64,000 bases of DNA from an uncultured Flavobacteriaceae bacterium (GTDB lineage Bacteria; Bacteroidota; Bacteroidia; Flavobacteriales; Flavobacteriaceae), in contig CANMSB010000003.1 of assembly GCA_947500445.1 (NCBI GenBank), positions 186,001-250,000 on the forward strand. The letters run 5' to 3'. Positions within the stretch are counted from its first letter, which is position 1, and every line of letters starts with the position of its first letter. The notes beneath the pieces were generated by a model, which was given only the letters and a program-made list of their open reading frames with translations, ran no database searches and had not been told where the DNA came from. Positions 1-64,000 of this stretch are shown one piece after another. The translations under genes were made by a program, and so were the position numbers.

Positions 1-2
1 AA

Positions 3-362
3 GTAGTGAATTTGGCGGTGAGCCAGGTCAACAACTGCGAGTATTGCTTGGCGGCCCATACAGCGATTGCAAAAATGAACGGTTTTACCGATGCCGAAAT
101 ATTGGAACTACGTTCCGGTAAGGCCACTTTTGACACTAAGTTGGATGCCTTGGCGAAACTTTCGAAAAATATTGTAGAGAATCGTGGAAGCACGGACGAG
201 GTGGTATTACAAGGCTTTTTTGAAGCGGGTTGGACAAAGGAGAATTTGGTGGATACCATTTCGTTGGTAGGGGACAAAACGATTTCGAACTACCTGCACA
301 AAACCACGTTGGTGCCAATCGACTTTCCGGCAGCGCCAATTTTGGAAGATACATTAGTGTAG
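3..362 (+). CDS. Carboxymuconolactone decarboxylase / AhpD-like protein, 5' end off the window
   Basis: The reading frame is open to the left edge, so the N-terminus is missing and the GTG at 6 is probably internal. The visible 119 residues begin with the hallmark CxxCxxxH motif (CEYCLAAH), the redox-active cysteine pair and following histidine of AhpD-like members of the CMD family. Such proteins usually act as small peroxidase or disulfide-exchange enzymes of about 150-190 residues in helical oligomers. The remaining sequence is an all-helical type ending shortly after LVPIDFP. The gene converges on the AraC regulator at 414, with a hairpin between them. The family call is firm; the substrate is unknown. 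Confidence 0.82.
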   Translation, partial: VVNLAVSQVNNCEYCLAAHTAIAKMNGFTDAEILELRSGKATFDTKLDALAKLSKNIVENRGSTDEVVLQGFFEAGWTKENLVDTISLVGDKTISNYLHKTTLVPIDFPAAPILEDTLV

Positions 363-387
363 TTCCCCCGATGCTTGCCCTTGCCAG

Positions 388-415
388 AAGCCCCGGACCG
401 TTGTTCGGGGCTTTT
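388..415 (+). terminator. Hairpin terminator between convergent genes
   Basis: A perfect 8-bp stem (AAGCCCCG at 388-395 with CGGGGCTT at 406-413), extendable by an A-T and a G-T pair, closes a short loop and is followed by TTTT. It lies about 26 nt after the CMD stop and touches the stop of the minus-strand AraC gene, so it could end transcripts from both directions. Confidence 0.7.
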
Positions 416-1259
416 ATGATAAGCGTTGTTTGTGTTTTTTTTTGAAGGTGGCCGGAGGTACTCCGGTCTGGTTCTTAAAAAATTTTGAAAAATGGGCCGC
501 TTCGTTAAAACCGAGTTCATAACCGATTTCCTCCGCTGTTTTATCGGAATAAAAAAGAAGCCTTTTCGCTTCCAGCATAATACGTTCGTTAATGATTTTT
601 AAAGGGGCCGAGTCGCCCGTTTTTTTGAAGAGGTTGGAAAGGGTCTTGGGCGATTTAAAAAGGAGTTCGGCATAATCGCTGACAGTATGTTTTTCCTTAA
701 AATGCTGTTCCACTAAAACATGGTATTGGCGAACCAGGTCGTATTGTGGCGTTTGCAAAGGTGTTGCATGCTGGTCTTTTTTTATCATACGGGTAGCTTT
801 GATCAACATTCGTTTGAGCAATACCCGCAACATTTCACCTTGAATGGCGTCCTTGGTCTCAAACTCTTCCCGAAACATAAAAAAGAGGGCCTCAAAGGAT
901 TTTATTTCCTTTTCCGAAAGACTTACCACCGGGGGCAGTGACGACCCGAAAAAGAGAAAACCGTAACACGATACTTCCTGATCGTGATCCCGGATGCAGT
1001 AAAACTCCCGATTAAAAACAATGGCGAGCAGCCCGGAACCTTTTGTAAGCTCCATAATATTCAAAGGCGTACAAAAAACGACCTGATTTTTTAGGAGTTC
1101 CATCCGGTATCCGTCCACAATAATGGTGGTATCCCTCTCTTTGGCCCATAAAATTTTATAAAAACCTTTCTTTTCAAGCAATTGCATGGAAGGTTCGCAG
1201 CTGAAATTGGTCAGGGTGAATACACTTTCTTCTTTAGGGCTAATGTAATCGAGTTTCAT
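414..1259 (-). CDS. AraC-family transcriptional regulator
   Basis: This is a DNA-binding regulator of 281 residues if it starts at the ATG at 1259 (MKLDYISPKEE); the frame is open to 1319, but the extra 20 residues look unlike a domain. The N-terminal ~180 residues would be the sensing domain. The C-terminal ~100 residues carry two helix-turn-helix units, the second with the typical AraC signature (EEIGYELGFNEAAHFSKFF followed by KNQTGVPPATF). It follows the PLP-dependent decarboxylase on the same strand with a ~200-bp gap, so it may regulate that gene, but this is only inferred from position. The effector is unknown. Confidence 0.85.
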   Translation of the reverse strand: MKLDYISPKEESVFTLTNFSCEPSMQLLEKKGFYKILWAKERDTTIIVDGYRMELLKNQVVFCTPLNIMELTKGSGLLAIVFNREFYCIRDHDQEVSCYGFLFFGSSLPPVVSLSEKEIKSFEALFFMFREEFETKDAIQGEMLRVLLKRMLIKATRMIKKDQHATPLQTPQYDLVRQYHVLVEQHFKEKHTVSDYAELLFKSPKTLSNLFKKTGDSAPLKIINERIMLEAKRLLFYSDKTAEEIGYELGFNEAAHFSKFFKNQTGVPPATFKKKHKQRLS

Positions 1260-1463
1260 CGCGTGGCTACCGTTTATAGTGTGCGGCAACCAGGGTTGCC
1301 GGCGTTTAAATTTTGGCAAAGTACTAAAAAAGGGAATTGGTGTACCCGAAGTACATGCCCTTGTGATGTTTTTAACAGTGGTAAGCGTTTTTCCATCGAA
1401 TCTGAAACTGTTCCAATAATACCTTGTTTCCCATGAATTGATTGGAATACGGTCGAAGTCCCA

Positions 1464-2876
1464 CTAGAAGGTCTTTCCGTTTTTCGTTTCCAGGGCGACC
1501 TCTTTCTTTGCTTTAACGAATGCCGCTATCGTTCGTTCGATATCCTTTTCCGTAGTGGCCCAAGAACAAACGCTCACCCGTATGACCGTTTTTTGTTGCC
1601 AAACGGATCCGCCTACCCAGCATTCACCGGATTCTTGAATACGACCAATGATGCTTTTGGTGGTGTCGTCACTTTCCGTTCCGACCAAAACTTGATTGAA
1701 AACGACCTCGTTGATGATTTTAAAACCGTTTTCGGCCAACCCTTCCGCTAGCTGTAGCGCCCTATGGTGAAAGTTTGTTACCATGGTATCGATACCGGAT
1801 GTACCGAGATATTTCATGGTCGCCCATAACTCAATGGCCCTCGAACGTTTGGATAGTTCGGTCGTATACAGCAATGGGTCGCGTTGATCGCTATAGAGGA
1901 TGTATTCTCCCGTGGCCTGTAGGGCACTGATCAGGGCATCGGGATAACGGCATAGGATAATACCCGAATCGTAAGGGGTGTTCAAGGTTTTGTGTCCGTC
2001 CACCGCCCATGATGATGCCTTTTGCATGCCCTTGGTCAGATAGGATAACGACTTTGACGCCGCGGCCCAAAGGCCAAAAGCGCCGTCAATATGGACCCAG
2101 GCACCCACCTCTTCGGCTTTTTGGCAAATGGCATCGAAATGATCAAAAGAACCGGTGTTTGCATTTCCCGCCTGTAACAGCACTAAACAACTGCTGTCCA
2201 AAGGGGGCATTTTTTCTAAAACCAGTCGCCCCTCCGCATCCGAAGGGAGCCATTCGATGTTTTTGTTTCCGTACCCCAGCATCGTCAAGGTTTTTTTTAC
2301 GCTGGCGTGCACCTGGTCGTGCGCCAAAATACGTAAGGGTGGCGCCCCGTTCAACCCCATTTCGTTGACGTCCCAACCCAAATTTTGAAGCAAATGGAAC
2401 CGTGCCGCGGCGATACCACATAAATTGGCCATTGACGTACCGCTAACAAAACCGGCAACGGTCTGTTTCGGAAGATCAAAAATATCCTTTAGCCAACGTT
2501 CGCAAACACTTTCCAATTTCGCATTTACGGGAGAGGTAAGATAGAGCCCCCCGCATTGGTCCCAAACATCGGCCAACCATTTTGCCCCTAACGAGACCGG
2601 TACGACCCCTCCGTTGACGAAGCCAAAATACCGCCCGGCAGTTTGTGCAATGGTTCCGGGGCCACCATACTCATGAAGTTGTTGTAAAACGGTTTTGGCC
2701 GCTACCGGTTCCACAGGTAGTGCCTCGTCAAAAATGTTCATGGCCTCTAGACTGGTCTTAGAGGGAAAAACGCGCATCTCCGGTACTTGGTCCATATACG
2801 CAAATGCATATGCCTTGGCCTGTTCAAAAAGTGTTTTGTCGGTCAATTCCCCAAACATTCTTTCCTGTAGTTCCAT
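1464..2876 (-). CDS. PLP-dependent group II-type decarboxylase
   Basis: A cytosolic fold-type I PLP enzyme of 470 residues, the usual length for aromatic-amino-acid/glutamate/tyrosine-type decarboxylases. The PLP lysine is K296 in the motif AVDGHKTLNTPYD. Upstream, HIDGAFG supplies the aspartate that contacts the pyridine nitrogen, and VSGTSMANLCG is the phosphate-binding region. It belongs to the broad aspartate aminotransferase superfamily branch often annotated only as pyridoxal-dependent decarboxylase; the amine produced cannot be told from sequence. The start MELQERMF at 2876 is the only good one. It is transcribed away from a hairpin-rich 290-bp gap and towards the AraC gene. Confidence 0.85.
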   Translation of the reverse strand: MELQERMFGELTDKTLFEQAKAYAFAYMDQVPEMRVFPSKTSLEAMNIFDEALPVEPVAAKTVLQQLHEYGGPGTIAQTAGRYFGFVNGGVVPVSLGAKWLADVWDQCGGLYLTSPVNAKLESVCERWLKDIFDLPKQTVAGFVSGTSMANLCGIAAARFHLLQNLGWDVNEMGLNGAPPLRILAHDQVHASVKKTLTMLGYGNKNIEWLPSDAEGRLVLEKMPPLDSSCLVLLQAGNANTGSFDHFDAICQKAEEVGAWVHIDGAFGLWAAASKSLSYLTKGMQKASSWAVDGHKTLNTPYDSGIILCRYPDALISALQATGEYILYSDQRDPLLYTTELSKRSRAIELWATMKYLGTSGIDTMVTNFHHRALQLAEGLAENGFKIINEVVFNQVLVGTESDDTTKSIIGRIQESGECWVGGSVWQQKTVIRVSVCSWATTEKDIERTIAAFVKAKKEVALETKNGKTF

Positions 2877-2949
2877 AGTGTTCTAACGTTTAAACGGGTG
2901 CTATCGAAAAAGCGGTGGTTTTACTCGATAATCGAGATTTAAAATGCTC

Positions 2950-2963
2950 CGACGCTTGCGTCG
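2950..2963. repeat. Short perfect palindrome in intergenic gap
   Basis: CGACGCTTGCGTCG is a perfect 14-bp palindrome in the ~290-bp gap upstream of the decarboxylase. Just to its right the gap also contains CTCGTGGGCTTGCCCCGAG, a GC-rich word with partial self-complementarity. These may be small dispersed intergenic repeats or transcript-end hairpins; no second copy was noticed in the window. Confidence 0.4.
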
Positions 2964-3046
2964 AAATCAATGGTAATTTTCGTTCTAATGTCTCGTGGGC
3001 TTGCCCCGAGGTTATTTGCTAAATCAAGAACGAAGGTATTTGTTTT

Positions 3047-3154
3047 TTATCCGATATCGCAATCACGTTCATCCTTGTTTCGGCCTTCAATTTTGCCTAT
3101 ACGGGACAATACTTCCTCTTTGGATATGTTCCCGTTCGGGTAGGTCTCCGCCAT
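3047..3154 (-). CDS. Possible small protein, 35 residues
   Basis: A short frame begins at ATG 3154 and is preceded on the minus strand by AAAGGA about 9 nt upstream, one of the few Shine-Dalgarno-like sequences in the window. It lies 13 nt after the stop of the 536-residue secreted protein, so it could be co-translated. The product is hydrophilic and charged (MAETYPNGNISKEEVLSRIG at the start) with no recognisable domain. It may also be a chance frame or the stump of a decayed gene. Confidence 0.28.
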   Translation of the reverse strand: MAETYPNGNISKEEVLSRIGKIEGRNKDERDCDIG

Positions 3155-3167
3155 ACCCAAGTGTCCT

Positions 3168-4778
3168 TTATTTTTTTTCCAAACGGATCGCCGTGACTTT
3201 CGTTTTGGTATCGATGGAAATGGGCTGTCCGTTTTGATCCAAAAGATAAAAGGTGCCCTCTTCCGTATATACTTCAATGACATCGCCATAACTATAATTG
3301 ATAAACACTTTTTCGGATAGTAATTTATGTTCGCCACTGCTCAATAGTTGTAAGCCATTTTTTTCGAGATGTTTGGCCCAAACGATTGCCGGGCATAGAA
3401 ATTGTATTTCCGAATAGGGTAGTTTTTGGTATGTTTTGTTTTCGGAATCCAAGGAATAGTATGTTTTTTCGTAATGCCGTTCACCATCTTTATAAAAGTA
3501 TACCTGGTGGCGATTGACGTTCATTGAGGCGTTTACAAATTTGACTTTAAAAGGGATGCTAAGTTGAAGGGCACCGGCCTTGTTCCTAAATTCTGTTTTG
3601 TCCTCTAATACAAGGTCATATAACTTTTTATCCGGAAGGCGATTGCGCAACATCGCGGAAAATGAGATGGAATCGCGACGGTTTTCCAAATAAAGGGTAA
3701 AGGAATCCACATTGCCCTCGACCGCTTGTTTGTTTACTACCTTTGAACGTAAATAGGCATTGGTACGTTTCAGCTCTAAATATTCAAGGGTACGGTAAAG
3801 CACTTGCCTATCTTGGATTCCCTTGGTACGGTCGGCTATCTTTTCCAGGCTGGCGAGCCGTTCATCATATTCCGCTATCGCAGTATTGTTGCTGTTATTT
3901 GACAAACCGAATTTCTCCTCCAAACGCTCTCCCTTTTTATTGTAATACGCCTCTTCAAGTACTTTTCCCTTGTAGAACATATAATAGTTATAGGGCAATT
4001 CGTAAGCGATAAAATTCGCATCCATTTGTAACAGCTTAACATCACCTTTTTGTACACCTATCTCCTTTTTGGTAAAATGAACGGTGTCCACCTTGGTGAG
4101 GTAGCGAATATCGAAGCGCATTTGAATACTATCCACATGTTTCATTTTTGGGACCGCCATAGGATTTAATGGAAAACTATACCCTTCAATTGGAATGGGA
4201 ACATTTTGCTCCTTTTCATGATGATAATATATCTTCTCAATGGTAAGATCTTGTTCGGAGTCGGAGTTTAAACGGTAAAAAGGATTTACTTGTGTTTCCG
4301 TACGCAACATAAAGACGGTGGCCCCATTGTTACGTACCACTGGCGCTAACAGGCTTTTTCCATCTTCAAAGGTTTGCCGAAAAAAGACGCCTGCCTGTAC
4401 GGTATCACGGTAATTTAAATGGTTCGTATTTACCAAATTGGGAAGGATGTTCTCTTTTATCAGGACTTGTTCTTCTGTTGCGGTGTATTTTTTGATGAGG
4501 GATGCAAAACGTTTTTCCTCATTATCGATGTTTTCCTGAAATCGCGAAAGTAATTCTTGTTTATTTTCTTTAAAATAGGTGACATTTTCGCTAAAAAGCT
4601 CATGAATTTCGGATACCGATAGTGAATCCAATTGGCGGTGCATCGTATCGATCTGGGCGACAAGGTAGGGGGCGGGACACCGCGATCGTTCCGTTTCTAC
4701 CATTTGCTCGGTAACCATTTGCCCGGCAACCGAAAACGACAACAGAAAAAGGAGAATATTTAAATTGGTTTTGATCAT
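3168..4778 (-). CDS. Exported protein of unknown function, 536 residues
   Basis: I do not recognise a family. The N-terminus MIKTNLNILLFLLSFSVAGQ is a clear Sec signal peptide, cleaved probably after VAGQ, with no lipobox cysteine, so the protein should reach the periplasm or beyond. The mature part begins with a charged, helical stretch (residues ~25-110, rich in E and K). It continues with mixed alpha/beta sequence containing many YY, FY and KDGER-type surface turns, and ends in short beta-rich segments (GDVIEVYTEEGTFYLLDQNG). It stands alone on the minus strand, ~200 bp downstream of the S41 peptidase start region, with no obvious partner. Confidence 0.75.
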   Translation of the reverse strand: MIKTNLNILLFLLSFSVAGQMVTEQMVETERSRCPAPYLVAQIDTMHRQLDSLSVSEIHELFSENVTYFKENKQELLSRFQENIDNEEKRFASLIKKYTATEEQVLIKENILPNLVNTNHLNYRDTVQAGVFFRQTFEDGKSLLAPVVRNNGATVFMLRTETQVNPFYRLNSDSEQDLTIEKIYYHHEKEQNVPIPIEGYSFPLNPMAVPKMKHVDSIQMRFDIRYLTKVDTVHFTKKEIGVQKGDVKLLQMDANFIAYELPYNYYMFYKGKVLEEAYYNKKGERLEEKFGLSNNSNNTAIAEYDERLASLEKIADRTKGIQDRQVLYRTLEYLELKRTNAYLRSKVVNKQAVEGNVDSFTLYLENRRDSISFSAMLRNRLPDKKLYDLVLEDKTEFRNKAGALQLSIPFKVKFVNASMNVNRHQVYFYKDGERHYEKTYYSLDSENKTYQKLPYSEIQFLCPAIVWAKHLEKNGLQLLSSGEHKLLSEKVFINYSYGDVIEVYTEEGTFYLLDQNGQPISIDTKTKVTAIRLEKK

Positions 4779-4984
4779 ATAACATTGCCTTTAGGAGCAC
4801 AGCTAATTTTTGAACAAAGGGGTATTCGGGATAAAACCGACCATCCCGATATGTTGTAAAATCAGTATTTCAAATAGGTATCTTTTCAATACTTATTTTG
4901 CCGTTCCCCTTATTACGAAGCGCAGGGATATTCAAAACAGTGAAAATATTTATGGTATCCCTTTAAAGCTTTAAAGTACGAAGT

Positions 4985-6406
4985 TTATTTTTTTTCCAAT
5001 GCCGCTATCGCCATCAAAATAGCCATTTTATCGGCCTCAAGATTATCGGCCACCTCGTGGAAAAAGGTTTGTCGGTCCCAAGCATACGGGACAGAGTAGG
5101 ATACCGGCACACCAATGTTTTCATAGGAGTTTCCATTTACATCCATATACACTTCGTTCGAAATGGCAAAATACCATCCGTTCGGAAGTTTTTTCTCAAG
5201 GGCAGTGGACAAAGCGCCCTGTGTAGGCGTACCGATTCTTTTGATATTGGGCAGGGCGATGGAACCGATTGCGAAGGCTTCGGCCGCACTTCCGGTCTGT
5301 TTGGAAGTAAGGACATAAACCGGTTTTTTATAGGGGTTTTCGGAGGCTTCCAAATATAAGGGTGCAGGATTGGTGTATCCTTCCCGGTGTTTGAGCTTGG
5401 TGGATACCACCTGCCGCTCGGTATCATTGAACCGTTTCAGTATTTCGAAGTTTACGGCATCTTGTCCGCCGCCATTGAACCTAAGGTCGACAACGATCGT
5501 TTTGGTACTTTTTAGGTCGGCCATCACCCGATCCATAATGCTGCGCACGGCGGTAACCTCAAGATCGATATAGCGGCCGGCGTCCATCTGATGAAAGGTT
5601 TCCACATAGGCATCAACAAATCCAAGAGAATCGATACGGGTTTTCGGAATGTCCAATTTGGCATAAAGCCACATGGCCTTTACCTGTATGTACCCGATAT
5701 CGTTGCCCATATCGCCCCATTTGAGCAACCAGGAATCTTTGGTCATGTCGGTAATAAGATGATGCGCTGCCACCTTATCGGCGACTTGAAAATCGCCAAG
5801 TTCGTTTACGGTTTCCTGCTCAATCTCTTCGATTGCCGCAATGGAGTCCAGCTGACGGGCTACCGATGCATCCGCTTCAATAAAACCATGGTTGTCGTGC
5901 AGTATCGCTAAGGTTTCCTCAATAACCTGATAAAGATAAAGATCGGTCGGGTTTTTGACCAGTTTTTGGCGTTGTTCCGTCACTATTTTCTTCCAGTTTA
6001 GTTGGTTGAGGTCCATGAAGGCATAGTGCTCTTTTACGGTTTCGGCAAACACATCAAAATTGTATAAGGGGTCTTGTTGCCGTTCTTTGGAAATATCCTC
6101 TTGGTCATACCCAATGGTATCCTCAGCGCGTACGAAGGTATAGGTCATCACTCCTTTTTTTAATAAAAGGGTATCGCCCATCAGTGTAATAGCGTCCATA
6201 AGTTCGGACAAGGGGGCTTCCTTGTTTAAAACGGTAGCGATAGGGGTGACGTCATAAAGCGAGTAAGAGGTGCTGTCGCGGATTTCAAGTGTCCAACCGG
6301 AGCCTATGGATTCCCAGGTGCCGTTCAGTGATGGGGATTTAGGGGTGGTCGGATTACAAGAGAGTATTAGCGTCAGCAACGATAGGGCGATCAAGAAGGG
6401 TTTCAT
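4985..6406 (-). CDS. S41-family (tail-specific-like) peptidase, lipoprotein
   Basis: A 473-residue secreted serine peptidase. The signal peptide ends in a lipobox (LILSC, Cys17), so it is probably anchored in a membrane facing the periplasm or cell surface. Residues ~25-90 form a small beta domain. Residues ~95-180 are the helical N-terminal S41 domain (LHDNHGFIE). The catalytic core has the nucleophile S373 in TGSAAEAFA and an upstream VVDLRFNGGG strand-turn typical of C-terminal processing/tricorn-like peptidases. I see no PDZ domain. These enzymes are usually housekeeping or nutrient peptidases in Bacteroidota. It is monocistronic, with no clear regulatory link. Confidence 0.85.
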   Translation of the reverse strand: MKPFLIALSLLTLILSCNPTTPKSPSLNGTWESIGSGWTLEIRDSTSYSLYDVTPIATVLNKEAPLSELMDAITLMGDTLLLKKGVMTYTFVRAEDTIGYDQEDISKERQQDPLYNFDVFAETVKEHYAFMDLNQLNWKKIVTEQRQKLVKNPTDLYLYQVIEETLAILHDNHGFIEADASVARQLDSIAAIEEIEQETVNELGDFQVADKVAAHHLITDMTKDSWLLKWGDMGNDIGYIQVKAMWLYAKLDIPKTRIDSLGFVDAYVETFHQMDAGRYIDLEVTAVRSIMDRVMADLKSTKTIVVDLRFNGGGQDAVNFEILKRFNDTERQVVSTKLKHREGYTNPAPLYLEASENPYKKPVYVLTSKQTGSAAEAFAIGSIALPNIKRIGTPTQGALSTALEKKLPNGWYFAISNEVYMDVNGNSYENIGVPVSYSVPYAWDRQTFFHEVADNLEADKMAILMAIAALEKK

Positions 6407-6445
6407 TTTCTGGTTTTAGATAAAGAGTATCCTGGTGGCAAACTG

Positions 6446-6607
6446 TTACAGTAGACCGGTAAATACAGGATCTATATGCCCAGTTTCGTTCTCCAGCGTT
6501 TCCGCAAGGGCAAGTTCTTTAACGTTGGCCTGTACTAGGGCCAAAATCTTAAAAACACATTTTGCCTTTGCTATATCAAAATCTTGTAAAAAGCATTGCA
6601 GTCCTAA
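6446..6607 (-). pseudogene. Decayed C-terminal fragment resembling an aldehyde dehydrogenase segment
   Basis: The minus strand is open for 53 codons ending at the TAA at 6446-6448, with an in-frame stop directly upstream and no start codon. It reads ...KILALVQANVKELALAE followed by TLENETG, which resembles the N-terminal helix of aldehyde dehydrogenases (I-x-x-L-x-x-x-x-E-L-A-x-x-E-T-L-x-N-G-K). The sequence then diverges to DPVFTGLL and stops. The rest of the 640-bp gap (6608-7046) has other broken coding-looking pieces on both strands, such as a 41-codon plus-strand frame at 6610-6735, but no intact gene. The match is from memory of the family. Confidence 0.35.
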
Positions 6608-7046
6608 TTATGGACCAACGCAATGTTCAACCTGTCGGACTTTTTGAGAAACACCTGCCCAATGCTGAGGGCGGGATTTTTCCGTTGGAAGATCATACCA
6701 TCTATGACAGCAATAAACAAATCATTGAACTATAGTTTACATGCAAAATGGGTTTCTGGAATTGTCTTTTTAGGATATGGTGTTCGAAAGGAGTATCCGC
6801 CCCCGCCTCCTTATATTTCGGGCCTACGTTTTCAAAAGAACGGATTATAGGCTTTTATCGGTATTCATGAGTGCATTGAATAGGACGTATGCGTATGACC
6901 TAAAATCGGTTTATGGTTTATAAGGACTAACGTTATCAGACAGAAAAGCTTAGGATATTTTCATTTTTTCGTATTTTGTAGGCAGTAACACCTTATGAGT
7001 GCGGTAATTAACTATATTCACAAAGTACTAGTCTAATATTTAAACC

Positions 7047-10000
7047 ATGTATAGCAGTCTCCTAGACCTTTTGAAACGTACCTACGTTTTTTTGCCCGTT
7101 ATTTTTATGATGGCAAGCTGCGGGGTCGATAAGCCAAAGGAGGTAGTGTTGGCCGAAAGCGACCTGCCCGAAGTCATCGATTTCAATTACCATATAAAGC
7201 CTATTTTGTCCGATCGCTGTTATGTCTGTCATGGGCCCGACAAGAACAATCAAAAGGCCGATTTAAGATTGGACAATGCGGAAGGGGCCTATGCGGCCTT
7301 AAGCTCCGGTTCGGGTGTTGCCATAGCGCCGGGGAACCTGGGTAAAAGTGAGGTCTATCATCGTATGGTCACCGAAGATCCCTATCGATTGATGCCGCCC
7401 CCGGAGTCCAATTTGGTCTTGAGTGCCGAAGAGATCGCCTACATCACAAAATGGATCGAACAAGGGGCGGAATACAAACCGCACTGGGCATTTACAAAAC
7501 CTGAAAAAAGTGAAGTACCCGAGGCCGGGGAAGGTTGGGCCAACAATACTATAGATCGTTTTGTAGCGGCTAAATTGGAAGAAAAGGACATTGCCCCTTC
7601 CGAAATGTCGGAACGGGAAGTACTGGTCCGTCGGTTGTTTTTTGATCTGACCGGTCTTCCTCCCGCTATTGAGGAGGTAGAACGGATTATTAACGATGAC
7701 GACCCCGAGTATTATTCCAAATTGGTGGACAAACTTTTGGCTTCGTCCGCCTATGGCGAACGAATGGCTTCCCACTGGTTGGATGTGGCGCGTTTTGCTG
7801 ATAGCGAGGGGTATTTGGACGATTTTCACCATGAGATGTGGCCTTACAGGGACTGGGTAATCAATGCCTACAACAAGAACTTGCCCTATGATGATTTTGT
7901 GCTTTGGCAGGTCGGTGGGGACCAAATACCAAATGCCCGGCCGGAGCAACGTTTGGCCACGGCCTTTAACCGTTTACACAAACAAAATTCCGAGGGGGGC
8001 GCGATTGCAGAAGAATTTCGGGTAGACTATGTATCCGATCGTACGAATACCGTCGGTGCCGCTTTTATGGGGCTCACCGTTGCCTGTGCGCGCTGTCACG
8101 ACCATAAGTACGACCCCATATCCCAAAAAAACTATTTTGAGCTCTTCGGATTCTTTAATAGCACCGTAGAAATGGGGAACGGCATGTTTGCTCAGAACAG
8201 TATCGAAAATGGGCAGGGTATCGCACCGGAACGGTCCATGAACGCAGGCCCGGTAATGCCCGTCCCCGATGAAGATATTTCCAAAATAAGAGATTTTATC
8301 GCCAGAGAGGCGGAGGCCAAGTCCTCCGAAATCGAAAAACGAATAAAAGCGGTAAGCGAACAAGCCGCCAGCTGGGCAGGCTCCGATCCTTCCCCCAGCG
8401 TTTTGGAAAAGGCAGTCGACCAAGCTACCGTAGTCAACCTGACCTTCGAACAGGCTGCCAACGGTGTTTGTAAAGATCTTGCGAAAGGTTCCAAAAATGC
8501 GACCTATAAGGGACATGAAATTGTTCCTGGTAAAAAAGGGTCCGCGCTGGAGTATAAGGAGGGCCAGTTGGTCGCTGACGGCAGCAGGGTCAGTTTTGAA
8601 AGGGTCGACCCCTTTACCGTAAGCTTTTGGATAAAGGTACCAGAAGAATTTGATGAGGCCCGTGTGCTTTTTAATGGCAATAGCCGTAACCAAGGTTATC
8701 GAGGATGGGAGGTTGTACTCGACAGTACCCGGGTATCGTTCCGTTTGAACCATGCCTATCCTTTTCAATCGCTAACGGTGCGAATGAAAGAGGCACTTCC
8801 CCTTAACGAATGGCAACATTTCACTTGGACATACGATGGCTCCAGCAATGCGGAACGGATGAAAGTGTACCGTGACGGGCAATCGATGGACGTGGATGTC
8901 CTTAGAAACCATATCTATAGATCTACGAAACCATATGCCGACTCCGATGCTTTGTTGTATGAACACTACAATGGTCTCGTTTTGGGTGCCAGCCACTATG
9001 ATAAGGGATTTAGTAAAGGATTTATAGATGAACTTCGGATACTGAACAAAGAAGGCGGAGCGCTTTTTGCGCAATATTTGTTCGATGAGGCAAAGGGAAA
9101 AAAAGCCTTTGAAACGGCCGTATCCCAAAAATCGAAGGCCCTGGACGAGTTTTATGCCCTTCACATGAGCGACGAGTTGCAAACGGAACGGGAGTCGCTG
9201 CGACAGATCCGCCTGCGCGATGTGCAAACGATAGACACCATACAGGAAATTATGGTAATGGGCGATTATGAACAGGAACGTCCCACCTATATTTTGGATC
9301 GTGGTGCCTACGACTCGCCCACCGAGCAGGTATCCCGTGATGTTCCCGAGTCCATTTTACCATGGCCGGAAGACCTTCCTAAAAACAGGTATGGATTGGG
9401 AAAATGGCTGACCCATGAGGAAAATCCACTTACCGCCAGGGTAGCGGTCAACCAAATGTGGTATCTGATGTTCGGCCGTGGACTTGTGGAAACCAACGAG
9501 GATTTTGGAAATCAAGGAGCACTGCCCACCCATCCTGAACTGTTGGACTGGCTTGCGGTGGATTTTATCGAAAACGGATGGAACGTTAAACGACTGATCA
9601 AACAAATGGTTACCTCGGCAACCTATAAACAATCCTCTAAGGTCCGTAACGATTTACAAGAAATCGACCCTGATAACAAATTGCTGGCAAGAAGTCCGCG
9701 CTATCGACGGTCCGCCGAAATGGTACGGGACAATGTTCTTGCCGCCAGCGGACTTTTAAAAGAGGAAATAGGAGGGAAGTCCGTTTTTCCCTACCAGCCT
9801 GATGGTCTATGGAGGGAAACGATCTCGCACTCCTTCTTCCCCGGATACGAAATCGATTATGATGAGGGGCTTTACCGACGTAGCCTATATACCTTTTGGA
9901 AGCGCAATGCCCCGGCACCGAGCATGCTGGTCTTTGATGCGGCCAACCGCAGTGAGTGTCAGGTAAAACGGTTGCGGAGCAACACTCCTTTACAAGCATT

Positions 10001-10331
10001 GGTATTGTTGAACAGCCCACAGATTATTGAGGCCTGTAGGGTGCTTTCCGAAAAAATGTTGGTGGAGACCTCCTTGGAACCCGTTAATGCGGTAGACCGA
10101 CTTTTTCTTTCGCTTATAGGCCGTTCGCCCAAACCGGCGGAAAAGGAAATCCTGCTGAGGCAATACCGGGAAGAAAAAAACTATTTCGATACGGCCCCGG
10201 AAGAAATGCGCGGTTTTTTGAATATCGGAACCAAAAAACCGAACGGTGAAATTCCCCTAACGCAGACAGCGGCATTGGCGCGGGTGGCCAATACCATTTT
10301 GAACTCTACGGAAGGGTATTACAAAAATTAG
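7047..10331 (+). CDS. Planctomycete-type cytochrome c / DUF1549 / LamG / DUF1553 lipoprotein
   Basis: A 1094-residue exported protein. The signal peptide ends in a lipobox (MMASCG). Residues ~45-150 are a PSCyt1-type cytochrome domain with one haem-c site (CYVCH). Residues ~160-370 match the PSCyt2/DUF1549 domain (LFFDLTGLPP, ASHWLDVARFADS) and include a second CxxCH (CARCH). Residues ~490-680 form a concanavalin/LamG-like beta-sandwich (VSFWIKVPEEF, GFIDELRILN). Residues ~770-1070 are the PSD1/DUF1553 domain (NPLTARVAVNQMWYLMFG, SNTPLQALVLLNSP). Such proteins pair with DUF1501 proteins in Planctomycetes and marine Bacteroidota and are suspected to help degrade sulfated or complex organics. 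The DUF1501 gene starts 3 nt after this stop. Confidence 0.9.
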   Translation: MYSSLLDLLKRTYVFLPVIFMMASCGVDKPKEVVLAESDLPEVIDFNYHIKPILSDRCYVCHGPDKNNQKADLRLDNAEGAYAALSSGSGVAIAPGNLGKSEVYHRMVTEDPYRLMPPPESNLVLSAEEIAYITKWIEQGAEYKPHWAFTKPEKSEVPEAGEGWANNTIDRFVAAKLEEKDIAPSEMSEREVLVRRLFFDLTGLPPAIEEVERIINDDDPEYYSKLVDKLLASSAYGERMASHWLDVARFADSEGYLDDFHHEMWPYRDWVINAYNKNLPYDDFVLWQVGGDQIPNARPEQRLATAFNRLHKQNSEGGAIAEEFRVDYVSDRTNTVGAAFMGLTVACARCHDHKYDPISQKNYFELFGFFNSTVEMGNGMFAQNSIENGQGIAPERSMNAGPVMPVPDEDISKIRDFIAREAEAKSSEIEKRIKAVSEQAASWAGSDPSPSVLEKAVDQATVVNLTFEQAANGVCKDLAKGSKNATYKGHEIVPGKKGSALEYKEGQLVADGSRVSFERVDPFTVSFWIKVPEEFDEARVLFNGNSRNQGYRGWEVVLDSTRVSFRLNHAYPFQSLTVRMKEALPLNEWQHFTWTYDGSSNAERMKVYRDGQSMDVDVLRNHIYRSTKPYADSDALLYEHYNGLVLGASHYDKGFSKGFIDELRILNKEGGALFAQYLFDEAKGKKAFETAVSQKSKALDEFYALHMSDELQTERESLRQIRLRDVQTIDTIQEIMVMGDYEQERPTYILDRGAYDSPTEQVSRDVPESILPWPEDLPKNRYGLGKWLTHEENPLTARVAVNQMWYLMFGRGLVETNEDFGNQGALPTHPELLDWLAVDFIENGWNVKRLIKQMVTSATYKQSSKVRNDLQEIDPDNKLLARSPRYRRSAEMVRDNVLAASGLLKEEIGGKSVFPYQPDGLWRETISHSFFPGYEIDYDEGLYRRSLYTFWKRNAPAPSMLVFDAANRSECQVKRLRSNTPLQALVLLNSPQIIEACRVLSEKMLVETSLEPVNAVDRLFLSLIGRSPKPAEKEILLRQYREEKNYFDTAPEEMRGFLNIGTKKPNGEIPLTQTAALARVANTILNSTEGYYKN

Positions 10332-10334
10332 GAT

Positions 10335-11819
10335 ATGAAGAAGTACGAAAAGGATATCAAACAAGCGGAATACCTACGCACCAGAAGGGATTTTTTACGG
10401 ACCACAAGCAAGGGATTGGGAAGTCTGGCCCTGGGCAGCCTTTTGTTTCCGGATATGATCGCCGCACCTCCCAAACCCAAGTTGATTACTTCTTTGTCTG
10501 ACAACGGAGGGGCACTTTCGGGCTTGCATCATGTGCCCAAAGCCAAAAGGGTCATCTATCTTTTTCAAAGCGGTGGACCTAGCCAATTTGAACTTTACGA
10601 CTATAAACCCGCATTGAACAAGTATTGGGGCGAAGAAATCCCGGATTCGGTACGAGGGGAACAACGACTTTCGGGCATGTTGGCGGCGCAGGCCAGTTTT
10701 CCGCTAGTGGGGTCCCTATTCGATTTTAAGCAACATTCCAAAACGGGAGGCTATTTTAGTGAACTGATGAAGTATACTTCGGAAATCTCCGAGGACATCT
10801 GTATGATCAACTCGATGCATACGGACGCCATCAACCACGAACCGGCCGTTATTTTCATGCAGACTGGTTCGCAACAAGTGGGGCGTCCCAGCATAGGATC
10901 TTGGATGAGTTACGGGCTTGGCAGCGCCAATAAGAACCTTCCATCGTTCATCGTGATGCTGTCAAAGGGGAAGAGTGATGCACAAAGTTTGAACATGCAA
11001 TCTTGGAACAGTGGTTTTTTGCCGTCGCACCATCAGGGCGTGCGATTTCGTTCCGGTGCCGATCCCGTATTGTATCTCAGCAATCCCGAGGGTATCGACC
11101 GCGATCGGCGCAGGTCGGAACTCGATTATTTGGTGGAACTGGAGGCCGAACAGAAAAAAGTATGGGGCGACCCCGAAATCGATTCCAAGATCAGCCAATA
11201 TGAGATGGCCTATCGCATGCAGAGCAGCGTTCCCGAAATAGCGGACCTTTCCGATGAGCCGGATTACATCTTCGATATGTATGGCCCGGACTCCCGAATT
11301 CCCGGAACCTATGCCTATAATTGTTTGATGGCAAGGAGACTTGCCGAAAGGGACGTCAGCTTCATTCAACTTTACCATATGGGATGGGACCAACATAGCA
11401 ATTTACCCTCCCAAATACAGGAAATGGCCAAATCTTCAGATCAGCCTTCCGCCGCCCTGGTGAAAGATTTAAAACAGCGTGGACTTTTGGAAGATACCTT
11501 GGTCATTTGGGGCGGTGAATTTGGGCGCACCAGTTTTTCCCAAGGGAAACTGACCAAGGACAACTATGGGCGCGACCACCATCCCAGAAGTTTTAGCTCT
11601 TGGATGGCCGGTGGTGGCATTAAACCGGGTGTCGTATACGGAAAAACCGATGATTTCGGATATAATATCGTGGAGAATCCGGTACATGTCCACGATTTTC
11701 AGGCCACCTTGTTGCATCAATTGGGTATCGATCATGAGCAACTTGTCTTCAAACATCAGGGAAGACGGTATCGTTTGACCGATGTGCACGGGCATGTCGT
11801 AAAAGATATTCTTGCCTAA
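10335..11819 (+). CDS. DUF1501 family protein, Tat-exported
   Basis: A 494-residue protein of the DUF1501 family, related to the alkaline phosphatase/sulfatase fold. The N-terminus has a twin-arginine signal (RTRRDFLRTTSKG then a hydrophobic stretch LGSLALGSLLFP), so it should be exported folded, probably with a metal. Typical family words are visible: RVIYLFQSGGPSQFELYDYK, HEPAVIFMQTG, GWDQHSNLPSQI, WGGEFGRTSFSQG and GRDHHPRSFSSWMAGGG. The histidine- and aspartate-rich stretches are likely metal ligands. It forms a two-gene unit with the upstream PSCyt1/DUF1553 lipoprotein (3-nt gap), the standard arrangement. The substrate is unknown. Confidence 0.9.
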   Translation: MKKYEKDIKQAEYLRTRRDFLRTTSKGLGSLALGSLLFPDMIAAPPKPKLITSLSDNGGALSGLHHVPKAKRVIYLFQSGGPSQFELYDYKPALNKYWGEEIPDSVRGEQRLSGMLAAQASFPLVGSLFDFKQHSKTGGYFSELMKYTSEISEDICMINSMHTDAINHEPAVIFMQTGSQQVGRPSIGSWMSYGLGSANKNLPSFIVMLSKGKSDAQSLNMQSWNSGFLPSHHQGVRFRSGADPVLYLSNPEGIDRDRRRSELDYLVELEAEQKKVWGDPEIDSKISQYEMAYRMQSSVPEIADLSDEPDYIFDMYGPDSRIPGTYAYNCLMARRLAERDVSFIQLYHMGWDQHSNLPSQIQEMAKSSDQPSAALVKDLKQRGLLEDTLVIWGGEFGRTSFSQGKLTKDNYGRDHHPRSFSSWMAGGGIKPGVVYGKTDDFGYNIVENPVHVHDFQATLLHQLGIDHEQLVFKHQGRRYRLTDVHGHVVKDILA

Positions 11820-11836
11820 CGGAAACAACAACTATT

Positions 11837-11956
11837 ATGAAAACGACAAGAAGGGCCTTTATGGGCAAAACTTCCCTTGCCGCTTCTCAAGCGATAAACA
11901 GCCTAAGGGAAAGCAATCCCGAATTAGAGATTATCGGAGGAAGTCATGATCTATAG
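11837..11956 (+). pseudogene. Truncated stump of a third Tat-signal gene
   Basis: A 39-codon frame starts 17 nt after the DUF1501 stop: MKTTRRAFMGKTSLAASQAI, then a short polar tail ending in GGSHDL. The start has the twin-arginine n-region (TTRRAFMGK) typical of exported oxidoreductases and isomerases in these operons. The hydrophobic core is degenerate and the frame stops almost at once. I read it as the 5' remnant of a third operon gene whose body was deleted. The following ~315 bp to the next gene contain only a hairpin. Confidence 0.4.
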
Positions 11957-12038
11957 TTTCTGAAGTTGAGGTAAATAGCGTGAGTTCGATTTAAAACGGC
12001 CATGTTTTAGCTGACGGATAGTTTTTCTTTTTCTTTGG

Positions 12039-12076
12039 TTCCGTTTCTTTTGGACAAGCGAAAGAAATAAACGGAA
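12039..12076. terminator. Imperfect hairpin in gap after the DUF1501 unit
   Basis: TTCCGTTTCTTT (12039-12050) can pair with AAAGAAATAAACGGAA (12061-12076) around a 10-nt loop, with a small bulge. T-rich runs lie on the left (TTTTTCTTTTTCTTT), so it could act on the minus-strand transcript of the 12274-13563 gene as well as after 11819. Apart from this and the stump at 11837, the 11820-12273 gap holds nothing I can support. Confidence 0.4.
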
Positions 12077-12273
12077 GGCCAAATGAAAGGATAAACAACA
12101 GATTTACAGCGTTCATTTTATAATTGGACCATTTTTTATACTATTTCTGATGTTGAATTACGCTTTTAAGACCGTTCTTTTTCCCGCGTGTCTAAACACA
12201 AAATAAGTTCGTCGCCAATGCGGTGCTTGGGTTTTGGTTTTCGATTATACAAAAATCCTGTTTAGTAATGGTA

Positions 12274-13563
12274 TCAATGTCGGTTGTCGCACAGTATGCG
12301 AATGGAAGGCTCCTTTTGGTCGACAAAGCGAATACTCTGGCAGCCAAAACTATGGCTTGTAAAACCATAATACATAGGTGGTTTGTTTTTAAAGATTTTT
12401 CCGGTCCATTGTCCATAACCAAAGTCTTCTCTATCCGTCGCTTTTGTCGCCAATGGCACCAGATAGGTACCTTCCGATTCCATTTGAACGCTTTCCCCCA
12501 ACAGCGCCCCGGAGGATCTGTCGACCATCACCAAATAACGATATCCCAGCTGTCCGTTTTTTTCCAAATTTTGGACGTAAAAATCGACGGAATCGGAGCT
12601 GAACCGATAGACCTGTTTGGGCTCCGCTCCTGAAAGCCATGCTTTACGATGGTCGGGAATTATTTTTGAATCGAACTTTTTGGGCAGGTCCGTACTTGGA
12701 ATTTCTTTCCATATCATGGGCACAACATTACCGGTTTGAAAGGGGTTTGCCAGTCCGATATAAGCAAAGGTATGACCCCTACTACGATGTTTTTTCTCCA
12801 AATTGAACCCTATTTCATATTCGTACGCTTCCAAGGTGTTACTTCCCGAGGCGTAGATGTTTACGGCCGCCATTACGGAGAGTTCTTTTACAGGGAACTT
12901 GGTAACGCTATCCGCTTGTAGATTGAAGAGGAAAACCGTATCCTTTTCCGATATGCGCATGCTCTTCAGAAATCTCGATTTTAATCTATCGTCAAAAGCT
13001 ATGGTGTCCTTTCCCAAAAGGTGTTCGGGAATTAGGGTGGGGCCTTCCTCATCATAGTTCCAAGAATGCCTTTCGGATAGGTTTACAAAACCTTGCCGTA
13101 TGTCCTTCTCATATGCGTAGTAAGGGCTAGCATAGTAAATGTCGAGGTTTTCAAAGGTATATGTTTTGGATAAAAAGCCGCTAAAAACATACACCGTGTC
13201 CTGTTGTTTTTGAACACCCAGCCACGTCCCGTTTATTACTTTTCCATTGTCCTTTACGCGTATTGCAATATCCGTTTTTAACACCGGTATCACTTTAGTA
13301 TTCAAGGGAAAGGTGCCCAGTATTTCCCCGTTTGGGCTCGCCCTATAATTAAGGCCGGAAGGTGCACTTACAAAGTATGCCGTAACGGGTTCTTGTGCTT
13401 CTGTAGTTGTCGTTCGGGTATCTCCATCTGTCGCGGTTTTTACCGCTGTTCCTATCGTCGGAAGTGTCCCCACTAGTACGTTTTTTTTATTTTCCGACGC
13501 TTCTTTACAACTTGTTAGATTGCATAAGATTACTAAAAAGGCAATATGGAATACGATTTTCAT
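12274..13563 (-). CDS. Lipoprotein with N-terminal SH3-like domain, function unknown
   Basis: The start at 13563 (MKIVFHIAFLVILCNLTSC) gives a signal peptide with lipobox LTSC; the frame is open 12 codons further up, but that start would bury the signal. The mature 410 or so residues open with a Thr-rich linker, then an SH3b-like segment (SGLNYRASPNGEILGTFPLN, residues ~55-110), a fold often used to bind peptidoglycan or peptides. The rest is beta-rich and unrecognised, containing NLEKKHRSRGHTFAYIG and ending in SIRILCDNRH. It is probably an envelope protein. It stands alone on the minus strand. Confidence 0.75.
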   Translation of the reverse strand: MKIVFHIAFLVILCNLTSCKEASENKKNVLVGTLPTIGTAVKTATDGDTRTTTTEAQEPVTAYFVSAPSGLNYRASPNGEILGTFPLNTKVIPVLKTDIAIRVKDNGKVINGTWLGVQKQQDTVYVFSGFLSKTYTFENLDIYYASPYYAYEKDIRQGFVNLSERHSWNYDEEGPTLIPEHLLGKDTIAFDDRLKSRFLKSMRISEKDTVFLFNLQADSVTKFPVKELSVMAAVNIYASGSNTLEAYEYEIGFNLEKKHRSRGHTFAYIGLANPFQTGNVVPMIWKEIPSTDLPKKFDSKIIPDHRKAWLSGAEPKQVYRFSSDSVDFYVQNLEKNGQLGYRYLVMVDRSSGALLGESVQMESEGTYLVPLATKATDREDFGYGQWTGKIFKNKPPMYYGFTSHSFGCQSIRFVDQKEPSIRILCDNRH

Positions 13564-13736
13564 CTTTTGCTCGATTTTATGATCTAATGCTAATACCAAT
13601 TTACTTCAAAAGGAACCAATCTCCTCGTTCATTGTCCATTTGCTTTTCTTGCATGCATTTTCTGTACCGTGGGGATGCAAAACCCTTGTGGAGTCCGTAT
13701 ATCAAAAAAGCAATTTCGTTATTGATGTCCTAGTTT

Positions 13737-13907
13737 AACCCGGATTATGCATTAGAACTTCGTAATGAAGCTTTTAGCTGCGATAAAATATGACATTTTA
13801 TGAATGTAAGCATAGCACCGCTACGGTTACATTTAAAAATGTAGCGCAGCACCATATTTTGAAGTAGCTGGAAGCTGTAGTAGATTTTCTAATGCATAAT
13901 CCGGGTT
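13737..13907. mobile_element. MITE-like palindromic element
   Basis: Perfect 21-bp terminal inverted repeats bound this 171-bp element (13737-13757 and 13887-13907; core CCCGGATTATGCATTAGAA). The interior is itself an imperfect palindrome: AGCTTTTAGCTGC...AAAATATG near the left end mirrors CATATTTTGAAGTAGCTGG near the right. The centre has a hairpin TGTAAGCATAGC-ACC-GCTACGGTTACA. There is no coding potential. TTTAA-like words sit at both edges, as expected of a short target duplication. The remaining parts of the 13564-14009 gap show nothing else. Confidence 0.65.
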
Positions 13908-14009
13908 TAATACCTCCATAACCGTAACGGTAAATTGTTATAAAGGTTGTCCGTAATGATACGCAATAGCGATTTTCGTATTTTTCGGAACACTAAGGAG
14001 CGACATTAG

Positions 14010-14684
14010 ATGATAAAGAAAGGGAAGCAAAACCCCTGTAAAACCCCATGGCCCACTAAAAAAGCTATGGAACAGATATACCAAAAGCATCTTTGGGGTG
14101 GTAAGGAGCATATCTTTTATTCGGGCGACGGCTCTCATGCCCCAGAAATAATCGACCCCTATATCTATTGTATGGTCTCTTTTTTTAGTGCTTTTGAACC
14201 GTTGTTGCGTGTTTGTGATCTGGGATGTGGCGATTTTAACATCGGACAGGCATTGGTTCCTTATACGGCAACCTATACCGCGGTAGATATTGTACCCTCG
14301 TTGATTGCCTACAATACCGAAAAATTCAAAGATGATAAGGTAAGCTTTCGATGTGCGGATATCGCAACGGACCCTTTGCCATCTGCCGATTGCGCTTTGT
14401 TACGACAGGTGTTGCAGCATTTATCAAATGCCGAAGTGGCTCAGGTGGTCGCCAAACTGGTCCGCTATAAGCATGTGATTTTAACGGAGCATATTCCCGA
14501 GGGAACTTTTATGCCCAATACGGATATTATTTCCGGTCAGGGTACGCGATTGAAAAAGAATAGCGGATTGGTACTGACGTCCGAACCGTTCCGTTTGCGA
14601 CCCAAAAAGGAAAAACGGTTGTTGTCTTTAGTTCCCGAAAAATACGGAGGTAGTATCGTAACCACATACTACCAAATGTTCTAA
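14010..14684 (+). CDS. Class I SAM-dependent methyltransferase
   Basis: A 224-residue cytosolic methyltransferase. The SAM-binding motif I is VCDLGCGDFNIGQAL (residues ~69-83), followed by an acidic strand end (YTAVDIVPSL) and motif ADCALLRQVLQHLS (post-I/motif IV region). The N-terminal 40 residues (KQNPCKTPWPTKKAMEQIY) are unusual for a small-molecule methyltransferase and may bind substrate. The substrate is unknown. It converges with the GNAT gene and the two stops overlap by 4 nt. Confidence 0.8.
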   Translation: MIKKGKQNPCKTPWPTKKAMEQIYQKHLWGGKEHIFYSGDGSHAPEIIDPYIYCMVSFFSAFEPLLRVCDLGCGDFNIGQALVPYTATYTAVDIVPSLIAYNTEKFKDDKVSFRCADIATDPLPSADCALLRQVLQHLSNAEVAQVVAKLVRYKHVILTEHIPEGTFMPNTDIISGQGTRLKKNSGLVLTSEPFRLRPKKEKRLLSLVPEKYGGSIVTTYYQMF

Positions 14685-15133
14685 AGATTTGGGATCGTGA
14701 GTTCAAACCTTTCTTTTGTCTTTGATGTAGCACCCAATTTTCGATAAAAAGCGATTGCATTGGAATTGAAATCGGGCGTTTGCCATTGCATGCTGGAGCA
14801 ATTTTCTGTTTTTGCAATGGAAAGTACCCTATCCATCAAAAGGCTTCCCCAACCTTTTCCCCTTGAAGATTCCCTTAAAAATAGGCAATCCAGATACATA
14901 TAGTACGCAGCATCCCAAGTGGAAAACTGTTTGATAAAGGTCGCATAGCCCATTAACCGGTTTTTTTCTTCCAAAACCAAACATCTTAAGCGGGGTTCGT
15001 TCCCAAAAAGGGCATCGGCCAATAAGGTAGATTTGTTTGTTGGGTCGTACGACGCCCGTTCAAAAAGCGCATGCGCCCGACAGAGGGCCACAATTTCTGT
15101 CAAGTCTTTTTTTTGGGCATATCGGATATCCAT
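14681..15133 (-). CDS. GNAT-family N-acetyltransferase
   Basis: A 150-residue protein with the acetyl-CoA binding motif A (ESSRGKGWGSLLMDRVLSIA, Q/RxxGxG/A type) at residues ~85-105 and the C-terminal motif B (NSNAIAFYRKLGA). Its length fits a single GNAT domain. Close relatives act on diverse amines or N-termini; nothing nearby identifies the acceptor. It starts at ATG 15133 (MDIRYAQKKDLTEIVALCR) and overlaps the convergent methyltransferase by 4 nt. Confidence 0.87.
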   Translation of the reverse strand: MDIRYAQKKDLTEIVALCRAHALFERASYDPTNKSTLLADALFGNEPRLRCLVLEEKNRLMGYATFIKQFSTWDAAYYMYLDCLFLRESSRGKGWGSLLMDRVLSIAKTENCSSMQWQTPDFNSNAIAFYRKLGATSKTKERFELTIPNL

Positions 15134-15284
15134 GATACGGGATTTTTGGGGTTTCTTAAGGGTATGATATCACGTTACCTTTGAAACGGTATGAAATACA
15201 GGTCAAAGTACGATAAAAGTAAACACTGTTTCCAAATGTCGATCGTATCGTACCTTTCCCAGTCTGTTATAGTTCCCAAGGGGT

Positions 15285-15677
15285 TCAGCATGCACAACGC
15301 ATTATGGAGCCCCCGGTAGGTGCCGTTCCTTCCGTGGCGTATCCATCAAATTTCCACCATTCGAGACCTCCGACCAACTCTTTTACCTTGAAACCAAGTT
15401 TTGCCATTTGTAATGCCCCTTTTGTGGACGCATTGCAGCCTATACCATCACAGTAGCATATATACGTTTTTGAAGGATCAAGATGCGCCGTGTTTTCCGT
15501 ATTCATTTCCCGGTGCGGTAGGTTAATGGCCGTAGGGATATGCTCTTTTTCGAACCCGAACGCTTTTCTGGTATCCAATGCTACAACGCTTTCCTCGTTT
15601 TCCAAGGCATCCCACAGGTCCGATGGGTCCATTTGATAGGCTAATTTGCTTTCGTAGAATTCAATTTGTTTTTTCAT
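15285..15677 (-). CDS. Rhodanese-like domain protein
   Basis: A single rhodanese domain of 130 residues. It contains VVALDTRKAFGFEKEHIPTAINLPHRE (CH2A-type motif) and the active-site loop YCDGIGCNASTKGA, where the first Cys is the likely sulfur carrier, followed by LGFKVKELVGGLEWW, typical of the family. It is probably cytosolic and handles sulfane sulfur. It is divergent from a LysR regulator, which is the classic arrangement for a regulator and its target. Confidence 0.87.
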   Translation of the reverse strand: MKKQIEFYESKLAYQMDPSDLWDALENEESVVALDTRKAFGFEKEHIPTAINLPHREMNTENTAHLDPSKTYICYCDGIGCNASTKGALQMAKLGFKVKELVGGLEWWKFDGYATEGTAPTGGSIMRCAC

Positions 15678-15775
15678 AAGACGTATGTTTTAGGCAAGCT
15701 AAATTAGTTCGTCCAATGCCTTGGTGACAAAAGGAAAATATGAGCTTTTTTAAGGTGAGGCTGAATATTTTTCAG

Positions 15776-15794
15776 TTTTGGTGGTTTGTCAAAA
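15776..15794. promoter_or_regulatory. Candidate LysR-type operator
   Basis: TTTTG-N9-CAAAA is an interrupted palindrome of the T-N11-A form that LysR regulators bind. It lies 18 bp upstream of the lysR start, in the 134-bp gap shared with the divergent rhodanese gene. Such sites often serve both autoregulation and activation of the divergent gene. AT-rich DNA can give such words by chance. Confidence 0.4.
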
Positions 15795-15811
15795 CAGTAT
15801 CTTTATAAGGT

Positions 15812-16711
15812 ATGGAATTAAAGTATTTTAGATTAATAAAGACCATTACGGAAGAGGGCAGTATTGCCAATTCTGCCGACAAACTTTTTTTGACCCAGTC
15901 CGCCTTGAGCCACCAACTCAAGGATTTGGAGGAGCGTTTGGGTTTTAAGGTCTTTTATCGCAAGCGCAATCGATGGGAGTTAACAGAGGAGGGTCGGGAA
16001 CTGTATCTTTTGGGAAATGTACTTTTGGAGCGTATTGAAAAAGGTTTTGCAACGATCGAGCGGTTGCGAAAAGGTACGGTCGGAAGTGTTAAGGTAAGCA
16101 CGGAGTGCTATAGCTTTTATCAGGGACTACCGGGATTTGTTCAAAAAATGGGACTGTTGTATCCCGGTATGGATGTGGCACTGATCTTAGAGGCAACACA
16201 CCGGCCCGTTGCAAAAGTAGTATCCAAGGAAATTGATATTGCCATCGTTACCAAAAAACCGACGGACAAAACACTCTCCAGTGTAATGGTATATGAGGAT
16301 GAACTATTTGCACTGGTCCATAAAGAAAATCACCTGGCGGGAAAGGCCTTTTTAGAGGCAAGGGACTTCTCCAAAATACATTTGATCATCCATTCGTATC
16401 CGTTGGAAACCGTTTCGGTATATGAGCAATTCCTAAAACATCATGCCTGCACCCCGCAAAAGGTTTCGGCTATTCCGCTTACCGAAGTGGCATTAGAAAT
16501 GGTGGCCGCAAATATGGGTGTAATGTGTATGCCAAAATGGGCATTGCGCTCTTTTAAAATTGCTTCGGACCTGTTATTTGTGCCTATCGGTAAAAATGGT
16601 TTGAAACGAACCCATTACGTAGTATTCAGATCGGAAGACAAGCATAAGAAATACTTGAACGATTTTATCTCCAATTTCGGGGAAACCTTTGCTGTAAAGG
16701 AGGCACTTTAA
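15812..16711 (+). CDS. LysR-family transcriptional regulator
   Basis: A 299-residue regulator, normal length for the family. Residues 1-60 are the winged helix-turn-helix (ANSADKLFLTQSALSHQLKD, LEERLGFKVFYRK). Residues ~90-290 form the periplasmic-binding-protein-like effector domain (GSVKVSTECYSFYQGLPGFV). The sequence resembles the MetR-like subgroup, but this is only an impression. It is divergent from the rhodanese gene, so control of sulfur metabolism is a reasonable guess. Confidence 0.88.
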   Translation: MELKYFRLIKTITEEGSIANSADKLFLTQSALSHQLKDLEERLGFKVFYRKRNRWELTEEGRELYLLGNVLLERIEKGFATIERLRKGTVGSVKVSTECYSFYQGLPGFVQKMGLLYPGMDVALILEATHRPVAKVVSKEIDIAIVTKKPTDKTLSSVMVYEDELFALVHKENHLAGKAFLEARDFSKIHLIIHSYPLETVSVYEQFLKHHACTPQKVSAIPLTEVALEMVAANMGVMCMPKWALRSFKIASDLLFVPIGKNGLKRTHYVVFRSEDKHKKYLNDFISNFGETFAVKEAL

Positions 16712-16955
16712 AAAACGCCCCAATGATTTGGGCAATATGTGGAACGCGATTTGGATGCTTGTGGTCTCGTCGACTTCCCTTGCAAAGCCAACAGTAACCG
16801 TTTAAGGGTTTGAACACGCCCTGGTCCGGCAATCGGTCCATGGTTTAAACCGGATAGCGGTATTGTTGGTGTGACGAGCGGTGCGGGGCAAATTCATGAC
16901 AACTGCATTATGACGGACCGAGGTATGCTTTTAAGCTTTTCAAAAAAAATCAAAA

Positions 16956-17003
16956 AAGTGTAACCTTTTTTTCATTTGATCAATCCTACAAGTGTAATCT
17001 TTT
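16956..17003 (+). promoter_or_regulatory. Candidate promoter region of the ECF sigma operon
   Basis: Upstream of the DUF6249 gene a near-repeat occurs twice: AAGTGTAACCTTTT at 16956-16969 and AAGTGTAATCTTTT at 16990-17003. GTAAC followed by a T-run resembles the -35 region seen upstream of many self-regulated ECF sigma genes in Bacteroidota. The rest of the 305-bp gap from 16712 holds only a weak hairpin (GCCC...GGGC near 16717-16733) just after the lysR stop. Confidence 0.3.
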
Positions 17004-17016
17004 AAAAACAAGAATT

Positions 17017-17358
17017 ATGAATGATTTTATTTTTGGCCCGGGAATCGTATTGATCGTATTGTTCGCCGCTGCCGGCTACACGATCTATACGTTTATAAAA
17101 GCTTCACATTTAGAGCGTATGGCGAAAATTGAAAAAGGGATCGATACCGCCTCATCGCCGAACAACGCACAGTATCTGATATTAAAATTGGGAATGTTCA
17201 TGGTCGGGATCGCCATCGGCTTGCTTTCGGCCCATTTTGTTGAAAAGACATTTCAAATTGACGAAGTTGTTTTCTATCCTTCTTTTATGCTGCTTTTTGG
17301 AGGTATCGGTTTGATTGCCTCGTTTTTCTGGTCAAAAAAGTTGCAACGCAATAATTAA
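17017..17358 (+). CDS. DUF6249-like small membrane protein
   Basis: A 113-residue inner-membrane protein with three hydrophobic segments: residues ~5-28, ~53-72 and ~85-105. After the first comes the family-like word HLERMAKIEKGID. Proteins of this kind (DUF6249) are commonly the first gene of ECF sigma factor operons in Bacteroidota, as here: the sigma factor starts 5 nt downstream. Its role is unknown; a sensing or anti-sigma function is suggested only by position. Confidence 0.75.
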   Translation: MNDFIFGPGIVLIVLFAAAGYTIYTFIKASHLERMAKIEKGIDTASSPNNAQYLILKLGMFMVGIAIGLLSAHFVEKTFQIDEVVFYPSFMLLFGGIGLIASFFWSKKLQRNN

Positions 17359-17363
17359 GACGA

Positions 17364-17918
17364 ATGGAGGCCCATTATATAGATGCGGTTTTAAAGGGAA
17401 ATGCCAATGCCTTTGGATATTTCATAAGAACCTATCAAAACCAAGCTTTTTCGCTGGCCGTTTCCCTGGTAAAGCGGGAGGCCGATGCGAAGGATGTGGT
17501 GCAAGATAGCTTCATTGCGGCCTATTCTTCTTTGGGCAATTTTCGAAAGGATGCCAAATTTTCTACATGGTTTTATCGGATCGTGGTCAATACGGCATTA
17601 CAGTTTTTAAAACGACAAAAACGCAGGAGCGAAGTCGTATCGGATTACGCGATTACCGATGATGAAAAAACGGCAGTCAATTCCGCTCTTGCGCAATTGC
17701 GGCAAGAAGATCTAAAACGGCTCGTGGTCACGGTTTTAAAAAAAATACCACCCAAAGAAGCGATGGTGTTGCAGCTCTACTACATCGATGACCAAAATAT
17801 TGCGGAGATTATGGAAATAACGGCTTTTTCCAATTCCCATGTAAAAGTACTGTTACATAGGGGGCGAACAGCTTTTTATAAACACATGGAAAGCGAAGAC
17901 ATTAAAAAACCTTATTGA
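17364..17918 (+). CDS. ECF-type RNA polymerase sigma factor
   Basis: A 184-residue sigma-70 family factor with the two ECF domains. Region 2 is at residues ~10-85 (AKDVVQDSFIAAYSSLGNF, FSTWFYRIVVNTA) and region 4 at ~115-175 (IPPKEAMVLQLYYIDDQNIA, SNSHVKVLLHRGRTAF). It redirects RNA polymerase in response to an unknown signal. It sits between two small membrane proteins and a class-C serine hydrolase, all co-directional with gaps of 5 nt or less or with overlap, so they form one operon. Confidence 0.92.
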   Translation: MEAHYIDAVLKGNANAFGYFIRTYQNQAFSLAVSLVKREADAKDVVQDSFIAAYSSLGNFRKDAKFSTWFYRIVVNTALQFLKRQKRRSEVVSDYAITDDEKTAVNSALAQLRQEDLKRLVVTVLKKIPPKEAMVLQLYYIDDQNIAEIMEITAFSNSHVKVLLHRGRTAFYKHMESEDIKKPY

Positions 17919-17919
17919 T

Positions 17920-18258
17920 ATGGATGAAAAAGATGACTTAAAGGAAATTTTGAACGGTATCGATCAACTGCACACCCCGGTCGACTTGGAGGGCGCAATT
18001 TTACAAAAGATAGCGGAGGAGGAACGTATAAAGGCGCAAATAGCCCGCTATCGGACCAATGGCTTGAGAGCATTATGGGCGTCGCTGGTGCTCACGGTAA
18101 TTTTAGCGGTGCTTTTTAGTCTGCCCAACAGTATACAAACCGCCGAATACGCTATTATGACCTATGCTTCGGTAGGCGTAACGCTTTTGGTCCTTTTTGT
18201 TCAGCTCGAAATGGGACGGACGAACGGTTTAAATCACTTAAAAACAAATGGATTATGA
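17920..18258 (+). CDS. Small membrane protein, putative anti-sigma partner
   Basis: A 112-residue protein that starts 1 nt after the sigma factor stop and overlaps the next gene by 4 nt. The N-terminal ~50 residues are soluble and charged (DLKEILNGIDQLHTPVDLEG). Two transmembrane segments follow: residues ~52-72 (ALWASLVLTVILAVLFSL) and ~78-98 (AIMTYASVGVTLLVLFVQL). Size, topology and position fit an anti-sigma factor, but no known anti-sigma domain (zinc or FecR type) is visible. Confidence 0.65.
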   Translation: MDEKDDLKEILNGIDQLHTPVDLEGAILQKIAEEERIKAQIARYRTNGLRALWASLVLTVILAVLFSLPNSIQTAEYAIMTYASVGVTLLVLFVQLEMGRTNGLNHLKTNGL

Positions 18259-19946
18259 AAAGTAATAGACAAATAAAGCGGACGAACGACAATAGAAATT
18301 ACATGATCGCCCTGGTACTTTTGGCATTGATATCCTGTATGTCATCGGGAACATTAGCCGCCCAAATGACCAAAACACAAATTGACAGTATTGTCAGCGG
18401 TGCTATGACTTCTCTCGACCATACGGTGGGGTTTGCCATTGGTGTGGTCAAGGACGGAAAAATTGTACATGCGAAAGGATATGGCAAAACAAGGGCAGGT
18501 TCCGGTGTGCCGGTAACCGCGGATACCCCTTTTGGGATAGCATCCAATTCCAAAGCGTTTACCGCTACGGCGTTGTCCATTCTGGTAGAAAAGGGAACAT
18601 TGCATTGGGACGACAAGGTAGTAAAGCATATACCGGAGTTTAAAATGTACGACGATTATGTAACCAACAACTTTACCGTTCAAGATCTGTTGACCCACCG
18701 TAGTGGGTTGGGGCTGGGCGCGGGAGACCTAATGCTCTTTCCCGATGGTTCCAATTTTACGATGAATGATGTACTAAAGGCTTTTCAGCATTTTGAACCT
18801 GTTTCCCCTTTTCGAAGCAAATTTGACTACGATAATCTATTGTACTTGGTAGCGGGCGAGCTTATCGCAAGGGTCAGTGGAAAACCTTGGTCCGACTTTA
18901 TTGAAGATGAAATTTTGAACCCCCTGCAAATGCAGCATTCCTATGCCAATTATGGGGCTGCCGCAAATACGGAGACCATCGCCGTAGCACATGGGTTCAA
19001 CGGTAGTTCTTTAAAAGCGGTGAACGCTCCAATTTCAAAAGGAACGGTTGCGGGTCACGAGGGATTGAACGGTGCCGCAGGTGGAATGTGGTCAAGCGCT
19101 AGGGATATGTGTAACTGGATGCTAGTACAGTTGAACAAGGGAACATATGGTGCCAATTTGGACAAAAGCCTGTTCGCACCGCACCAACAAGATGAAATGT
19201 GGCGGATGCATACCCCTATGGCGCAGCAACAAGATCCCAATTCACCCTTCAAGGTACATTTTTCGGGATATGGATTGGGTTGGTTTTTGTCCGATTTTAA
19301 TGGCTTTTTTAAAGTACACCATTCCGGCGCCATTGCGGGAATGTCCTCCGAAGTAACGTTGATTCCGGAGCTTGATCTCGGTATTGTAGTATTGAACAAT
19401 TCGGACGGTGCGGGACTTTTAAACGGCTTACTGGGTTTTGTCCTATTGGAGGAATACCTGCAGTTGGAAACCGGAATCAACTGGATGGAAATGGCTGCTG
19501 GTATGCAAGGACAGCAGCAAATGGGAGACCCCGATGCGGAGGAAGTCTGGCGGACCGTTGCGGCGAATAAGAACAATACCGTTCAAACCAAGAACTATGT
19601 GGGCGTATATGAAGACGATTGGTTCGGGAAGGTCGAAATTTTTGAGAAAGGGGGCGACCTTTGGTTCCGATCGGAAAAGTCTCCCCGATTAAATGGTAAG
19701 ATGGCGTTTTACAAGGATACCACCTTTGCCATTAAATGGGAGTATCAAGATATGAACGCAGATGCCCTGGCCGTATTTACATTAAGTGAAAACGGTAGCG
19801 CACAGCATATAAAAATGAAAGGAATTTCAAGGTTTATCGATTTCAGTTTCGACTTTCAGGATCTAGATCTAAATCGGATTCCTTCCCCTTTAGAAAGTAC
19901 CGGTACGGGCCGTTATACCATTTTTACTTTAAAATCACCCAAATAA
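18255..19946 (+). CDS. Class-C beta-lactamase-type serine hydrolase with DUF3471
   Basis: A 563-residue exported serine hydrolase. The N-terminus has a 14-residue charged lead (KSNRQIKRTNDNR) and then a signal segment (MIALVLLALISCMSSGTLAA). The catalytic SxxK is SNSK in FGIASNSKAFTATALS and the YxN is YDN in FDYDNLLYLVAGE, as in penicillin-binding protein/AmpC relatives. The C-terminal ~110 residues (YVGVYEDDWFGKVEIF...) match the DUF3471 tail domain. Members usually cleave D-amino-acid peptides or esters; true beta-lactamase activity is less likely. As the last gene of the ECF operon, it is a candidate effector in the envelope. Confidence 0.88.
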   Translation: MKSNRQIKRTNDNRNYMIALVLLALISCMSSGTLAAQMTKTQIDSIVSGAMTSLDHTVGFAIGVVKDGKIVHAKGYGKTRAGSGVPVTADTPFGIASNSKAFTATALSILVEKGTLHWDDKVVKHIPEFKMYDDYVTNNFTVQDLLTHRSGLGLGAGDLMLFPDGSNFTMNDVLKAFQHFEPVSPFRSKFDYDNLLYLVAGELIARVSGKPWSDFIEDEILNPLQMQHSYANYGAAANTETIAVAHGFNGSSLKAVNAPISKGTVAGHEGLNGAAGGMWSSARDMCNWMLVQLNKGTYGANLDKSLFAPHQQDEMWRMHTPMAQQQDPNSPFKVHFSGYGLGWFLSDFNGFFKVHHSGAIAGMSSEVTLIPELDLGIVVLNNSDGAGLLNGLLGFVLLEEYLQLETGINWMEMAAGMQGQQQMGDPDAEEVWRTVAANKNNTVQTKNYVGVYEDDWFGKVEIFEKGGDLWFRSEKSPRLNGKMAFYKDTTFAIKWEYQDMNADALAVFTLSENGSAQHIKMKGISRFIDFSFDFQDLDLNRIPSPLESTGTGRYTIFTLKSPK

Positions 19947-20116
19947 AAAGCAGTCATTTTTTGTTTAGACGAAAAAGAAAAACTAAGCATAGCAAGTAGC
20001 TACGGTTGTTTTTTATTTTGAAGTATAAACGGAAAAGGGCAATTTTTAATGGGTAATTTTAAGGTAGAAATGGTATTAATACAGTATTGTAGTGGTTTTA
20101 TTATAATGGAACAAAG

Positions 20117-20152
20117 AACGGTGGTTTCTTAAATTTTGAAACCACCGTTTTC
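20117..20152 (+). terminator. Strong rho-independent-type hairpin
   Basis: AACGGTGGTTTC (20117-20128) and GAAACCACCGTT (20138-20149) form a perfect 12-bp stem with a 9-nt loop, ending in TTTTC. It lies ~170 bp after the serine hydrolase stop and may end the ECF operon; it is also well placed for the convergent PEBP gene. The rest of the 19947-20412 gap has no gene; near 19984-20005 it contains GCATAGC...GCTACGGTT, which echoes the centre of the palindromic element at 13737-13907. Confidence 0.75.
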
Positions 20153-20412
20153 ATTGGTCACGTTCGTTAGTTGAACGGTGGAACAATTTCCGTATCCACA
20201 TTTTTAGTAACGTCAGAAGTGGCATTAAGTCGGCAGTCTTACTGGCATTCCGCTATATATGGATTACGAAACCTTCTAGGCTCAACCGTTTACCGCAACT
20301 TTGATACCATGTAGAAAAAAAGAATTTCACTCTTTTTCCATAAACCTATGTATTTTAAATACACGCTAGTTTCAGTTTTTGGAATTCGGCACCTCCATTG
20401 GTGGTAAGGTGC

Positions 20413-20970
20413 TTATTCTTTTTTTCTTTGATAATACATGACCAGACTTGCTTTGGCCAGGGTGTTGTTCCAAAGGTTGTAGCCGACCACTGCTGGGTTG
20501 GTGTCGGCACTAAGGCCCAACGAAGCTGTTTTAAGGGCGTAAACCGTAATGATATATTGGTGCAGTCCATGACCTTCTGGCGGACATGGCCCTCCGTAGC
20601 CTTTGCCCCCAAAATCGGTAACGCTCTGAATGGCGCCCTCCGGTGTTAAATTAAGATCTGGGTTACCACTTCCCGATGGTAGTTCGGTGGTACTTTCCGG
20701 AATGTCGAATACCACCCAGTGCCACCATCCGCTACCGGTTGGGGCATCCGGGTCGTACATGGTTACCGCAAAACTTTTGGTGCCCTCCGGGGCATTTTTC
20801 CAGGACAACTGCGGCGATTGATTTTTTCCGGTACAACCAAAGCCATTAAACTCTTCGGTAACCGTTGCTTCCCCTCCGATAGCGCTGCTCGATAGGGTAA
20901 ACGTACTTTGTGCAAAAAGGCTGCTCGATAGGACGGCCATTACCAATAAAAGAAAACTTGATTTTTTCAT
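20413..20970 (-). CDS. YbhB/YbcL-type PEBP family protein, secreted
   Basis: A 185-residue protein with signal peptide MKKSSFLLLVMAVLSSSLFA. The mature part is a phosphatidylethanolamine-binding-protein fold of the bacterial Raf-kinase-inhibitor-like group. It has CTGKNQSPQLSWKNAPEGTK, the ligand-pocket word MYDPDAPTGSGWWHWVVF and the later PCPPEGHGLHQYIITVYAL. Conserved D, P and H residues of the anion-binding pocket are present. The cellular role of these proteins in bacteria is unclear. It is monocistronic. Confidence 0.9.
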   Translation of the reverse strand: MKKSSFLLLVMAVLSSSLFAQSTFTLSSSAIGGEATVTEEFNGFGCTGKNQSPQLSWKNAPEGTKSFAVTMYDPDAPTGSGWWHWVVFDIPESTTELPSGSGNPDLNLTPEGAIQSVTDFGGKGYGGPCPPEGHGLHQYIITVYALKTASLGLSADTNPAVVGYNLWNNTLAKASLVMYYQRKKE

Positions 20971-21346
20971 TTTTATGTTTGTTTAGTATTGAAGTGGTTT
21001 AAACTTTTTCAATTGGCTAAAAAATCATGAATTTTCGCTTCAATCCAAAAAGTTGAAATCACTTCACTACAAATTTAGGGTGCATGGGGCAAAGTTCAGC
21101 ATTTGATTGTGCTCAAAAAGTGTTGCTAAAGGTTCATTGATCATGGATATTAGTGGAAAGGGTACACTTCAGGGAAAGACGTTCCTTCGAGTGTTTGGAG
21201 TTACAAATCCTTAACAATTTTACGGTCGCACCCATTGGTTCGCAATTTTTATTGATTGCAAAATAGCATACAGCTACATTAAGCCTAGGTTGAAAAAGAA
21301 TATTATTCTATTCCCACATGCCTCTGTATTTTAAATGTAAGGCGGT
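20971..21346. other. Intergenic stretch with no gene found
   Basis: This 376-bp gap lies between the PEBP gene (upstream side) and the end of the AraC gene. I see no open frame, tRNA or clear hairpin. The word TGTATTTTAAAT occurs just after the stop of the AraC gene (near 21325) and again just after the PEBP stop (near 20349), possibly a small 3'-end repeat. Confidence 0.5.
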
Positions 21347-22186
21347 TTAGTTTTGTTGGTACTGTTTTGGTGTTACTCCAAATTTAACTTTAAATGCCTG
21401 AATAAAATTGGACAAGGTCTCATAACCCACCTCCTCATAAATATCGGAGGGTCTTTTTGATTCGCTTTTTAATAAGAAGGCGGAATATTCGAGCCTTTTA
21501 TCATGAAACCACTTGCCGGGCGCACTATTAAAGTGTTTTTCGAATGCTCTTTTAAAGGTAGATACGCTCATGTCACATAAAAACGCCAGTTCTTCTACAC
21601 GGAGTTTGTTGAGTCGGTTTTGTTGCACTGTTTGTATAAAACGCTGCGTGTGATCATCTCTTTCGGCAACTAGGGAATGTATAAAAGAAGTACCGTTTTG
21701 CGCTATTAAGTATAACATTATTTCCTCGAACTTAACTTGTAAAAGGGCTTCTTGAACGGTTTTTGAAAGTTTGGAAATATGAAGGATGCTATGAACAAAT
21801 CCATGTAAATACGAATTGTAGTCAAAGGAATATGTAGCACGACGTTGCAAAGTTTCAAGAGGATCTAGTTCAAATTTTCGTATAAAATCCAGAATGGCGT
21901 CATTCTGAAAGAAAAAGAGGACACTGCGGTACCGCTCAAAATTGTCGGACAGTTTTTCGGTCATTAAACAGTTCCCCGATTTCATTAATAGAAATCTTTT
22001 CGGGTCTATGATGCATGAGGCGTTGTCAAAAAAAACTTCTTTGGTTCCCTCTTGTAAAAAACTAAATGTATTGGTTTGCAGCAAAATCTGTTGTTTGGAC
22101 ATTTCTGTTCCACTTTCATATTCAAAGACCGCTAACAATGGTAAAGGGGCCGAGAGCAATTCTTGCGGTAAGTGAACCGTCTTCAT
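21347..22186 (-). CDS. AraC-family transcriptional regulator
   Basis: A 279-residue regulator. Residues ~1-175 form a poorly conserved sensing domain. The C-terminal ~95 residues carry both helix-turn-helix units: VEELAFLCDMSVSTFKRAFE and IYEEVGYETLSNFIQAFK, followed by KFGVTPKQY. It starts 3 nt after the DinB stop on the same strand, so the two are one transcript. The C-terminal unit looks like the GlxA/ExsA-type AraC fold used by many Bacteroidota regulators. The effector is unknown. Confidence 0.87.
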   Translation of the reverse strand: MKTVHLPQELLSAPLPLLAVFEYESGTEMSKQQILLQTNTFSFLQEGTKEVFFDNASCIIDPKRFLLMKSGNCLMTEKLSDNFERYRSVLFFFQNDAILDFIRKFELDPLETLQRRATYSFDYNSYLHGFVHSILHISKLSKTVQEALLQVKFEEIMLYLIAQNGTSFIHSLVAERDDHTQRFIQTVQQNRLNKLRVEELAFLCDMSVSTFKRAFEKHFNSAPGKWFHDKRLEYSAFLLKSESKRPSDIYEEVGYETLSNFIQAFKVKFGVTPKQYQQN

Positions 22187-22189
22187 TTT

Positions 22190-22747
22190 TTAGTTGTTTG
22201 TGTTTTGCCCAGGTTGGGAAAGTCCAAAGTCGTAGGTATTACCCAAAACGCGTCTCAGGGTGGCCAGCTGTCCGCAATGCCACATCGTGTGTTTGATGTT
22301 CCAGTCGACGGCCTTGTACTTGTTTTTGGCTATGGGGTGTTCCACCTTTCCGGGGACCAAGGCGGAAGAAAGGTCTTTTTGGTCCAATGAACTTATAACT
22401 GCAATCGATTTTTTTTCGATAAAGTCCAAATGTTCATGCAAAAGGGAAGTCGGTAAGGCCTCAGTGGTATTGGCAGGTGAGGTTTTAAAGGCGTACAATT
22501 GGTTGTATTTTTTCAAGGGTAGGTGCTCCAGTACGTCGCGTTGGTGACCGGTGACGACGAGAATGGAATGGTAGTAGGTACTAAGAATGATGTGCCCAAC
22601 TTGCCAATTGATGCTCGATTCCAACACCTCGGGTACCTTGCCCCAAAGGTCTTCCGGCACCGGGTCGATCAATTTATGGACCCAGCTATACGCGTCGGTT
22701 GTTTGCCGTACCAATAGTGCTACTTCGTTCATTTTGTCCGTTTCCAA
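22190..22747 (-). CDS. DinB-family protein
   Basis: A 185-residue four-helix protein of the DinB/YfiT-like type. The metal-binding histidines are recognisable: WQVGHIILSTYYHS in the second helix and WNIKHTMWHCGQLATLRRVL near the C-terminus. Such proteins may be thiol or bacillithiol-type transferases, or have unknown roles. The start could be the M at 22747 or the one 5 codons later (MNEVALLVRQ). It is the first gene of a pair with the AraC regulator 3 nt downstream. Confidence 0.85.
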   Translation of the reverse strand: METDKMNEVALLVRQTTDAYSWVHKLIDPVPEDLWGKVPEVLESSINWQVGHIILSTYYHSILVVTGHQRDVLEHLPLKKYNQLYAFKTSPANTTEALPTSLLHEHLDFIEKKSIAVISSLDQKDLSSALVPGKVEHPIAKNKYKAVDWNIKHTMWHCGQLATLRRVLGNTYDFGLSQPGQNTNN

Positions 22748-22828
22748 ACAAATTTAGCCAAAGTTGGGAAATGGGAAGTGCTTAAAATGGGATTGTTCCC
22801 AATTGTTTACACTCCACAAATTCAAGAT

Positions 22829-23806
22829 CTACGTATTATGAATACCCCATGTATCGGCCGGAAAAATTTTTGTAAAACGTTTCGGAAGCTTGGCCTGAAA
22901 ATGGATTTCTTTATCCGTAAATGGATGGGTGAACAACAAGGAATAGGCGTGCAAATAGAGTCCCTTTCCTTTTAAGATTAAACCCTCGTTGCCATATGTA
23001 TCATCACCCAAAATGGGATTGCCCATTTGGGAAAGGTGTTTTCGCAATTGGTGTCTCCTTCCGGTTTTGGGGTGTAAAAGTACCAGATTGAGCAGTCCGA
23101 ATCTGTCCGAAGGCACCGAACCACAAACGGTGTAGTTCGTTTGGGATGGTTTTCCGTCCACTTCCGTGGTAATGGTTCCTTTAGACGGCATTTTCGCAAT
23201 CGTCACGGCGTAGTACTCTTTTTCGATGGCCCTTTGTTCAAACCTCTTGTTCAAAGCCCTGATGCTGCTCGCTGTTTTCCCGACCAATAAAATACCGGTA
23301 GTGGCAAAATCCAAGCGATGAACGGGTTGGGGTCGGGTAGCATCGGGCAATAAACTTGGCGCAATATTTTTAGGGAGGGCATTGGCAACGGTTTTCAACA
23401 CGTTACCACTGACCAGAAGACCGGCAGGCTTGTAGATTAAGGCCAAATGGTCGTCCTCGAACAACACCGATAAGCGTAGGTTTACTTTTTTTACATGCTC
23501 CGAGTCTTTAAAAGAAGATAATGAAATACGCTCCCCACCGCGGATAAGGGTGGCGGTGGAGGCGATTGTACCATTTACTCGAATGCATTCTTTTTTCAAT
23601 ATCTTTTTTAGGGCGGACTTTGTAGCTACCGTGGTAAAGATGCCTACGCCGTATTCTTGCAGTCGCATGGGGGAGGGGAGGTCGGGGACGATATGGAATT
23701 CGGTTTCCTTGATAGCACGGATATTTTTTAAAAGTAAGCATCTTAGATTAAAAGAATCAGTAAGTAGCGGTAGTTGCTCCCACACTTTTAGGTAGTCAAA
23801 GACCAT
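22829..23806 (-). CDS. RluA-family pseudouridine synthase
   Basis: A 325-residue enzyme that isomerises uridine to pseudouridine in rRNA or tRNA. The N-terminal ~100 residues include an S4-like RNA-binding segment (SALKKILKKECIRVNG). The catalytic domain has the RluA motif HRLDFATTGILLVGK, with the catalytic Asp directly after HRL. It also has the later GRRHQLRKHLSQMGNPILGD motif III region. The RNA target (RluA, C or D type) is not resolvable. It is the last chromosomal-looking gene before the repeats and mobile debris at 23.8 kb. Confidence 0.9.
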   Translation of the reverse strand: MVFDYLKVWEQLPLLTDSFNLRCLLLKNIRAIKETEFHIVPDLPSPMRLQEYGVGIFTTVATKSALKKILKKECIRVNGTIASTATLIRGGERISLSSFKDSEHVKKVNLRLSVLFEDDHLALIYKPAGLLVSGNVLKTVANALPKNIAPSLLPDATRPQPVHRLDFATTGILLVGKTASSIRALNKRFEQRAIEKEYYAVTIAKMPSKGTITTEVDGKPSQTNYTVCGSVPSDRFGLLNLVLLHPKTGRRHQLRKHLSQMGNPILGDDTYGNEGLILKGKGLYLHAYSLLFTHPFTDKEIHFQAKLPKRFTKIFPADTWGIHNT

Positions 23807-23812
23807 AACGCA

Positions 23813-23848
23813 AAAAAACCCTCTGATTTCTCAAAGGGTTCTAGTAGC
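23813..23848 (-). repeat. 36-bp repeat, copy 1, containing a minus-strand terminator
   Basis: This copy and the one at 23894-23929 match at 35 of 36 positions. Read on the minus strand each gives GCTACTAG, then a hairpin of AACCCT/CACCCT with AGAGGGTT or AGGGT, followed by a T-run: a typical rho-independent terminator. Such a terminator directly after CTACTA is what one expects behind a tRNA gene. Confidence 0.75.
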
Positions 23849-23884
23849 GGGAACTGCCCCGATACCTCGGGGGAACCAGTGACC
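23842..23884 (-). other. tRNA-3'-end-like fragment with an expanded T arm
   Basis: On the minus strand this reads GGTCACTGGTTC, then a perfect CCCCGA/TCGGGG-type hairpin, then CAGTTCCCGCTACTA. ACTGG...CAGT could be the T stem and TTCCCGCTACTA the acceptor strand of a tRNA, with the T loop replaced by an extra hairpin. There is no 5' half within 100 bp. I read it as a relic of a tRNA 3' end, as left behind by integrative elements, but it may be an unrelated structured spacer. Confidence 0.35.
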
Positions 23885-23893
23885 GTAAAGCAT

Positions 23894-23929
23894 AAAAAAC
23901 CCTCTGATTTCTCAAAGGGTGCTAGTAGC
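23894..23929 (-). repeat. 36-bp repeat, copy 2
   Basis: Second copy of the repeat at 23813-23848, differing only at one base (G for T before CTAGTAGC). The two copies are 81 bp apart, start to start. AT-rich DNA with the E1-like remnants begins directly to the right. The pair is a candidate attachment-site duplication marking the left edge of a foreign segment. Confidence 0.7.
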
Positions 23930-24008
23930 TAAGACACAAATATCTAACCAATTACTTTCAGATATGAAAGCATTAATCAACTACATAATCATAGCTTTAA
24001 ATAAGCGA

Positions 24009-24447
24009 TTAATGCCCGAACAGAAGCCTTAATAACCACCATTTTGTTTTGGAATTATGTTCTTGGATGTGTGAATCTTCTTGAATATCTACAACTTTTA
24101 AAGGAGTCATTTTCGATTTCATAAAACTTATCCCTTTCATCATCTTCAATTTTACGGATTTTACGAATTCTCTCATCGCTCCACGTAGAAGCCCATTCGA
24201 CTTTACCATATGTAATCCAATAATGGGATTTACAATCAAAACCCCAATTTCCAATAGATGGATTTAGAGTTACAGCTTCACCATCGTAACTCATCCTCCA
24301 ACCCATTGGTGATAGCGGGGTATTAACCTCAATACCACAACCACAGGCACAGTTATGAATTACTGTTCCATAATCTAAAGATATATACAAGACTCCATCT
24401 TCGATTATTTCTGGTATAAATTCTACAAACTTATGTTGAACTATCAT
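24009..24447 (-). pseudogene. DUF6527 protein gene, apparently frameshifted near its end
   Basis: The frame from ATG 24447 reads 130 residues with the DUF6527 signature: YISLDYGTVIHNCACGCGIE, then VNTPLSPMGW, TLNPSIGNWGFDCKSHYWI and VEWASTWS. The CxCGCG and later C/H residues suggest a bound zinc. The frame ends at 24055 with an unlikely tail. The overlapping frame, read from about 24105 to 24009, gives the tryptophan-rich basic end expected of the family (KTKWWLLRLLFG). A one-base indel near the AAAA run at ~24095-24105 best explains this. DUF6527 genes accompany ThiF/E1-like and multi-ubiquitin genes in bacterial conjugation-like systems; its start overlaps the ThiF end by 17 nt. Confidence 0.65.
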
Positions 24448-25446
24448 TGTTTTCTATATGATTCACATTAATTGAGTAAGAACTGTCATGTTCATTTTCA
24501 AGGTCATTGAGAAATCCATATAGCTTCTTCCACTTCATGACTGCAAAAACAGCATTTAAAGCATTTAGTTCAGCTATTTGAATATTCGTAGAATAATCTG
24601 CATCATCCGCATCTTCAAATGAAACACGACCTTCCCAAATATGATTTCTTTTTTCCTGAGTACTTGTAGTTGTTCTCACCATTCCTATTAAAGATTCATC
24701 AACACGCTCAACTCCAATACCAGTATCTATAAAAGAGATTTTTAGACTTTCTAGTTTCTCAAATATCTCTTTCTTAGCTTCGCTTCTATCTATACAAACA
24801 AAAACAAAATCTAAGTCATTTAGAAGACCTAAATTCGTTTTATTGATGTATAATTCATGTGATACTATATGTCTATGCATTTTAGAGTATATGCGACTGT
24901 AATACTCAACTTTCGCAGTAGATTCATTTAACTCTTCCAAGGATGGAGCACTAGGCGCTCTAAAAGCATTATGCTGTAAAAATTTATCACCATCAAACAA
25001 ATGAATCTCTCCTACAAGCGTTTTAGCAACAAAATCTAAAATATAAGAACCCGTACCACCTAAACCGATAATACCAATCTTTAATCCAGATAGCTTTTGA
25101 TTGATTACGTCAATTTCAGCTTTTGAAGAATTTGTATCACTATAATTCAGAACAGACTCCATTTCTTGTAATTCTATAGCTTTGTATGTCTGAGCAGTTA
25201 CACTATTATCAAAATACTGAGCTGGAGCTGAGATAATTTTAACATACTGAGTTATTTTCTCAAAATAATCAGGGTAACCATTAACAGGTTTGTTTGAAAA
25301 TGAATGATTGACCGTAATACCTTCTGCAAGTTTTGATGTGTTACTAGCATGTTTTATCTGAGTAATAATTGTTCCATCGATATTACAAGGAAACTCACCC
25401 GCAAAATAAATTACATGTGTGTTTGGTTTTGTAACACGATTATTTT
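24431..25446 (-). pseudogene. ThiF/E1-like adenylyltransferase, N-terminus lost to an IS fragment
   Basis: About 335 native residues remain. The first half (AGEFPCNIDGT, NGYPDYFEKITQYVKIISAP, TAQTYKAIELQEME) looks like the DUF6791/E2-like region that precedes the E1 domain in bacterial ubiquitin-like systems. The second half is the ThiF Rossmann fold: IGIIGLGGTGSYILDFVAKT binds ATP, with HLFDGDKFLQHNAFRAP after it and VFVCIDRSEAKKEIF later. No CxxC zinc pair is evident. The open frame runs on to 25705, but everything beyond ~25446 is antisense to a transposase, so the real 5' end is missing. The AT-rich base use differs from both flanks. Confidence 0.75.
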
Positions 25447-26146
25447 TGGGGAAGGCTACAGGAGCTGTTGCCCGTGACGGCACTGTTCCCCCAAAAGGTC
25501 CTGAGCTGGCAATCGGTCTACCATCATTATCGGAAGTGGTGCCTTGAAGGAACCTTCCTTGATTGTTGGACGGCCATCTTAAAACGACACAGGGACAGTC
25601 TCGACCTTTCCAGCGTAGACCTTGACGGGAGCCATACCTCTTGTAAACGTGGCGGCGAGGCCGTGGAATACCAAGCACGGAAGAGGATGAAGACCACCAA
25701 TGCACTCTACCTGACCGATCGCCAGGGGCTGCCCTTGGCCATGTCGGAACCTGTGGCGGGCAACCGTAACGACCTTTACGAGATCGAAGTGCAGTTCGAA
25801 GTGGTCACCAAAACGCTTGACCAAGCGGACATCAGGACGGACGGCCTGTTCCTGAACGCCGATGCAGGGTTCGATCCAAAGGATTTCAGGGCCGCATGTT
25901 CGGCCAAGGAAATCAATGCCAACATCTGTTTCAACAAACGCAACAGGAGCGCCGACGATAGGAACGAATATTTCGACCAAGACCTTTATGATCAAAGGTA
26001 TGCCGTTGAAAGGACCAATGCATGGATGGACAGCTTCCGTTCTCTGCTCAACAGGTTCGATACCACCATCGCAAGCTGGAGGCTTCAACTATCTGTCGTT
26101 CATTGTCTTGGTGCTAAGAAAATTCAAAATGAAAAAGTTTAAATGA
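25447..26146 (+). pseudogene. IS5-type transposase, truncated and frameshifted
   Basis: The remaining frame starts inside the N-terminal domain (LLPVTALFPQKV, WQSVYHHYRKWCLEGTF). It contains a DDE set: D in SVDLDGSHTSCKRGGEA, D in LNADAGFDPKDF, and E in YAVERTNAWMDSF. About 40-50 N-terminal residues are missing, lost at the junction with the ThiF gene (~25446). At ~26077 the frame shifts: the expected end (GGFNYLSFIVLVLRKFKMKK) lies in the next frame and stops at 26146, while the original frame ends at 26142 with unrelated residues. It is therefore inactive. No inverted repeats or target duplication could be identified. Confidence 0.8.
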
Positions 26147-26226
26147 GTTCATTTACTGATATGGGGATAAATATAGGGGCTTACCCTCATTGACATTAAG
26201 GCATATGCTAAGCTATATTTATTGCT

Positions 26227-26249
26227 GATTATCGATCAATACGATAATC
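26227..26249. promoter_or_regulatory. Palindrome upstream of the biosynthetic cluster
   Basis: GATTATCG-N7-CGATAATC is a perfect 8-7-8 inverted repeat centred 49 bp upstream of the halogenase start, in the 140-bp gap that must hold the cluster promoter. It could be an operator for a dimeric regulator or a 5'-leader hairpin. I could not locate a convincing Bacteroidota -33/-7 promoter in the gap. Confidence 0.45.
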
Positions 26250-26286
26250 ACATAAAGTAATTTAACGTTCTAACAAATAATATAAG

Positions 26287-27900
26287 ATGGGAGCATTTCA
26301 GCAAACACCAATTAATGGTAGCATAGAAAAAATCATTGTAGTAGGCGGGGGAAGTTCTGGTGCTATATCGGCGGCTTACTTATCCAAAGCGTTGGGCAGC
26401 AACGTGGAGGTACAATTGATTGAGTCTCCAAACATCAGCAAGATCGGGGTAGGTGAAGCTACCATACCTACCATCAAAGAAGAAGTGTTTGACTTTTTGG
26501 GGATTCCAGAGGAAGAATGGATGCCTGTTTGTAAAGGAACTTACAAGACTGGTATACGGTTTGATAACTGGAAAAGAAGCCCTACGGAAGGTGGAGACCG
26601 CTACTGGCATGCATTTGGAGAACTACCTACGGTACGCCGGGTGCCGCTTTCTCATATTTGGTTACACAACTACCTTGATGGTCACCACGCACCGATGGAT
26701 TATACCTGCTACTCTACCCCATTGCTTTGTGACCACTACAAATCACCCAAATACCTTGACGGCACCAAAGCCATCCATTATGCTTACCATTTTGATGCTA
26801 CGATCCTGGCCGATTTTCTGATTGACTGGAGTGTCAAACACTTAGGGATTACCCAAACATTTGCCGAGCTGGTAGGTGCCGAGCGCAACGAAGAGGGCAA
26901 TGTTACCACGGTGATCGACACCGATGGCAACCGCTACGAGGCAGACTTATTCATTGATTGTTCTGGTTTCAAAGGCTTTTTGATCCAGGAAGCCCTCGAA
27001 GAACCCATAGTAGAGTTCAAGGACAGTCTGTTGACCGACAGCGCCGTGGCAGTCAATATCCCCAACGAATCAGGCAACCAAGACCTCAGGCCTTTTACCT
27101 CTGCCACTGCCATGGAGGCTGGCTGGGCTTGGAAAATCCCACTTATGGAAAGATCGGGCAACGGTTATGTATATTCAAGCCAGTTTAAAACCCCAGAAGA
27201 GGCACAAACCGAGATGGCCAGGCACTTGGGACCTGAAAAGGTAAAAGGAAGGGATTTCAGGCATTTTAAGTTTAAGTCTTTCCGACGTAGACGCTCATGG
27301 GTCAACAATGTGGTGAGCCTCGGGTTGGCGGGAGCATTTCTCGAACCACTCGAAAGTACCGGACTCTACTTTGTATACGCCTCACTTTACCAACTCACAT
27401 GCTACTTCCCCGGTAAAAAGATAAACCCTGCACTGCGGGACAAGTTTAACGAACGGGTCAATTTCATGGTAGATGACGTCAAAGATTTCATCATTCTCCA
27501 CTTCTGCACTTCCGGCAGGACGGATACCCCCTTCTGGTTAGCCAACAAACATGATTTGGTGATCCCCGACCCTCTTCGTGAGATACTAGACTTGCAAATG
27601 TCTGCCGTGCCTGTCAACAGGTCATACAGTTCCAACGAAGGACTGTACGACACCCTGGACTCTAGCTTCGACAGGTTTTGGACCAACTCCAATTATCAAA
27701 GCATCCTGGCAGGAGTAGGTTATCTGCCCAAAGAATCAATGCCACTCTTGAAGGTACGACGTGATATCCTGGAAGAAGGGCAAAAAGTAGTGGACGAAAT
27801 CAGAAAGAAAACCCAACATCACCTAAACAACCTTCCATCGCACCATGAATACCTTAGTCACCTGTACAGCCGTCAGGAGGCGCTCTCCCCTGTAGAGTGA
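26287..27900 (+). CDS. Flavin-dependent (tryptophan-type) halogenase
   Basis: A 537-residue enzyme of the tryptophan 7-halogenase family, which uses FADH2, O2 and chloride or bromide to make HOX that halogenates an activated ring. The FAD-binding GGGSSG is at residues 20-25. GVGEATIPT follows at ~55. The lysine that forms the reactive intermediate is probably K87 (TYKTGIRFDNW), by alignment with Lys79 of PrnA. The diagnostic WxWxIP is present as GWAWKIP, and EPLESTG carries the catalytic glutamate (E356). All key residues look intact. It is the first gene of the cluster; no flavin reductase is in the window. Whether the substrate is free or carrier-bound is unknown. Confidence 0.9.
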   Translation: MGAFQQTPINGSIEKIIVVGGGSSGAISAAYLSKALGSNVEVQLIESPNISKIGVGEATIPTIKEEVFDFLGIPEEEWMPVCKGTYKTGIRFDNWKRSPTEGGDRYWHAFGELPTVRRVPLSHIWLHNYLDGHHAPMDYTCYSTPLLCDHYKSPKYLDGTKAIHYAYHFDATILADFLIDWSVKHLGITQTFAELVGAERNEEGNVTTVIDTDGNRYEADLFIDCSGFKGFLIQEALEEPIVEFKDSLLTDSAVAVNIPNESGNQDLRPFTSATAMEAGWAWKIPLMERSGNGYVYSSQFKTPEEAQTEMARHLGPEKVKGRDFRHFKFKSFRRRRSWVNNVVSLGLAGAFLEPLESTGLYFVYASLYQLTCYFPGKKINPALRDKFNERVNFMVDDVKDFIILHFCTSGRTDTPFWLANKHDLVIPDPLREILDLQMSAVPVNRSYSSNEGLYDTLDSSFDRFWTNSNYQSILAGVGYLPKESMPLLKVRRDILEEGQKVVDEIRKKTQHHLNNLPSHHEYLSHLYSRQEALSPVE

Positions 27901-27964
27901 TGACAGGTATGGAGCAGACATGCTTGAACTAAGAATATTTATAAACTACCTAAATCTATCACTT

Positions 27965-28843
27965 ATGATATCGGACGAAAAGCAAAAGTACGATAGTAAG
28001 GGTTATTTGTTGTATGAAGGATTTTACACCAATAGCCTGGCTCAGTCTATCAAAGAAGAAGCCAGGCGCGTGATCCATGAAGAGGATGATGAGCGAAAGA
28101 TCCTGGAGAAATCAGGGGTGGCCCGCTCCTTTTTCTCCCCAGAGAATAACAGTGACCTATTCTACAGGCTCAATCGGGAAAAGAATATGCTTCGGCTGGT
28201 AAAAGAGCTGCTGGGCGGCGAGGTATACACTCACCAAACCAAGATAAACATCAAACACGCCTTGATCGGAGATGTGTGGGAGTGGCATCAGGATTTTATC
28301 TTCTGGGCCAAAGACGATGGCATGCCAGCCCCCAACGTGTTGACAGCCATGGTTTTTCTGGATGATGTCACAGAGTTTAACGGACCGCTCATGATCATAC
28401 CCGGCTCTCACCAGATGGGAATGTTACAAGAGACTCAAAAGGCAGCAAGCAACCATGACAAGGAATGGAATGAAAAGTATGTAAACACCAAATCCTATCT
28501 CTCGGCTTTGTCTGCTGACTTGAAGTATACCCTGGGGCAACAAGAAATCTTGGGCATGGCAGAAAAGCGTGGGATCGTGTCGGCCAAGGGAAAGGCCGGG
28601 TCAGTATTGTTCTTTCATGGCAACTTGTTTCATGCCTCACCCAACAATCTGTCTCCTTGGGACAGGTATGTATACCTGATCACCTACAACCGTGTAGACA
28701 ATCAGCCCGATTTCCCTAAAAACCCCCGGCCGGCCTTTTTGGCCAACCGTGATTTTACCCCATTAGAAGCAATGGAGATGGCATACCCAGTCGTGTCGCC
28801 GGAAGTCTGTCAACCAGACATACAGTACCCCATAAGCCGTTGA
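27965..28843 (+). CDS. Phytanoyl-CoA dioxygenase (PhyH) family oxygenase
   Basis: A 292-residue Fe(II)/2-oxoglutarate-dependent oxygenase; the start at 27965 (MISDEKQKYDSKGYLLYEG) matches the family start better than the open frame at 27920. The iron ligands are H108 and D110 in EWHQDFIFW and the distal H223 in LFHASPNN. Arg in the following SPWDRY probably binds 2-oxoglutarate. Family members in assembly lines hydroxylate amino acids or fatty acyl chains, and some halogenate, but the Asp here indicates hydroxylase chemistry. It lies 64 nt after the halogenase and 42 nt before the first PKS, so it is likely a tailoring enzyme. Confidence 0.87.
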   Translation: MISDEKQKYDSKGYLLYEGFYTNSLAQSIKEEARRVIHEEDDERKILEKSGVARSFFSPENNSDLFYRLNREKNMLRLVKELLGGEVYTHQTKINIKHALIGDVWEWHQDFIFWAKDDGMPAPNVLTAMVFLDDVTEFNGPLMIIPGSHQMGMLQETQKAASNHDKEWNEKYVNTKSYLSALSADLKYTLGQQEILGMAEKRGIVSAKGKAGSVLFFHGNLFHASPNNLSPWDRYVYLITYNRVDNQPDFPKNPRPAFLANRDFTPLEAMEMAYPVVSPEVCQPDIQYPISR

Positions 28844-28885
28844 GTGCGCTCTGTACGCGAGCCTATCGGCTAATAATAACCTAAT

Positions 28886-31800
28886 ATGCAAGAAGATACC
28901 CTCATATCGTTACTCAGGAAATATAGTGTACAGGCACCTGACCAAATACTTTACAGGTTTTTGAAAAATGGCGAGGATCCGAGCCATGAAATAACCTACC
29001 AAGGGTTTGACGTGCGCGTGCGGTCCATCGCAGCAAGGCTAAAGCACCGGTGTGAAAAGGGCGATAGGGTCTTGATCGTTTACAATTCAGGCGTGGAGTA
29101 TTTGTCAGCCTTCATGGCATGCCTCTATGCCGGGGTGGTGGCCGTGCCAGTTTACCCCCCTCGAAAAAACCGTAAAATGGCGCGTATACAGGCCATTATA
29201 GAAGATGCCGGGGCCGAGGTAGCTCTCACCGAAAGTGGCTTGTACCAAAGTATTGAAAAGCAATTGAAGGACGAGCCGGTGGCTGGGCTTTTGGAATGGA
29301 TACCCACCGATACTTGGGACAATAGCCAAGCAAACATGTGGTCAGATCCAGGCATTGCCCCGGACACCATTGCATTTTTGCAGTATACCTCCGGCTCTAC
29401 CGGTACGCCCAAAGGGGTGATGGTCAGCCAAAGCAACATCGTACACAATCTAGGGCTACTGCATACCGGCCTGTTGTCGCCCTCGCCACTGCGCATTGTG
29501 AGTTGGCTACCGCTCTATCATGACATGGGGCTCATCGGTAAGTCGCTTTATACCATTGCGCTCAAAGGCGAAATGACCTTTATGTCACCGGCCGACTTTC
29601 TGCAAAAGCCGATCCGTTGGCTAAAGGCTATTGACCGCTACAAGGCCAATTACTCCGGTGCGCCCAATTTTGCCTATGATTTGCTGGTCAGCCGCATTAC
29701 CGATGAGCAAGTGGCTACCCTTGACCTAAGTACGTGGAAAGCAGCGCTCAATGGCGCAGAACCCATTCGGCAGGAGACTATGCGCCGGTTAGTGGACAAG
29801 TTTGCTCCCGCAGGCTTTCAAGAAAGCACCGTCATATCTGGCTATGGATTGGCTGAGAACACATTGAGCGTTTGCTCCATCCACGAACACACGGGCATCA
29901 GGAGCATCAAGGTGCGTAGTGAAGACTTGTACAACGATGAAGTTGTACCAGTGGAGGAACATGAAGATGGAGTAGCGTTGATAAGTTGCGGCAAGACCAC
30001 CAATGGGCATAGCCTCTTGATAGCCCATAAAGATACACAAGAAGAACTGACAGAAGACCGGGTAGGGGAGATATGGGTAGGCGGGCCAAGCGTAACCCAA
30101 GGCTACTGGCAAAATCCCGAAAAAACAGCCGAAGTATATGGTGCTTACACTTCCGATACTCGAAAAGGCCCGTTTTTTAGGACAGGCGACTTGGGTTTTA
30201 TACATCAAGGCAACTTATATGTTACAGGGCGGCAAAAAGAATTGATTATTATAAGAGGGCAAAATTACTACCCCCAGGATATAGAGCGTGTGGTGCAAAC
30301 GGCACACCCTGCGTTGAAAATAAATAGTGGTGCCGCGTTTGGTGTGGCGAATACTGAGGGCGAACGACTGGTTATTGTGCAGGAGGTGGAGCGTGTATGG
30401 GTGAGAAAGTTAGCTTTTGAGGAAGTTATTGGGGTGGTCCGACGTGTGGTCAATTCGGAATTTGGTTTACAAGTAGCGGATCTTGTATTGATCACCCCCA
30501 ATTCATTACCAAAAACTTCGAGCGGTAAAATTCAGCGTCGGGGTTGTAAAGATGCTTATCTGGATGATGAATTGAAGATTATAGCACAGTTAGCAAAGGA
30601 CAATGATAAAGAGAAAGTACAAGTGCCAGATGCTGAGCAGCCAGTAGTGATGGAAGCAGAACACAAAGCGGAAATCTTTAAGTTTTTAGCGGAAAGTGTA
30701 AATAATTATTCAGGTGTAAGGATTGATGAAATTTCATCAGGTACTAGTTTGGAATCGATTGGGCTAGATTCTGTACATGCCATTGCTATCAGTGGTGATC
30801 TATCCGAATGGCTCGGGCGAAGTTTACCACCTACGTTGTTTTACGACTATCCGACTATGGGGCAGTTGGTAAGCCACCTTGTAGGCGAAACACCAAGCCA
30901 AAAGCCCTTAAAGCAAGCGTTGCAGGCTCCGATCGCGATTATTGGTTTAGCTTGTGAATTTCCAGGTGCTGAAGATGCTACTGCCTTTTGGGAGATGCTC
31001 ATCGCTGGCAAAAGCGGTATTGGAGCGCCAGACGAGCTGCGTACAGCGTTGACCCATGACAATCCTGAGGTAGCATTTAAGCAAGGAGGTTACCTGGAAG
31101 GAATCGATCAGTTTGATGCTGCTTTGTTTGGCATCATGCCCCGCGAAGCGATGCAAATGGATCCTCAACAACGCAAGTTGTTACATACTGTTTGGCGTGC
31201 ATTAGAGGATGCAGGGATTGCCCCCGAAAGCCTTCGCGGTACCGAAACAGGTGTTTTTGTAGGTGCCAGTACATTTGATTATGCCAATAACTTGTACCAG
31301 TCAGGACATACCAACGACCACTATTACGGTACAGGCAACTCAAATAGTATACTGGCTAACAGACTCTCGTATCTTTTTGACCTGCATGGGCCCAGCATGA
31401 GCATCGATACTGCCTGCTCCTCTTCGCTGGTAGCCATACACCAGGCATGCCAGAGCCTGCGGCATGGTGAAAGTACGCTGGCATTGGCAGGTGGAGTCAA
31501 CCTGATCCTCAACGAAGCAGTGACGGAAGCCTTTGGGCGGGCAGGTATGCTTGCCAAAGATGGTCATTGTAAAACATTTGATGCCAGTGCCGATGGTTAC
31601 ACCCGGTCCGAAGGGGCGGGTGTAGTCATACTTAAGCCATTGCAGGAGGCAATAGATGATAACGACCAGATATACGCGGTGATCAAAGGGACGGCCATCA
31701 ACCAGGACGGCAAGACCAATGGCCTGACGGCCCCCAATGGGCCAGCACAGCAAGCTGTGGTTCGAAAAGCGCTGAAAGCCGCAGGACTGGCACCAAAAGA

Positions 31801-34800
31801 AGTGGGGTACGTAGAGTGCCATGGTACGGGTACCCCACTAGGTGACCCGATAGAGGCCAACGTGCTTGGAGGAGTGTTGGCTGAGGGCAGAGAAGCTCAT
31901 GAACCTTGTTATCTAGGCACTGTCAAGGCCAATATTGGGCATTTGGAAGCCGCCGCAGGCATTGCGGGACTCATCAAAGCTACCTTAGCCATACAAGTGG
32001 GGAAAGTGCCCGGAAACCCTCAGTTAAAAACATTGAACCCCGAGATAAAACTTGATGGGGAATTGTTTAAAATACCCCATACGCCTGTGTCATGGAACGG
32101 TCAAAGTAGGCATGCAGGCGTTAGCAGCTTCGGATTTGGCGGTACCAACGCTCATGTAGTGATCGGGGAAGCGCCAGCCCAAACACCTCATGAACCAGAT
32201 CAGCACCCTGCTGAACTGTTTTGCCTGGCAGCACACACCGAGTCAGCATTGGCGGTTTTGGCAAGGCAGATGATGGCGCGTTATGAAACCTCAGCGGTCG
32301 ATCAGCAGCAATTGAAAAACCTGGCAGGCAGCCTGTTGAATAACCGGGGCGTATTACCACATAGACTAGCTTTCAGTGCTAAAAACGCTGAAGAGGCGGT
32401 AGCATGTTTGGATGGCTGGCTCAGCAAAGCACCTGCTACGCCTGTGTACGATCGTCAAAACACAGGGCAGAAAAAAGGCAAAATAGCCTTGATGTTTAGT
32501 GGTCAGGGTGCACAGTATGCAGGCATGGGAGAGGAATTGTACCGCTATGCCCCTGAATTCAAAAAAGTGATCGATCAGTGTGCATCACTGCTGGAAAAAG
32601 AAATTGACTACCCCCTTAAACAGCTTTTGTTTGGAGGTGATGACATGGATGGTGCCTTGCATAAAACTGCCTATACGCAACCAGCCCTGTTTGCAATCGA
32701 ATATGCAACCGGCCGGCAGTGGATGGCATGGGGTGTGCAGCCCGATTGCCTTATTGGGCATAGCGTTGGCGAATTTGCGGCGGCTTGCCTGGCGGAAGTG
32801 TTCACATTAAATGAAGCCATCAAACTGGTAAGTGCGCGAGGCAGGTTGGGGCAGCAGGTGCCACCCAAAGGGATAATGATGGCCATACAAGCCGATGATG
32901 TTCGGGTGCAGCATTGGATCGGGCAAACCACAGGCCAGGTAGGCATTGCGGCTTACAATGGGCCTTCGCAAACAGTGATCACTGGTGACAAGGAAGCTGT
33001 CAGGGCTTTGGCAGCCGTGGCGGAGGCGCAAGGCGTGAAATGTACCCGGTTGGAAATATCAAATGCCTTTCATTCGCCAGTAATAGCCCCGATGGTGACT
33101 GGGTTTGAGCAGGTGGCCCAATCGATACAATATCAAAAACCTAAAATCCCCGTACTCTCTAACCTTACTGGTGAATTAGCCGGAGAAAACATTATGACCG
33201 CGCAATATTGGGTGAGCCACCTGATAGAACCAGTATCATTTTACCAAGGAATGCAAACGGCATTCCGCCTAGGAGTCAATACATTTATAGAAGCAGGGCC
33301 AAAACCTACACTTACAACGGTAGCCAAAGCATTTGGTCCTCAGGATACAACCTGGCTAGTGAGTCAACAACAAACGCAGCCGGGATGGCAAACAATACTA
33401 CATGCCCTGGCGGGATTGTACGTCTTGGGATACCCGGTAGATTGGGAAAAGATATATCCAAAGAGTTCCTATAATTTTGTAAAAACGCCGGGCTTACCAT
33501 TCGATACCAGATCGTATTGGTTGGGAGATACGCGCCAACGTAAGACAGGTGATCTGTTTTCAACTGTAGAAGGGCACCCTTTGATTGGCCATGCTTTGCA
33601 AACGGCTTCTACCTCAGAAACGGTCTATCATCACCAATTGCGCCATGAGTACCCTAAATTCCTTTATGAACATGAAGTGGCAGGGCAACCCGTATATTCG
33701 GCAGCAGCCTTTATTGAATGTTTTTTGGCTGTAGGGAGCGAGCGGTACCCCGCACTCAGGCATTTGCAGATACTGAAGCCATTCATACCGGAAAAAGGAA
33801 AGCAAATACAAGTCATCGTACGTGATTTAGGGAATGTACAAGAGGCATTGTTTTACAGTAAAGATGGCGAACAATGGCATTTACACACCCGTGGCCAATT
33901 CGGTGCTAATACTAATACTGCCATAAACGTCACCCAATCAGAACTGGTATTCCTCAAGATACAAAAGCGCATATCGCGCGAAGTGGCGCTCGAAACGCTG
34001 TGGCAAAAACTAGCGGACAAAGGAGTTAACTACGGAGAAGAGTTGAAAAACTGGCGGCAAATTTGGGAAGGCGAGGGCGAAGCGCTAGGAGTAATGGCCG
34101 TGTCAAACACCATGCGCCAACCTGTATACAGGCTTCATCCAGCCATTGTTGATGCGGGGCTTCAACTCTTGCCGCTTGTGATTCCTGAAGTTGACAATGG
34201 GAAAACGTATGTATTGCAAGCAACAGGCGAGGTAGTGCCCACTGGCGCGACTTTATCAACGGTGTGTTGGTGCCATGCCATATATGTGGAGGAAACTACT
34301 GGCGGATATTTGGTGAATTTAGCATTCTACACTGATGAAGGGGTGCTAATTGCGACCGTCAAAGAGGCACTATTGTGTGAAATGACTGTGAATACTTCCC
34401 TTTCCAATCAACATGACAAGCATTATCATGTACACTGGCAACTGAAAGCGGGGAATTATGCCCCTGTATTGGATCTAAATCCATTAACAGGCCAAAAGAC
34501 AAACACAGACGAGCATCGCCTATTGAAGGACTACCAGCAACAGCAAGATGCTATGGAACATCGGGTATTGCTTTGGGTAAGGAATGCGATGTCTGCGATG
34601 GGTTTGGCACTTGAAGTAGGGCAAAAGGTCAGTTTTGAAGGGTTGTTAACATCCCTAAACGTATATAATGGGCAGCGTAGACTGTTCTACAGGTGTTTAC
34701 AAATATTGGCAGAAGCCTCACTGATCCAGGAAGACGGTACCCAATTCACTGTAGTCAACGAGATCCGGTTGAGTAGTGCAGAAAAAAAGCGCCTTGACAA

Positions 34801-37399
34801 CGCAGATGAAACTCAGGCAGGCGAACCAATCCAAATGGCGATGGTTGATCGTTGTGGCGCGGCATTGCCAAGGGTGCTTACAGAGGAAGGTTACGACGTA
34901 TTAGGACTATTGTTCCCCGCCGATAAGTCATTGCCAGACGCTTCCACCGTATATCAAGAAACTCCGTTGGCAAAAGTACTCAACCAAAAAATCGAAGGGT
35001 TGATGCAAGCCACCGTAGAGGCTATTCCAGAAGGGCAATCTATCCGGGTGCTCGAAATCGGTGCTGGTACCGGTAGTTTGACACAGGCACTATTGCAGGT
35101 ATTTCCTGCCGAAAGAACTAGTTACTGCTTTACCGATATCAGTAATGCATTCCTGGCACAAGCCGCTCAAAAATTTGCTGAATGCCCTTTCATAGAATTT
35201 CGTCAGCTCGATATAGAGGAAAGCCCCATTCAGCTGCAGTTTGAACCAGCGAGTTATGATATTATCATCGTAGCCAATGTACTGCATGCCACCAAAGATA
35301 TTGGGTCATCTCTTTCACACATTCACCAATTGCTAAAGCCGGGAGGGCTGTTGTACATGTTAGAGTGTACCCAGGCCAGCCCAGTATTGGATATGATATT
35401 TGGTCTCACTGATGGATGGTGGAGGTTTGAAGATAATATCCTAAGGAAAAATTACCCATTGCTCAACCCAAAACAATGGGAAAATAGCTTGGATAAAGCT
35501 GGGTTATCAGAGTTTGTGTGTACACAAGCAGTCACTGAAAAAGGTAAGCCAGTAGGTCAAATGTCGATCATCACTGCTCAAAAAGGCAAAGACCTTTTAG
35601 TAAGTAGTAAAAAATGGATAGTGATAAGTAATAACGCCGCAAGTGCTGCACCGGTAGCCACGGCATTGCAGCCCTATGGTGATGAAATTTTACAATTAAC
35701 GATACCCACACTCAATAAGACAAAAGGCGCTACTGTAAACGGTGCGGGCAACAGTGAACATTGGCTCAGTCAATTGGCTGATCGGGCAAACCCTGAAAAC
35801 GAAGTGTTCTTTGTATATGATCACACGATCACCAGGAGTGAGGACTCATCCACTCAGCTATATACTGCTTCTCAGGCACTATCGGAGTTATATAGCCAAT
35901 TGACCGTGCACCCTATCAAAAAACTTCACTTGGTTACCTTTGGCGCTTACCCAGTGAATGATGGCGCTGACAGCTACTCAGCAGTAGCGGTGCGTCCACT
36001 ATGGGCACTCAACCTTACTGCCGCACTTGAGGGGTTGTGTGATACCTATAGTTATGATTTGGAGGGCAAAAACCCCGATTATCAGGCTTTGGTAAATCAG
36101 GCACTTGATCCTTTCAATGAAAATGAAACCCTTATTCGTGAAAACGGCCTATTTGTAAAGCGGCTCCATAAAGGGTTGCCCGACAGCCAGGGGCAGTCAT
36201 GGCATGTAAGGCCAGGTGCACGTTATTTAATCACGGGTGGTACAGGGGGCTTAGGGTTGTTGTCTGCCCAGTGGCTGGTGGAAATGGGAGCCACAGACCT
36301 TGTACTCATAAGCCGATCAGGAATAAAGAATGATGAGACATCCTCAGAAATCGGACGGTTGCGTGCGATGGGGGCAAATATACAGATCGTGCAAACTGAT
36401 GTGTCGGACAAAGGAAGCTTAGGCAGTGAGCTCAAGCGTTTGCACCAGGCATTGCCGATTCGTGGTATAATCCACACCGCAGGCCAGGGTTCAGCGTCAC
36501 TTTTGACCCAGGAAAATGAAACACACTATCGCGAAGCATACACCGCCAAAGTCGAAGGGGCCTGGGCATTGCATGAGATTACCAAAGGCTGGCCGTTGGA
36601 CTTTATGCTCTTCTATTCGAGCACGACTGGGCTGTGGGGTGCTAAAAACCTGGGAGCATATGCGGCGGCCAATGCAGCCTTAGACGCACTGGCAGCATAC
36701 CGGATTGCCCAGGGATTGCCAGCGTTGACAATAAACTGGGGAACATGGGATACTGGCATGTTGGCCAATATAAGCCAGCAGAAATTACAAGCCGCCGGTT
36801 ATAGGTTTTTGGAACATGCCGATATCCGTTTGTTAGGTGACGCGCAGAAAGTTGCTAACGGTCAACTAATGTTGGTAGACATAGACTGGGCGGTTTTCAA
36901 AAACTTGTACCCAATTCCCCACAGTCGCTTATTCGAAGAGATATCAGTAGAAGTAGCCCTCGCAGCCACAGGCGATAAGGCCAATTCCTTTTCACGGCAA
37001 TGGAACGAATGCCCTGTCGAAACAAGGCAAGATTTTCTGCTCGATTATTTAAGTCGCTTATGCGAAGGCTTGATGCGACTACCCAAAGGAACATTGACCA
37101 CAACGGAAAGCCTGCAAAACTATGGGCTCGACTCGCTGGTTGCCCTGGAAGTCAAAAATACGGTATTGGCTCAATGTGGGGTGGCAATCGATTTGAGGCG
37201 TATGTTGCAAGGGGCCACGCTCCAGTGGCTAGTCAGTGAGATACTCCCCAATATACCCGAAGCAATAACAACCAATCCTGGTAACGAGCCATCTGATGAT
37301 AACGCTACAGCGCCAACTACAGAGACCATTGATTTGCTGATGGACTTAGAAGACATGTGCGAAGAGGAGATGGACAAGTTACTCAAAGATTTGAGCTAA
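28886..37399 (+). CDS. Hybrid loading/PKS protein: FAAL-ACP-KS-AT-DH-MT-KR-ACP
   Basis: A 2837-residue assembly-line protein that starts the chain. Residues ~1-590 are a fatty-acyl-AMP ligase (AVPVYPPRKNR; core YTSGSTGTPKG at ~167). ACP1 follows with its phosphopantetheine serine at S628 (GLDS). The KS (from ~682) has C844 in DTACSSS, H979 and H1019. The AT has S1293 (GHSVGE) and AFHS at 1394-1397, the malonyl-type signature. The DH has H1596 (HEVAGQPVY) and D1756. The methyltransferase has LEIGAGTG at ~2056, placed between DH and KR as expected for C-methylation. The KR has TGGTGGLG at ~2449 and Y2592. ACP2 has S2750. There is no ER. The acidic C-terminal helix (EDMCEEEMDKLLKDL) is a docking tail. 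Expected product: an alpha-methyl, alpha,beta-unsaturated acyl thioester. Confidence 0.9.
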   Translation: MQEDTLISLLRKYSVQAPDQILYRFLKNGEDPSHEITYQGFDVRVRSIAARLKHRCEKGDRVLIVYNSGVEYLSAFMACLYAGVVAVPVYPPRKNRKMARIQAIIEDAGAEVALTESGLYQSIEKQLKDEPVAGLLEWIPTDTWDNSQANMWSDPGIAPDTIAFLQYTSGSTGTPKGVMVSQSNIVHNLGLLHTGLLSPSPLRIVSWLPLYHDMGLIGKSLYTIALKGEMTFMSPADFLQKPIRWLKAIDRYKANYSGAPNFAYDLLVSRITDEQVATLDLSTWKAALNGAEPIRQETMRRLVDKFAPAGFQESTVISGYGLAENTLSVCSIHEHTGIRSIKVRSEDLYNDEVVPVEEHEDGVALISCGKTTNGHSLLIAHKDTQEELTEDRVGEIWVGGPSVTQGYWQNPEKTAEVYGAYTSDTRKGPFFRTGDLGFIHQGNLYVTGRQKELIIIRGQNYYPQDIERVVQTAHPALKINSGAAFGVANTEGERLVIVQEVERVWVRKLAFEEVIGVVRRVVNSEFGLQVADLVLITPNSLPKTSSGKIQRRGCKDAYLDDELKIIAQLAKDNDKEKVQVPDAEQPVVMEAEHKAEIFKFLAESVNNYSGVRIDEISSGTSLESIGLDSVHAIAISGDLSEWLGRSLPPTLFYDYPTMGQLVSHLVGETPSQKPLKQALQAPIAIIGLACEFPGAEDATAFWEMLIAGKSGIGAPDELRTALTHDNPEVAFKQGGYLEGIDQFDAALFGIMPREAMQMDPQQRKLLHTVWRALEDAGIAPESLRGTETGVFVGASTFDYANNLYQSGHTNDHYYGTGNSNSILANRLSYLFDLHGPSMSIDTACSSSLVAIHQACQSLRHGESTLALAGGVNLILNEAVTEAFGRAGMLAKDGHCKTFDASADGYTRSEGAGVVILKPLQEAIDDNDQIYAVIKGTAINQDGKTNGLTAPNGPAQQAVVRKALKAAGLAPKEVGYVECHGTGTPLGDPIEANVLGGVLAEGREAHEPCYLGTVKANIGHLEAAAGIAGLIKATLAIQVGKVPGNPQLKTLNPEIKLDGELFKIPHTPVSWNGQSRHAGVSSFGFGGTNAHVVIGEAPAQTPHEPDQHPAELFCLAAHTESALAVLARQMMARYETSAVDQQQLKNLAGSLLNNRGVLPHRLAFSAKNAEEAVACLDGWLSKAPATPVYDRQNTGQKKGKIALMFSGQGAQYAGMGEELYRYAPEFKKVIDQCASLLEKEIDYPLKQLLFGGDDMDGALHKTAYTQPALFAIEYATGRQWMAWGVQPDCLIGHSVGEFAAACLAEVFTLNEAIKLVSARGRLGQQVPPKGIMMAIQADDVRVQHWIGQTTGQVGIAAYNGPSQTVITGDKEAVRALAAVAEAQGVKCTRLEISNAFHSPVIAPMVTGFEQVAQSIQYQKPKIPVLSNLTGELAGENIMTAQYWVSHLIEPVSFYQGMQTAFRLGVNTFIEAGPKPTLTTVAKAFGPQDTTWLVSQQQTQPGWQTILHALAGLYVLGYPVDWEKIYPKSSYNFVKTPGLPFDTRSYWLGDTRQRKTGDLFSTVEGHPLIGHALQTASTSETVYHHQLRHEYPKFLYEHEVAGQPVYSAAAFIECFLAVGSERYPALRHLQILKPFIPEKGKQIQVIVRDLGNVQEALFYSKDGEQWHLHTRGQFGANTNTAINVTQSELVFLKIQKRISREVALETLWQKLADKGVNYGEELKNWRQIWEGEGEALGVMAVSNTMRQPVYRLHPAIVDAGLQLLPLVIPEVDNGKTYVLQATGEVVPTGATLSTVCWCHAIYVEETTGGYLVNLAFYTDEGVLIATVKEALLCEMTVNTSLSNQHDKHYHVHWQLKAGNYAPVLDLNPLTGQKTNTDEHRLLKDYQQQQDAMEHRVLLWVRNAMSAMGLALEVGQKVSFEGLLTSLNVYNGQRRLFYRCLQILAEASLIQEDGTQFTVVNEIRLSSAEKKRLDNADETQAGEPIQMAMVDRCGAALPRVLTEEGYDVLGLLFPADKSLPDASTVYQETPLAKVLNQKIEGLMQATVEAIPEGQSIRVLEIGAGTGSLTQALLQVFPAERTSYCFTDISNAFLAQAAQKFAECPFIEFRQLDIEESPIQLQFEPASYDIIIVANVLHATKDIGSSLSHIHQLLKPGGLLYMLECTQASPVLDMIFGLTDGWWRFEDNILRKNYPLLNPKQWENSLDKAGLSEFVCTQAVTEKGKPVGQMSIITAQKGKDLLVSSKKWIVISNNAASAAPVATALQPYGDEILQLTIPTLNKTKGATVNGAGNSEHWLSQLADRANPENEVFFVYDHTITRSEDSSTQLYTASQALSELYSQLTVHPIKKLHLVTFGAYPVNDGADSYSAVAVRPLWALNLTAALEGLCDTYSYDLEGKNPDYQALVNQALDPFNENETLIRENGLFVKRLHKGLPDSQGQSWHVRPGARYLITGGTGGLGLLSAQWLVEMGATDLVLISRSGIKNDETSSEIGRLRAMGANIQIVQTDVSDKGSLGSELKRLHQALPIRGIIHTAGQGSASLLTQENETHYREAYTAKVEGAWALHEITKGWPLDFMLFYSSTTGLWGAKNLGAYAAANAALDALAAYRIAQGLPALTINWGTWDTGMLANISQQKLQAAGYRFLEHADIRLLGDAQKVANGQLMLVDIDWAVFKNLYPIPHSRLFEEISVEVALAATGDKANSFSRQWNECPVETRQDFLLDYLSRLCEGLMRLPKGTLTTTESLQNYGLDSLVALEVKNTVLAQCGVAIDLRRMLQGATLQWLVSEILPNIPEAITTNPGNEPSDDNATAPTTETIDLLMDLEDMCEEEMDKLLKDLS

Positions 37400-37411
37400 A
37401 AACTAATAACT

Positions 37412-40400
37412 ATGAGTCTGGAAGAGAAAAAAGCCTTGCTTGCTAAGTTGCTAAAAGAAAAAGCAGCAAAAGAAACCCGCGATATACCATTGAGCTATGG
37501 CCAGCGGGCACTTTGGTTTTTGCAGCGTACAGCACCTATGATGAGTAGCTACCATGTAGCTTCGGCTTTCGAGGTAGCGCAAACACCGGAAGTATCAGCG
37601 TTGCAAAAGGCATTGCAACGGCTTGTGAATAGGCATGAGCTCATGCGCGCTACTTTTCCGATGCATAACAGGCAACCGGTGCAGCATATCGCTGGCCATA
37701 TGCCCGTTGAGGTAGTGCAACACCCCCGTACTGTCGCCGAAAACACTGCCGAAGCGGTAGCGAAAGCTTATAAGCTGCCCTTCGATTTGGAAAACGGTCC
37801 ATTGTTTCGCCTTGAGCTGTTCCCAACGGCAATAGGTAGCCATATATTATTATTTACGATCCATCATATCGTGTGCGATGGGCTGAGTGCGCTTACCCTG
37901 ATAGAGGAACTGGGAGCTTTTTATGAAGCCGAAACCCAGGGAAGGTCCTTGGCGATGTGGCCATTGCAGGCTAGTTTTGAGGGCTTCGTGCGCAATGAGG
38001 AGAGCCTGTTGGCTGGACGAGAGGGGCAACGACTGGCAGCGTTTTGGGAAGGTTATTTACAAGGAGAGGTGCCCTTGTTACAATTACCCCAAGACAAACC
38101 CCATCCACAAAAGCCTGCATTTAAGGGAGGGAGCATACCCGTCACTGTCAACCCAGCCTTGCTATCACGGTTGCGGACGGTGGCACAGGTACAAAAAAGC
38201 ACTTTATACTCGGTTTTGCTCGCCTCCTGGGCTTGTTTGTTGCGGTTGCACAACCACCAACAAGCCATGATGGTGGGAATACCCGTGCTCGGTCGCTATC
38301 ACGAGCCTACCCGGAAGCTAGTCGGCAACTTTATGAACTCCTTGCCGCTCAGGGTTGGGGTGCCTACAGGTATTTCGTTTAGCGAACTGGTCGAAGCCAT
38401 CGGACAAGATATGGCCCTGTTGTTGGAAAACATGGCCTATCCGTTTGCCCTGTTGGTAGAAAAATTTCCCAATGCCCGGCATGCGGGACGTACCCCTGCT
38501 TTCCAAACGATGTTTAATTTGCAAAAGCCAGATGAGCGGCATCCGCTAACTAACCTATGGCATGCAAAGAGTGCTGAAGCCAGCTCCAATTGGGGCGGGA
38601 TGCGTGTAAACGCTTACCCGATGCCTCAACAAGAAGGGTTGTTTGACCTCATGGCCGATCTTGTGGAGCGTGACGAAGCAGTGGTGGGTAATATCAAATA
38701 CAATTCGGAGATATTCGAGGAAAAAACGGTCATAAAGTTGTGCGAGCGTTGGATTCGTTTGTTGGAGTCTGTGGCAGTAGACCCTGCGATGCCTATTAGT
38801 TCCCTAAGTTTGTTTGGTGATGACGAGCGGCGTCAGGTGCTCCATACCTGGAACGATACTGCGATGCCCTTACCAGATACCACCGTGCCGGCATTGATCG
38901 CAAAGCAAGTGGCAAATGCCGGGATAAAAATCGCTATTCGCCACCAAGGGTGGCAGGTGTCTTATGACGATATGTGGCAACAAGTAAACGGGTTGGCAGG
39001 CTGGCTGAAAAATACACACGGCATCCGGCAAGGCGACAAGGTTGCACTTTGCCTGGAGCGTTCTGGCTATATGCCAATGATCATGTTGGCCATTTGGCAG
39101 GCAGGGGGAGTATTTGTGCCGGTTGACCCGGACTTTCCCCTAGCCCGTATACGTTACATGCTCGACGATAGCGGGGCCAAAATGCTCCTGGTAAATGCCG
39201 GGCATACGATATTGGAAGAAACCGCAATCCCGGTGTGTGATTTGGGAACGTACGATTGGGCTAAAAATGCGACAAAAGACAGCCATGAATTAGCAAATAA
39301 TAAGGACGAAGCATACCTGATCTATACCTCCGGCTCCACTGGGCTACCCAAAGGCGTACTGATCGGTCATAGGCAATTCCTCAACTTTATGGAGGGAATG
39401 AAAGCGGGATTGGATCCAAGTCCCGACATTACACTATTGGCGGTAACTACCTATAGCTTTGACATCAGCCTGTTAGAACTATGCCTGCCCCTTGTGATCG
39501 GCGCTGAGCTGCAAGTACTCGATAAAAAATATATCAAAGACCCCTATGCCTTGGCTGCCAAAATGAGAAAAGTGGCAAGCCCTATGATGCAAGCGACTCC
39601 CAGCCTGTGGCAAATGCTCATAGAAAGTGGCTGGGAAGGCCACAATGCATTGATTGCTTTGTCTGGTGGCGAGCGGTTGACGCAAGATTTGGCAAAAAAA
39701 CTGCTTCCAGCCTGCAATCGGTTATGGAACATGTATGGCCCGACTGAGACGACCATCTGGTCCACCATGCAAGAGATTAAAGCTGGGCAACACAGGGTTT
39801 CTATCGGTAGGCCGATCGCCAACACGCAGATATATATTCTTAACGAAGCTCTTAGCCCAGTGCCTGCAGGAGTGATAGGAGACTTGTACATTGGAGGCGA
39901 AGGCCTGGCGTTTGGCTACCATAAGCGTGAAGTGCTAACTGCGGGGAAGTTTATAGAAAGCCCCTTCGCGAAAGGCGAAAAGATCTACAATACGGGTGAC
40001 AAAGCCCGTTGGCTTGACAATGGTGAGATAGAATGCTTAGGAAGGACCGACGACCAACTGAAGGTAAGAGGGTATCGAATAGAGCCTGCCGAGGTAGAAA
40101 CTGCGTTGCGAAGATTGGGAGGTGTACAACAAGCGTTGGTGACAGGCGAGGCGAATGTGCAGGGTCCTGCACGGCTGGTAGCTTACCTGGTATCAGCACC
40201 CGACACCAAGCCGCCAACGGTGGTTGAGCTTTTAGAAACCTTACGGCAGGAATTGCCAGCATATATGGTGCCTGCCGCTATGACATTCCTGGATGCAATT
40301 CCGACCACCCACAATGGTAAAATCGACCGCAAGGCACTACCACCGATTACTATTAAAGCACAACCTGCCAAGGATGATCAGCCTACCAACGAGTTGGAAA

Positions 40401-40714
40401 AACAACTTGTAAAAGCATGGCAAGATACCCTTAACCTTGACAATATCGGCATCAACGACAACTTTTTTGACTTGGGAGGACACTCGGTATTGATGGTGTA
40501 TTTACATAGCCGCATAGAGGAAAACACCCAACTGCAACTTGAATTATTGGACTTATACACTTATACCACTATCGCCTCATTGTCTAAGTATGTACAAAAT
40601 ACTGAGGCACCCACCGATGACCAGCAAGTTGGGGAGGGGCAACCACGCCGCTCCAAGAAAAACATGGCTTCGGCCAGGCGACAGAAACGGATTGCAAGCC
40701 GTGACAACAACTAA
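37412..40714 (+). CDS. Single-module NRPS: C-A-PCP, predicted glycine
   Basis: A 1100-residue module starting 12 nt after the PKS. The basic N-terminal helix (MSLEEKKALLAKLLKEKAAK) could meet the acidic tail of the upstream protein. The C domain has its active site at residues 151-157 (HHIVCDG). The A domain has YTSGSTGLPKG at ~638 and gives a ten-residue pocket code of D-I-L-Q-L-G-M-I-W-K, very close to the standard glycine code. The PCP serine is S1025 (GGHS). The C-terminal tail is strongly basic (RRSKKN...ARRQKR), perhaps for handing over to the next PKS, which has no N-terminal docking helix. It condenses the polyketide acyl chain onto glycine. Confidence 0.9.
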   Translation: MSLEEKKALLAKLLKEKAAKETRDIPLSYGQRALWFLQRTAPMMSSYHVASAFEVAQTPEVSALQKALQRLVNRHELMRATFPMHNRQPVQHIAGHMPVEVVQHPRTVAENTAEAVAKAYKLPFDLENGPLFRLELFPTAIGSHILLFTIHHIVCDGLSALTLIEELGAFYEAETQGRSLAMWPLQASFEGFVRNEESLLAGREGQRLAAFWEGYLQGEVPLLQLPQDKPHPQKPAFKGGSIPVTVNPALLSRLRTVAQVQKSTLYSVLLASWACLLRLHNHQQAMMVGIPVLGRYHEPTRKLVGNFMNSLPLRVGVPTGISFSELVEAIGQDMALLLENMAYPFALLVEKFPNARHAGRTPAFQTMFNLQKPDERHPLTNLWHAKSAEASSNWGGMRVNAYPMPQQEGLFDLMADLVERDEAVVGNIKYNSEIFEEKTVIKLCERWIRLLESVAVDPAMPISSLSLFGDDERRQVLHTWNDTAMPLPDTTVPALIAKQVANAGIKIAIRHQGWQVSYDDMWQQVNGLAGWLKNTHGIRQGDKVALCLERSGYMPMIMLAIWQAGGVFVPVDPDFPLARIRYMLDDSGAKMLLVNAGHTILEETAIPVCDLGTYDWAKNATKDSHELANNKDEAYLIYTSGSTGLPKGVLIGHRQFLNFMEGMKAGLDPSPDITLLAVTTYSFDISLLELCLPLVIGAELQVLDKKYIKDPYALAAKMRKVASPMMQATPSLWQMLIESGWEGHNALIALSGGERLTQDLAKKLLPACNRLWNMYGPTETTIWSTMQEIKAGQHRVSIGRPIANTQIYILNEALSPVPAGVIGDLYIGGEGLAFGYHKREVLTAGKFIESPFAKGEKIYNTGDKARWLDNGEIECLGRTDDQLKVRGYRIEPAEVETALRRLGGVQQALVTGEANVQGPARLVAYLVSAPDTKPPTVVELLETLRQELPAYMVPAAMTFLDAIPTTHNGKIDRKALPPITIKAQPAKDDQPTNELEKQLVKAWQDTLNLDNIGINDNFFDLGGHSVLMVYLHSRIEENTQLQLELLDLYTYTTIASLSKYVQNTEAPTDDQQVGEGQPRRSKKNMASARRQKRIASRDNN

Positions 40715-40723
40715 TAATCACTT

Positions 40724-43700
40724 ATGACGAACGGATCGGAAATAGCGATAATTGGCATGGCAGGGAGCTTTCCTGGCGCTGGTAACCTCGATGCCTATTG
40801 GCAAAACATCATTGATGGTAAAGAAGGCATTCAACGATTAACGGATGAGGAACTACGCCAGCGTGGAGTGGATGCGAAGGTGCTTAAACACCCCAATTTT
40901 GTGAAAGCCGCAGCCCCGCTGGAAGGCGCGGCACAATTCGATGCACGCTTTTTTGGCTACACACCACGCGAGGCAGAACAGCTAGGCCCACAGCATCGTG
41001 TGTTTTTGCAATCGGCCTGGCATGCCCTCGATGATGCTAATTACATAGCAGAAAAGTTTGATGGTGCTATTGGGATATTCGCTGGCGGGGGCTTGCCTAC
41101 CTACCTGTTTCAACGTTTTCCGAGCCTGGGGGCTGGCAGTGGCGACACCAGCGATGCCTACCAAATGATGATTGGCAATGACAAAGACTTTTTAGCCACA
41201 CGGGCTGCTTACAAGCTCAAAACAAAGGGGCCGGCCATCTCTGTGCAAACGGCCTGCTCTACCTCCTTGGTAGCAGTTCATATGGCTTGTCAGTCGTTGC
41301 TCAGTGGGGAGTGCGACATGGCACTGGCAGGGGGTGTAAGCATCGATACCAGCCTGAACAACGGATACTACTATGAAGAGGGGATGATATTTTCCCCAGA
41401 TGGGCACTGTAGGGCTTTTGATGAGAAGGCTGCTGGTACGGTAGTAGGCAATGGCGTAGGCCTGGTCTTGCTCAAGCCACTAGAAGAGGCTCAGGAAGAT
41501 GGAGACTTGATCCATGCAGTGATCAAAGGTTCGGCAGTGAACAACGATGGTGCGCAAAAAGCGGGCTATACGGCCCCTAGTATAGAAGGGCAGGCTGCCG
41601 TCATCAGTGAGGCACTGGCCATCGCCGAAAAAGAACCACTGCAAATACAATATGTAGAGGCACACGGTACTGGTACGCCTATGGGTGACCCGATAGAGGT
41701 AGCCGCTCTCAACAAGGCCTATCGCACCTCGCAAAGAAAACGTATAGCGCTGGGTGCGGTAAAGCCCAATATCGGACACCTCAATACAGCTTCTGGGATT
41801 GCCGGTTTATTGAAAACCATACTCGCCCTGAAGCATAGCCAAATTCCTGCTCTATTGCATTTTGAGCGACCAAACCCTGCAATCCACTTTGACGAAGGTC
41901 CTTTTTATGTCAACACTGAGCTGAAGCCTTGGGAATCCAACAACGATACACGATGTGCAGGGGTGAGCTCTTTTGGCATTGGGGGCACCAATGCGCACCT
42001 CATCCTGGAGGAAGCACCATCGATATCATCTAAAAGCCCTCAAAAACAAGCAAACCACACAGGATATTTACTGCCTCTTTCTGCAAAGAGCCCGGGTTCA
42101 CTAAGTCAGTACAAGGAGAGGTTGATAGCTTTTCTGAAAAATAACCCCGACCTCCCGCTCAATGAAGTCAGCTATACCTTGGCACATGGCAGGAAGCACT
42201 TTGAGGTGCGCGCTGGCTTGGTGGCGGGCACGGTGCAGGAAGCTATAGAGAAATTGGCTGCGCCACTAACGTCTTCCAAAGCTCCAGTCAAACCCACTGG
42301 ATTGTCTATGATGTTTTCAGGGCAGGGAAGTCAGCGGGCTGGGTTGGGGGCTGGGCTTTACGAAAATCAGCCTGGTTTCAGGCAACTGGTAGGCGACCTT
42401 GCCGCTATCGCCAACAGCCATCTCGACAAGGATATCGCCTCGCTGCTGTTCCCCGCGCCGGGGCAAGAAGGAGCCGCTAACGATTTGTTGCAACAAACAC
42501 GCTATACCCAACCGGCACTCTTTGTTCTGGAGTATGCCTTGGCCCAGTACTGGATCGGCCTGGGCATAGTACCCAATGCAATGATTGGCCATAGCATTGG
42601 TGAGTATGTCGCTGCGGCTGTGGCAGAGGTGATGAGCGTAGAAGATGCGATTCGATTGGTGTGTATACGCGGCGAACTCATGATGGGACTGCCGGCCGGT
42701 GATATGCTGGCGGTGCCTCTGGGAGAAGGGGAGTGCCGTCCTTATCTAAGCGAACAAATGGACTTGGCCGTGGTGAACGCCCCTGAATCATGCGTACTGG
42801 CAGGACCCCCTGAGGCGATCGCCCGTGTACAGGCACAGTTGAGGCAAGATGGCGTTGAAAGCAGGGCGCTCAAAACCTCCCATGCATTTCATAGTTCCAT
42901 GATGGAGCCGGTATTGGAGAAATTTCAAAAGACAGTTGAAGAAATAAAGCTTGAATCACCCAAAATAAAATACATATCCAACCTGACAGGCACATGGATA
43001 AAGCCCGGGCAAGCTACAGACCCTACCTATTACGTGCGCCACCTCCGGCACACTGTGCGGTTTGCCCAAGGTGTAAGTACCCTGCTGGAGTCTGGAATAG
43101 GAGCCCTGTTGGAAGTTGGTCCTGGCGACACCTTGCAAAAACTTGCCAAAGCACAAAAAAACAAAGGGCGGCAAACAAGTATATTACACACCTTGCCTGT
43201 AAGAGACCCAAAGTCTGAGGGGCATATATTGGAGGTTATTGGCCAGCTATGGGGCTTAGGTTTTACGCCGATATGGGACCAACTGCCCGGAGGAGGACAG
43301 GGCCGCTTTTGCAGGTTGCCCGGCTATGCTTTTGATAAGCAAAGGTATTGGCTTCCGGCCAATAAAGTACCCCAAAGCTTACAGGAAGTGGACGATGAGG
43401 CAGCGCGCCTGCCAGTACAACAGTGGCTCAACGTGCCTTCGTGGCAACAACGCCCCTTACCCACTGGCACTGTAATGAACGGCGAACAGGTCATCCTTTT
43501 CCTGTCGATGGGCGTGGAAGGGCATCGTGCCCTGGAACAGGTACTGAAAACCGCTGGCCATCAGGTGATAACGCTACTCCCGACGCAGGCAAAAGTTGAT
43601 AAAAATGGATTGTTAAACGCAATAGACCCAGACGACCCACAAGCTTACGCTGATGCATTGAATACATTGGAGACTCATGGCCTTATACCAGATATGGTAG

Positions 43701-46204
43701 TACACGCATGGCAGTGGGGACCACCACAACCTTGGCGATACCGTGATGGTCAAGCCAACCAGACAGCCCTTACGGGGGGGTACTACAGTGCTATTTACCT
43801 GGCCAATGCACTCGCCGATAAGTTGGGGGAAGCGTCTGCCCGATATGTAATCCTGGCGAACCAGGTTGCTGCCTTGCCAGATGGCACTGAGGTAAGCCCC
43901 TACAAAGCGATGCTCATGGCTCCTGCCAAAGTGATTGGCCAGGAATATCCTGCAATCAGCTCCAGACTGATCGATGCTGCTTGGCCAGCCTCTGCGTTTG
44001 AACGGGAAAAAATATGTGAACACCTCGTGGTGGCCTTGTCTGAAAATACCCAGGATCGTGACAGTGAAGCAAGAAATGTAATAGCGCTGCGACCATATGC
44101 AAAATGGGAACCATCCTTTGCGCCCTTACATCAGGACAAAAACCAACCCCTGACCATAAAAGAGGGCGGTACTTATTTGATCACCGGAGGTACCGGAGGT
44201 ATGGGATTGGCTATTGCCAGGGTATTTGCCGAAGCAGCAAAGGTAAACCTTGTTTTGGTAAGCCGGGGAAAATTGCCGCCAGACAAGGCATGGGTAAAAG
44301 CAAGCAAAGAACACCCGGAACCTATACAAAGGGCACGGTTTGCCCAGTTGGTTCAATTGGAAGCGCAAGCGGCAAGCTTGGAAGTTATCAGCACCGATTT
44401 GGGAGACTTTGCGGCTACAGAGACAGCCTTGCAAAAGTATGCCCTGGAGGACGTGAGGATAGACGGCTATGTACACGCCGCAGGTACCGACGGCGGTGGG
44501 GCGATGAGCCGCATAACATCAGCTGGGGAGGAACCAGTCTGGCACGGCAAGGTAAATGGACTGCTCAACTTGCACCCCTACATCAAGCAACACCGCCCCG
44601 ACTTTGTTTGGCTTTGTTCTTCGCTGAGCTCTTTTGCCGCCGGTGTTGGGCAAGTGGGGTACACCGCTGCCAACCTGTTCTTAGATGCCTATGCACATTG
44701 GGCGCAAACACAAGGCTTGCCAGTGTGTAGTATCAATTGGGATGCCTGGAAAGACACAGGGATGGCCGCCAGGGCTGTGCAACAGCTCAACGGCCTTACC
44801 GAAGTGCCGACTCAGGCCAAGGCTGTGCAGCACCCACTGTTGCAGTACTGGTACGAAGCGGGCAACGAAACCTATTTCATAGGCCATGCCAACCCTGAAA
44901 AACAGTGGCTGTTGGCAGGACACAAGGTACTCGGTGTCCCAACCTTGCCCGGCACCGCATATATAGACCTTTTATACACGGCACTCACTACCTTAAAACC
45001 CGGTCAGCCTGTATTGGTACAGGAATTGTATTTGCTTGTGCCATTGACGGTCGTGGGCTTTAAACAGTTTACACTGAAGCTTACTCCACAAGGCACCGGA
45101 TATCGATTTACCTTGTACAGTGGCCCGGCTAACCAACAGGTAAGCCATGCCAGTGGCACTGTAGGGCATAGTCAAGTACTGCCTGAGTCAGCAGCGGATA
45201 ACTTCAACCCGGAAAGCCTGAAAAAAACCGAGTTGAGCCAACTCAAATTTCAAGAGGGCCTGATCAGTTTCGACAAGCGGTGGGAAAACTTTGAGGAAGT
45301 CCGGTGTTCCGAGGAGGTAGGTTATACAAGTTTGCGCCTGCCAACTGATTATCTGGAGGACATCGGCCAATTGAGCCTGCACCCAGCCCTGCTAGATAGT
45401 GCCACGGGCTTTTTTGCCTTGGCCAACCGTAGTTTCGAGGGCGATGCGATGCTTCCTTTCATATTTCGCAACATACAAATCAAGGAAAAACTCCCAGCCT
45501 CTTTGCAAAGTTTTGCATACAAGCTTCCAGACAAAGAAAGCAACGAGGTTCGGGTACGTGTGGACATCCGTGACCTCAAAGGCCGCATGTTGCTGAGTGT
45601 TGAAGAGTACACGTTGCGGAAAGTACCTGCTGCGCAATTTACTGAGGGTGCAAATATGGACGATCAACAGGGGGCGATATCGATGGACATGTTGATTGCT
45701 GACGGAATCAGTGAGCAAGAGGCACCGGTGGCAATCCGGGCGCTTTTATCGATTCGGCAGCCTCAAATAGTGGTGGCTACTGCCAAACCAGGGCAGCGGA
45801 TAAGGCTACAACAAGAACGTTTGGAAAAGGCATTAGGGTATATGGCCATAGGGACAGCTTCCTCAGACGCATTGCATGGGCGACCGGAGTTAGCCGTGCC
45901 CTATACTGCCCCGGAAACAGAGACCCAAAATACCCTGGCAAGTATATGGTCTGAGCTTTTAGGCATCGACAAGGTCGGCATACACGACGACCTTTTTGAA
46001 TTGGGGGGGCACTCACTCCTTATGAGCCAAATCCGGTCGCGGGTAAAGGCTGCCTTTGAGGTAGATATACCGATGGGCGACTTGTTTGAAAACCCCAATA
46101 TCGACGGCATGGCCACTGTGATCGATACTACCCGATGGGCAACAGGCCATGACGCGCATACAGCAGAAACTATTACTATCACCTACGAAGAAGGAGAAAT
46201 ATGA
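40724..46204 (+). CDS. PKS module with KR before DH: KS-AT-KR-DH-ACP
   Basis: An 1826-residue type I module that extends the glycyl chain by malonate. The KS begins at residue 5 with C178 (TACSTS) and the motifs EAHGTGTPMGDP and NIGHL. The AT has S624 (GHSIGE) and HAFHS, the malonyl signature. The KR has ITGGTGGMG at ~1152 and Y1313 (VGYTAAN). It is followed, not preceded, by a dehydratase hot-dog domain: H1400 in GHKVLGVPTLPG and D1558 in HPALLDS. The ACP serine is S1764 (GGHSL). The usual order is DH-KR-ACP. The last residues (TITITYEEGEI) look like a short linear docking motif. The stop overlaps the next start by 4 nt (ATGA). Confidence 0.9.
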   Translation: MTNGSEIAIIGMAGSFPGAGNLDAYWQNIIDGKEGIQRLTDEELRQRGVDAKVLKHPNFVKAAAPLEGAAQFDARFFGYTPREAEQLGPQHRVFLQSAWHALDDANYIAEKFDGAIGIFAGGGLPTYLFQRFPSLGAGSGDTSDAYQMMIGNDKDFLATRAAYKLKTKGPAISVQTACSTSLVAVHMACQSLLSGECDMALAGGVSIDTSLNNGYYYEEGMIFSPDGHCRAFDEKAAGTVVGNGVGLVLLKPLEEAQEDGDLIHAVIKGSAVNNDGAQKAGYTAPSIEGQAAVISEALAIAEKEPLQIQYVEAHGTGTPMGDPIEVAALNKAYRTSQRKRIALGAVKPNIGHLNTASGIAGLLKTILALKHSQIPALLHFERPNPAIHFDEGPFYVNTELKPWESNNDTRCAGVSSFGIGGTNAHLILEEAPSISSKSPQKQANHTGYLLPLSAKSPGSLSQYKERLIAFLKNNPDLPLNEVSYTLAHGRKHFEVRAGLVAGTVQEAIEKLAAPLTSSKAPVKPTGLSMMFSGQGSQRAGLGAGLYENQPGFRQLVGDLAAIANSHLDKDIASLLFPAPGQEGAANDLLQQTRYTQPALFVLEYALAQYWIGLGIVPNAMIGHSIGEYVAAAVAEVMSVEDAIRLVCIRGELMMGLPAGDMLAVPLGEGECRPYLSEQMDLAVVNAPESCVLAGPPEAIARVQAQLRQDGVESRALKTSHAFHSSMMEPVLEKFQKTVEEIKLESPKIKYISNLTGTWIKPGQATDPTYYVRHLRHTVRFAQGVSTLLESGIGALLEVGPGDTLQKLAKAQKNKGRQTSILHTLPVRDPKSEGHILEVIGQLWGLGFTPIWDQLPGGGQGRFCRLPGYAFDKQRYWLPANKVPQSLQEVDDEAARLPVQQWLNVPSWQQRPLPTGTVMNGEQVILFLSMGVEGHRALEQVLKTAGHQVITLLPTQAKVDKNGLLNAIDPDDPQAYADALNTLETHGLIPDMVVHAWQWGPPQPWRYRDGQANQTALTGGYYSAIYLANALADKLGEASARYVILANQVAALPDGTEVSPYKAMLMAPAKVIGQEYPAISSRLIDAAWPASAFEREKICEHLVVALSENTQDRDSEARNVIALRPYAKWEPSFAPLHQDKNQPLTIKEGGTYLITGGTGGMGLAIARVFAEAAKVNLVLVSRGKLPPDKAWVKASKEHPEPIQRARFAQLVQLEAQAASLEVISTDLGDFAATETALQKYALEDVRIDGYVHAAGTDGGGAMSRITSAGEEPVWHGKVNGLLNLHPYIKQHRPDFVWLCSSLSSFAAGVGQVGYTAANLFLDAYAHWAQTQGLPVCSINWDAWKDTGMAARAVQQLNGLTEVPTQAKAVQHPLLQYWYEAGNETYFIGHANPEKQWLLAGHKVLGVPTLPGTAYIDLLYTALTTLKPGQPVLVQELYLLVPLTVVGFKQFTLKLTPQGTGYRFTLYSGPANQQVSHASGTVGHSQVLPESAADNFNPESLKKTELSQLKFQEGLISFDKRWENFEEVRCSEEVGYTSLRLPTDYLEDIGQLSLHPALLDSATGFFALANRSFEGDAMLPFIFRNIQIKEKLPASLQSFAYKLPDKESNEVRVRVDIRDLKGRMLLSVEEYTLRKVPAAQFTEGANMDDQQGAISMDMLIADGISEQEAPVAIRALLSIRQPQIVVATAKPGQRIRLQQERLEKALGYMAIGTASSDALHGRPELAVPYTAPETETQNTLASIWSELLGIDKVGIHDDLFELGGHSLLMSQIRSRVKAAFEVDIPMGDLFENPNIDGMATVIDTTRWATGHDAHTAETITITYEEGEI

Positions 46205-49200
46205 AAAGCACGATCAAACTGCTCACAAGCTTAAAAGATGCTGGCATCAAGCTTTGGGTTCAAGAAGGCAAGTTAAAATACCGTGCGCCCGAAGGGGCGA
46301 TGGGGGCGGAACGTATCGCAATGCTCAAAGAACATAAACAGGCGATCATTGCTTTTTTGGCAAAAGCTGGACAGCAAGTCCAATCTACCCTGGAAAAAGC
46401 AGATAGAAATCACCCTTTGCCACTTTCCACTGCCCAGCGGCGTATTTGGATAACAGAAAGGCTTAACGGCCCATCTGCGGTGCATAACATCATTGGGGCA
46501 CTGCGAATGAAAGGCCCTCTGGACATTGATGTGCTTCAGCAAAGTATGGATGCCCTCATTGAGCGGCACGAAGCGCTTAGGGCTACATTCAGGCATGACC
46601 ACGGCACCCCGGTTCAGGTGATACAGGCACCGTATTCATTGCCGCTACCAGTAGAAGACTTGCGAGAGGTACCAATCGATGACCGGGAAGCCAGGGCAGT
46701 CATGCGTGTTCAGGAAGAAGTACATACGGCATTTGACCTGGAAAAAGGGCCGCTGGTACGGGCCAGACTGCTACAGATGGCAGATGATGAGCATATCATG
46801 CCTATAGCCTTCCACCACATAGTGTTTGATGCTTGGTCGCAACGTGTTTTTACCAAAGAATTGGTACACATTTATGAAGGATTGCTGCTAGGCAAACAGG
46901 CAGCCCTGCCTGAAAAACAATGGGACTACGCTGACTACCTGCATTGGCAAGCCCAGCCAGGCCAACAGCAACGGTCCGAAGAAGATATTAATTTTTGGCG
47001 TCAACACTTGAAAGCAGCACCAGGCCTCACCAGACTCCCAACGGACTACCCAAGGCCTGCCGTACAGCGGTTTGAAGGAGCTACAGTGCATCATAAGATC
47101 GATGCAGTAATAACCGATAAGCTAAGGGCGCTGGCCAAAGAAGAAGACATGACCATGTTTATGACGCTTTCTTTGGCTCTTTTTGTTCTCTTGCACCGGT
47201 ATACCGGACAAGACGACCTGGTCATAGGCACGCCTGTGGCAGGCCGAGAACGCCAGGAATGGGAGACGATCGTTGGATACTTTGTAAACATGTTGCCCCT
47301 GAGGATGCAACTGGATGGGAACCCAACTATTCGAGCGGCACTAAAGCACTTCAAAAATAGTAGCTTACCGGCACTTGCTCATCAGGATACGCCATTTGAC
47401 CAGATCATCGAAAATTTGGAAATCGACAAGGGGAAAGGTTACAATCCTTTGTTTCAGGTGGCTTTCACTTTTCAGAATTCATTGTTGATCGACTTCGAAC
47501 TGCCAGACATGCAAGTCACCTCGTTAGAAGTGGAGAGCCAGGCAGCCAAGTTTGACCTCAACCTATGGCTGGAGGAGTCGCCAGAAGGGCTTATAGGAAG
47601 GATGGATTACAACAAAGCCCTATTCAAAGAAAAAACAATTCGATCCCTACTCGCTTGTTTTGACAAGGTGCTTACGGTGATGGTAAATCAGCCCGAACAG
47701 ACAGTTGGGCATATGGGCCTGCTCACCGATGGCCAAAAAGAGAACTTACTCCAAATAGGCTCCAATCATCGTGCCTATCCGGCTATCGCGGTTCACCAGC
47801 TCTTTGAAGAACAAGTCCAAAACCAACCCGAAGCCCTGGCATTGTTGTGTCAGGACAAAACCCTTACCTACCAGGCGCTCAACCAGGAAGCAAATAAACT
47901 GGCCCACCACTTGATCACAGGTGAAGGGGTAAACAAAGGAGACCGGGTAGCATTACTACTAGGCAGGTCTTCTCATATGATTATCGGGATATTAGCTGTG
48001 CTCAAAGCTGGGGGGATTTATGTACCACTAGACCCAGCCCACCCCGAAGGGCGTATTCGGCATATCATAGAGGCTGTTGAGCCTGTTGCCATCCTCACAC
48101 AGTCCGATTACATGTTTGACCTGGGTTATTATGGTGGCAAAATCTATGTAGCTGATTTACAGCAGGCAACATTGACCGAAGAGGTAAGCAATCCTGCGAT
48201 AGCGATAGAAAACGAAGAGGCTTGCTATATTATGTATACCTCTGGTTCTACGGGCACCCCCAAAGGCGTAGTGGCCACGCACAAAGGGGTTGCTCGATTG
48301 GTCAAGGAAACCGACTATATTCAAATCACCCACGAAGACCGGTTGTTGGGGTTGTCGAGTTATGCCTTTGATGGTGCTACTTTTGATATTTTTGGAGCAT
48401 TGCTCAATGGTGCTGCATTGGTACTGGCCACCCGCGAGGAAGCCCTAGAATTACCAGCGCTCATGGCAAAGATCAACCAGCAAAAAGTGTCGGTGATGTT
48501 TGTGACCACCGCACTATTCAACGCTATGGTAGAAAACCACCTGGATAGCCTTGCAGGAGTGCGCAAGATCTTGTTTGGAGGAGAACGGGTCAGCATAAAA
48601 TCAGTAGGTAGGTATTTGAGCAAGCATGGTGCTGAAAAACTCATACATGTATATGGGCCCACCGAAAACACCACCTTTTCTACTTGGTACCCCATCAACG
48701 AAATAGACCCTAAAGGAGACAATGTGCCCATCGGTAAACCAATAGGCAATGCCAGTGCTTATGTAGTAGACAAACAAGGGCAGCTGCAGTTGCCCGGTGT
48801 AGTAGGCGAGTTATGGGTAGGAGGCGAAGGGCTTGCTCAGGGCTATTGGCAGGATGCCGCCCAAACCGAGCGCAAATTTATAGATCACCCCTGGGAGGCA
48901 GGCAAAAAGCTATACCGTACTGGTGACTTGGTGCGCGCCCTTCCTACCGACGATGTGGAGTTTATAGGCAGGGTAGACGATCAAGTCAAAATTAGAGGCT
49001 TTCGTATAGAGCCGGGCGAAATCACTGGTCAACTCCTGACGCACCCCGAGGTGCAACACGGGCTGGTGCTTACACACTTGCAAAATGGCTATAAAGTACT
49101 TGTGGGCTACTACGGTTCCAAAGAGGGGCTTGATAGCAAATCACTACAAACATACCTGCAAAAAAGGCTGCCTAGCTACATGGTACCCACTGCGCTTATT

Positions 49201-52200
49201 GGCATGCCGGAGCTGCCGTTGACGCCCAACGGTAAGGTAGACAAACGAGTGCTACCAAGCCCTGATGAGGTATTGGGACACGAAGAAAAGGAGCAGGAAG
49301 TACCACAAGGGGCCGTTGAAGAGCAAATAGCACGGTGCTTTGGCCAGGAATTGAATAAGGAAAACCTGAGCCGCCATGCTAACTTCTTCACTTTAGGAGG
49401 CGATTCTATCAGAGCCATTCGGCTTGTTAGTGCCCTGAATGCCCTATTTGAAAAAAACATAGAGGTAAAAGATATTTTTGGTAACCCTACAGTTGCTGGC
49501 TTGGCAGCCTTTGTCAGTGCCACCAGCAACCCGGATACTCAACTGCTGCCGCTCGAAAAGGTGATAGCGGAAATAGACGACTGGAAAAATGAGGCATTAC
49601 AAAATGATGACTTTAAGCAGTGGGTAGAGGGCACTGAAATAGAGGACTTCTACCCGATGAGCGCCATCCAAACGGGGATGCTCTATTATAGCTTTTTAAA
49701 CAAAGGCACTTCAGTATATCATGACCAAATCTTGCATGAGCTGGAGTTGGAAGGGTTGACAAGCAAGCACTTTGATCGGTGCTTTGCACTCTTGGTAGGG
49801 AAACATCAGATCCTGCGAACCAGCTTCCACCTCGATGCGGCTAGTGAACCGATACAGGCTGTCCATAAGATGGGGAATGAACCACTTCCGATAACGCACT
49901 ATGACTTGTCGGGGACGGATGAAAGCGAGCAAAAGCAGCAGATAAGCCGATGGATGGAAGAAGATCGTCAAAATGGTTTTGAGGAGCAATTGAGGCAACA
50001 ATACCAATGGAGGGCGGTACTGTTTAAGCTCAGTGCCCACAAGTTTGTTGTTTTACGGTCCTTTCACCATGCGCTGCTAGATGGCTGGAGTGATGCTTCG
50101 TTTATGACAGAGCTGATAGTACTGTTACACACCAAGCCAGCAACTTTGCCCACCTCACTGTCTATGCTACAGTGTAGCTACAAGGACTACATCATCGACC
50201 AATGGAGGCATAAGCATGCGGAGGCTATAGGTGCTTTTTGGAAAAAGTATCTGCATGCGTACCAGCGGACTGCCTTGCCACTCAACCGGGTGTATATCCC
50301 TGGTAAACACCAGAAGAAAAAAGCACGACACATTGTGCTTGATGAAGCAGAAAAAAATGGTATAAGAGCCTTTGCCAGTGAAAATGGGCTGAGTTTGCGG
50401 CATGTTGGGCTAGGTATATTACTACGGTTGCTACAGGTAACTACTGATAGTGCCGATATTACCCTGGGCACAATGTCGCACGGCCGCCCACAGCAAACAG
50501 ATGGCGACCAGCTATTGGGATGCTTCCTCAATTCTGCTCCGTTTCGGCAGCAGGTAAATGCTACGCAGTCTCATGCATCACTACTGGCCGAAGTGAAGGA
50601 AAATGCCGACCAGCTTAGGGCTTATGACCGATATCCACTGACGAATATCGTAGCACAATTGGGCGAGGATGCGGCGGTCCAAAACCCCATATTCGACATC
50701 CTGTATATCTACCTTGACTTTCACGTTTACGGTGACCTTTCTGCCAAAGGGCTTTCGCCCAGGGCCATGGTAGAGAATTTTACGCTATCAAATACACCAT
50801 TCGATTTCTGCCTGTACAAAGAAGGAGAGGCCATGGCACTCTCAATAGCTTCGCTGGAAGGACTCTATACCGATGCTGAGCTCGTGCAGTTTGAAGGCTA
50901 CCTGAAACGAATTATTCGACAAATCATGATGGAGGCCAACCAGCCATTGCAGCAGTCGGAAGTGATTGGCAAAGAAGAAATGGATTTGATCTGCCAAGCC
51001 TCGCTTTCGCCGCTAAAGTTGCCCATGGTGAGCGATCAAGAGTTATTGACCACTGCCTTTGAGCACAAAGCTGCCGAGATACCTGATAGCACCGCATTGA
51101 TATTTGAAGGGGAGCACTATACGTACCGGGTACTCAACCAAAAAGCCAATCAAGTGGCGAGCTATCTGCGTCAGCAAATCGATATAGCGCCAGATACACT
51201 AGTAGCCTTGCTGATGCATCGGTCGGCAGAACAACTCATCGCGCAGCTTGGGATCCTAAAAGCAGGTGCCGCTTATTTGCCTTTAGACACTGGCAACCCA
51301 ACACGCAGGCACCAGGCTATACTAGAAGAAGCGGTGGTAGCAAGCGTCATTACAGACGAACCTGACCACCGAGCTTCTATGGCACAATGGAACCCTATCG
51401 TATGGGATACTGGTATATTTGACACCTGCCCTACCGATAACATTGTAACCAGCACTAAAGCACACCACTTGGCTTATGTCATTTATACTTCTGGTTCTAC
51501 AGGTAAGCCCAAAGGCGTAATGATCGAGCATCGCAGCGCCCTCAACACGATCAATGACCATGCCCACCGGGCAGGCATCAACCATGAGGATAAGGTCTTG
51601 CACTACATGCCAGCTACTTTTGACCCCAGTGTGGCCATCGCGTTTATGGCACTCCGTAGTGGGGCTTGTCTGGTGATGCCTTCTACAGAAAGCCGCACCG
51701 ACACCGCTGCGATCGAACGTTTAGTGCAGGAAAACGAAGTGACTGTAACACCATTGCCAGCAGGGGTATTAGGGGCATTTGCCCTGGCCAAGACCCCTTC
51801 GCTAAGAGCAGTGTTTAGTGGTGGGGAGGCACCCAATGCGAAGGTCGTACAGAAACTGGCTGGCAGGAAGTATTTCAATGCCTACGGGCCTACTGAGTGC
51901 AGCATATGCGCTGTGATATACAGCACAGACACACCGGAAAAACTGCCTGATCCGGTGCCGATAGGCCAGCCTGTGTCCAATATGGCGGCACACTTACTCA
52001 ACCAGTGGTCGCAGCCCGTACCCTTTGGGGCAGAGGGAGAGATTTGCCTTGCGGGTCCCGGACTCGCCCGAGGGTACCTCAATCGCCCACGCCTTACCAA
52101 AGAGCGGTTTGCAGTGCTCCCAGAGACTGGCGAAAGACTGTACCATACTGGCGACCGTGGGCGCTTTTTGCCCGATGGTTCTATACTTTTTCTGGGTAGA

Positions 52201-52830
52201 AATGACCAACAGGTTAAGGTTAACGGATTTAGAATTGAAGTCGGAGAGGTCGAAAATGCCCTGTTGCAACACCCTGAAGTTGCAAATGCTGCTGTTTTGA
52301 CCCATCAAAATAGTACCGCAAGTACCGTACTGGTGGCATTTTATGAACCCATCGCAGGCGCACAACTAGAGGAAAGTAGCTTACGCACCTACTTAGCTAC
52401 CTTATTACCGCCCTACATGCTGCCTGCTGCGATGTTGGCCAAAGCACAATTGCCCCTGAATGAAAACAGCAAGGTTGACCGCAAAGCACTGCAAATAGCC
52501 GCCAGTGGGGCACTGATGAGCAATAAGCCCTACGAGGCACCAGGTACTGATACTGAAAAACAATTAGCGGGCTTATGGCAACAGCTATTGGGCTGTGAGC
52601 AGATAGGCCTACACGATGACTTTTTTGAGATTGGGGGCAATTCGATTACCGCAATGCAGCTAGTAGCCCATATCAAAGAGGAGAAGCAAGTCAACCTTGC
52701 CCTTAAAAGCTTCTATGAAGGCGCTACACTTTATAAGCTTGCCCGGTACATAGACGGGCTTTTGGTGCTTTCAGCAGCAGTATCCGCAGATACCCTCGGG
52801 GAGGAAGAAGTCGAACGGTTTGAGTTTTAA
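46201..52830 (+). CDS. Two-module NRPS: docking-C-A-PCP-C-A-PCP
   Basis: A 2209-residue protein. Residues 1-55 form a TubC-type N-terminal docking domain (MKSTIKLLTSLKDAGIKLW). C1 has HHIVFDAW at 205-212, with Ala in place of the motif Gly. A1 (core at ~679) gives the code D-G-F-F-L-G-V-T-F-K, Ile-like. PCP1 has S1069 in GGDS. C2, of a different class, starts YPMSAIQTGMLYYS and has HHALLDGW from H1289. A2 (core at ~1762) gives D-P-A-P-F-G-A-I-C-K, which I cannot match to a standard residue. PCP2 has S2148 (GGNS). No epimerisation, methylation or thioesterase domain is visible. It ends in an acidic/aromatic tail (EEEVERFEF). Confidence 0.9.
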   Translation: MKSTIKLLTSLKDAGIKLWVQEGKLKYRAPEGAMGAERIAMLKEHKQAIIAFLAKAGQQVQSTLEKADRNHPLPLSTAQRRIWITERLNGPSAVHNIIGALRMKGPLDIDVLQQSMDALIERHEALRATFRHDHGTPVQVIQAPYSLPLPVEDLREVPIDDREARAVMRVQEEVHTAFDLEKGPLVRARLLQMADDEHIMPIAFHHIVFDAWSQRVFTKELVHIYEGLLLGKQAALPEKQWDYADYLHWQAQPGQQQRSEEDINFWRQHLKAAPGLTRLPTDYPRPAVQRFEGATVHHKIDAVITDKLRALAKEEDMTMFMTLSLALFVLLHRYTGQDDLVIGTPVAGRERQEWETIVGYFVNMLPLRMQLDGNPTIRAALKHFKNSSLPALAHQDTPFDQIIENLEIDKGKGYNPLFQVAFTFQNSLLIDFELPDMQVTSLEVESQAAKFDLNLWLEESPEGLIGRMDYNKALFKEKTIRSLLACFDKVLTVMVNQPEQTVGHMGLLTDGQKENLLQIGSNHRAYPAIAVHQLFEEQVQNQPEALALLCQDKTLTYQALNQEANKLAHHLITGEGVNKGDRVALLLGRSSHMIIGILAVLKAGGIYVPLDPAHPEGRIRHIIEAVEPVAILTQSDYMFDLGYYGGKIYVADLQQATLTEEVSNPAIAIENEEACYIMYTSGSTGTPKGVVATHKGVARLVKETDYIQITHEDRLLGLSSYAFDGATFDIFGALLNGAALVLATREEALELPALMAKINQQKVSVMFVTTALFNAMVENHLDSLAGVRKILFGGERVSIKSVGRYLSKHGAEKLIHVYGPTENTTFSTWYPINEIDPKGDNVPIGKPIGNASAYVVDKQGQLQLPGVVGELWVGGEGLAQGYWQDAAQTERKFIDHPWEAGKKLYRTGDLVRALPTDDVEFIGRVDDQVKIRGFRIEPGEITGQLLTHPEVQHGLVLTHLQNGYKVLVGYYGSKEGLDSKSLQTYLQKRLPSYMVPTALIGMPELPLTPNGKVDKRVLPSPDEVLGHEEKEQEVPQGAVEEQIARCFGQELNKENLSRHANFFTLGGDSIRAIRLVSALNALFEKNIEVKDIFGNPTVAGLAAFVSATSNPDTQLLPLEKVIAEIDDWKNEALQNDDFKQWVEGTEIEDFYPMSAIQTGMLYYSFLNKGTSVYHDQILHELELEGLTSKHFDRCFALLVGKHQILRTSFHLDAASEPIQAVHKMGNEPLPITHYDLSGTDESEQKQQISRWMEEDRQNGFEEQLRQQYQWRAVLFKLSAHKFVVLRSFHHALLDGWSDASFMTELIVLLHTKPATLPTSLSMLQCSYKDYIIDQWRHKHAEAIGAFWKKYLHAYQRTALPLNRVYIPGKHQKKKARHIVLDEAEKNGIRAFASENGLSLRHVGLGILLRLLQVTTDSADITLGTMSHGRPQQTDGDQLLGCFLNSAPFRQQVNATQSHASLLAEVKENADQLRAYDRYPLTNIVAQLGEDAAVQNPIFDILYIYLDFHVYGDLSAKGLSPRAMVENFTLSNTPFDFCLYKEGEAMALSIASLEGLYTDAELVQFEGYLKRIIRQIMMEANQPLQQSEVIGKEEMDLICQASLSPLKLPMVSDQELLTTAFEHKAAEIPDSTALIFEGEHYTYRVLNQKANQVASYLRQQIDIAPDTLVALLMHRSAEQLIAQLGILKAGAAYLPLDTGNPTRRHQAILEEAVVASVITDEPDHRASMAQWNPIVWDTGIFDTCPTDNIVTSTKAHHLAYVIYTSGSTGKPKGVMIEHRSALNTINDHAHRAGINHEDKVLHYMPATFDPSVAIAFMALRSGACLVMPSTESRTDTAAIERLVQENEVTVTPLPAGVLGAFALAKTPSLRAVFSGGEAPNAKVVQKLAGRKYFNAYGPTECSICAVIYSTDTPEKLPDPVPIGQPVSNMAAHLLNQWSQPVPFGAEGEICLAGPGLARGYLNRPRLTKERFAVLPETGERLYHTGDRGRFLPDGSILFLGRNDQQVKVNGFRIEVGEVENALLQHPEVANAAVLTHQNSTASTVLVAFYEPIAGAQLEESSLRTYLATLLPPYMLPAAMLAKAQLPLNENSKVDRKALQIAASGALMSNKPYEAPGTDTEKQLAGLWQQLLGCEQIGLHDDFFEIGGNSITAMQLVAHIKEEKQVNLALKSFYEGATLYKLARYIDGLLVLSAAVSADTLGEEEVERFEF

Positions 52831-52833
52831 AAA

Positions 52834-55800
52834 ATGCTAACTATGGAAAAGACAATCAGCTTCTTGTTAGAGCTAAAATCGCTAGGGATCAGGGTAGCAG
52901 TGGAAAGCGGTAAGTTAATGGTAGACGCCCCCAAAGGCGTAATGACTGCAGAAATAGCCAAAAGTATCCAGCAAAACAAGCAGGCGATCATCGATAGTCT
53001 GCATCAAATATCCGATGGGCAGGGGCAAATGCCTGTATTTGAGAAAAACGAACAAGCAGGCTTATTGCCTTTATCCGATAATCAGGAACAGCTGTGGGTA
53101 GTAGGGCGGCTGGAAGGGCAAAACCCTCTCTACAACATTCCAACAGCCATTCGTCTTAAAGGGCATTTTGACCTACAGGCTGCACAAAAAGCATTAGAAG
53201 CCGTAGCACAACGCCATGAAGCATTGAGGGTCACCTTTCATCAAAACGACGATGGACAGGGGGTGCAGCAAGTACATGAAAAGCCGATCACCAATATCGC
53301 CTTTGAAGACCTGAGCCAACTGAAAGGTGCTGCGCAACAACAAGCCCTGGATCAGGAAATTGAGACATACACAACTGAGCCATTTGTACTCGAAAAGCTG
53401 CCATTGATGCGGGCTGCATGTATTAGGTTGGCGGAGGAAGAGCACGTGTTTTTGATGGTGATGCACCACATTATAGCGGACTATGGCACCATAGCCATCT
53501 TGCAACACGAGTTCAGCACGTTATACGATGGGGAGGTGACAGGCAAGCCTGCCCAATTGCCTCCTGTTCCATATCAGTATTCAGACTATGCCTTGTGGCA
53601 GCGCAAGTACATACAAACAGCAGCATTTAAACACAAATTACAGTTTTGGGAAAACCACCTGGCCGATGCCCCGGCCGTATTACAATTGCCTGCCGATAAG
53701 CAAAGGTCCATCAAGCGAAGCTATCAGGGAGGGAGTGTCAGCATTACCTGGGGGGCTGATTTGACGACCGCTATCAAAGCGCAAAGCACTGCCACACAAA
53801 CTACCTTATACATGGGCTTACAAGCGGCGCTTTCTGCCTTTTTGCACCGGTATTCGGGGCAAGCCCAAGTGGTAGTCGGCAGCTCGGCAGCCAATCGCAT
53901 GCCAGCTGAAACAGAAGGCATCATGGGGTTTTTCGTCAATATGCTCCCACTCAAAACAGACTTTGAAGGAGACCCGTCATTCAAACAGCATTTACAAAAT
54001 GTAAAAGCCATAAGCCTTGAGGCATTGCAAAACCAAGATGTACCCTTCCAAAAAATGCTGGAAACCCTCGAGGTAAAAAGAAATACGGGATATAGCCCGG
54101 TGTTTCAGGTAGTGCTCAACCTTCAAAACTACCAGGCAGACAATACCCTGATAATGAGCGGGTTGTCGATCACTCCGTATCCTTTATCAGGAAAGGTTGC
54201 CAAGTACGATATCACCTTTATTTTCAAAGAAGAGACCGAGGGGCTGAGTTTGTTAGTAGAGTACAGCACGAGCCTGTTTGAAGAAGCTACTATCAGACAA
54301 ATGGTAGACAGGTTTGAATACTTTGCCACAGAACTCACCGGCCAACCGGATACACCCATCACGCTGCTTCCCCTGGAATCCCCCGAAGAGACCGCAAAAC
54401 AATTGCTCGTCAATAATGTAAGCAATGACTATCCGGCGGATGCTTCTATTGCGGAGCTATTTGAAGCGCAAGCAGCAAAGTATCCAGACCATATTGCGAT
54501 TATTGAAAAGAGAAAATGGACGTATACAGAAGTCCATCAAGAGGCCAATAAGTTGGCTTTTTACCTGATAGAGAAAATAGGTGTCAAAAAAGGCGATCGG
54601 GTGGCTTTGCTACTAGACAGATCACCTGAAATGATTATCGGCATGTTGGCTGTGTTGAAGGCTGGGGCGCTATATGTTCCACTCGACCCGGCCCACCCAG
54701 AAAAACGTATCAGGCATATTATGGAGGCAGTTGCCCCCATAGTGATTCTGACAGTATCAGACTACAAGTTTGATTTTGATTACTTCGACGGCACACTATA
54801 TAAGTTTGACTTACAACAAGCCACACTAGAGACCCCCGCCAATAACCCAGAGGTAAGTGTCACAGGAGACGATCCATGCTATATTATGTACACCTCTGGC
54901 TCTACGGGTAACCCAAAAGGCGTGGTAGCGAAGCATCGCGGCGTAACAAGGCTGGTGAATAATACCAACTATGTAGAGATCAACCCCGATGATCGGTTGT
55001 TGGCACTTTCTAGTTATGCCTTCGATGGTTCCACCTTTGATATTTATGGTGCCTTGCTCAATGGAGCGGCACTGGTGATGCCCTCCAAAGAAGAGGTGTT
55101 GGAACTGCCCAAGCTTATGCAACGGGCTGTTGAAGCAGGGGTGACGTTGTTTTTTACGACCACAGCCTTGTTCAATACCTTGGTAGATACCCAGTTGGAA
55201 AGTCTTGGCGGGTTGAGGAAAATACTTTTTGGCGGGGAGCGTGCCAGCTTGTCGCAAATAGACAAATTTTTTAAAGCCTACGGACCGGGTATATTGACGC
55301 ATGTGTATGGTCCTACCGAAAACACCACCTTCTCTACTTGGTACCCAGTGGATTCGGTGAATATTGAGCATGGTAATTTGCCCATAGGCAAGCCCATCGC
55401 AAATTCCACCATGTACGTGGTGGACTCCCAAGGGCAATTGCAACCCAAGGGCTTAGTCGGCGAACTCTGGGTAGGAGGCGATGGTTTGGCTGCGGGTTAT
55501 TGGGCCAATGACGAAGGAACCAAGGAGCGATTCCTTCCGGATCCATTCGATCCCGGTCGAAAAGTGTACTGCACTGGCGACCTCGTATCGATGTTGCAAG
55601 ACGGCAATATTGAATTTATAGGCAGGGTAGACCAACAAGTCAAAATTAGGGGCTTCCGCATTGAACCAGATGAGATTGCCCACCAGATATCCCTGCACCC
55701 AGTCGTAAGCCAGGCCGTCGTCGTGGTCAGTGAAGTTGGAAACAGTCGGGAGCTATGGGGATATTATAGTGGAGAGAAAGCGGTGAGTGAACAGGCAATG

Positions 55801-58800
55801 AGGAAGTATTTGCAAGGGCAACTGCCTGAATATATGATTCCCGTAAGCCTAATGTCACTTGAAGCAATGCCCTTGAACCCAAATGGCAAGGTAGACAAAA
55901 AAGCCCTTCCGAAACCAGAGAAGGGGGGCGAACACAAAACGGCACTAAGTAAGCCGCCTGCTAGTGCAACAGAACAACTAGTTGCAGGAATATGGGAAGA
56001 TGAGCTATCTGTCCAAAATGTCATGAGAGGAGACAACTTCTTTTCATTGGGTGGGGATTCGATCAAAGCCATTCGGGTAATCGCGGCATTAAACCGGGCG
56101 ACCGACAGGGAGCTGGAAGTGAAAGATTTATTCTCACAACAGACATTGTCAGCATTTGCAGGGTTCATGGATGCACCGCCAGTCGATACAGGCCTGCCGG
56201 GCCGAGCGGATGCCGAGCAGTGGCTGCAAAGCTGGAAAAGCAACCTCAACAAAGGGGAAGGGAGTGATTACGACTTGCTCAGTAGTGCTGAAGACTACTA
56301 TCCGATAAGTGATATACAGTCAGGGATGTTGTTTTATACCCTGTATAACCCCGGCGGAGGTACCTATCATGTTCAGCAGTTTCACCATTGGGAGATGGCC
56401 AATTTTGACATCAGTCGATTCAAATCAGCCTATCGCATGCTGTTGGCCCGTCATGCCATATTCCGTACCAGTTTTCACCTGCAGGCTTTTGAAGAACCAT
56501 TGCAGGTAGTGCATAGTATGGAAGATTTGGAAGTCAACCTGACGTTTGAGTCACTGGAAACGCTGACAGAGCAAAGCCAAAAAGAGGCATTTACCAGTTA
56601 TATGAAAGAAGACCATCGGAAAGGTTTTGAAATAGACAAGCCTGGGCTGTTGCGCACAGGAGTTTTTGCCTTAGGAAATAACCAATACTCAATATTATTG
56701 ACGTTTCACCACGCGATCATGGATGGGTGGAGCGATGCCACCCTGATGGCGGAGCTGTGGAAAAACTATTTAGCACTTGAATCCACGCCAGACTATAAGC
56801 CCTTACCGCTGCCAGTAAGCTATCGTGATTACGTGCTGGATCAGTGGCGTTATCAGCAAGCACCTTTCGTACAGCAGTGGTGGGCTACCCATTTTGAAGG
56901 TTTTGAACGGATGCCCTTACCTTTTTACAAAAGGCCAAACCCTGAGTTGACGCAGCAAAAGCGAGGATATGGCTTTCCGATGCCACAGCAGACCATAGAC
57001 ACGGTTACGCAACTAGGCAAAGAACTCGGTTTTACCTTCAAGCAAGCCTCCCTGGCTGCTACCCTTGCCACACTTTACCACTACACCGGGCACCATGACC
57101 TAGTGATCGGTATGATGTCGCACGGCCGGCCTGAACTGCCTGAGGCAGAACGTATGATGGGGTGCTTTCTCAATTCGGTACCCGTGAGGGTCGCAGCCAG
57201 TTTTGACAGTGTGGGCCAATGGGTAAAATCCATTGGCGAACATATTGCCACACTGAAGAGCTACGATAAACTACCCCTGTTGCAAATCCAAAAGCTGGTC
57301 AAAGAAAGTAAGCACCTTGGCAACCCAATCTTTGATATCCTATTCAGCTATCTCGATTTTCATGTATTGCAGGAGAATGAGCATAAAGAGGGGCAACGTG
57401 ACAAAGCTGGTTCAATTGTTGACGGTACGGCCATCACCAATACCCACCTGGATATTGCGGTGGCACGGCAAGGAGAACAAGCCTTTTTGTCTTTTAATTA
57501 TGACTCAAACCTATTCAAGGAAGAAGAAATCAAGCAATTAGGGGATTGTTTCCTGCGGTTTATGGAAACACTTGCCCACAATCCCGATGAGGGGCTTACA
57601 TCCAGGAATTTATTGGGCGATGATGAAATCACGCGACTATTATCTTTACATGACCGTACGGAGAAGGCTTGGGACCAGGAGGCTACCCTGCTCAGCCACT
57701 TTCATACAGCTGTGATGGCGCATGATAGCCGGATAGCATTAGCCTTTGGTGATGAGGAGATCACCTATCGTGCACTAGACCAACAGTCTAACAGACTGGC
57801 ACATTTGTTACGAGAAAGGGGAGTAGGAGCTGAAAAGCCAGTGGGGATATTATTTGAACGTGGGGCTGATATGGTCGTGGCCATACTGGCAGTATTGAAA
57901 AGCGGCGGTGCATACCTACCGATAGACCCTTCTTTACCATCCGCAAGGATTGACTTCATCCTCAACGATGCACAGCCAACATTGGTCATTACCGATTGCA
58001 AAAGCACCCTCAATGATTTGTCCATAAGCAGTCAGCAATGGTTAATCCTTAAGGAAACTGAATGGGGGCACTATCCTGATAGTGCATTGGAGGTGACGGT
58101 AGCCCCAGACAATTTGGCCTATATCATTTATACCTCAGGCTCTACAGGCAAGCCAAAAGGCGTGGAAGTAGAACACCGCCAGGTGTCACGTCTATTATTT
58201 TGTGAAGGCTTCGACTTCGACTTTGGCCCCGAGGATGTATGGACACTGTTTCACTCGATCAGTTTCGACTTTTCTGTATGGGAACTTTGGGGGCCGCTAT
58301 TGCGGGGAGGCAAGTTGGTGGTTTTGCCTAAATCAACTACCCAAAATCCGACAGCACTGATGGATGCCCTGGTGCAATACCGGGTCACAGTGCTGAACCA
58401 GGTGCCGACTATATTTGGTCAACTATGGGGCGCTATAACAGCCAGTGATAGTCATCCGGCATTAGCCCTTCGCTATGTCATATTTGGCGGGGAAGCACTA
58501 CAGCCCTCTATGCTTGCGGGTTTTCACGCTCAATACCCCGACACCAGGTTGGTCAACATGTACGGCATTACCGAAACCACAGTCCACGTAACTTATAAAG
58601 AGATTGGTACAAGGGAGATATCGGAGGGTATTTCCAATATTGGGCGCGTACTGCCCAATCTGCGCATTTGCTTGTTGGGAGACAACAGGCAGTTGGTGGC
58701 ACAAGGAGCAGTGGGTGAAATAGTTATTGGCGGTGCTGGTTTGGCGCGTGGCTATCTCAACCGTCAAATGCTCACTGCCGAGCGGTTTGTACAAGACCCC

Positions 58801-61800
58801 TACCGGCCGGGCGAAAGGCTTTACCTAAGTGGCGACCTTGCTATGATTAACGAACTTGGCGAGTTGGTGTACATGGGGCGCAAAGACCAACAAGTAAAGG
58901 TGCGGGGATACCGTATCGAATTGGGCGAGATAACAGATGCCATGCTACAGTTGGATGGCGTGACAAGTGCGGCTACTTTGGTGCAGACAGACGATCAGGG
59001 AGATAAGACACTAATTGCCTATGTGACCGGGGAGGCTGCACTCAATGCCAATACGTTGAAAGCAGGAATGGAGGCCACGCTTCCACCGTATATGCTCCCA
59101 GCCCGATTCGTACGAATAGAAGCACTGCCCTATACCAGCAACGGCAAGCTAGATACCAAAGCCCTATCCCAGATAGAAGGGGAGCTACGTGGGACGAAAG
59201 ACTATGTAGGCCCGCGCAATGAAATAGAGAAACGCCTGGTGAAGGTTTGGGAACGGCAATTAGGGGTACAGGACATCGGCATTCGCGACAATTACTTTGT
59301 GCTGGGGGGCGACTCCATCAAGGTCATTAGGCTTGCCGGTGCCATCAAAGAGGCATTTGGCCAGGAATTGGAAATCAAGGCGATATTCCAGCACCCCACC
59401 ATCGAGCAACAAGCAGCATACCTGGGCGAGGCACAAACCAATGATAACCATCATGAAGCCTGGCTACAAAAACTAACCGATAACAAAGTGGCGATATTGG
59501 ACAATAGCCAATATGCCAAACGATTGCCACAAGGATGGGAAGATGTGTACCCTATGGCCGATATTGTACAAGGCATGTTTTTTCATATGCGACTCTACCC
59601 AGAGGCAGCGATGTACCATGACCAATTTTTCTACAGCTTCAAGGACGAAAACTTTAAACTCACACAGCTAATCAAGGCTTTTCAGATTCTCGTGTCACGT
59701 CATGAAATACTCCGTTCCAGCTTTTACCTTGATGGTTTTGCGCAGCCCATGCAAGTAGTGCATACGCCAACAATGGTGGACATAAGCATACCTATTCAAG
59801 ACTTGCAAGGCCAAAACGAAGAGCAACAGCAAGCAACGATGCAGGCATTTGCCCAGGCGGACCGCCAAAAACCGTTCGACGAGCGCGAAGCAGGCCTATG
59901 GAGACTTTGTGTATTCCAGACAGGCCAAGACTCCTATGTGTTGTTGAAAGCCATGCACCATGCCATAATAGATGGCTGGAGCAATGCGTCGCTGGTCACC
60001 GAACTGGCGATGGTACAAGCTCGTTTGGCCAAAGGAGATACAGACGGTTTGCCGCCCTTGAAGGCAAGCTACAAAGACTATGTGGCAGCCCAGTTACGCA
60101 TACAACAAGACGAAAGCGTACGCCAGTGGTGGACCGTTGAGTTGGAAAACTACGAGCGTACCCCTCTGCCATTGCAGAAGCAGGTGCGAAAGCTCCCTAC
60201 ACAGTTTCAAAAACACACGATACAGTGGGAGCTACCGGCAGATTTGACCCGCCAGATAGACGAGTGCGCACAACAAAAGGATATCAGTGTCAAAAACCTG
60301 CTGTTTGCAGCATTTGTACTGTTTATGCAGCGAAGTGTCAACCGACGCGAAGTGGCTGTTGGGATATTGAGTCATGGCCGTCCGCCAATAGCCGATGGCG
60401 ACAAAATCCTTGGCTGCTTCCTCAATTCGGTGACCTTCAGGAACGATGGGAAAGCCGATACAGTAGCCGATTTCTTGCAGGAAATCAATGCGAAATCAAA
60501 TGAGCTCAAGGGTTACGACCAACTGAGTCTCGCACAAATAGCAGGTATTGCCGGGGAAGAGACTCATGGGCAAAACCCATTGTTTGATACCCTGTTTACT
60601 TACCTGGATTTTCATGTGACTGGGCAGATAAAGGGGCTATTCGAAAGTGGTGGCCAAGACCCAGAGAGCTATACGCTTAACAATACGCTGTTTGACTTTG
60701 TGGCCTACAAAATGGACAGCAAACACCTACTACAATTTGTTGTACTCGAAGGGCTCTACGACAGTCATGAACTAGAGATGCTGCAACAAGCCTACCTAAT
60801 GATACTGGAACAGCTTGTGGCTGAAGAGAACCAGCAACTTGAAAATATTGCATGGATTACTGAGGGAGGGGTACCATTATCGGTATGGGAAGGACCAGGC
60901 CGACCGCGTGATTCACAGAACAATTGGCAGGAGGCTTTGAAACAAGCCGCCACAAAGTACCCGGAAAAACAAGCCCTGGTCAATGGTCAGGAAGTGGTCG
61001 GCTTCGGGGAGTTGGACAGTACATCAGCGCAGTGGGCTGCTTATCTAGTACACAAGCTGGGTGTTGAGGAAGGTGACGTGGTGGCAGTGGCCATGCCTAG
61101 AAGTATCGCGGCTGTTGTTAGTATTTTCGCAGTGATGAAGGCCGGTGCAGCTTTCTTGCCCATCGATGCAGACACACCAAAAGAACGCATACAGTTAATG
61201 ATCTCAGATGCTGGTGCCAGGTATATCATCTCCAACGATTTGTCGGAAATTACAGACGCAGACATCATCCGAACAGCAACGTTGTCAAGTCAATCAGGCC
61301 TTGAAACGACCGCATTAGCATACCAACCCACAAGGTTAGCTTACTTAATATATACCTCGGGCTCTACTGGCAAGCCCAAAGGCGTTAGGATTACGCATCG
61401 AAGCTTGCACAACTATTGGATATCTGCCAACGAAACTTACGTAAATCAGCAAAGTAGTGATGTGCCCGGTGCCCTGTTTACCTCCCTGGCGTTTGACCTT
61501 ACCATAACAGCACTATTGGGTACGATATTGAGAGGAGATACCTTACATATCTATACAGGTGAGGCCAGCGAAGAGTTGCCACACATTATGGCATCAGTAA
61601 GCCCTGTACGAATGGTAAAACTCACGCCTGCACACGTAACCATATTGGCTGATACAGGTATGAAGGGTAGCCTGGTAAAAACAGTGATTGTCGGCGGCGA
61701 TGTATTTACCGTAGCACAATACAAAGCTTTACAAATGATCGCCCCCCAGGCGGAGGTTTATAATGAGTACGGCCCCACAGAGGCCACCGTAGGCTGTATA

Positions 61801-64000
61801 GTGAAAAATGTGCGAAGTGAACAGGATCTCGACAGTATCGGAGTCCCAATGCCCAACACCAACGCCTATGTGGTAGACCAGTGGGGGCAGTTGTTGCCCA
61901 TGGGGATGTCTGGCGAACTATGTATCGGAGGAATAGTCCTTGCCGAAGGTTATCATGGCCGCGATGCATTGACCGAGGAACGTTTTGTGCGGTTAGGTGC
62001 TTTGCCGGAAAAAGTATACCGTACCGGAGATTTGACCAAGGCTACTGCGCAAGGGGAAGTCGCCTTTTTGGGCAGGGCTGACAATCAGGTCAAAATCAAT
62101 GGATACCGCATCGAAGCGGGTGAAGTGGAGGCGGCCATTCGCAACCTTGCTAGTGTGGAGGATGCAGTAGTGCTGCTACAATCACACGGTAAGCAGGCCT
62201 CTCTGGCTGCATGGGTGCAGTCCAGACAGCCCATCACTACCATGACCATCAGGGACGGGTTGGCCAAGCAGTTGCCCTCCTATATGATTCCTGCTGCAAT
62301 CACCGTACTTGAGGCAATGCCACTAACCGCCAACGGCAAGGTAGATCGAAAGGCACTAGCCGCAACCTCAATGGATGCAAGGCCAGAGGAAAGTTATGTA
62401 GCACCCGTTACGCCTACAGAATCGTTGTTGGCAGGGCTATGGTCGGACGTGCTGGGAAAAGAAAGTGTGGGTGCTGAAGACAATTTCTTCCACATTGGCG
62501 GCAACTCGCTGTCGGCTACCCGGATAGCGGAGCGCTACTACCAGCGTAGCGGTATGCGTTTGCCCATTAGGGACCTATTTACTTACCCCGTGTTGCGGGA
62601 ACTAGCCGCCAAATTGGACGAAATGGATACCGAAGGAGCATTTATCCCGATAGCACAGGTCCCGGCAGCGACGTTGTACCCGGTGTCGCATGCACAAAAG
62701 AGGCTTTGGCTATTGGACAAGCTTGAGGAGCAGGCCAAGCAGGCTTACCTCATTCCATGGGGCGTATACCTGACTGGCGAGTTAGATACCGACGCACTCA
62801 AAGACGCTTGGTATTGCTTAGGGCAAAAGCACGAAAGCCTGCGTACCGTGTTTGAAGAAAAAGAAGGAGCGCCATGGCAACGGGTGTTGCCTGAGCAAGA
62901 TTTTCCAGCGCTGGAGTACTTCAATGCACACCACGAAGGCCTCGAAGCGGGTGCTATAGAGCAGCAAGCAACTGCCTATGTTAATACCCCTTTTAATTTG
63001 GAAGGGGCCCCATTATGCCGTGCGGCCTTATTCGGGTTGGGCGATAAACGATGGCTATTGTGCATAGCATTACACCATATAATTGCCGATGGCTGGTCGG
63101 TACAAGTGCTGCGGCAAGACTTGGTACAGGCTTACGCGGCATGCATTGAAGGGAAGCAATGGGACGGGGTAGATAGCCTTCCTATACAATACAAAGACTA
63201 TACGGCCTGGCAGCAAGCACAACTGTCGGGTGAAGCGCTGGCAGGTCATCGCCAATTTTGGTACACGATGCATGCCGGTAACCAAACGGTGATGCAACTA
63301 CCTGTTGACAAGCCCCGCCCAGCAATAAAAACCTACCAGGGACGCATACATAAACATGTACTGGACGCCTCCGCCACAAAATTGCTCAGGTCATTGGCAA
63401 GCGAAAAGGAGTCTAGCATGTTTATGGTAGTGTTGTCTGCCGTATATGTGCTACTCAGCAAGTACACCGGGCAAGACGATATGGTAGTGGGTACGCCTAT
63501 CGCCGGCAGACAACACCCATGGCTGGAAGATCAGATAGGCTTCTATGCCAATACACTGGCGCTGCGCTACCAAATAAATCACAACGACAGCTTTGAGCAA
63601 GTCTTGGACAAGGTCAGAAACTTAATGGTAGAGGCCTATACCCATCAGGTATACCCTTTTGATGCCCTGGTGGAGGAACTAAGTCTGGAAAGGGATTTGA
63701 GCCGCTCGCCAATGTTTGATGTGCTCGTACTTTACAACGACTTTGAAAAAAGACACAACTCAGGCTTGTCCGGTGTTGATACCACACCATGGAACCTGGA
63801 AACAGGGCAGGCAAAATACGACCTTACCTTTGCCTTTGCAGAAGAAGGCGAGGGACTAGTGATCGCATTGGAGTACAACGATGCGTTGTTTAACAAAACC
63901 ACCATGATGCGAATGGTCGAAGTATTGGCCAGTTTACTTCAGAAAATACCGCTTGACACCGCCCAGTCCATTGGTAAACTTAACCTCATAGGCGAGCAGG
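52834..64000 (+). CDS. Multi-module NRPS, open at the right edge: docking-(C-A-PCP)x3-C...
   Basis: A frame of at least 3722 codons that runs off the window with no stop; it starts at ATG 52834 or, equally likely, at 52843 (MEKTISFLLELKSLGIRV, a TubC-type docking domain). C1 has HHIIADYG at 211-218, where Tyr sits at the motif Gly. A1 gives D-G-F-F-L-G-V-T-F-K (Ile-like), PCP1 S1076 (GGDS). C2 has HHAIMDGW from 1292; A2 gives D-F-W-N-I-G-M-V-H-K, the standard threonine code; PCP2 S2161 (GGDS). C3 has HHAIIDGW from 2375; A3 gives D-L-T-K-I-G-E-V-G-K, one step from the asparagine code; PCP3 S3225 (GGNS). C4 (HHIIADGW from 3414) reaches the edge, so at least one more module follows. Confidence 0.9.
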   Translation, partial: MLTMEKTISFLLELKSLGIRVAVESGKLMVDAPKGVMTAEIAKSIQQNKQAIIDSLHQISDGQGQMPVFEKNEQAGLLPLSDNQEQLWVVGRLEGQNPLYNIPTAIRLKGHFDLQAAQKALEAVAQRHEALRVTFHQNDDGQGVQQVHEKPITNIAFEDLSQLKGAAQQQALDQEIETYTTEPFVLEKLPLMRAACIRLAEEEHVFLMVMHHIIADYGTIAILQHEFSTLYDGEVTGKPAQLPPVPYQYSDYALWQRKYIQTAAFKHKLQFWENHLADAPAVLQLPADKQRSIKRSYQGGSVSITWGADLTTAIKAQSTATQTTLYMGLQAALSAFLHRYSGQAQVVVGSSAANRMPAETEGIMGFFVNMLPLKTDFEGDPSFKQHLQNVKAISLEALQNQDVPFQKMLETLEVKRNTGYSPVFQVVLNLQNYQADNTLIMSGLSITPYPLSGKVAKYDITFIFKEETEGLSLLVEYSTSLFEEATIRQMVDRFEYFATELTGQPDTPITLLPLESPEETAKQLLVNNVSNDYPADASIAELFEAQAAKYPDHIAIIEKRKWTYTEVHQEANKLAFYLIEKIGVKKGDRVALLLDRSPEMIIGMLAVLKAGALYVPLDPAHPEKRIRHIMEAVAPIVILTVSDYKFDFDYFDGTLYKFDLQQATLETPANNPEVSVTGDDPCYIMYTSGSTGNPKGVVAKHRGVTRLVNNTNYVEINPDDRLLALSSYAFDGSTFDIYGALLNGAALVMPSKEEVLELPKLMQRAVEAGVTLFFTTTALFNTLVDTQLESLGGLRKILFGGERASLSQIDKFFKAYGPGILTHVYGPTENTTFSTWYPVDSVNIEHGNLPIGKPIANSTMYVVDSQGQLQPKGLVGELWVGGDGLAAGYWANDEGTKERFLPDPFDPGRKVYCTGDLVSMLQDGNIEFIGRVDQQVKIRGFRIEPDEIAHQISLHPVVSQAVVVVSEVGNSRELWGYYSGEKAVSEQAMRKYLQGQLPEYMIPVSLMSLEAMPLNPNGKVDKKALPKPEKGGEHKTALSKPPASATEQLVAGIWEDELSVQNVMRGDNFFSLGGDSIKAIRVIAALNRATDRELEVKDLFSQQTLSAFAGFMDAPPVDTGLPGRADAEQWLQSWKSNLNKGEGSDYDLLSSAEDYYPISDIQSGMLFYTLYNPGGGTYHVQQFHHWEMANFDISRFKSAYRMLLARHAIFRTSFHLQAFEEPLQVVHSMEDLEVNLTFESLETLTEQSQKEAFTSYMKEDHRKGFEIDKPGLLRTGVFALGNNQYSILLTFHHAIMDGWSDATLMAELWKNYLALESTPDYKPLPLPVSYRDYVLDQWRYQQAPFVQQWWATHFEGFERMPLPFYKRPNPELTQQKRGYGFPMPQQTIDTVTQLGKELGFTFKQASLAATLATLYHYTGHHDLVIGMMSHGRPELPEAERMMGCFLNSVPVRVAASFDSVGQWVKSIGEHIATLKSYDKLPLLQIQKLVKESKHLGNPIFDILFSYLDFHVLQENEHKEGQRDKAGSIVDGTAITNTHLDIAVARQGEQAFLSFNYDSNLFKEEEIKQLGDCFLRFMETLAHNPDEGLTSRNLLGDDEITRLLSLHDRTEKAWDQEATLLSHFHTAVMAHDSRIALAFGDEEITYRALDQQSNRLAHLLRERGVGAEKPVGILFERGADMVVAILAVLKSGGAYLPIDPSLPSARIDFILNDAQPTLVITDCKSTLNDLSISSQQWLILKETEWGHYPDSALEVTVAPDNLAYIIYTSGSTGKPKGVEVEHRQVSRLLFCEGFDFDFGPEDVWTLFHSISFDFSVWELWGPLLRGGKLVVLPKSTTQNPTALMDALVQYRVTVLNQVPTIFGQLWGAITASDSHPALALRYVIFGGEALQPSMLAGFHAQYPDTRLVNMYGITETTVHVTYKEIGTREISEGISNIGRVLPNLRICLLGDNRQLVAQGAVGEIVIGGAGLARGYLNRQMLTAERFVQDPYRPGERLYLSGDLAMINELGELVYMGRKDQQVKVRGYRIELGEITDAMLQLDGVTSAATLVQTDDQGDKTLIAYVTGEAALNANTLKAGMEATLPPYMLPARFVRIEALPYTSNGKLDTKALSQIEGELRGTKDYVGPRNEIEKRLVKVWERQLGVQDIGIRDNYFVLGGDSIKVIRLAGAIKEAFGQELEIKAIFQHPTIEQQAAYLGEAQTNDNHHEAWLQKLTDNKVAILDNSQYAKRLPQGWEDVYPMADIVQGMFFHMRLYPEAAMYHDQFFYSFKDENFKLTQLIKAFQILVSRHEILRSSFYLDGFAQPMQVVHTPTMVDISIPIQDLQGQNEEQQQATMQAFAQADRQKPFDEREAGLWRLCVFQTGQDSYVLLKAMHHAIIDGWSNASLVTELAMVQARLAKGDTDGLPPLKASYKDYVAAQLRIQQDESVRQWWTVELENYERTPLPLQKQVRKLPTQFQKHTIQWELPADLTRQIDECAQQKDISVKNLLFAAFVLFMQRSVNRREVAVGILSHGRPPIADGDKILGCFLNSVTFRNDGKADTVADFLQEINAKSNELKGYDQLSLAQIAGIAGEETHGQNPLFDTLFTYLDFHVTGQIKGLFESGGQDPESYTLNNTLFDFVAYKMDSKHLLQFVVLEGLYDSHELEMLQQAYLMILEQLVAEENQQLENIAWITEGGVPLSVWEGPGRPRDSQNNWQEALKQAATKYPEKQALVNGQEVVGFGELDSTSAQWAAYLVHKLGVEEGDVVAVAMPRSIAAVVSIFAVMKAGAAFLPIDADTPKERIQLMISDAGARYIISNDLSEITDADIIRTATLSSQSGLETTALAYQPTRLAYLIYTSGSTGKPKGVRITHRSLHNYWISANETYVNQQSSDVPGALFTSLAFDLTITALLGTILRGDTLHIYTGEASEELPHIMASVSPVRMVKLTPAHVTILADTGMKGSLVKTVIVGGDVFTVAQYKALQMIAPQAEVYNEYGPTEATVGCIVKNVRSEQDLDSIGVPMPNTNAYVVDQWGQLLPMGMSGELCIGGIVLAEGYHGRDALTEERFVRLGALPEKVYRTGDLTKATAQGEVAFLGRADNQVKINGYRIEAGEVEAAIRNLASVEDAVVLLQSHGKQASLAAWVQSRQPITTMTIRDGLAKQLPSYMIPAAITVLEAMPLTANGKVDRKALAATSMDARPEESYVAPVTPTESLLAGLWSDVLGKESVGAEDNFFHIGGNSLSATRIAERYYQRSGMRLPIRDLFTYPVLRELAAKLDEMDTEGAFIPIAQVPAATLYPVSHAQKRLWLLDKLEEQAKQAYLIPWGVYLTGELDTDALKDAWYCLGQKHESLRTVFEEKEGAPWQRVLPEQDFPALEYFNAHHEGLEAGAIEQQATAYVNTPFNLEGAPLCRAALFGLGDKRWLLCIALHHIIADGWSVQVLRQDLVQAYAACIEGKQWDGVDSLPIQYKDYTAWQQAQLSGEALAGHRQFWYTMHAGNQTVMQLPVDKPRPAIKTYQGRIHKHVLDASATKLLRSLASEKESSMFMVVLSAVYVLLSKYTGQDDMVVGTPIAGRQHPWLEDQIGFYANTLALRYQINHNDSFEQVLDKVRNLMVEAYTHQVYPFDALVEELSLERDLSRSPMFDVLVLYNDFEKRHNSGLSGVDTTPWNLETGQAKYDLTFAFAEEGEGLVIALEYNDALFNKTTMMRMVEVLASLLQKIPLDTAQSIGKLNLIGEQ

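Follow-up and report, generated by a model that had tools for sequence, protein, structure and literature searches.

Does the long run of synthase genes that opens with a halogenase on this contig encode a single working FAAL-PKS-NRPS assembly line, and what would such a line make? The window, meaning the whole stretch of 64,000 nt that was analyzed, corresponds to contig C3:186001-250000 of a 5.18-Mb draft genome in 177 contigs, and window-frame coordinates are obtained by subtracting 186000 from those of C3. Our analysis indicates that the cluster is real and probably a functional orphan NRPS-PKS, and that it extends well past the window.

Extent and architecture of the gene run

The original prediction placed seven co-directional genes in the window, and seven open reading frames (ORFs) were indeed present there on one strand. 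Their spacings were 19, 42, 12, 9, -4, and 3 nt, so that the proposed 4-nt overlap was recovered and the proposed gaps of 3 to 64 nt narrowed to 3 to 42 nt. Reading the ORFs on past the window revealed a 78.7-kb run of twelve open genes on a single strand (C3:212287-291009), of which the window's seven genes form the first part and which ends 41 kb past the window end. Pfam analysis bore out both the FAAL-PKS-NRPS hybrid character and the module order; the predicted length, by comparison, was understated about twofold, the whole line running from FAAL/ACP loading through four PKS modules and 15 A domains to a thioester-reductase domain at its end. The twelve genes are the following:

26287..27900, +: hal, flavin-dependent halogenase of PrnA/RebH type, 537 aa (Pfam PF04820, E 1.7e-143; PrnA, E 6.1e-151)
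27920..28843, +: phyH, Fe/2-oxoglutarate oxygenase, leucine-hydroxylase-like, 307 aa (Pfam PF05721, E 4e-35; 5nch, E 3e-51)
28886..37399, +: g3, FAAL-ACP-KS-AT(NAFH)-DH(P->S)-cMT-KR-ACP, 2837 aa (Pfam, motifs)
37412..40714, +: g4, C-A-T, pocket DILQLGMIWK (Gly) (Pfam, aligned pocket code)
40724..46204, +: g5, KS-AT(HAFH)-KR-DH-ACP (Pfam, motifs)
46201..52830, +: g6, TubC_N-C-A(DGFFLGVTFK, Ile-like)-T-Cx-A(DPAPFGAICK)-T (Pfam, pocket codes)
52834..64000 (cut by the window), +: g7, TubC_N-C-A(Ile-like)-T-Cx-A(Thr)-T-Cx-A(Asn)-T-C-A(DLFNNALTYK, Ala-like)-T-C (Pfam, pocket codes)
C3:253189-263412, +: g8, half-C-A-T-E-C-A-T-C-A-T (Pfam)
C3:263452-275208, +: g9, KS-KR-ACP-C-A-T-Cx-A-T-C (Pfam)
C3:275210-281011 (ORF start possibly 96 nt earlier), +: g10, half-C-A-T-C-A-T (Pfam)
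C3:280971-282251, +: g11, free AT (Pfam)
C3:282589-291009, +: g12, KS-KR-ACP-C-A-T-reductase (Pfam)

The last window gene, g7, continues for 3179 nt past the window, to C3:253179. Only short gaps or overlaps separate the genes from hal through g11, including 9 nt between g7 and g8 and 1 nt between g9 and g10 on the same strand, and a 337-nt gap precedes g12. Translation found no stop codon in any of the 12 cluster proteins, leaving the assembly-line genes free of inactivating stops as the original prediction presupposed, nor in the neighboring megasynthase h1. A C-domain search of the genome itself returned 30 places, 17 of them on contig C3; despite these 30 places, no MbtH-like protein was found in the whole genome, and no transporter was found among the genes scanned with Pfam.

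The neighboring h1 gene (FAAL-ACP-KS-AT-DH-KR-ACP-KS-AT-ACP-aminotransferase-C) lies at C3:299376-312864 (window frame 113376-126864), where it is cut by the contig end. It has a paralogue on contig C48, 54 to 55% identical over two stretches, and relatives in genomes G776 and G778 at about 44%; the short NRPS contigs C68, C71, C75, C53, and C21 may hold missing parts of the h1 cluster. Between the two clusters, the minus strand of C3:295219-298227 carries genes for a CmlA-type diiron beta-hydroxylase and a class-III aminotransferase, near which stands a histidine kinase/LuxR-type response regulator pair.

Active sites, substrate codes, and tailoring enzymes

Loading is encoded at the start of g3, where the FAAL (PF00501, 17-408; PF23024, 452-568) adjoins an ACP (PP-binding, 604-665). 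The KS Cys/His/His residues are kept in all four PKS modules (g3, g5, g9, and g12; motif check), as is the catalytic Tyr in all four KRs. The ATs of g3 and g5 retain GHSxG and read NAFH and HAFH, respectively, which we take to be malonyl type. The first module had been described as C-methylating and reducing: its cMT was confirmed, while its DH carries HxxxGxxxxS in place of HxxxGxxxxP, so that dehydration by this module, judged from the motif, is uncertain. In g5 the DH is positioned after the KR, the reverse of the usual DH-then-KR order, and keeps both HxxxGxxxxP and HPALLD.

Pocket codes were placed by alignment to a GrsA fragment, and this re-derivation agreed with the original calls of Gly, Ile-like, X, Ile-like, Thr, and Asn. 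Along the line, codes 1 to 7 read DILQLGMIWK (Gly), DGFFLGVTFK, DPAPFGAICK, DGFFLGVTFK, DFWNIGMVHK (Thr), DLTKIGEVGK (Asn), and DLFNNALTYK; codes 8 to 15 read DVWHVSLIDK (Ser), DSHSITFVVK, DLFNNALTYK, DFWNIGMVHK (Thr), DLYDFSLVWK, DFWNIGMVHK (Thr), DLFNNALTYK, and DAQDLGVVNK. We infer the substrates from these codes, and the residue names used here, including Ala-like, Cys-like, Glx-like, and Ile-like, are our presumptive readings. A residue could be given to 13 of the 15 codes, the exceptions being the second modules of g6 (DPAPFGAICK) and g8 (DSHSITFVVK), and no code among the 15 A domains was assignable to Trp. The Ile-like code DGFFLGVTFK differs at one place from DGFFLGVVF, the published Ile/Val code of ThdA_A2 (PMC7253712). 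A search of the text of papers with five of the pocket codes, one of them also in shorter form, turned up unrelated papers only.

The core motifs of the 15 A domains are largely kept (A3 in 15, A5 in 14, A7 in 11, A8 in 15, and A10 in 14); the four A7 exceptions have SGD for TGD, and the A10 exception reads NSK with the Lys retained. HHxxxD is present in 15 of the 16 complete C/E domains of g4 to g12 and the full HHxxxDG in 12. In the first C of g6, g7, and g9, another residue replaces the G (DA, DY, and DL, respectively), while the C that comes last in g8 reads SHMISDG, with SH for HH. All 20 carrier domains of g3 to g12 possess the phosphopantetheine serine (LDS, GGDS, GGHS, GGNS, or GAHS). 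GGDSI is the carrier motif that marks epimerizing positions; it occurs in all five carrier domains that precede a Cx (four) or the E domain (one), and in none of the other 13 carrier domains of g4 to g12 (GGHS/GGNS in 12, GAHS in one). This distribution suggests that the carriers before Cx and E domains are epimerizing positions. A thioester reductase (PF07993) ends g12, so a terminal release domain is present.

Halogenation had been raised as a possibility; Pfam placed hal in the Trp_halogenase family, and the assignment can be refined to the PrnA/RebH type, which points to a Trp-like unit. Members of this type are recognized by the flavin motif GxGxxG, by WxWxIP, and by catalytic Lys79 and Glu346, and the Trp pocket of PrnA comprises Y443, Y444, E450, F454, and W455. 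The hal protein is a nearly full-length homologue of PrnA (221 of 518 aligned positions identical, 43%) with GGGSSG and WAWKIP, and its own K87 and E356 are the catalytic Lys and Glu. It keeps PrnA K79, H101, F103, E346, Y444, F454, and W455, the catalytic and indole-contacting residues among them, and differs at two pocket positions, Y443 to Leu and E450 to Ser. Since hal belongs to this family and retains the catalytic Lys and Glu, a Trp-like unit is the most probable entry point of the halogen, although free Trp is uncertain as its substrate because of the two pocket changes.

Hydroxylation had also been suggested as a possibility, and Pfam identified phyH as a PhyH protein. In the PDB it matches, near full length, an oxygenase (7e01, the best match, E 7.6e-61) and 5nch, named "Leucine hydroxylase", which we take to be GriE; the HxD pair (H123, D125) and distal H238 are present. 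Because of the leucine-hydroxylase match and the HxD with distal His, hydroxylation is a likelier activity for phyH than halogenation.

AT-less modules, half C domains, and origin of the cluster

The two later PKS modules are of a different kind from the first two. Pfam detected no AT in g9 or g12 at E <= 0.001, and the KS-KR stretches of both hold a weak AT trace in which the GHSxG site reads GDGVG or GTGVG. The traces score low against an AT profile, at 13.0 and 7.1 bits (best of 400 shuffles, 2.6), and AT remnants are thus weakly indicated by the sequence; their persistence suggests that the ATs were lost in place. Between these two modules lies g11, a free AT with GHSLG. AT-inactive modules with a free AT alongside are the mark of trans-AT polyketide synthases, and here the combination applies to g9 and g12 only, whereas the first two modules have intact cis-ATs. 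Among six KS domains compared, those of g9 and g12 are mutually closest (52%). The most economical explanation is the loss of the AT from one module and the duplication of that module, with g11 now serving it.

A second irregularity is found at two gene junctions. Proteins g7 and g9 each end in a complete C domain, and the next proteins, g8 and g10, each begin with half a C domain, about 250 residues leading into the A domain, from which the N-lobe with HHxxxDG is missing. The half C of g10 matches the C-lobes of g9 (E 3e-13) and g7 (E 1e-8) in full, and that of g8 matches the g10 half C over its length (E 3e-15; 26% identical). A C-lobe profile built here recognizes just the final 80 residues of the half C domains, with scores of only 21 and 13 bits, so both are divergent. 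A profile made from the pair matched three NRPS C-lobe/linker stretches in the PDB (E 0.0003 to 0.015), the remaining 11 matches having E >= 0.22 and including chance ones (P450, MreB).

Applied to 395 genomes of the phylum at 1e-5, the half-C profile matched 20 loci in 11 genomes, our own included. In four of the 20 loci, a count that leaves L066 unjudged since it is cut at its 5' end, the half C lies at a protein N-terminus before an A domain: the two described here and one each in G552 and G560, where no NRPS gene lies upstream and the N-termini look like starter modules. That half C domains are unique to this cluster was considered and rejected, given these two further N-terminal examples (L056, L057). 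In the genus relatives G776 and G778, which carry another cluster type, a protein ending in C is followed by one starting directly with A and having no half C; a C|A cut between genes thus occurs elsewhere in the genus. Thermoactinoamide synthetase ThdA is a starter which, like g8 and g10, has an N-terminal truncated C (C*) immediately before its A domain (PMC7253712). The present cluster differs from it in having two such domains, both located at internal junctions where the preceding protein terminates in a complete C. Our literature search, mostly of open-access papers, did not find this pairing of complete C and half C at internal joints, which is weak evidence of novelty.

Composition and flanks bear on where the cluster came from. 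GC content is 0.471 to 0.524 in the twelve genes and lower around them: 0.436 across 44 kb on the left side, 0.343 across 8.4 kb on the right side, and 0.417 within h1. Transposase remnants lie on both sides:

25468..26142, +: transposase remnant (DDE_Tnp_1/DDE_Tnp_4), 144 nt before hal (Pfam, E 1.8e-7 / 4.7e-8)
within C3:291010-292000, -: weak transposase remnant right of g12 (19.3 bits, under the Pfam cut-off of 23)

The left remnant is the left edge of the island. With GC higher than that of its flanks and transposase remnants on both sides, the cluster looks acquired. Left of the island, the minus strand at 24055-25705 carries a DUF6527 gene and a DUF6791/ThiF (E1-like) gene, with E1-E2 matches in PADLOC that are weak. 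The transposase remnant overlaps the beginning of the DUF6791/ThiF ORF, and this gene may have been shortened by the insertion. Farther left, 7047-11819 encodes a PSCyt1-PSCyt2-PSD1 protein and, after it, a DUF1501 protein; this combination is known mainly from Planctomycetes.

Relatives were sought with single-gene probes, rather than by whole-cluster comparison, in samples of 10 genomes of the genus, 397 of the family (237 genera), and 395 of the phylum, and, in line with the original statement that no characterized cluster of this order was recognized, none of these probes found a close one. With hal, 40 of the 397 family genomes matched at E <= 1e-3, and besides our own genome only G066 (35%) and G122 (32%) fell below 1e-40; in the 395 phylum genomes the one match at 1e-60 was our own. 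A GTDB pattern scan with hal returned four Proteobacteria MAG loci at 33%, and 91 plasmid records matched hal, all at <60% identity (best listed, about 43%). The g5 probe matched four of the 10 genus genomes at 1e-30, our own included, the best foreign match by E-value being 35% identical; these matches are generic PKS. The KS-(AT remnant)-KR-ACP module of g12 matched 49 of the 395 phylum genomes at 1e-60; among the matches listed, besides itself only g9 matched over the whole 1304 aa, and the longest other match covered residues 7-713.

FAAL-started hybrid PKS-NRPS lipopeptide clusters are known from the iturin/mycosubtilin and cyanobacterial types. As in those clusters, loading is by FAAL-ACP, PKS modules extend the fatty acid, and C-A-T modules follow. 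What sets the present line apart is its 19 extension modules, a further ketide that comes after Gly, a predicted pair of statine-like ketides, release by a reductase, and a mixture of cis-AT and AT-less modules. The architecture is of a known kind, while its length, cis-AT/AT-less pairing, joints, and probable product look new.

Proposed product and competing readings

On balance, we favor a hybrid line that was acquired horizontally, is probably functional, and produces a single long lipopeptide-polyketide of linear form, and we infer a single collinear chain and its product from the order of genes and domains. The FAAL would load a fatty acid onto the ACP for one C-methylating ketide extension, followed by Gly and by a second ketide that, reduced and dehydrated, would yield a vinylogous Gly unit. 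Ile-like, X, Ile-like, Thr, Asn, Ala, Ser, X, and Ala residues would come next, and a reduced ketide on the last Ala would give a statine-like 4-amino-3-hydroxypentanoate. Thr, Cys-like, Thr, and Ala residues, a second statine-like ketide, and a Glx-like residue would complete the chain, whose reductive release would produce an aldehyde or alcohol. A halogenated Trp or Trp-like unit would most likely enter at one of the two A domains without an assigned code. The most likely role of PhyH is to hydroxylate an aliphatic amino acid with a branched side chain, and the small changes in the Ile pockets would agree with this; g11 would charge both AT-less modules. At the g7/g8 and g9/g10 joints, the upstream terminal C would condense onto the leading T domain of the downstream protein, the half C of g8 or g10 retaining the C-lobe/A-domain platform. 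Passage of the chain across these two joints is the main doubt about a single chain; the low scores of the AT remnants, the four off-consensus C/E domains, the lack of an MbtH gene in the genome and of a transporter among the Pfam-scanned genes, the pocket changes of hal, and the gap before g12 also count against the favored reading.

The joints are where the alternatives diverge most. Two or three separate lines in a row, with g8 and g10 as starters and with finished blocks released or joined by the C domains that end g7 and g9, would agree with the half-C-A N-termini of G552 and G560, on genes that no NRPS gene precedes, and with the truncated C of the published starter ThdA (PMC7253712). 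The shared plan of g8-g9 and g10-g12, each running half-C-A(Ser/Thr) ... A(Ala-like)-T and then KS-(AT remnant)-KR-ACP-C-A, favors the same arrangement, as does the mutual closeness of their KS domains. We nevertheless regard it as rather unlikely, since the genes share one strand with junction gaps of 9 and 1 nt, and no dedicated release domain was seen before the one that closes g12, so that g7 and g9 could off-load only via C. A related and still more tentative idea, which we would doubt sooner than defend, is that the line was built by plugging starter-type synthetases together, the half C serving as an inter-protein coupling platform in which a complete C docks onto an orphan C-lobe. If true, NRPS proteins would here hand over the chain at a new kind of joint, one that occurs twice in a halogenated lipopeptide line of about 15 residues whose product would bear two statine-like units and an aldehyde or alcohol end.

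Two further readings concern activity. The pocket changes E450S and Y443L and the lack of an A-domain code assignable to Trp would suit hal and PhyH belonging to a separate pathway, or acting late on the finished peptide, with no free building block halogenated; this seems unlikely to us, because both genes lie on the same strand directly before g3 with gaps of 19 and 42 nt, and hal keeps the fold family, K79/E346, and the indole-contacting residues. It is more improbable still that the cluster is a decaying or silent import that arrived with the island and lost production. Degenerate ATs, half C domains, and four C/E domains off HHxxxDG could be signs of decay, as could the transposase remnants (the right one weaker) and the lack of close relatives in the probed samples; against this stand 12 uninterrupted ORFs over 78.7 kb, conserved KS, KR, carrier, and A-domain motifs, and an adjacent free AT that matches the lost ATs.

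According to a survey of 600 Bacteroidetes genomes, Flavobacteriia have few clusters per strain, 3.19 on average, with Kordia and Chryseobacteria as exceptions, and the vast majority of the RiPP, NRPS, PKS, and hybrid clusters of Bacteroidetes are unique relative to any other phylum (PMC9248904). Orphan status would thus be expected there. The complete-C/half-C joints and the loss of cis-ATs beside a free AT would be natural examples of possible assembly-line splicing and bear on NRPS engineering. If the genome belongs to Flavobacteriia, as originally supposed, this 19-module orphan line would merit an attempt at isolation, for which its halogen would offer a signature that can be tested.
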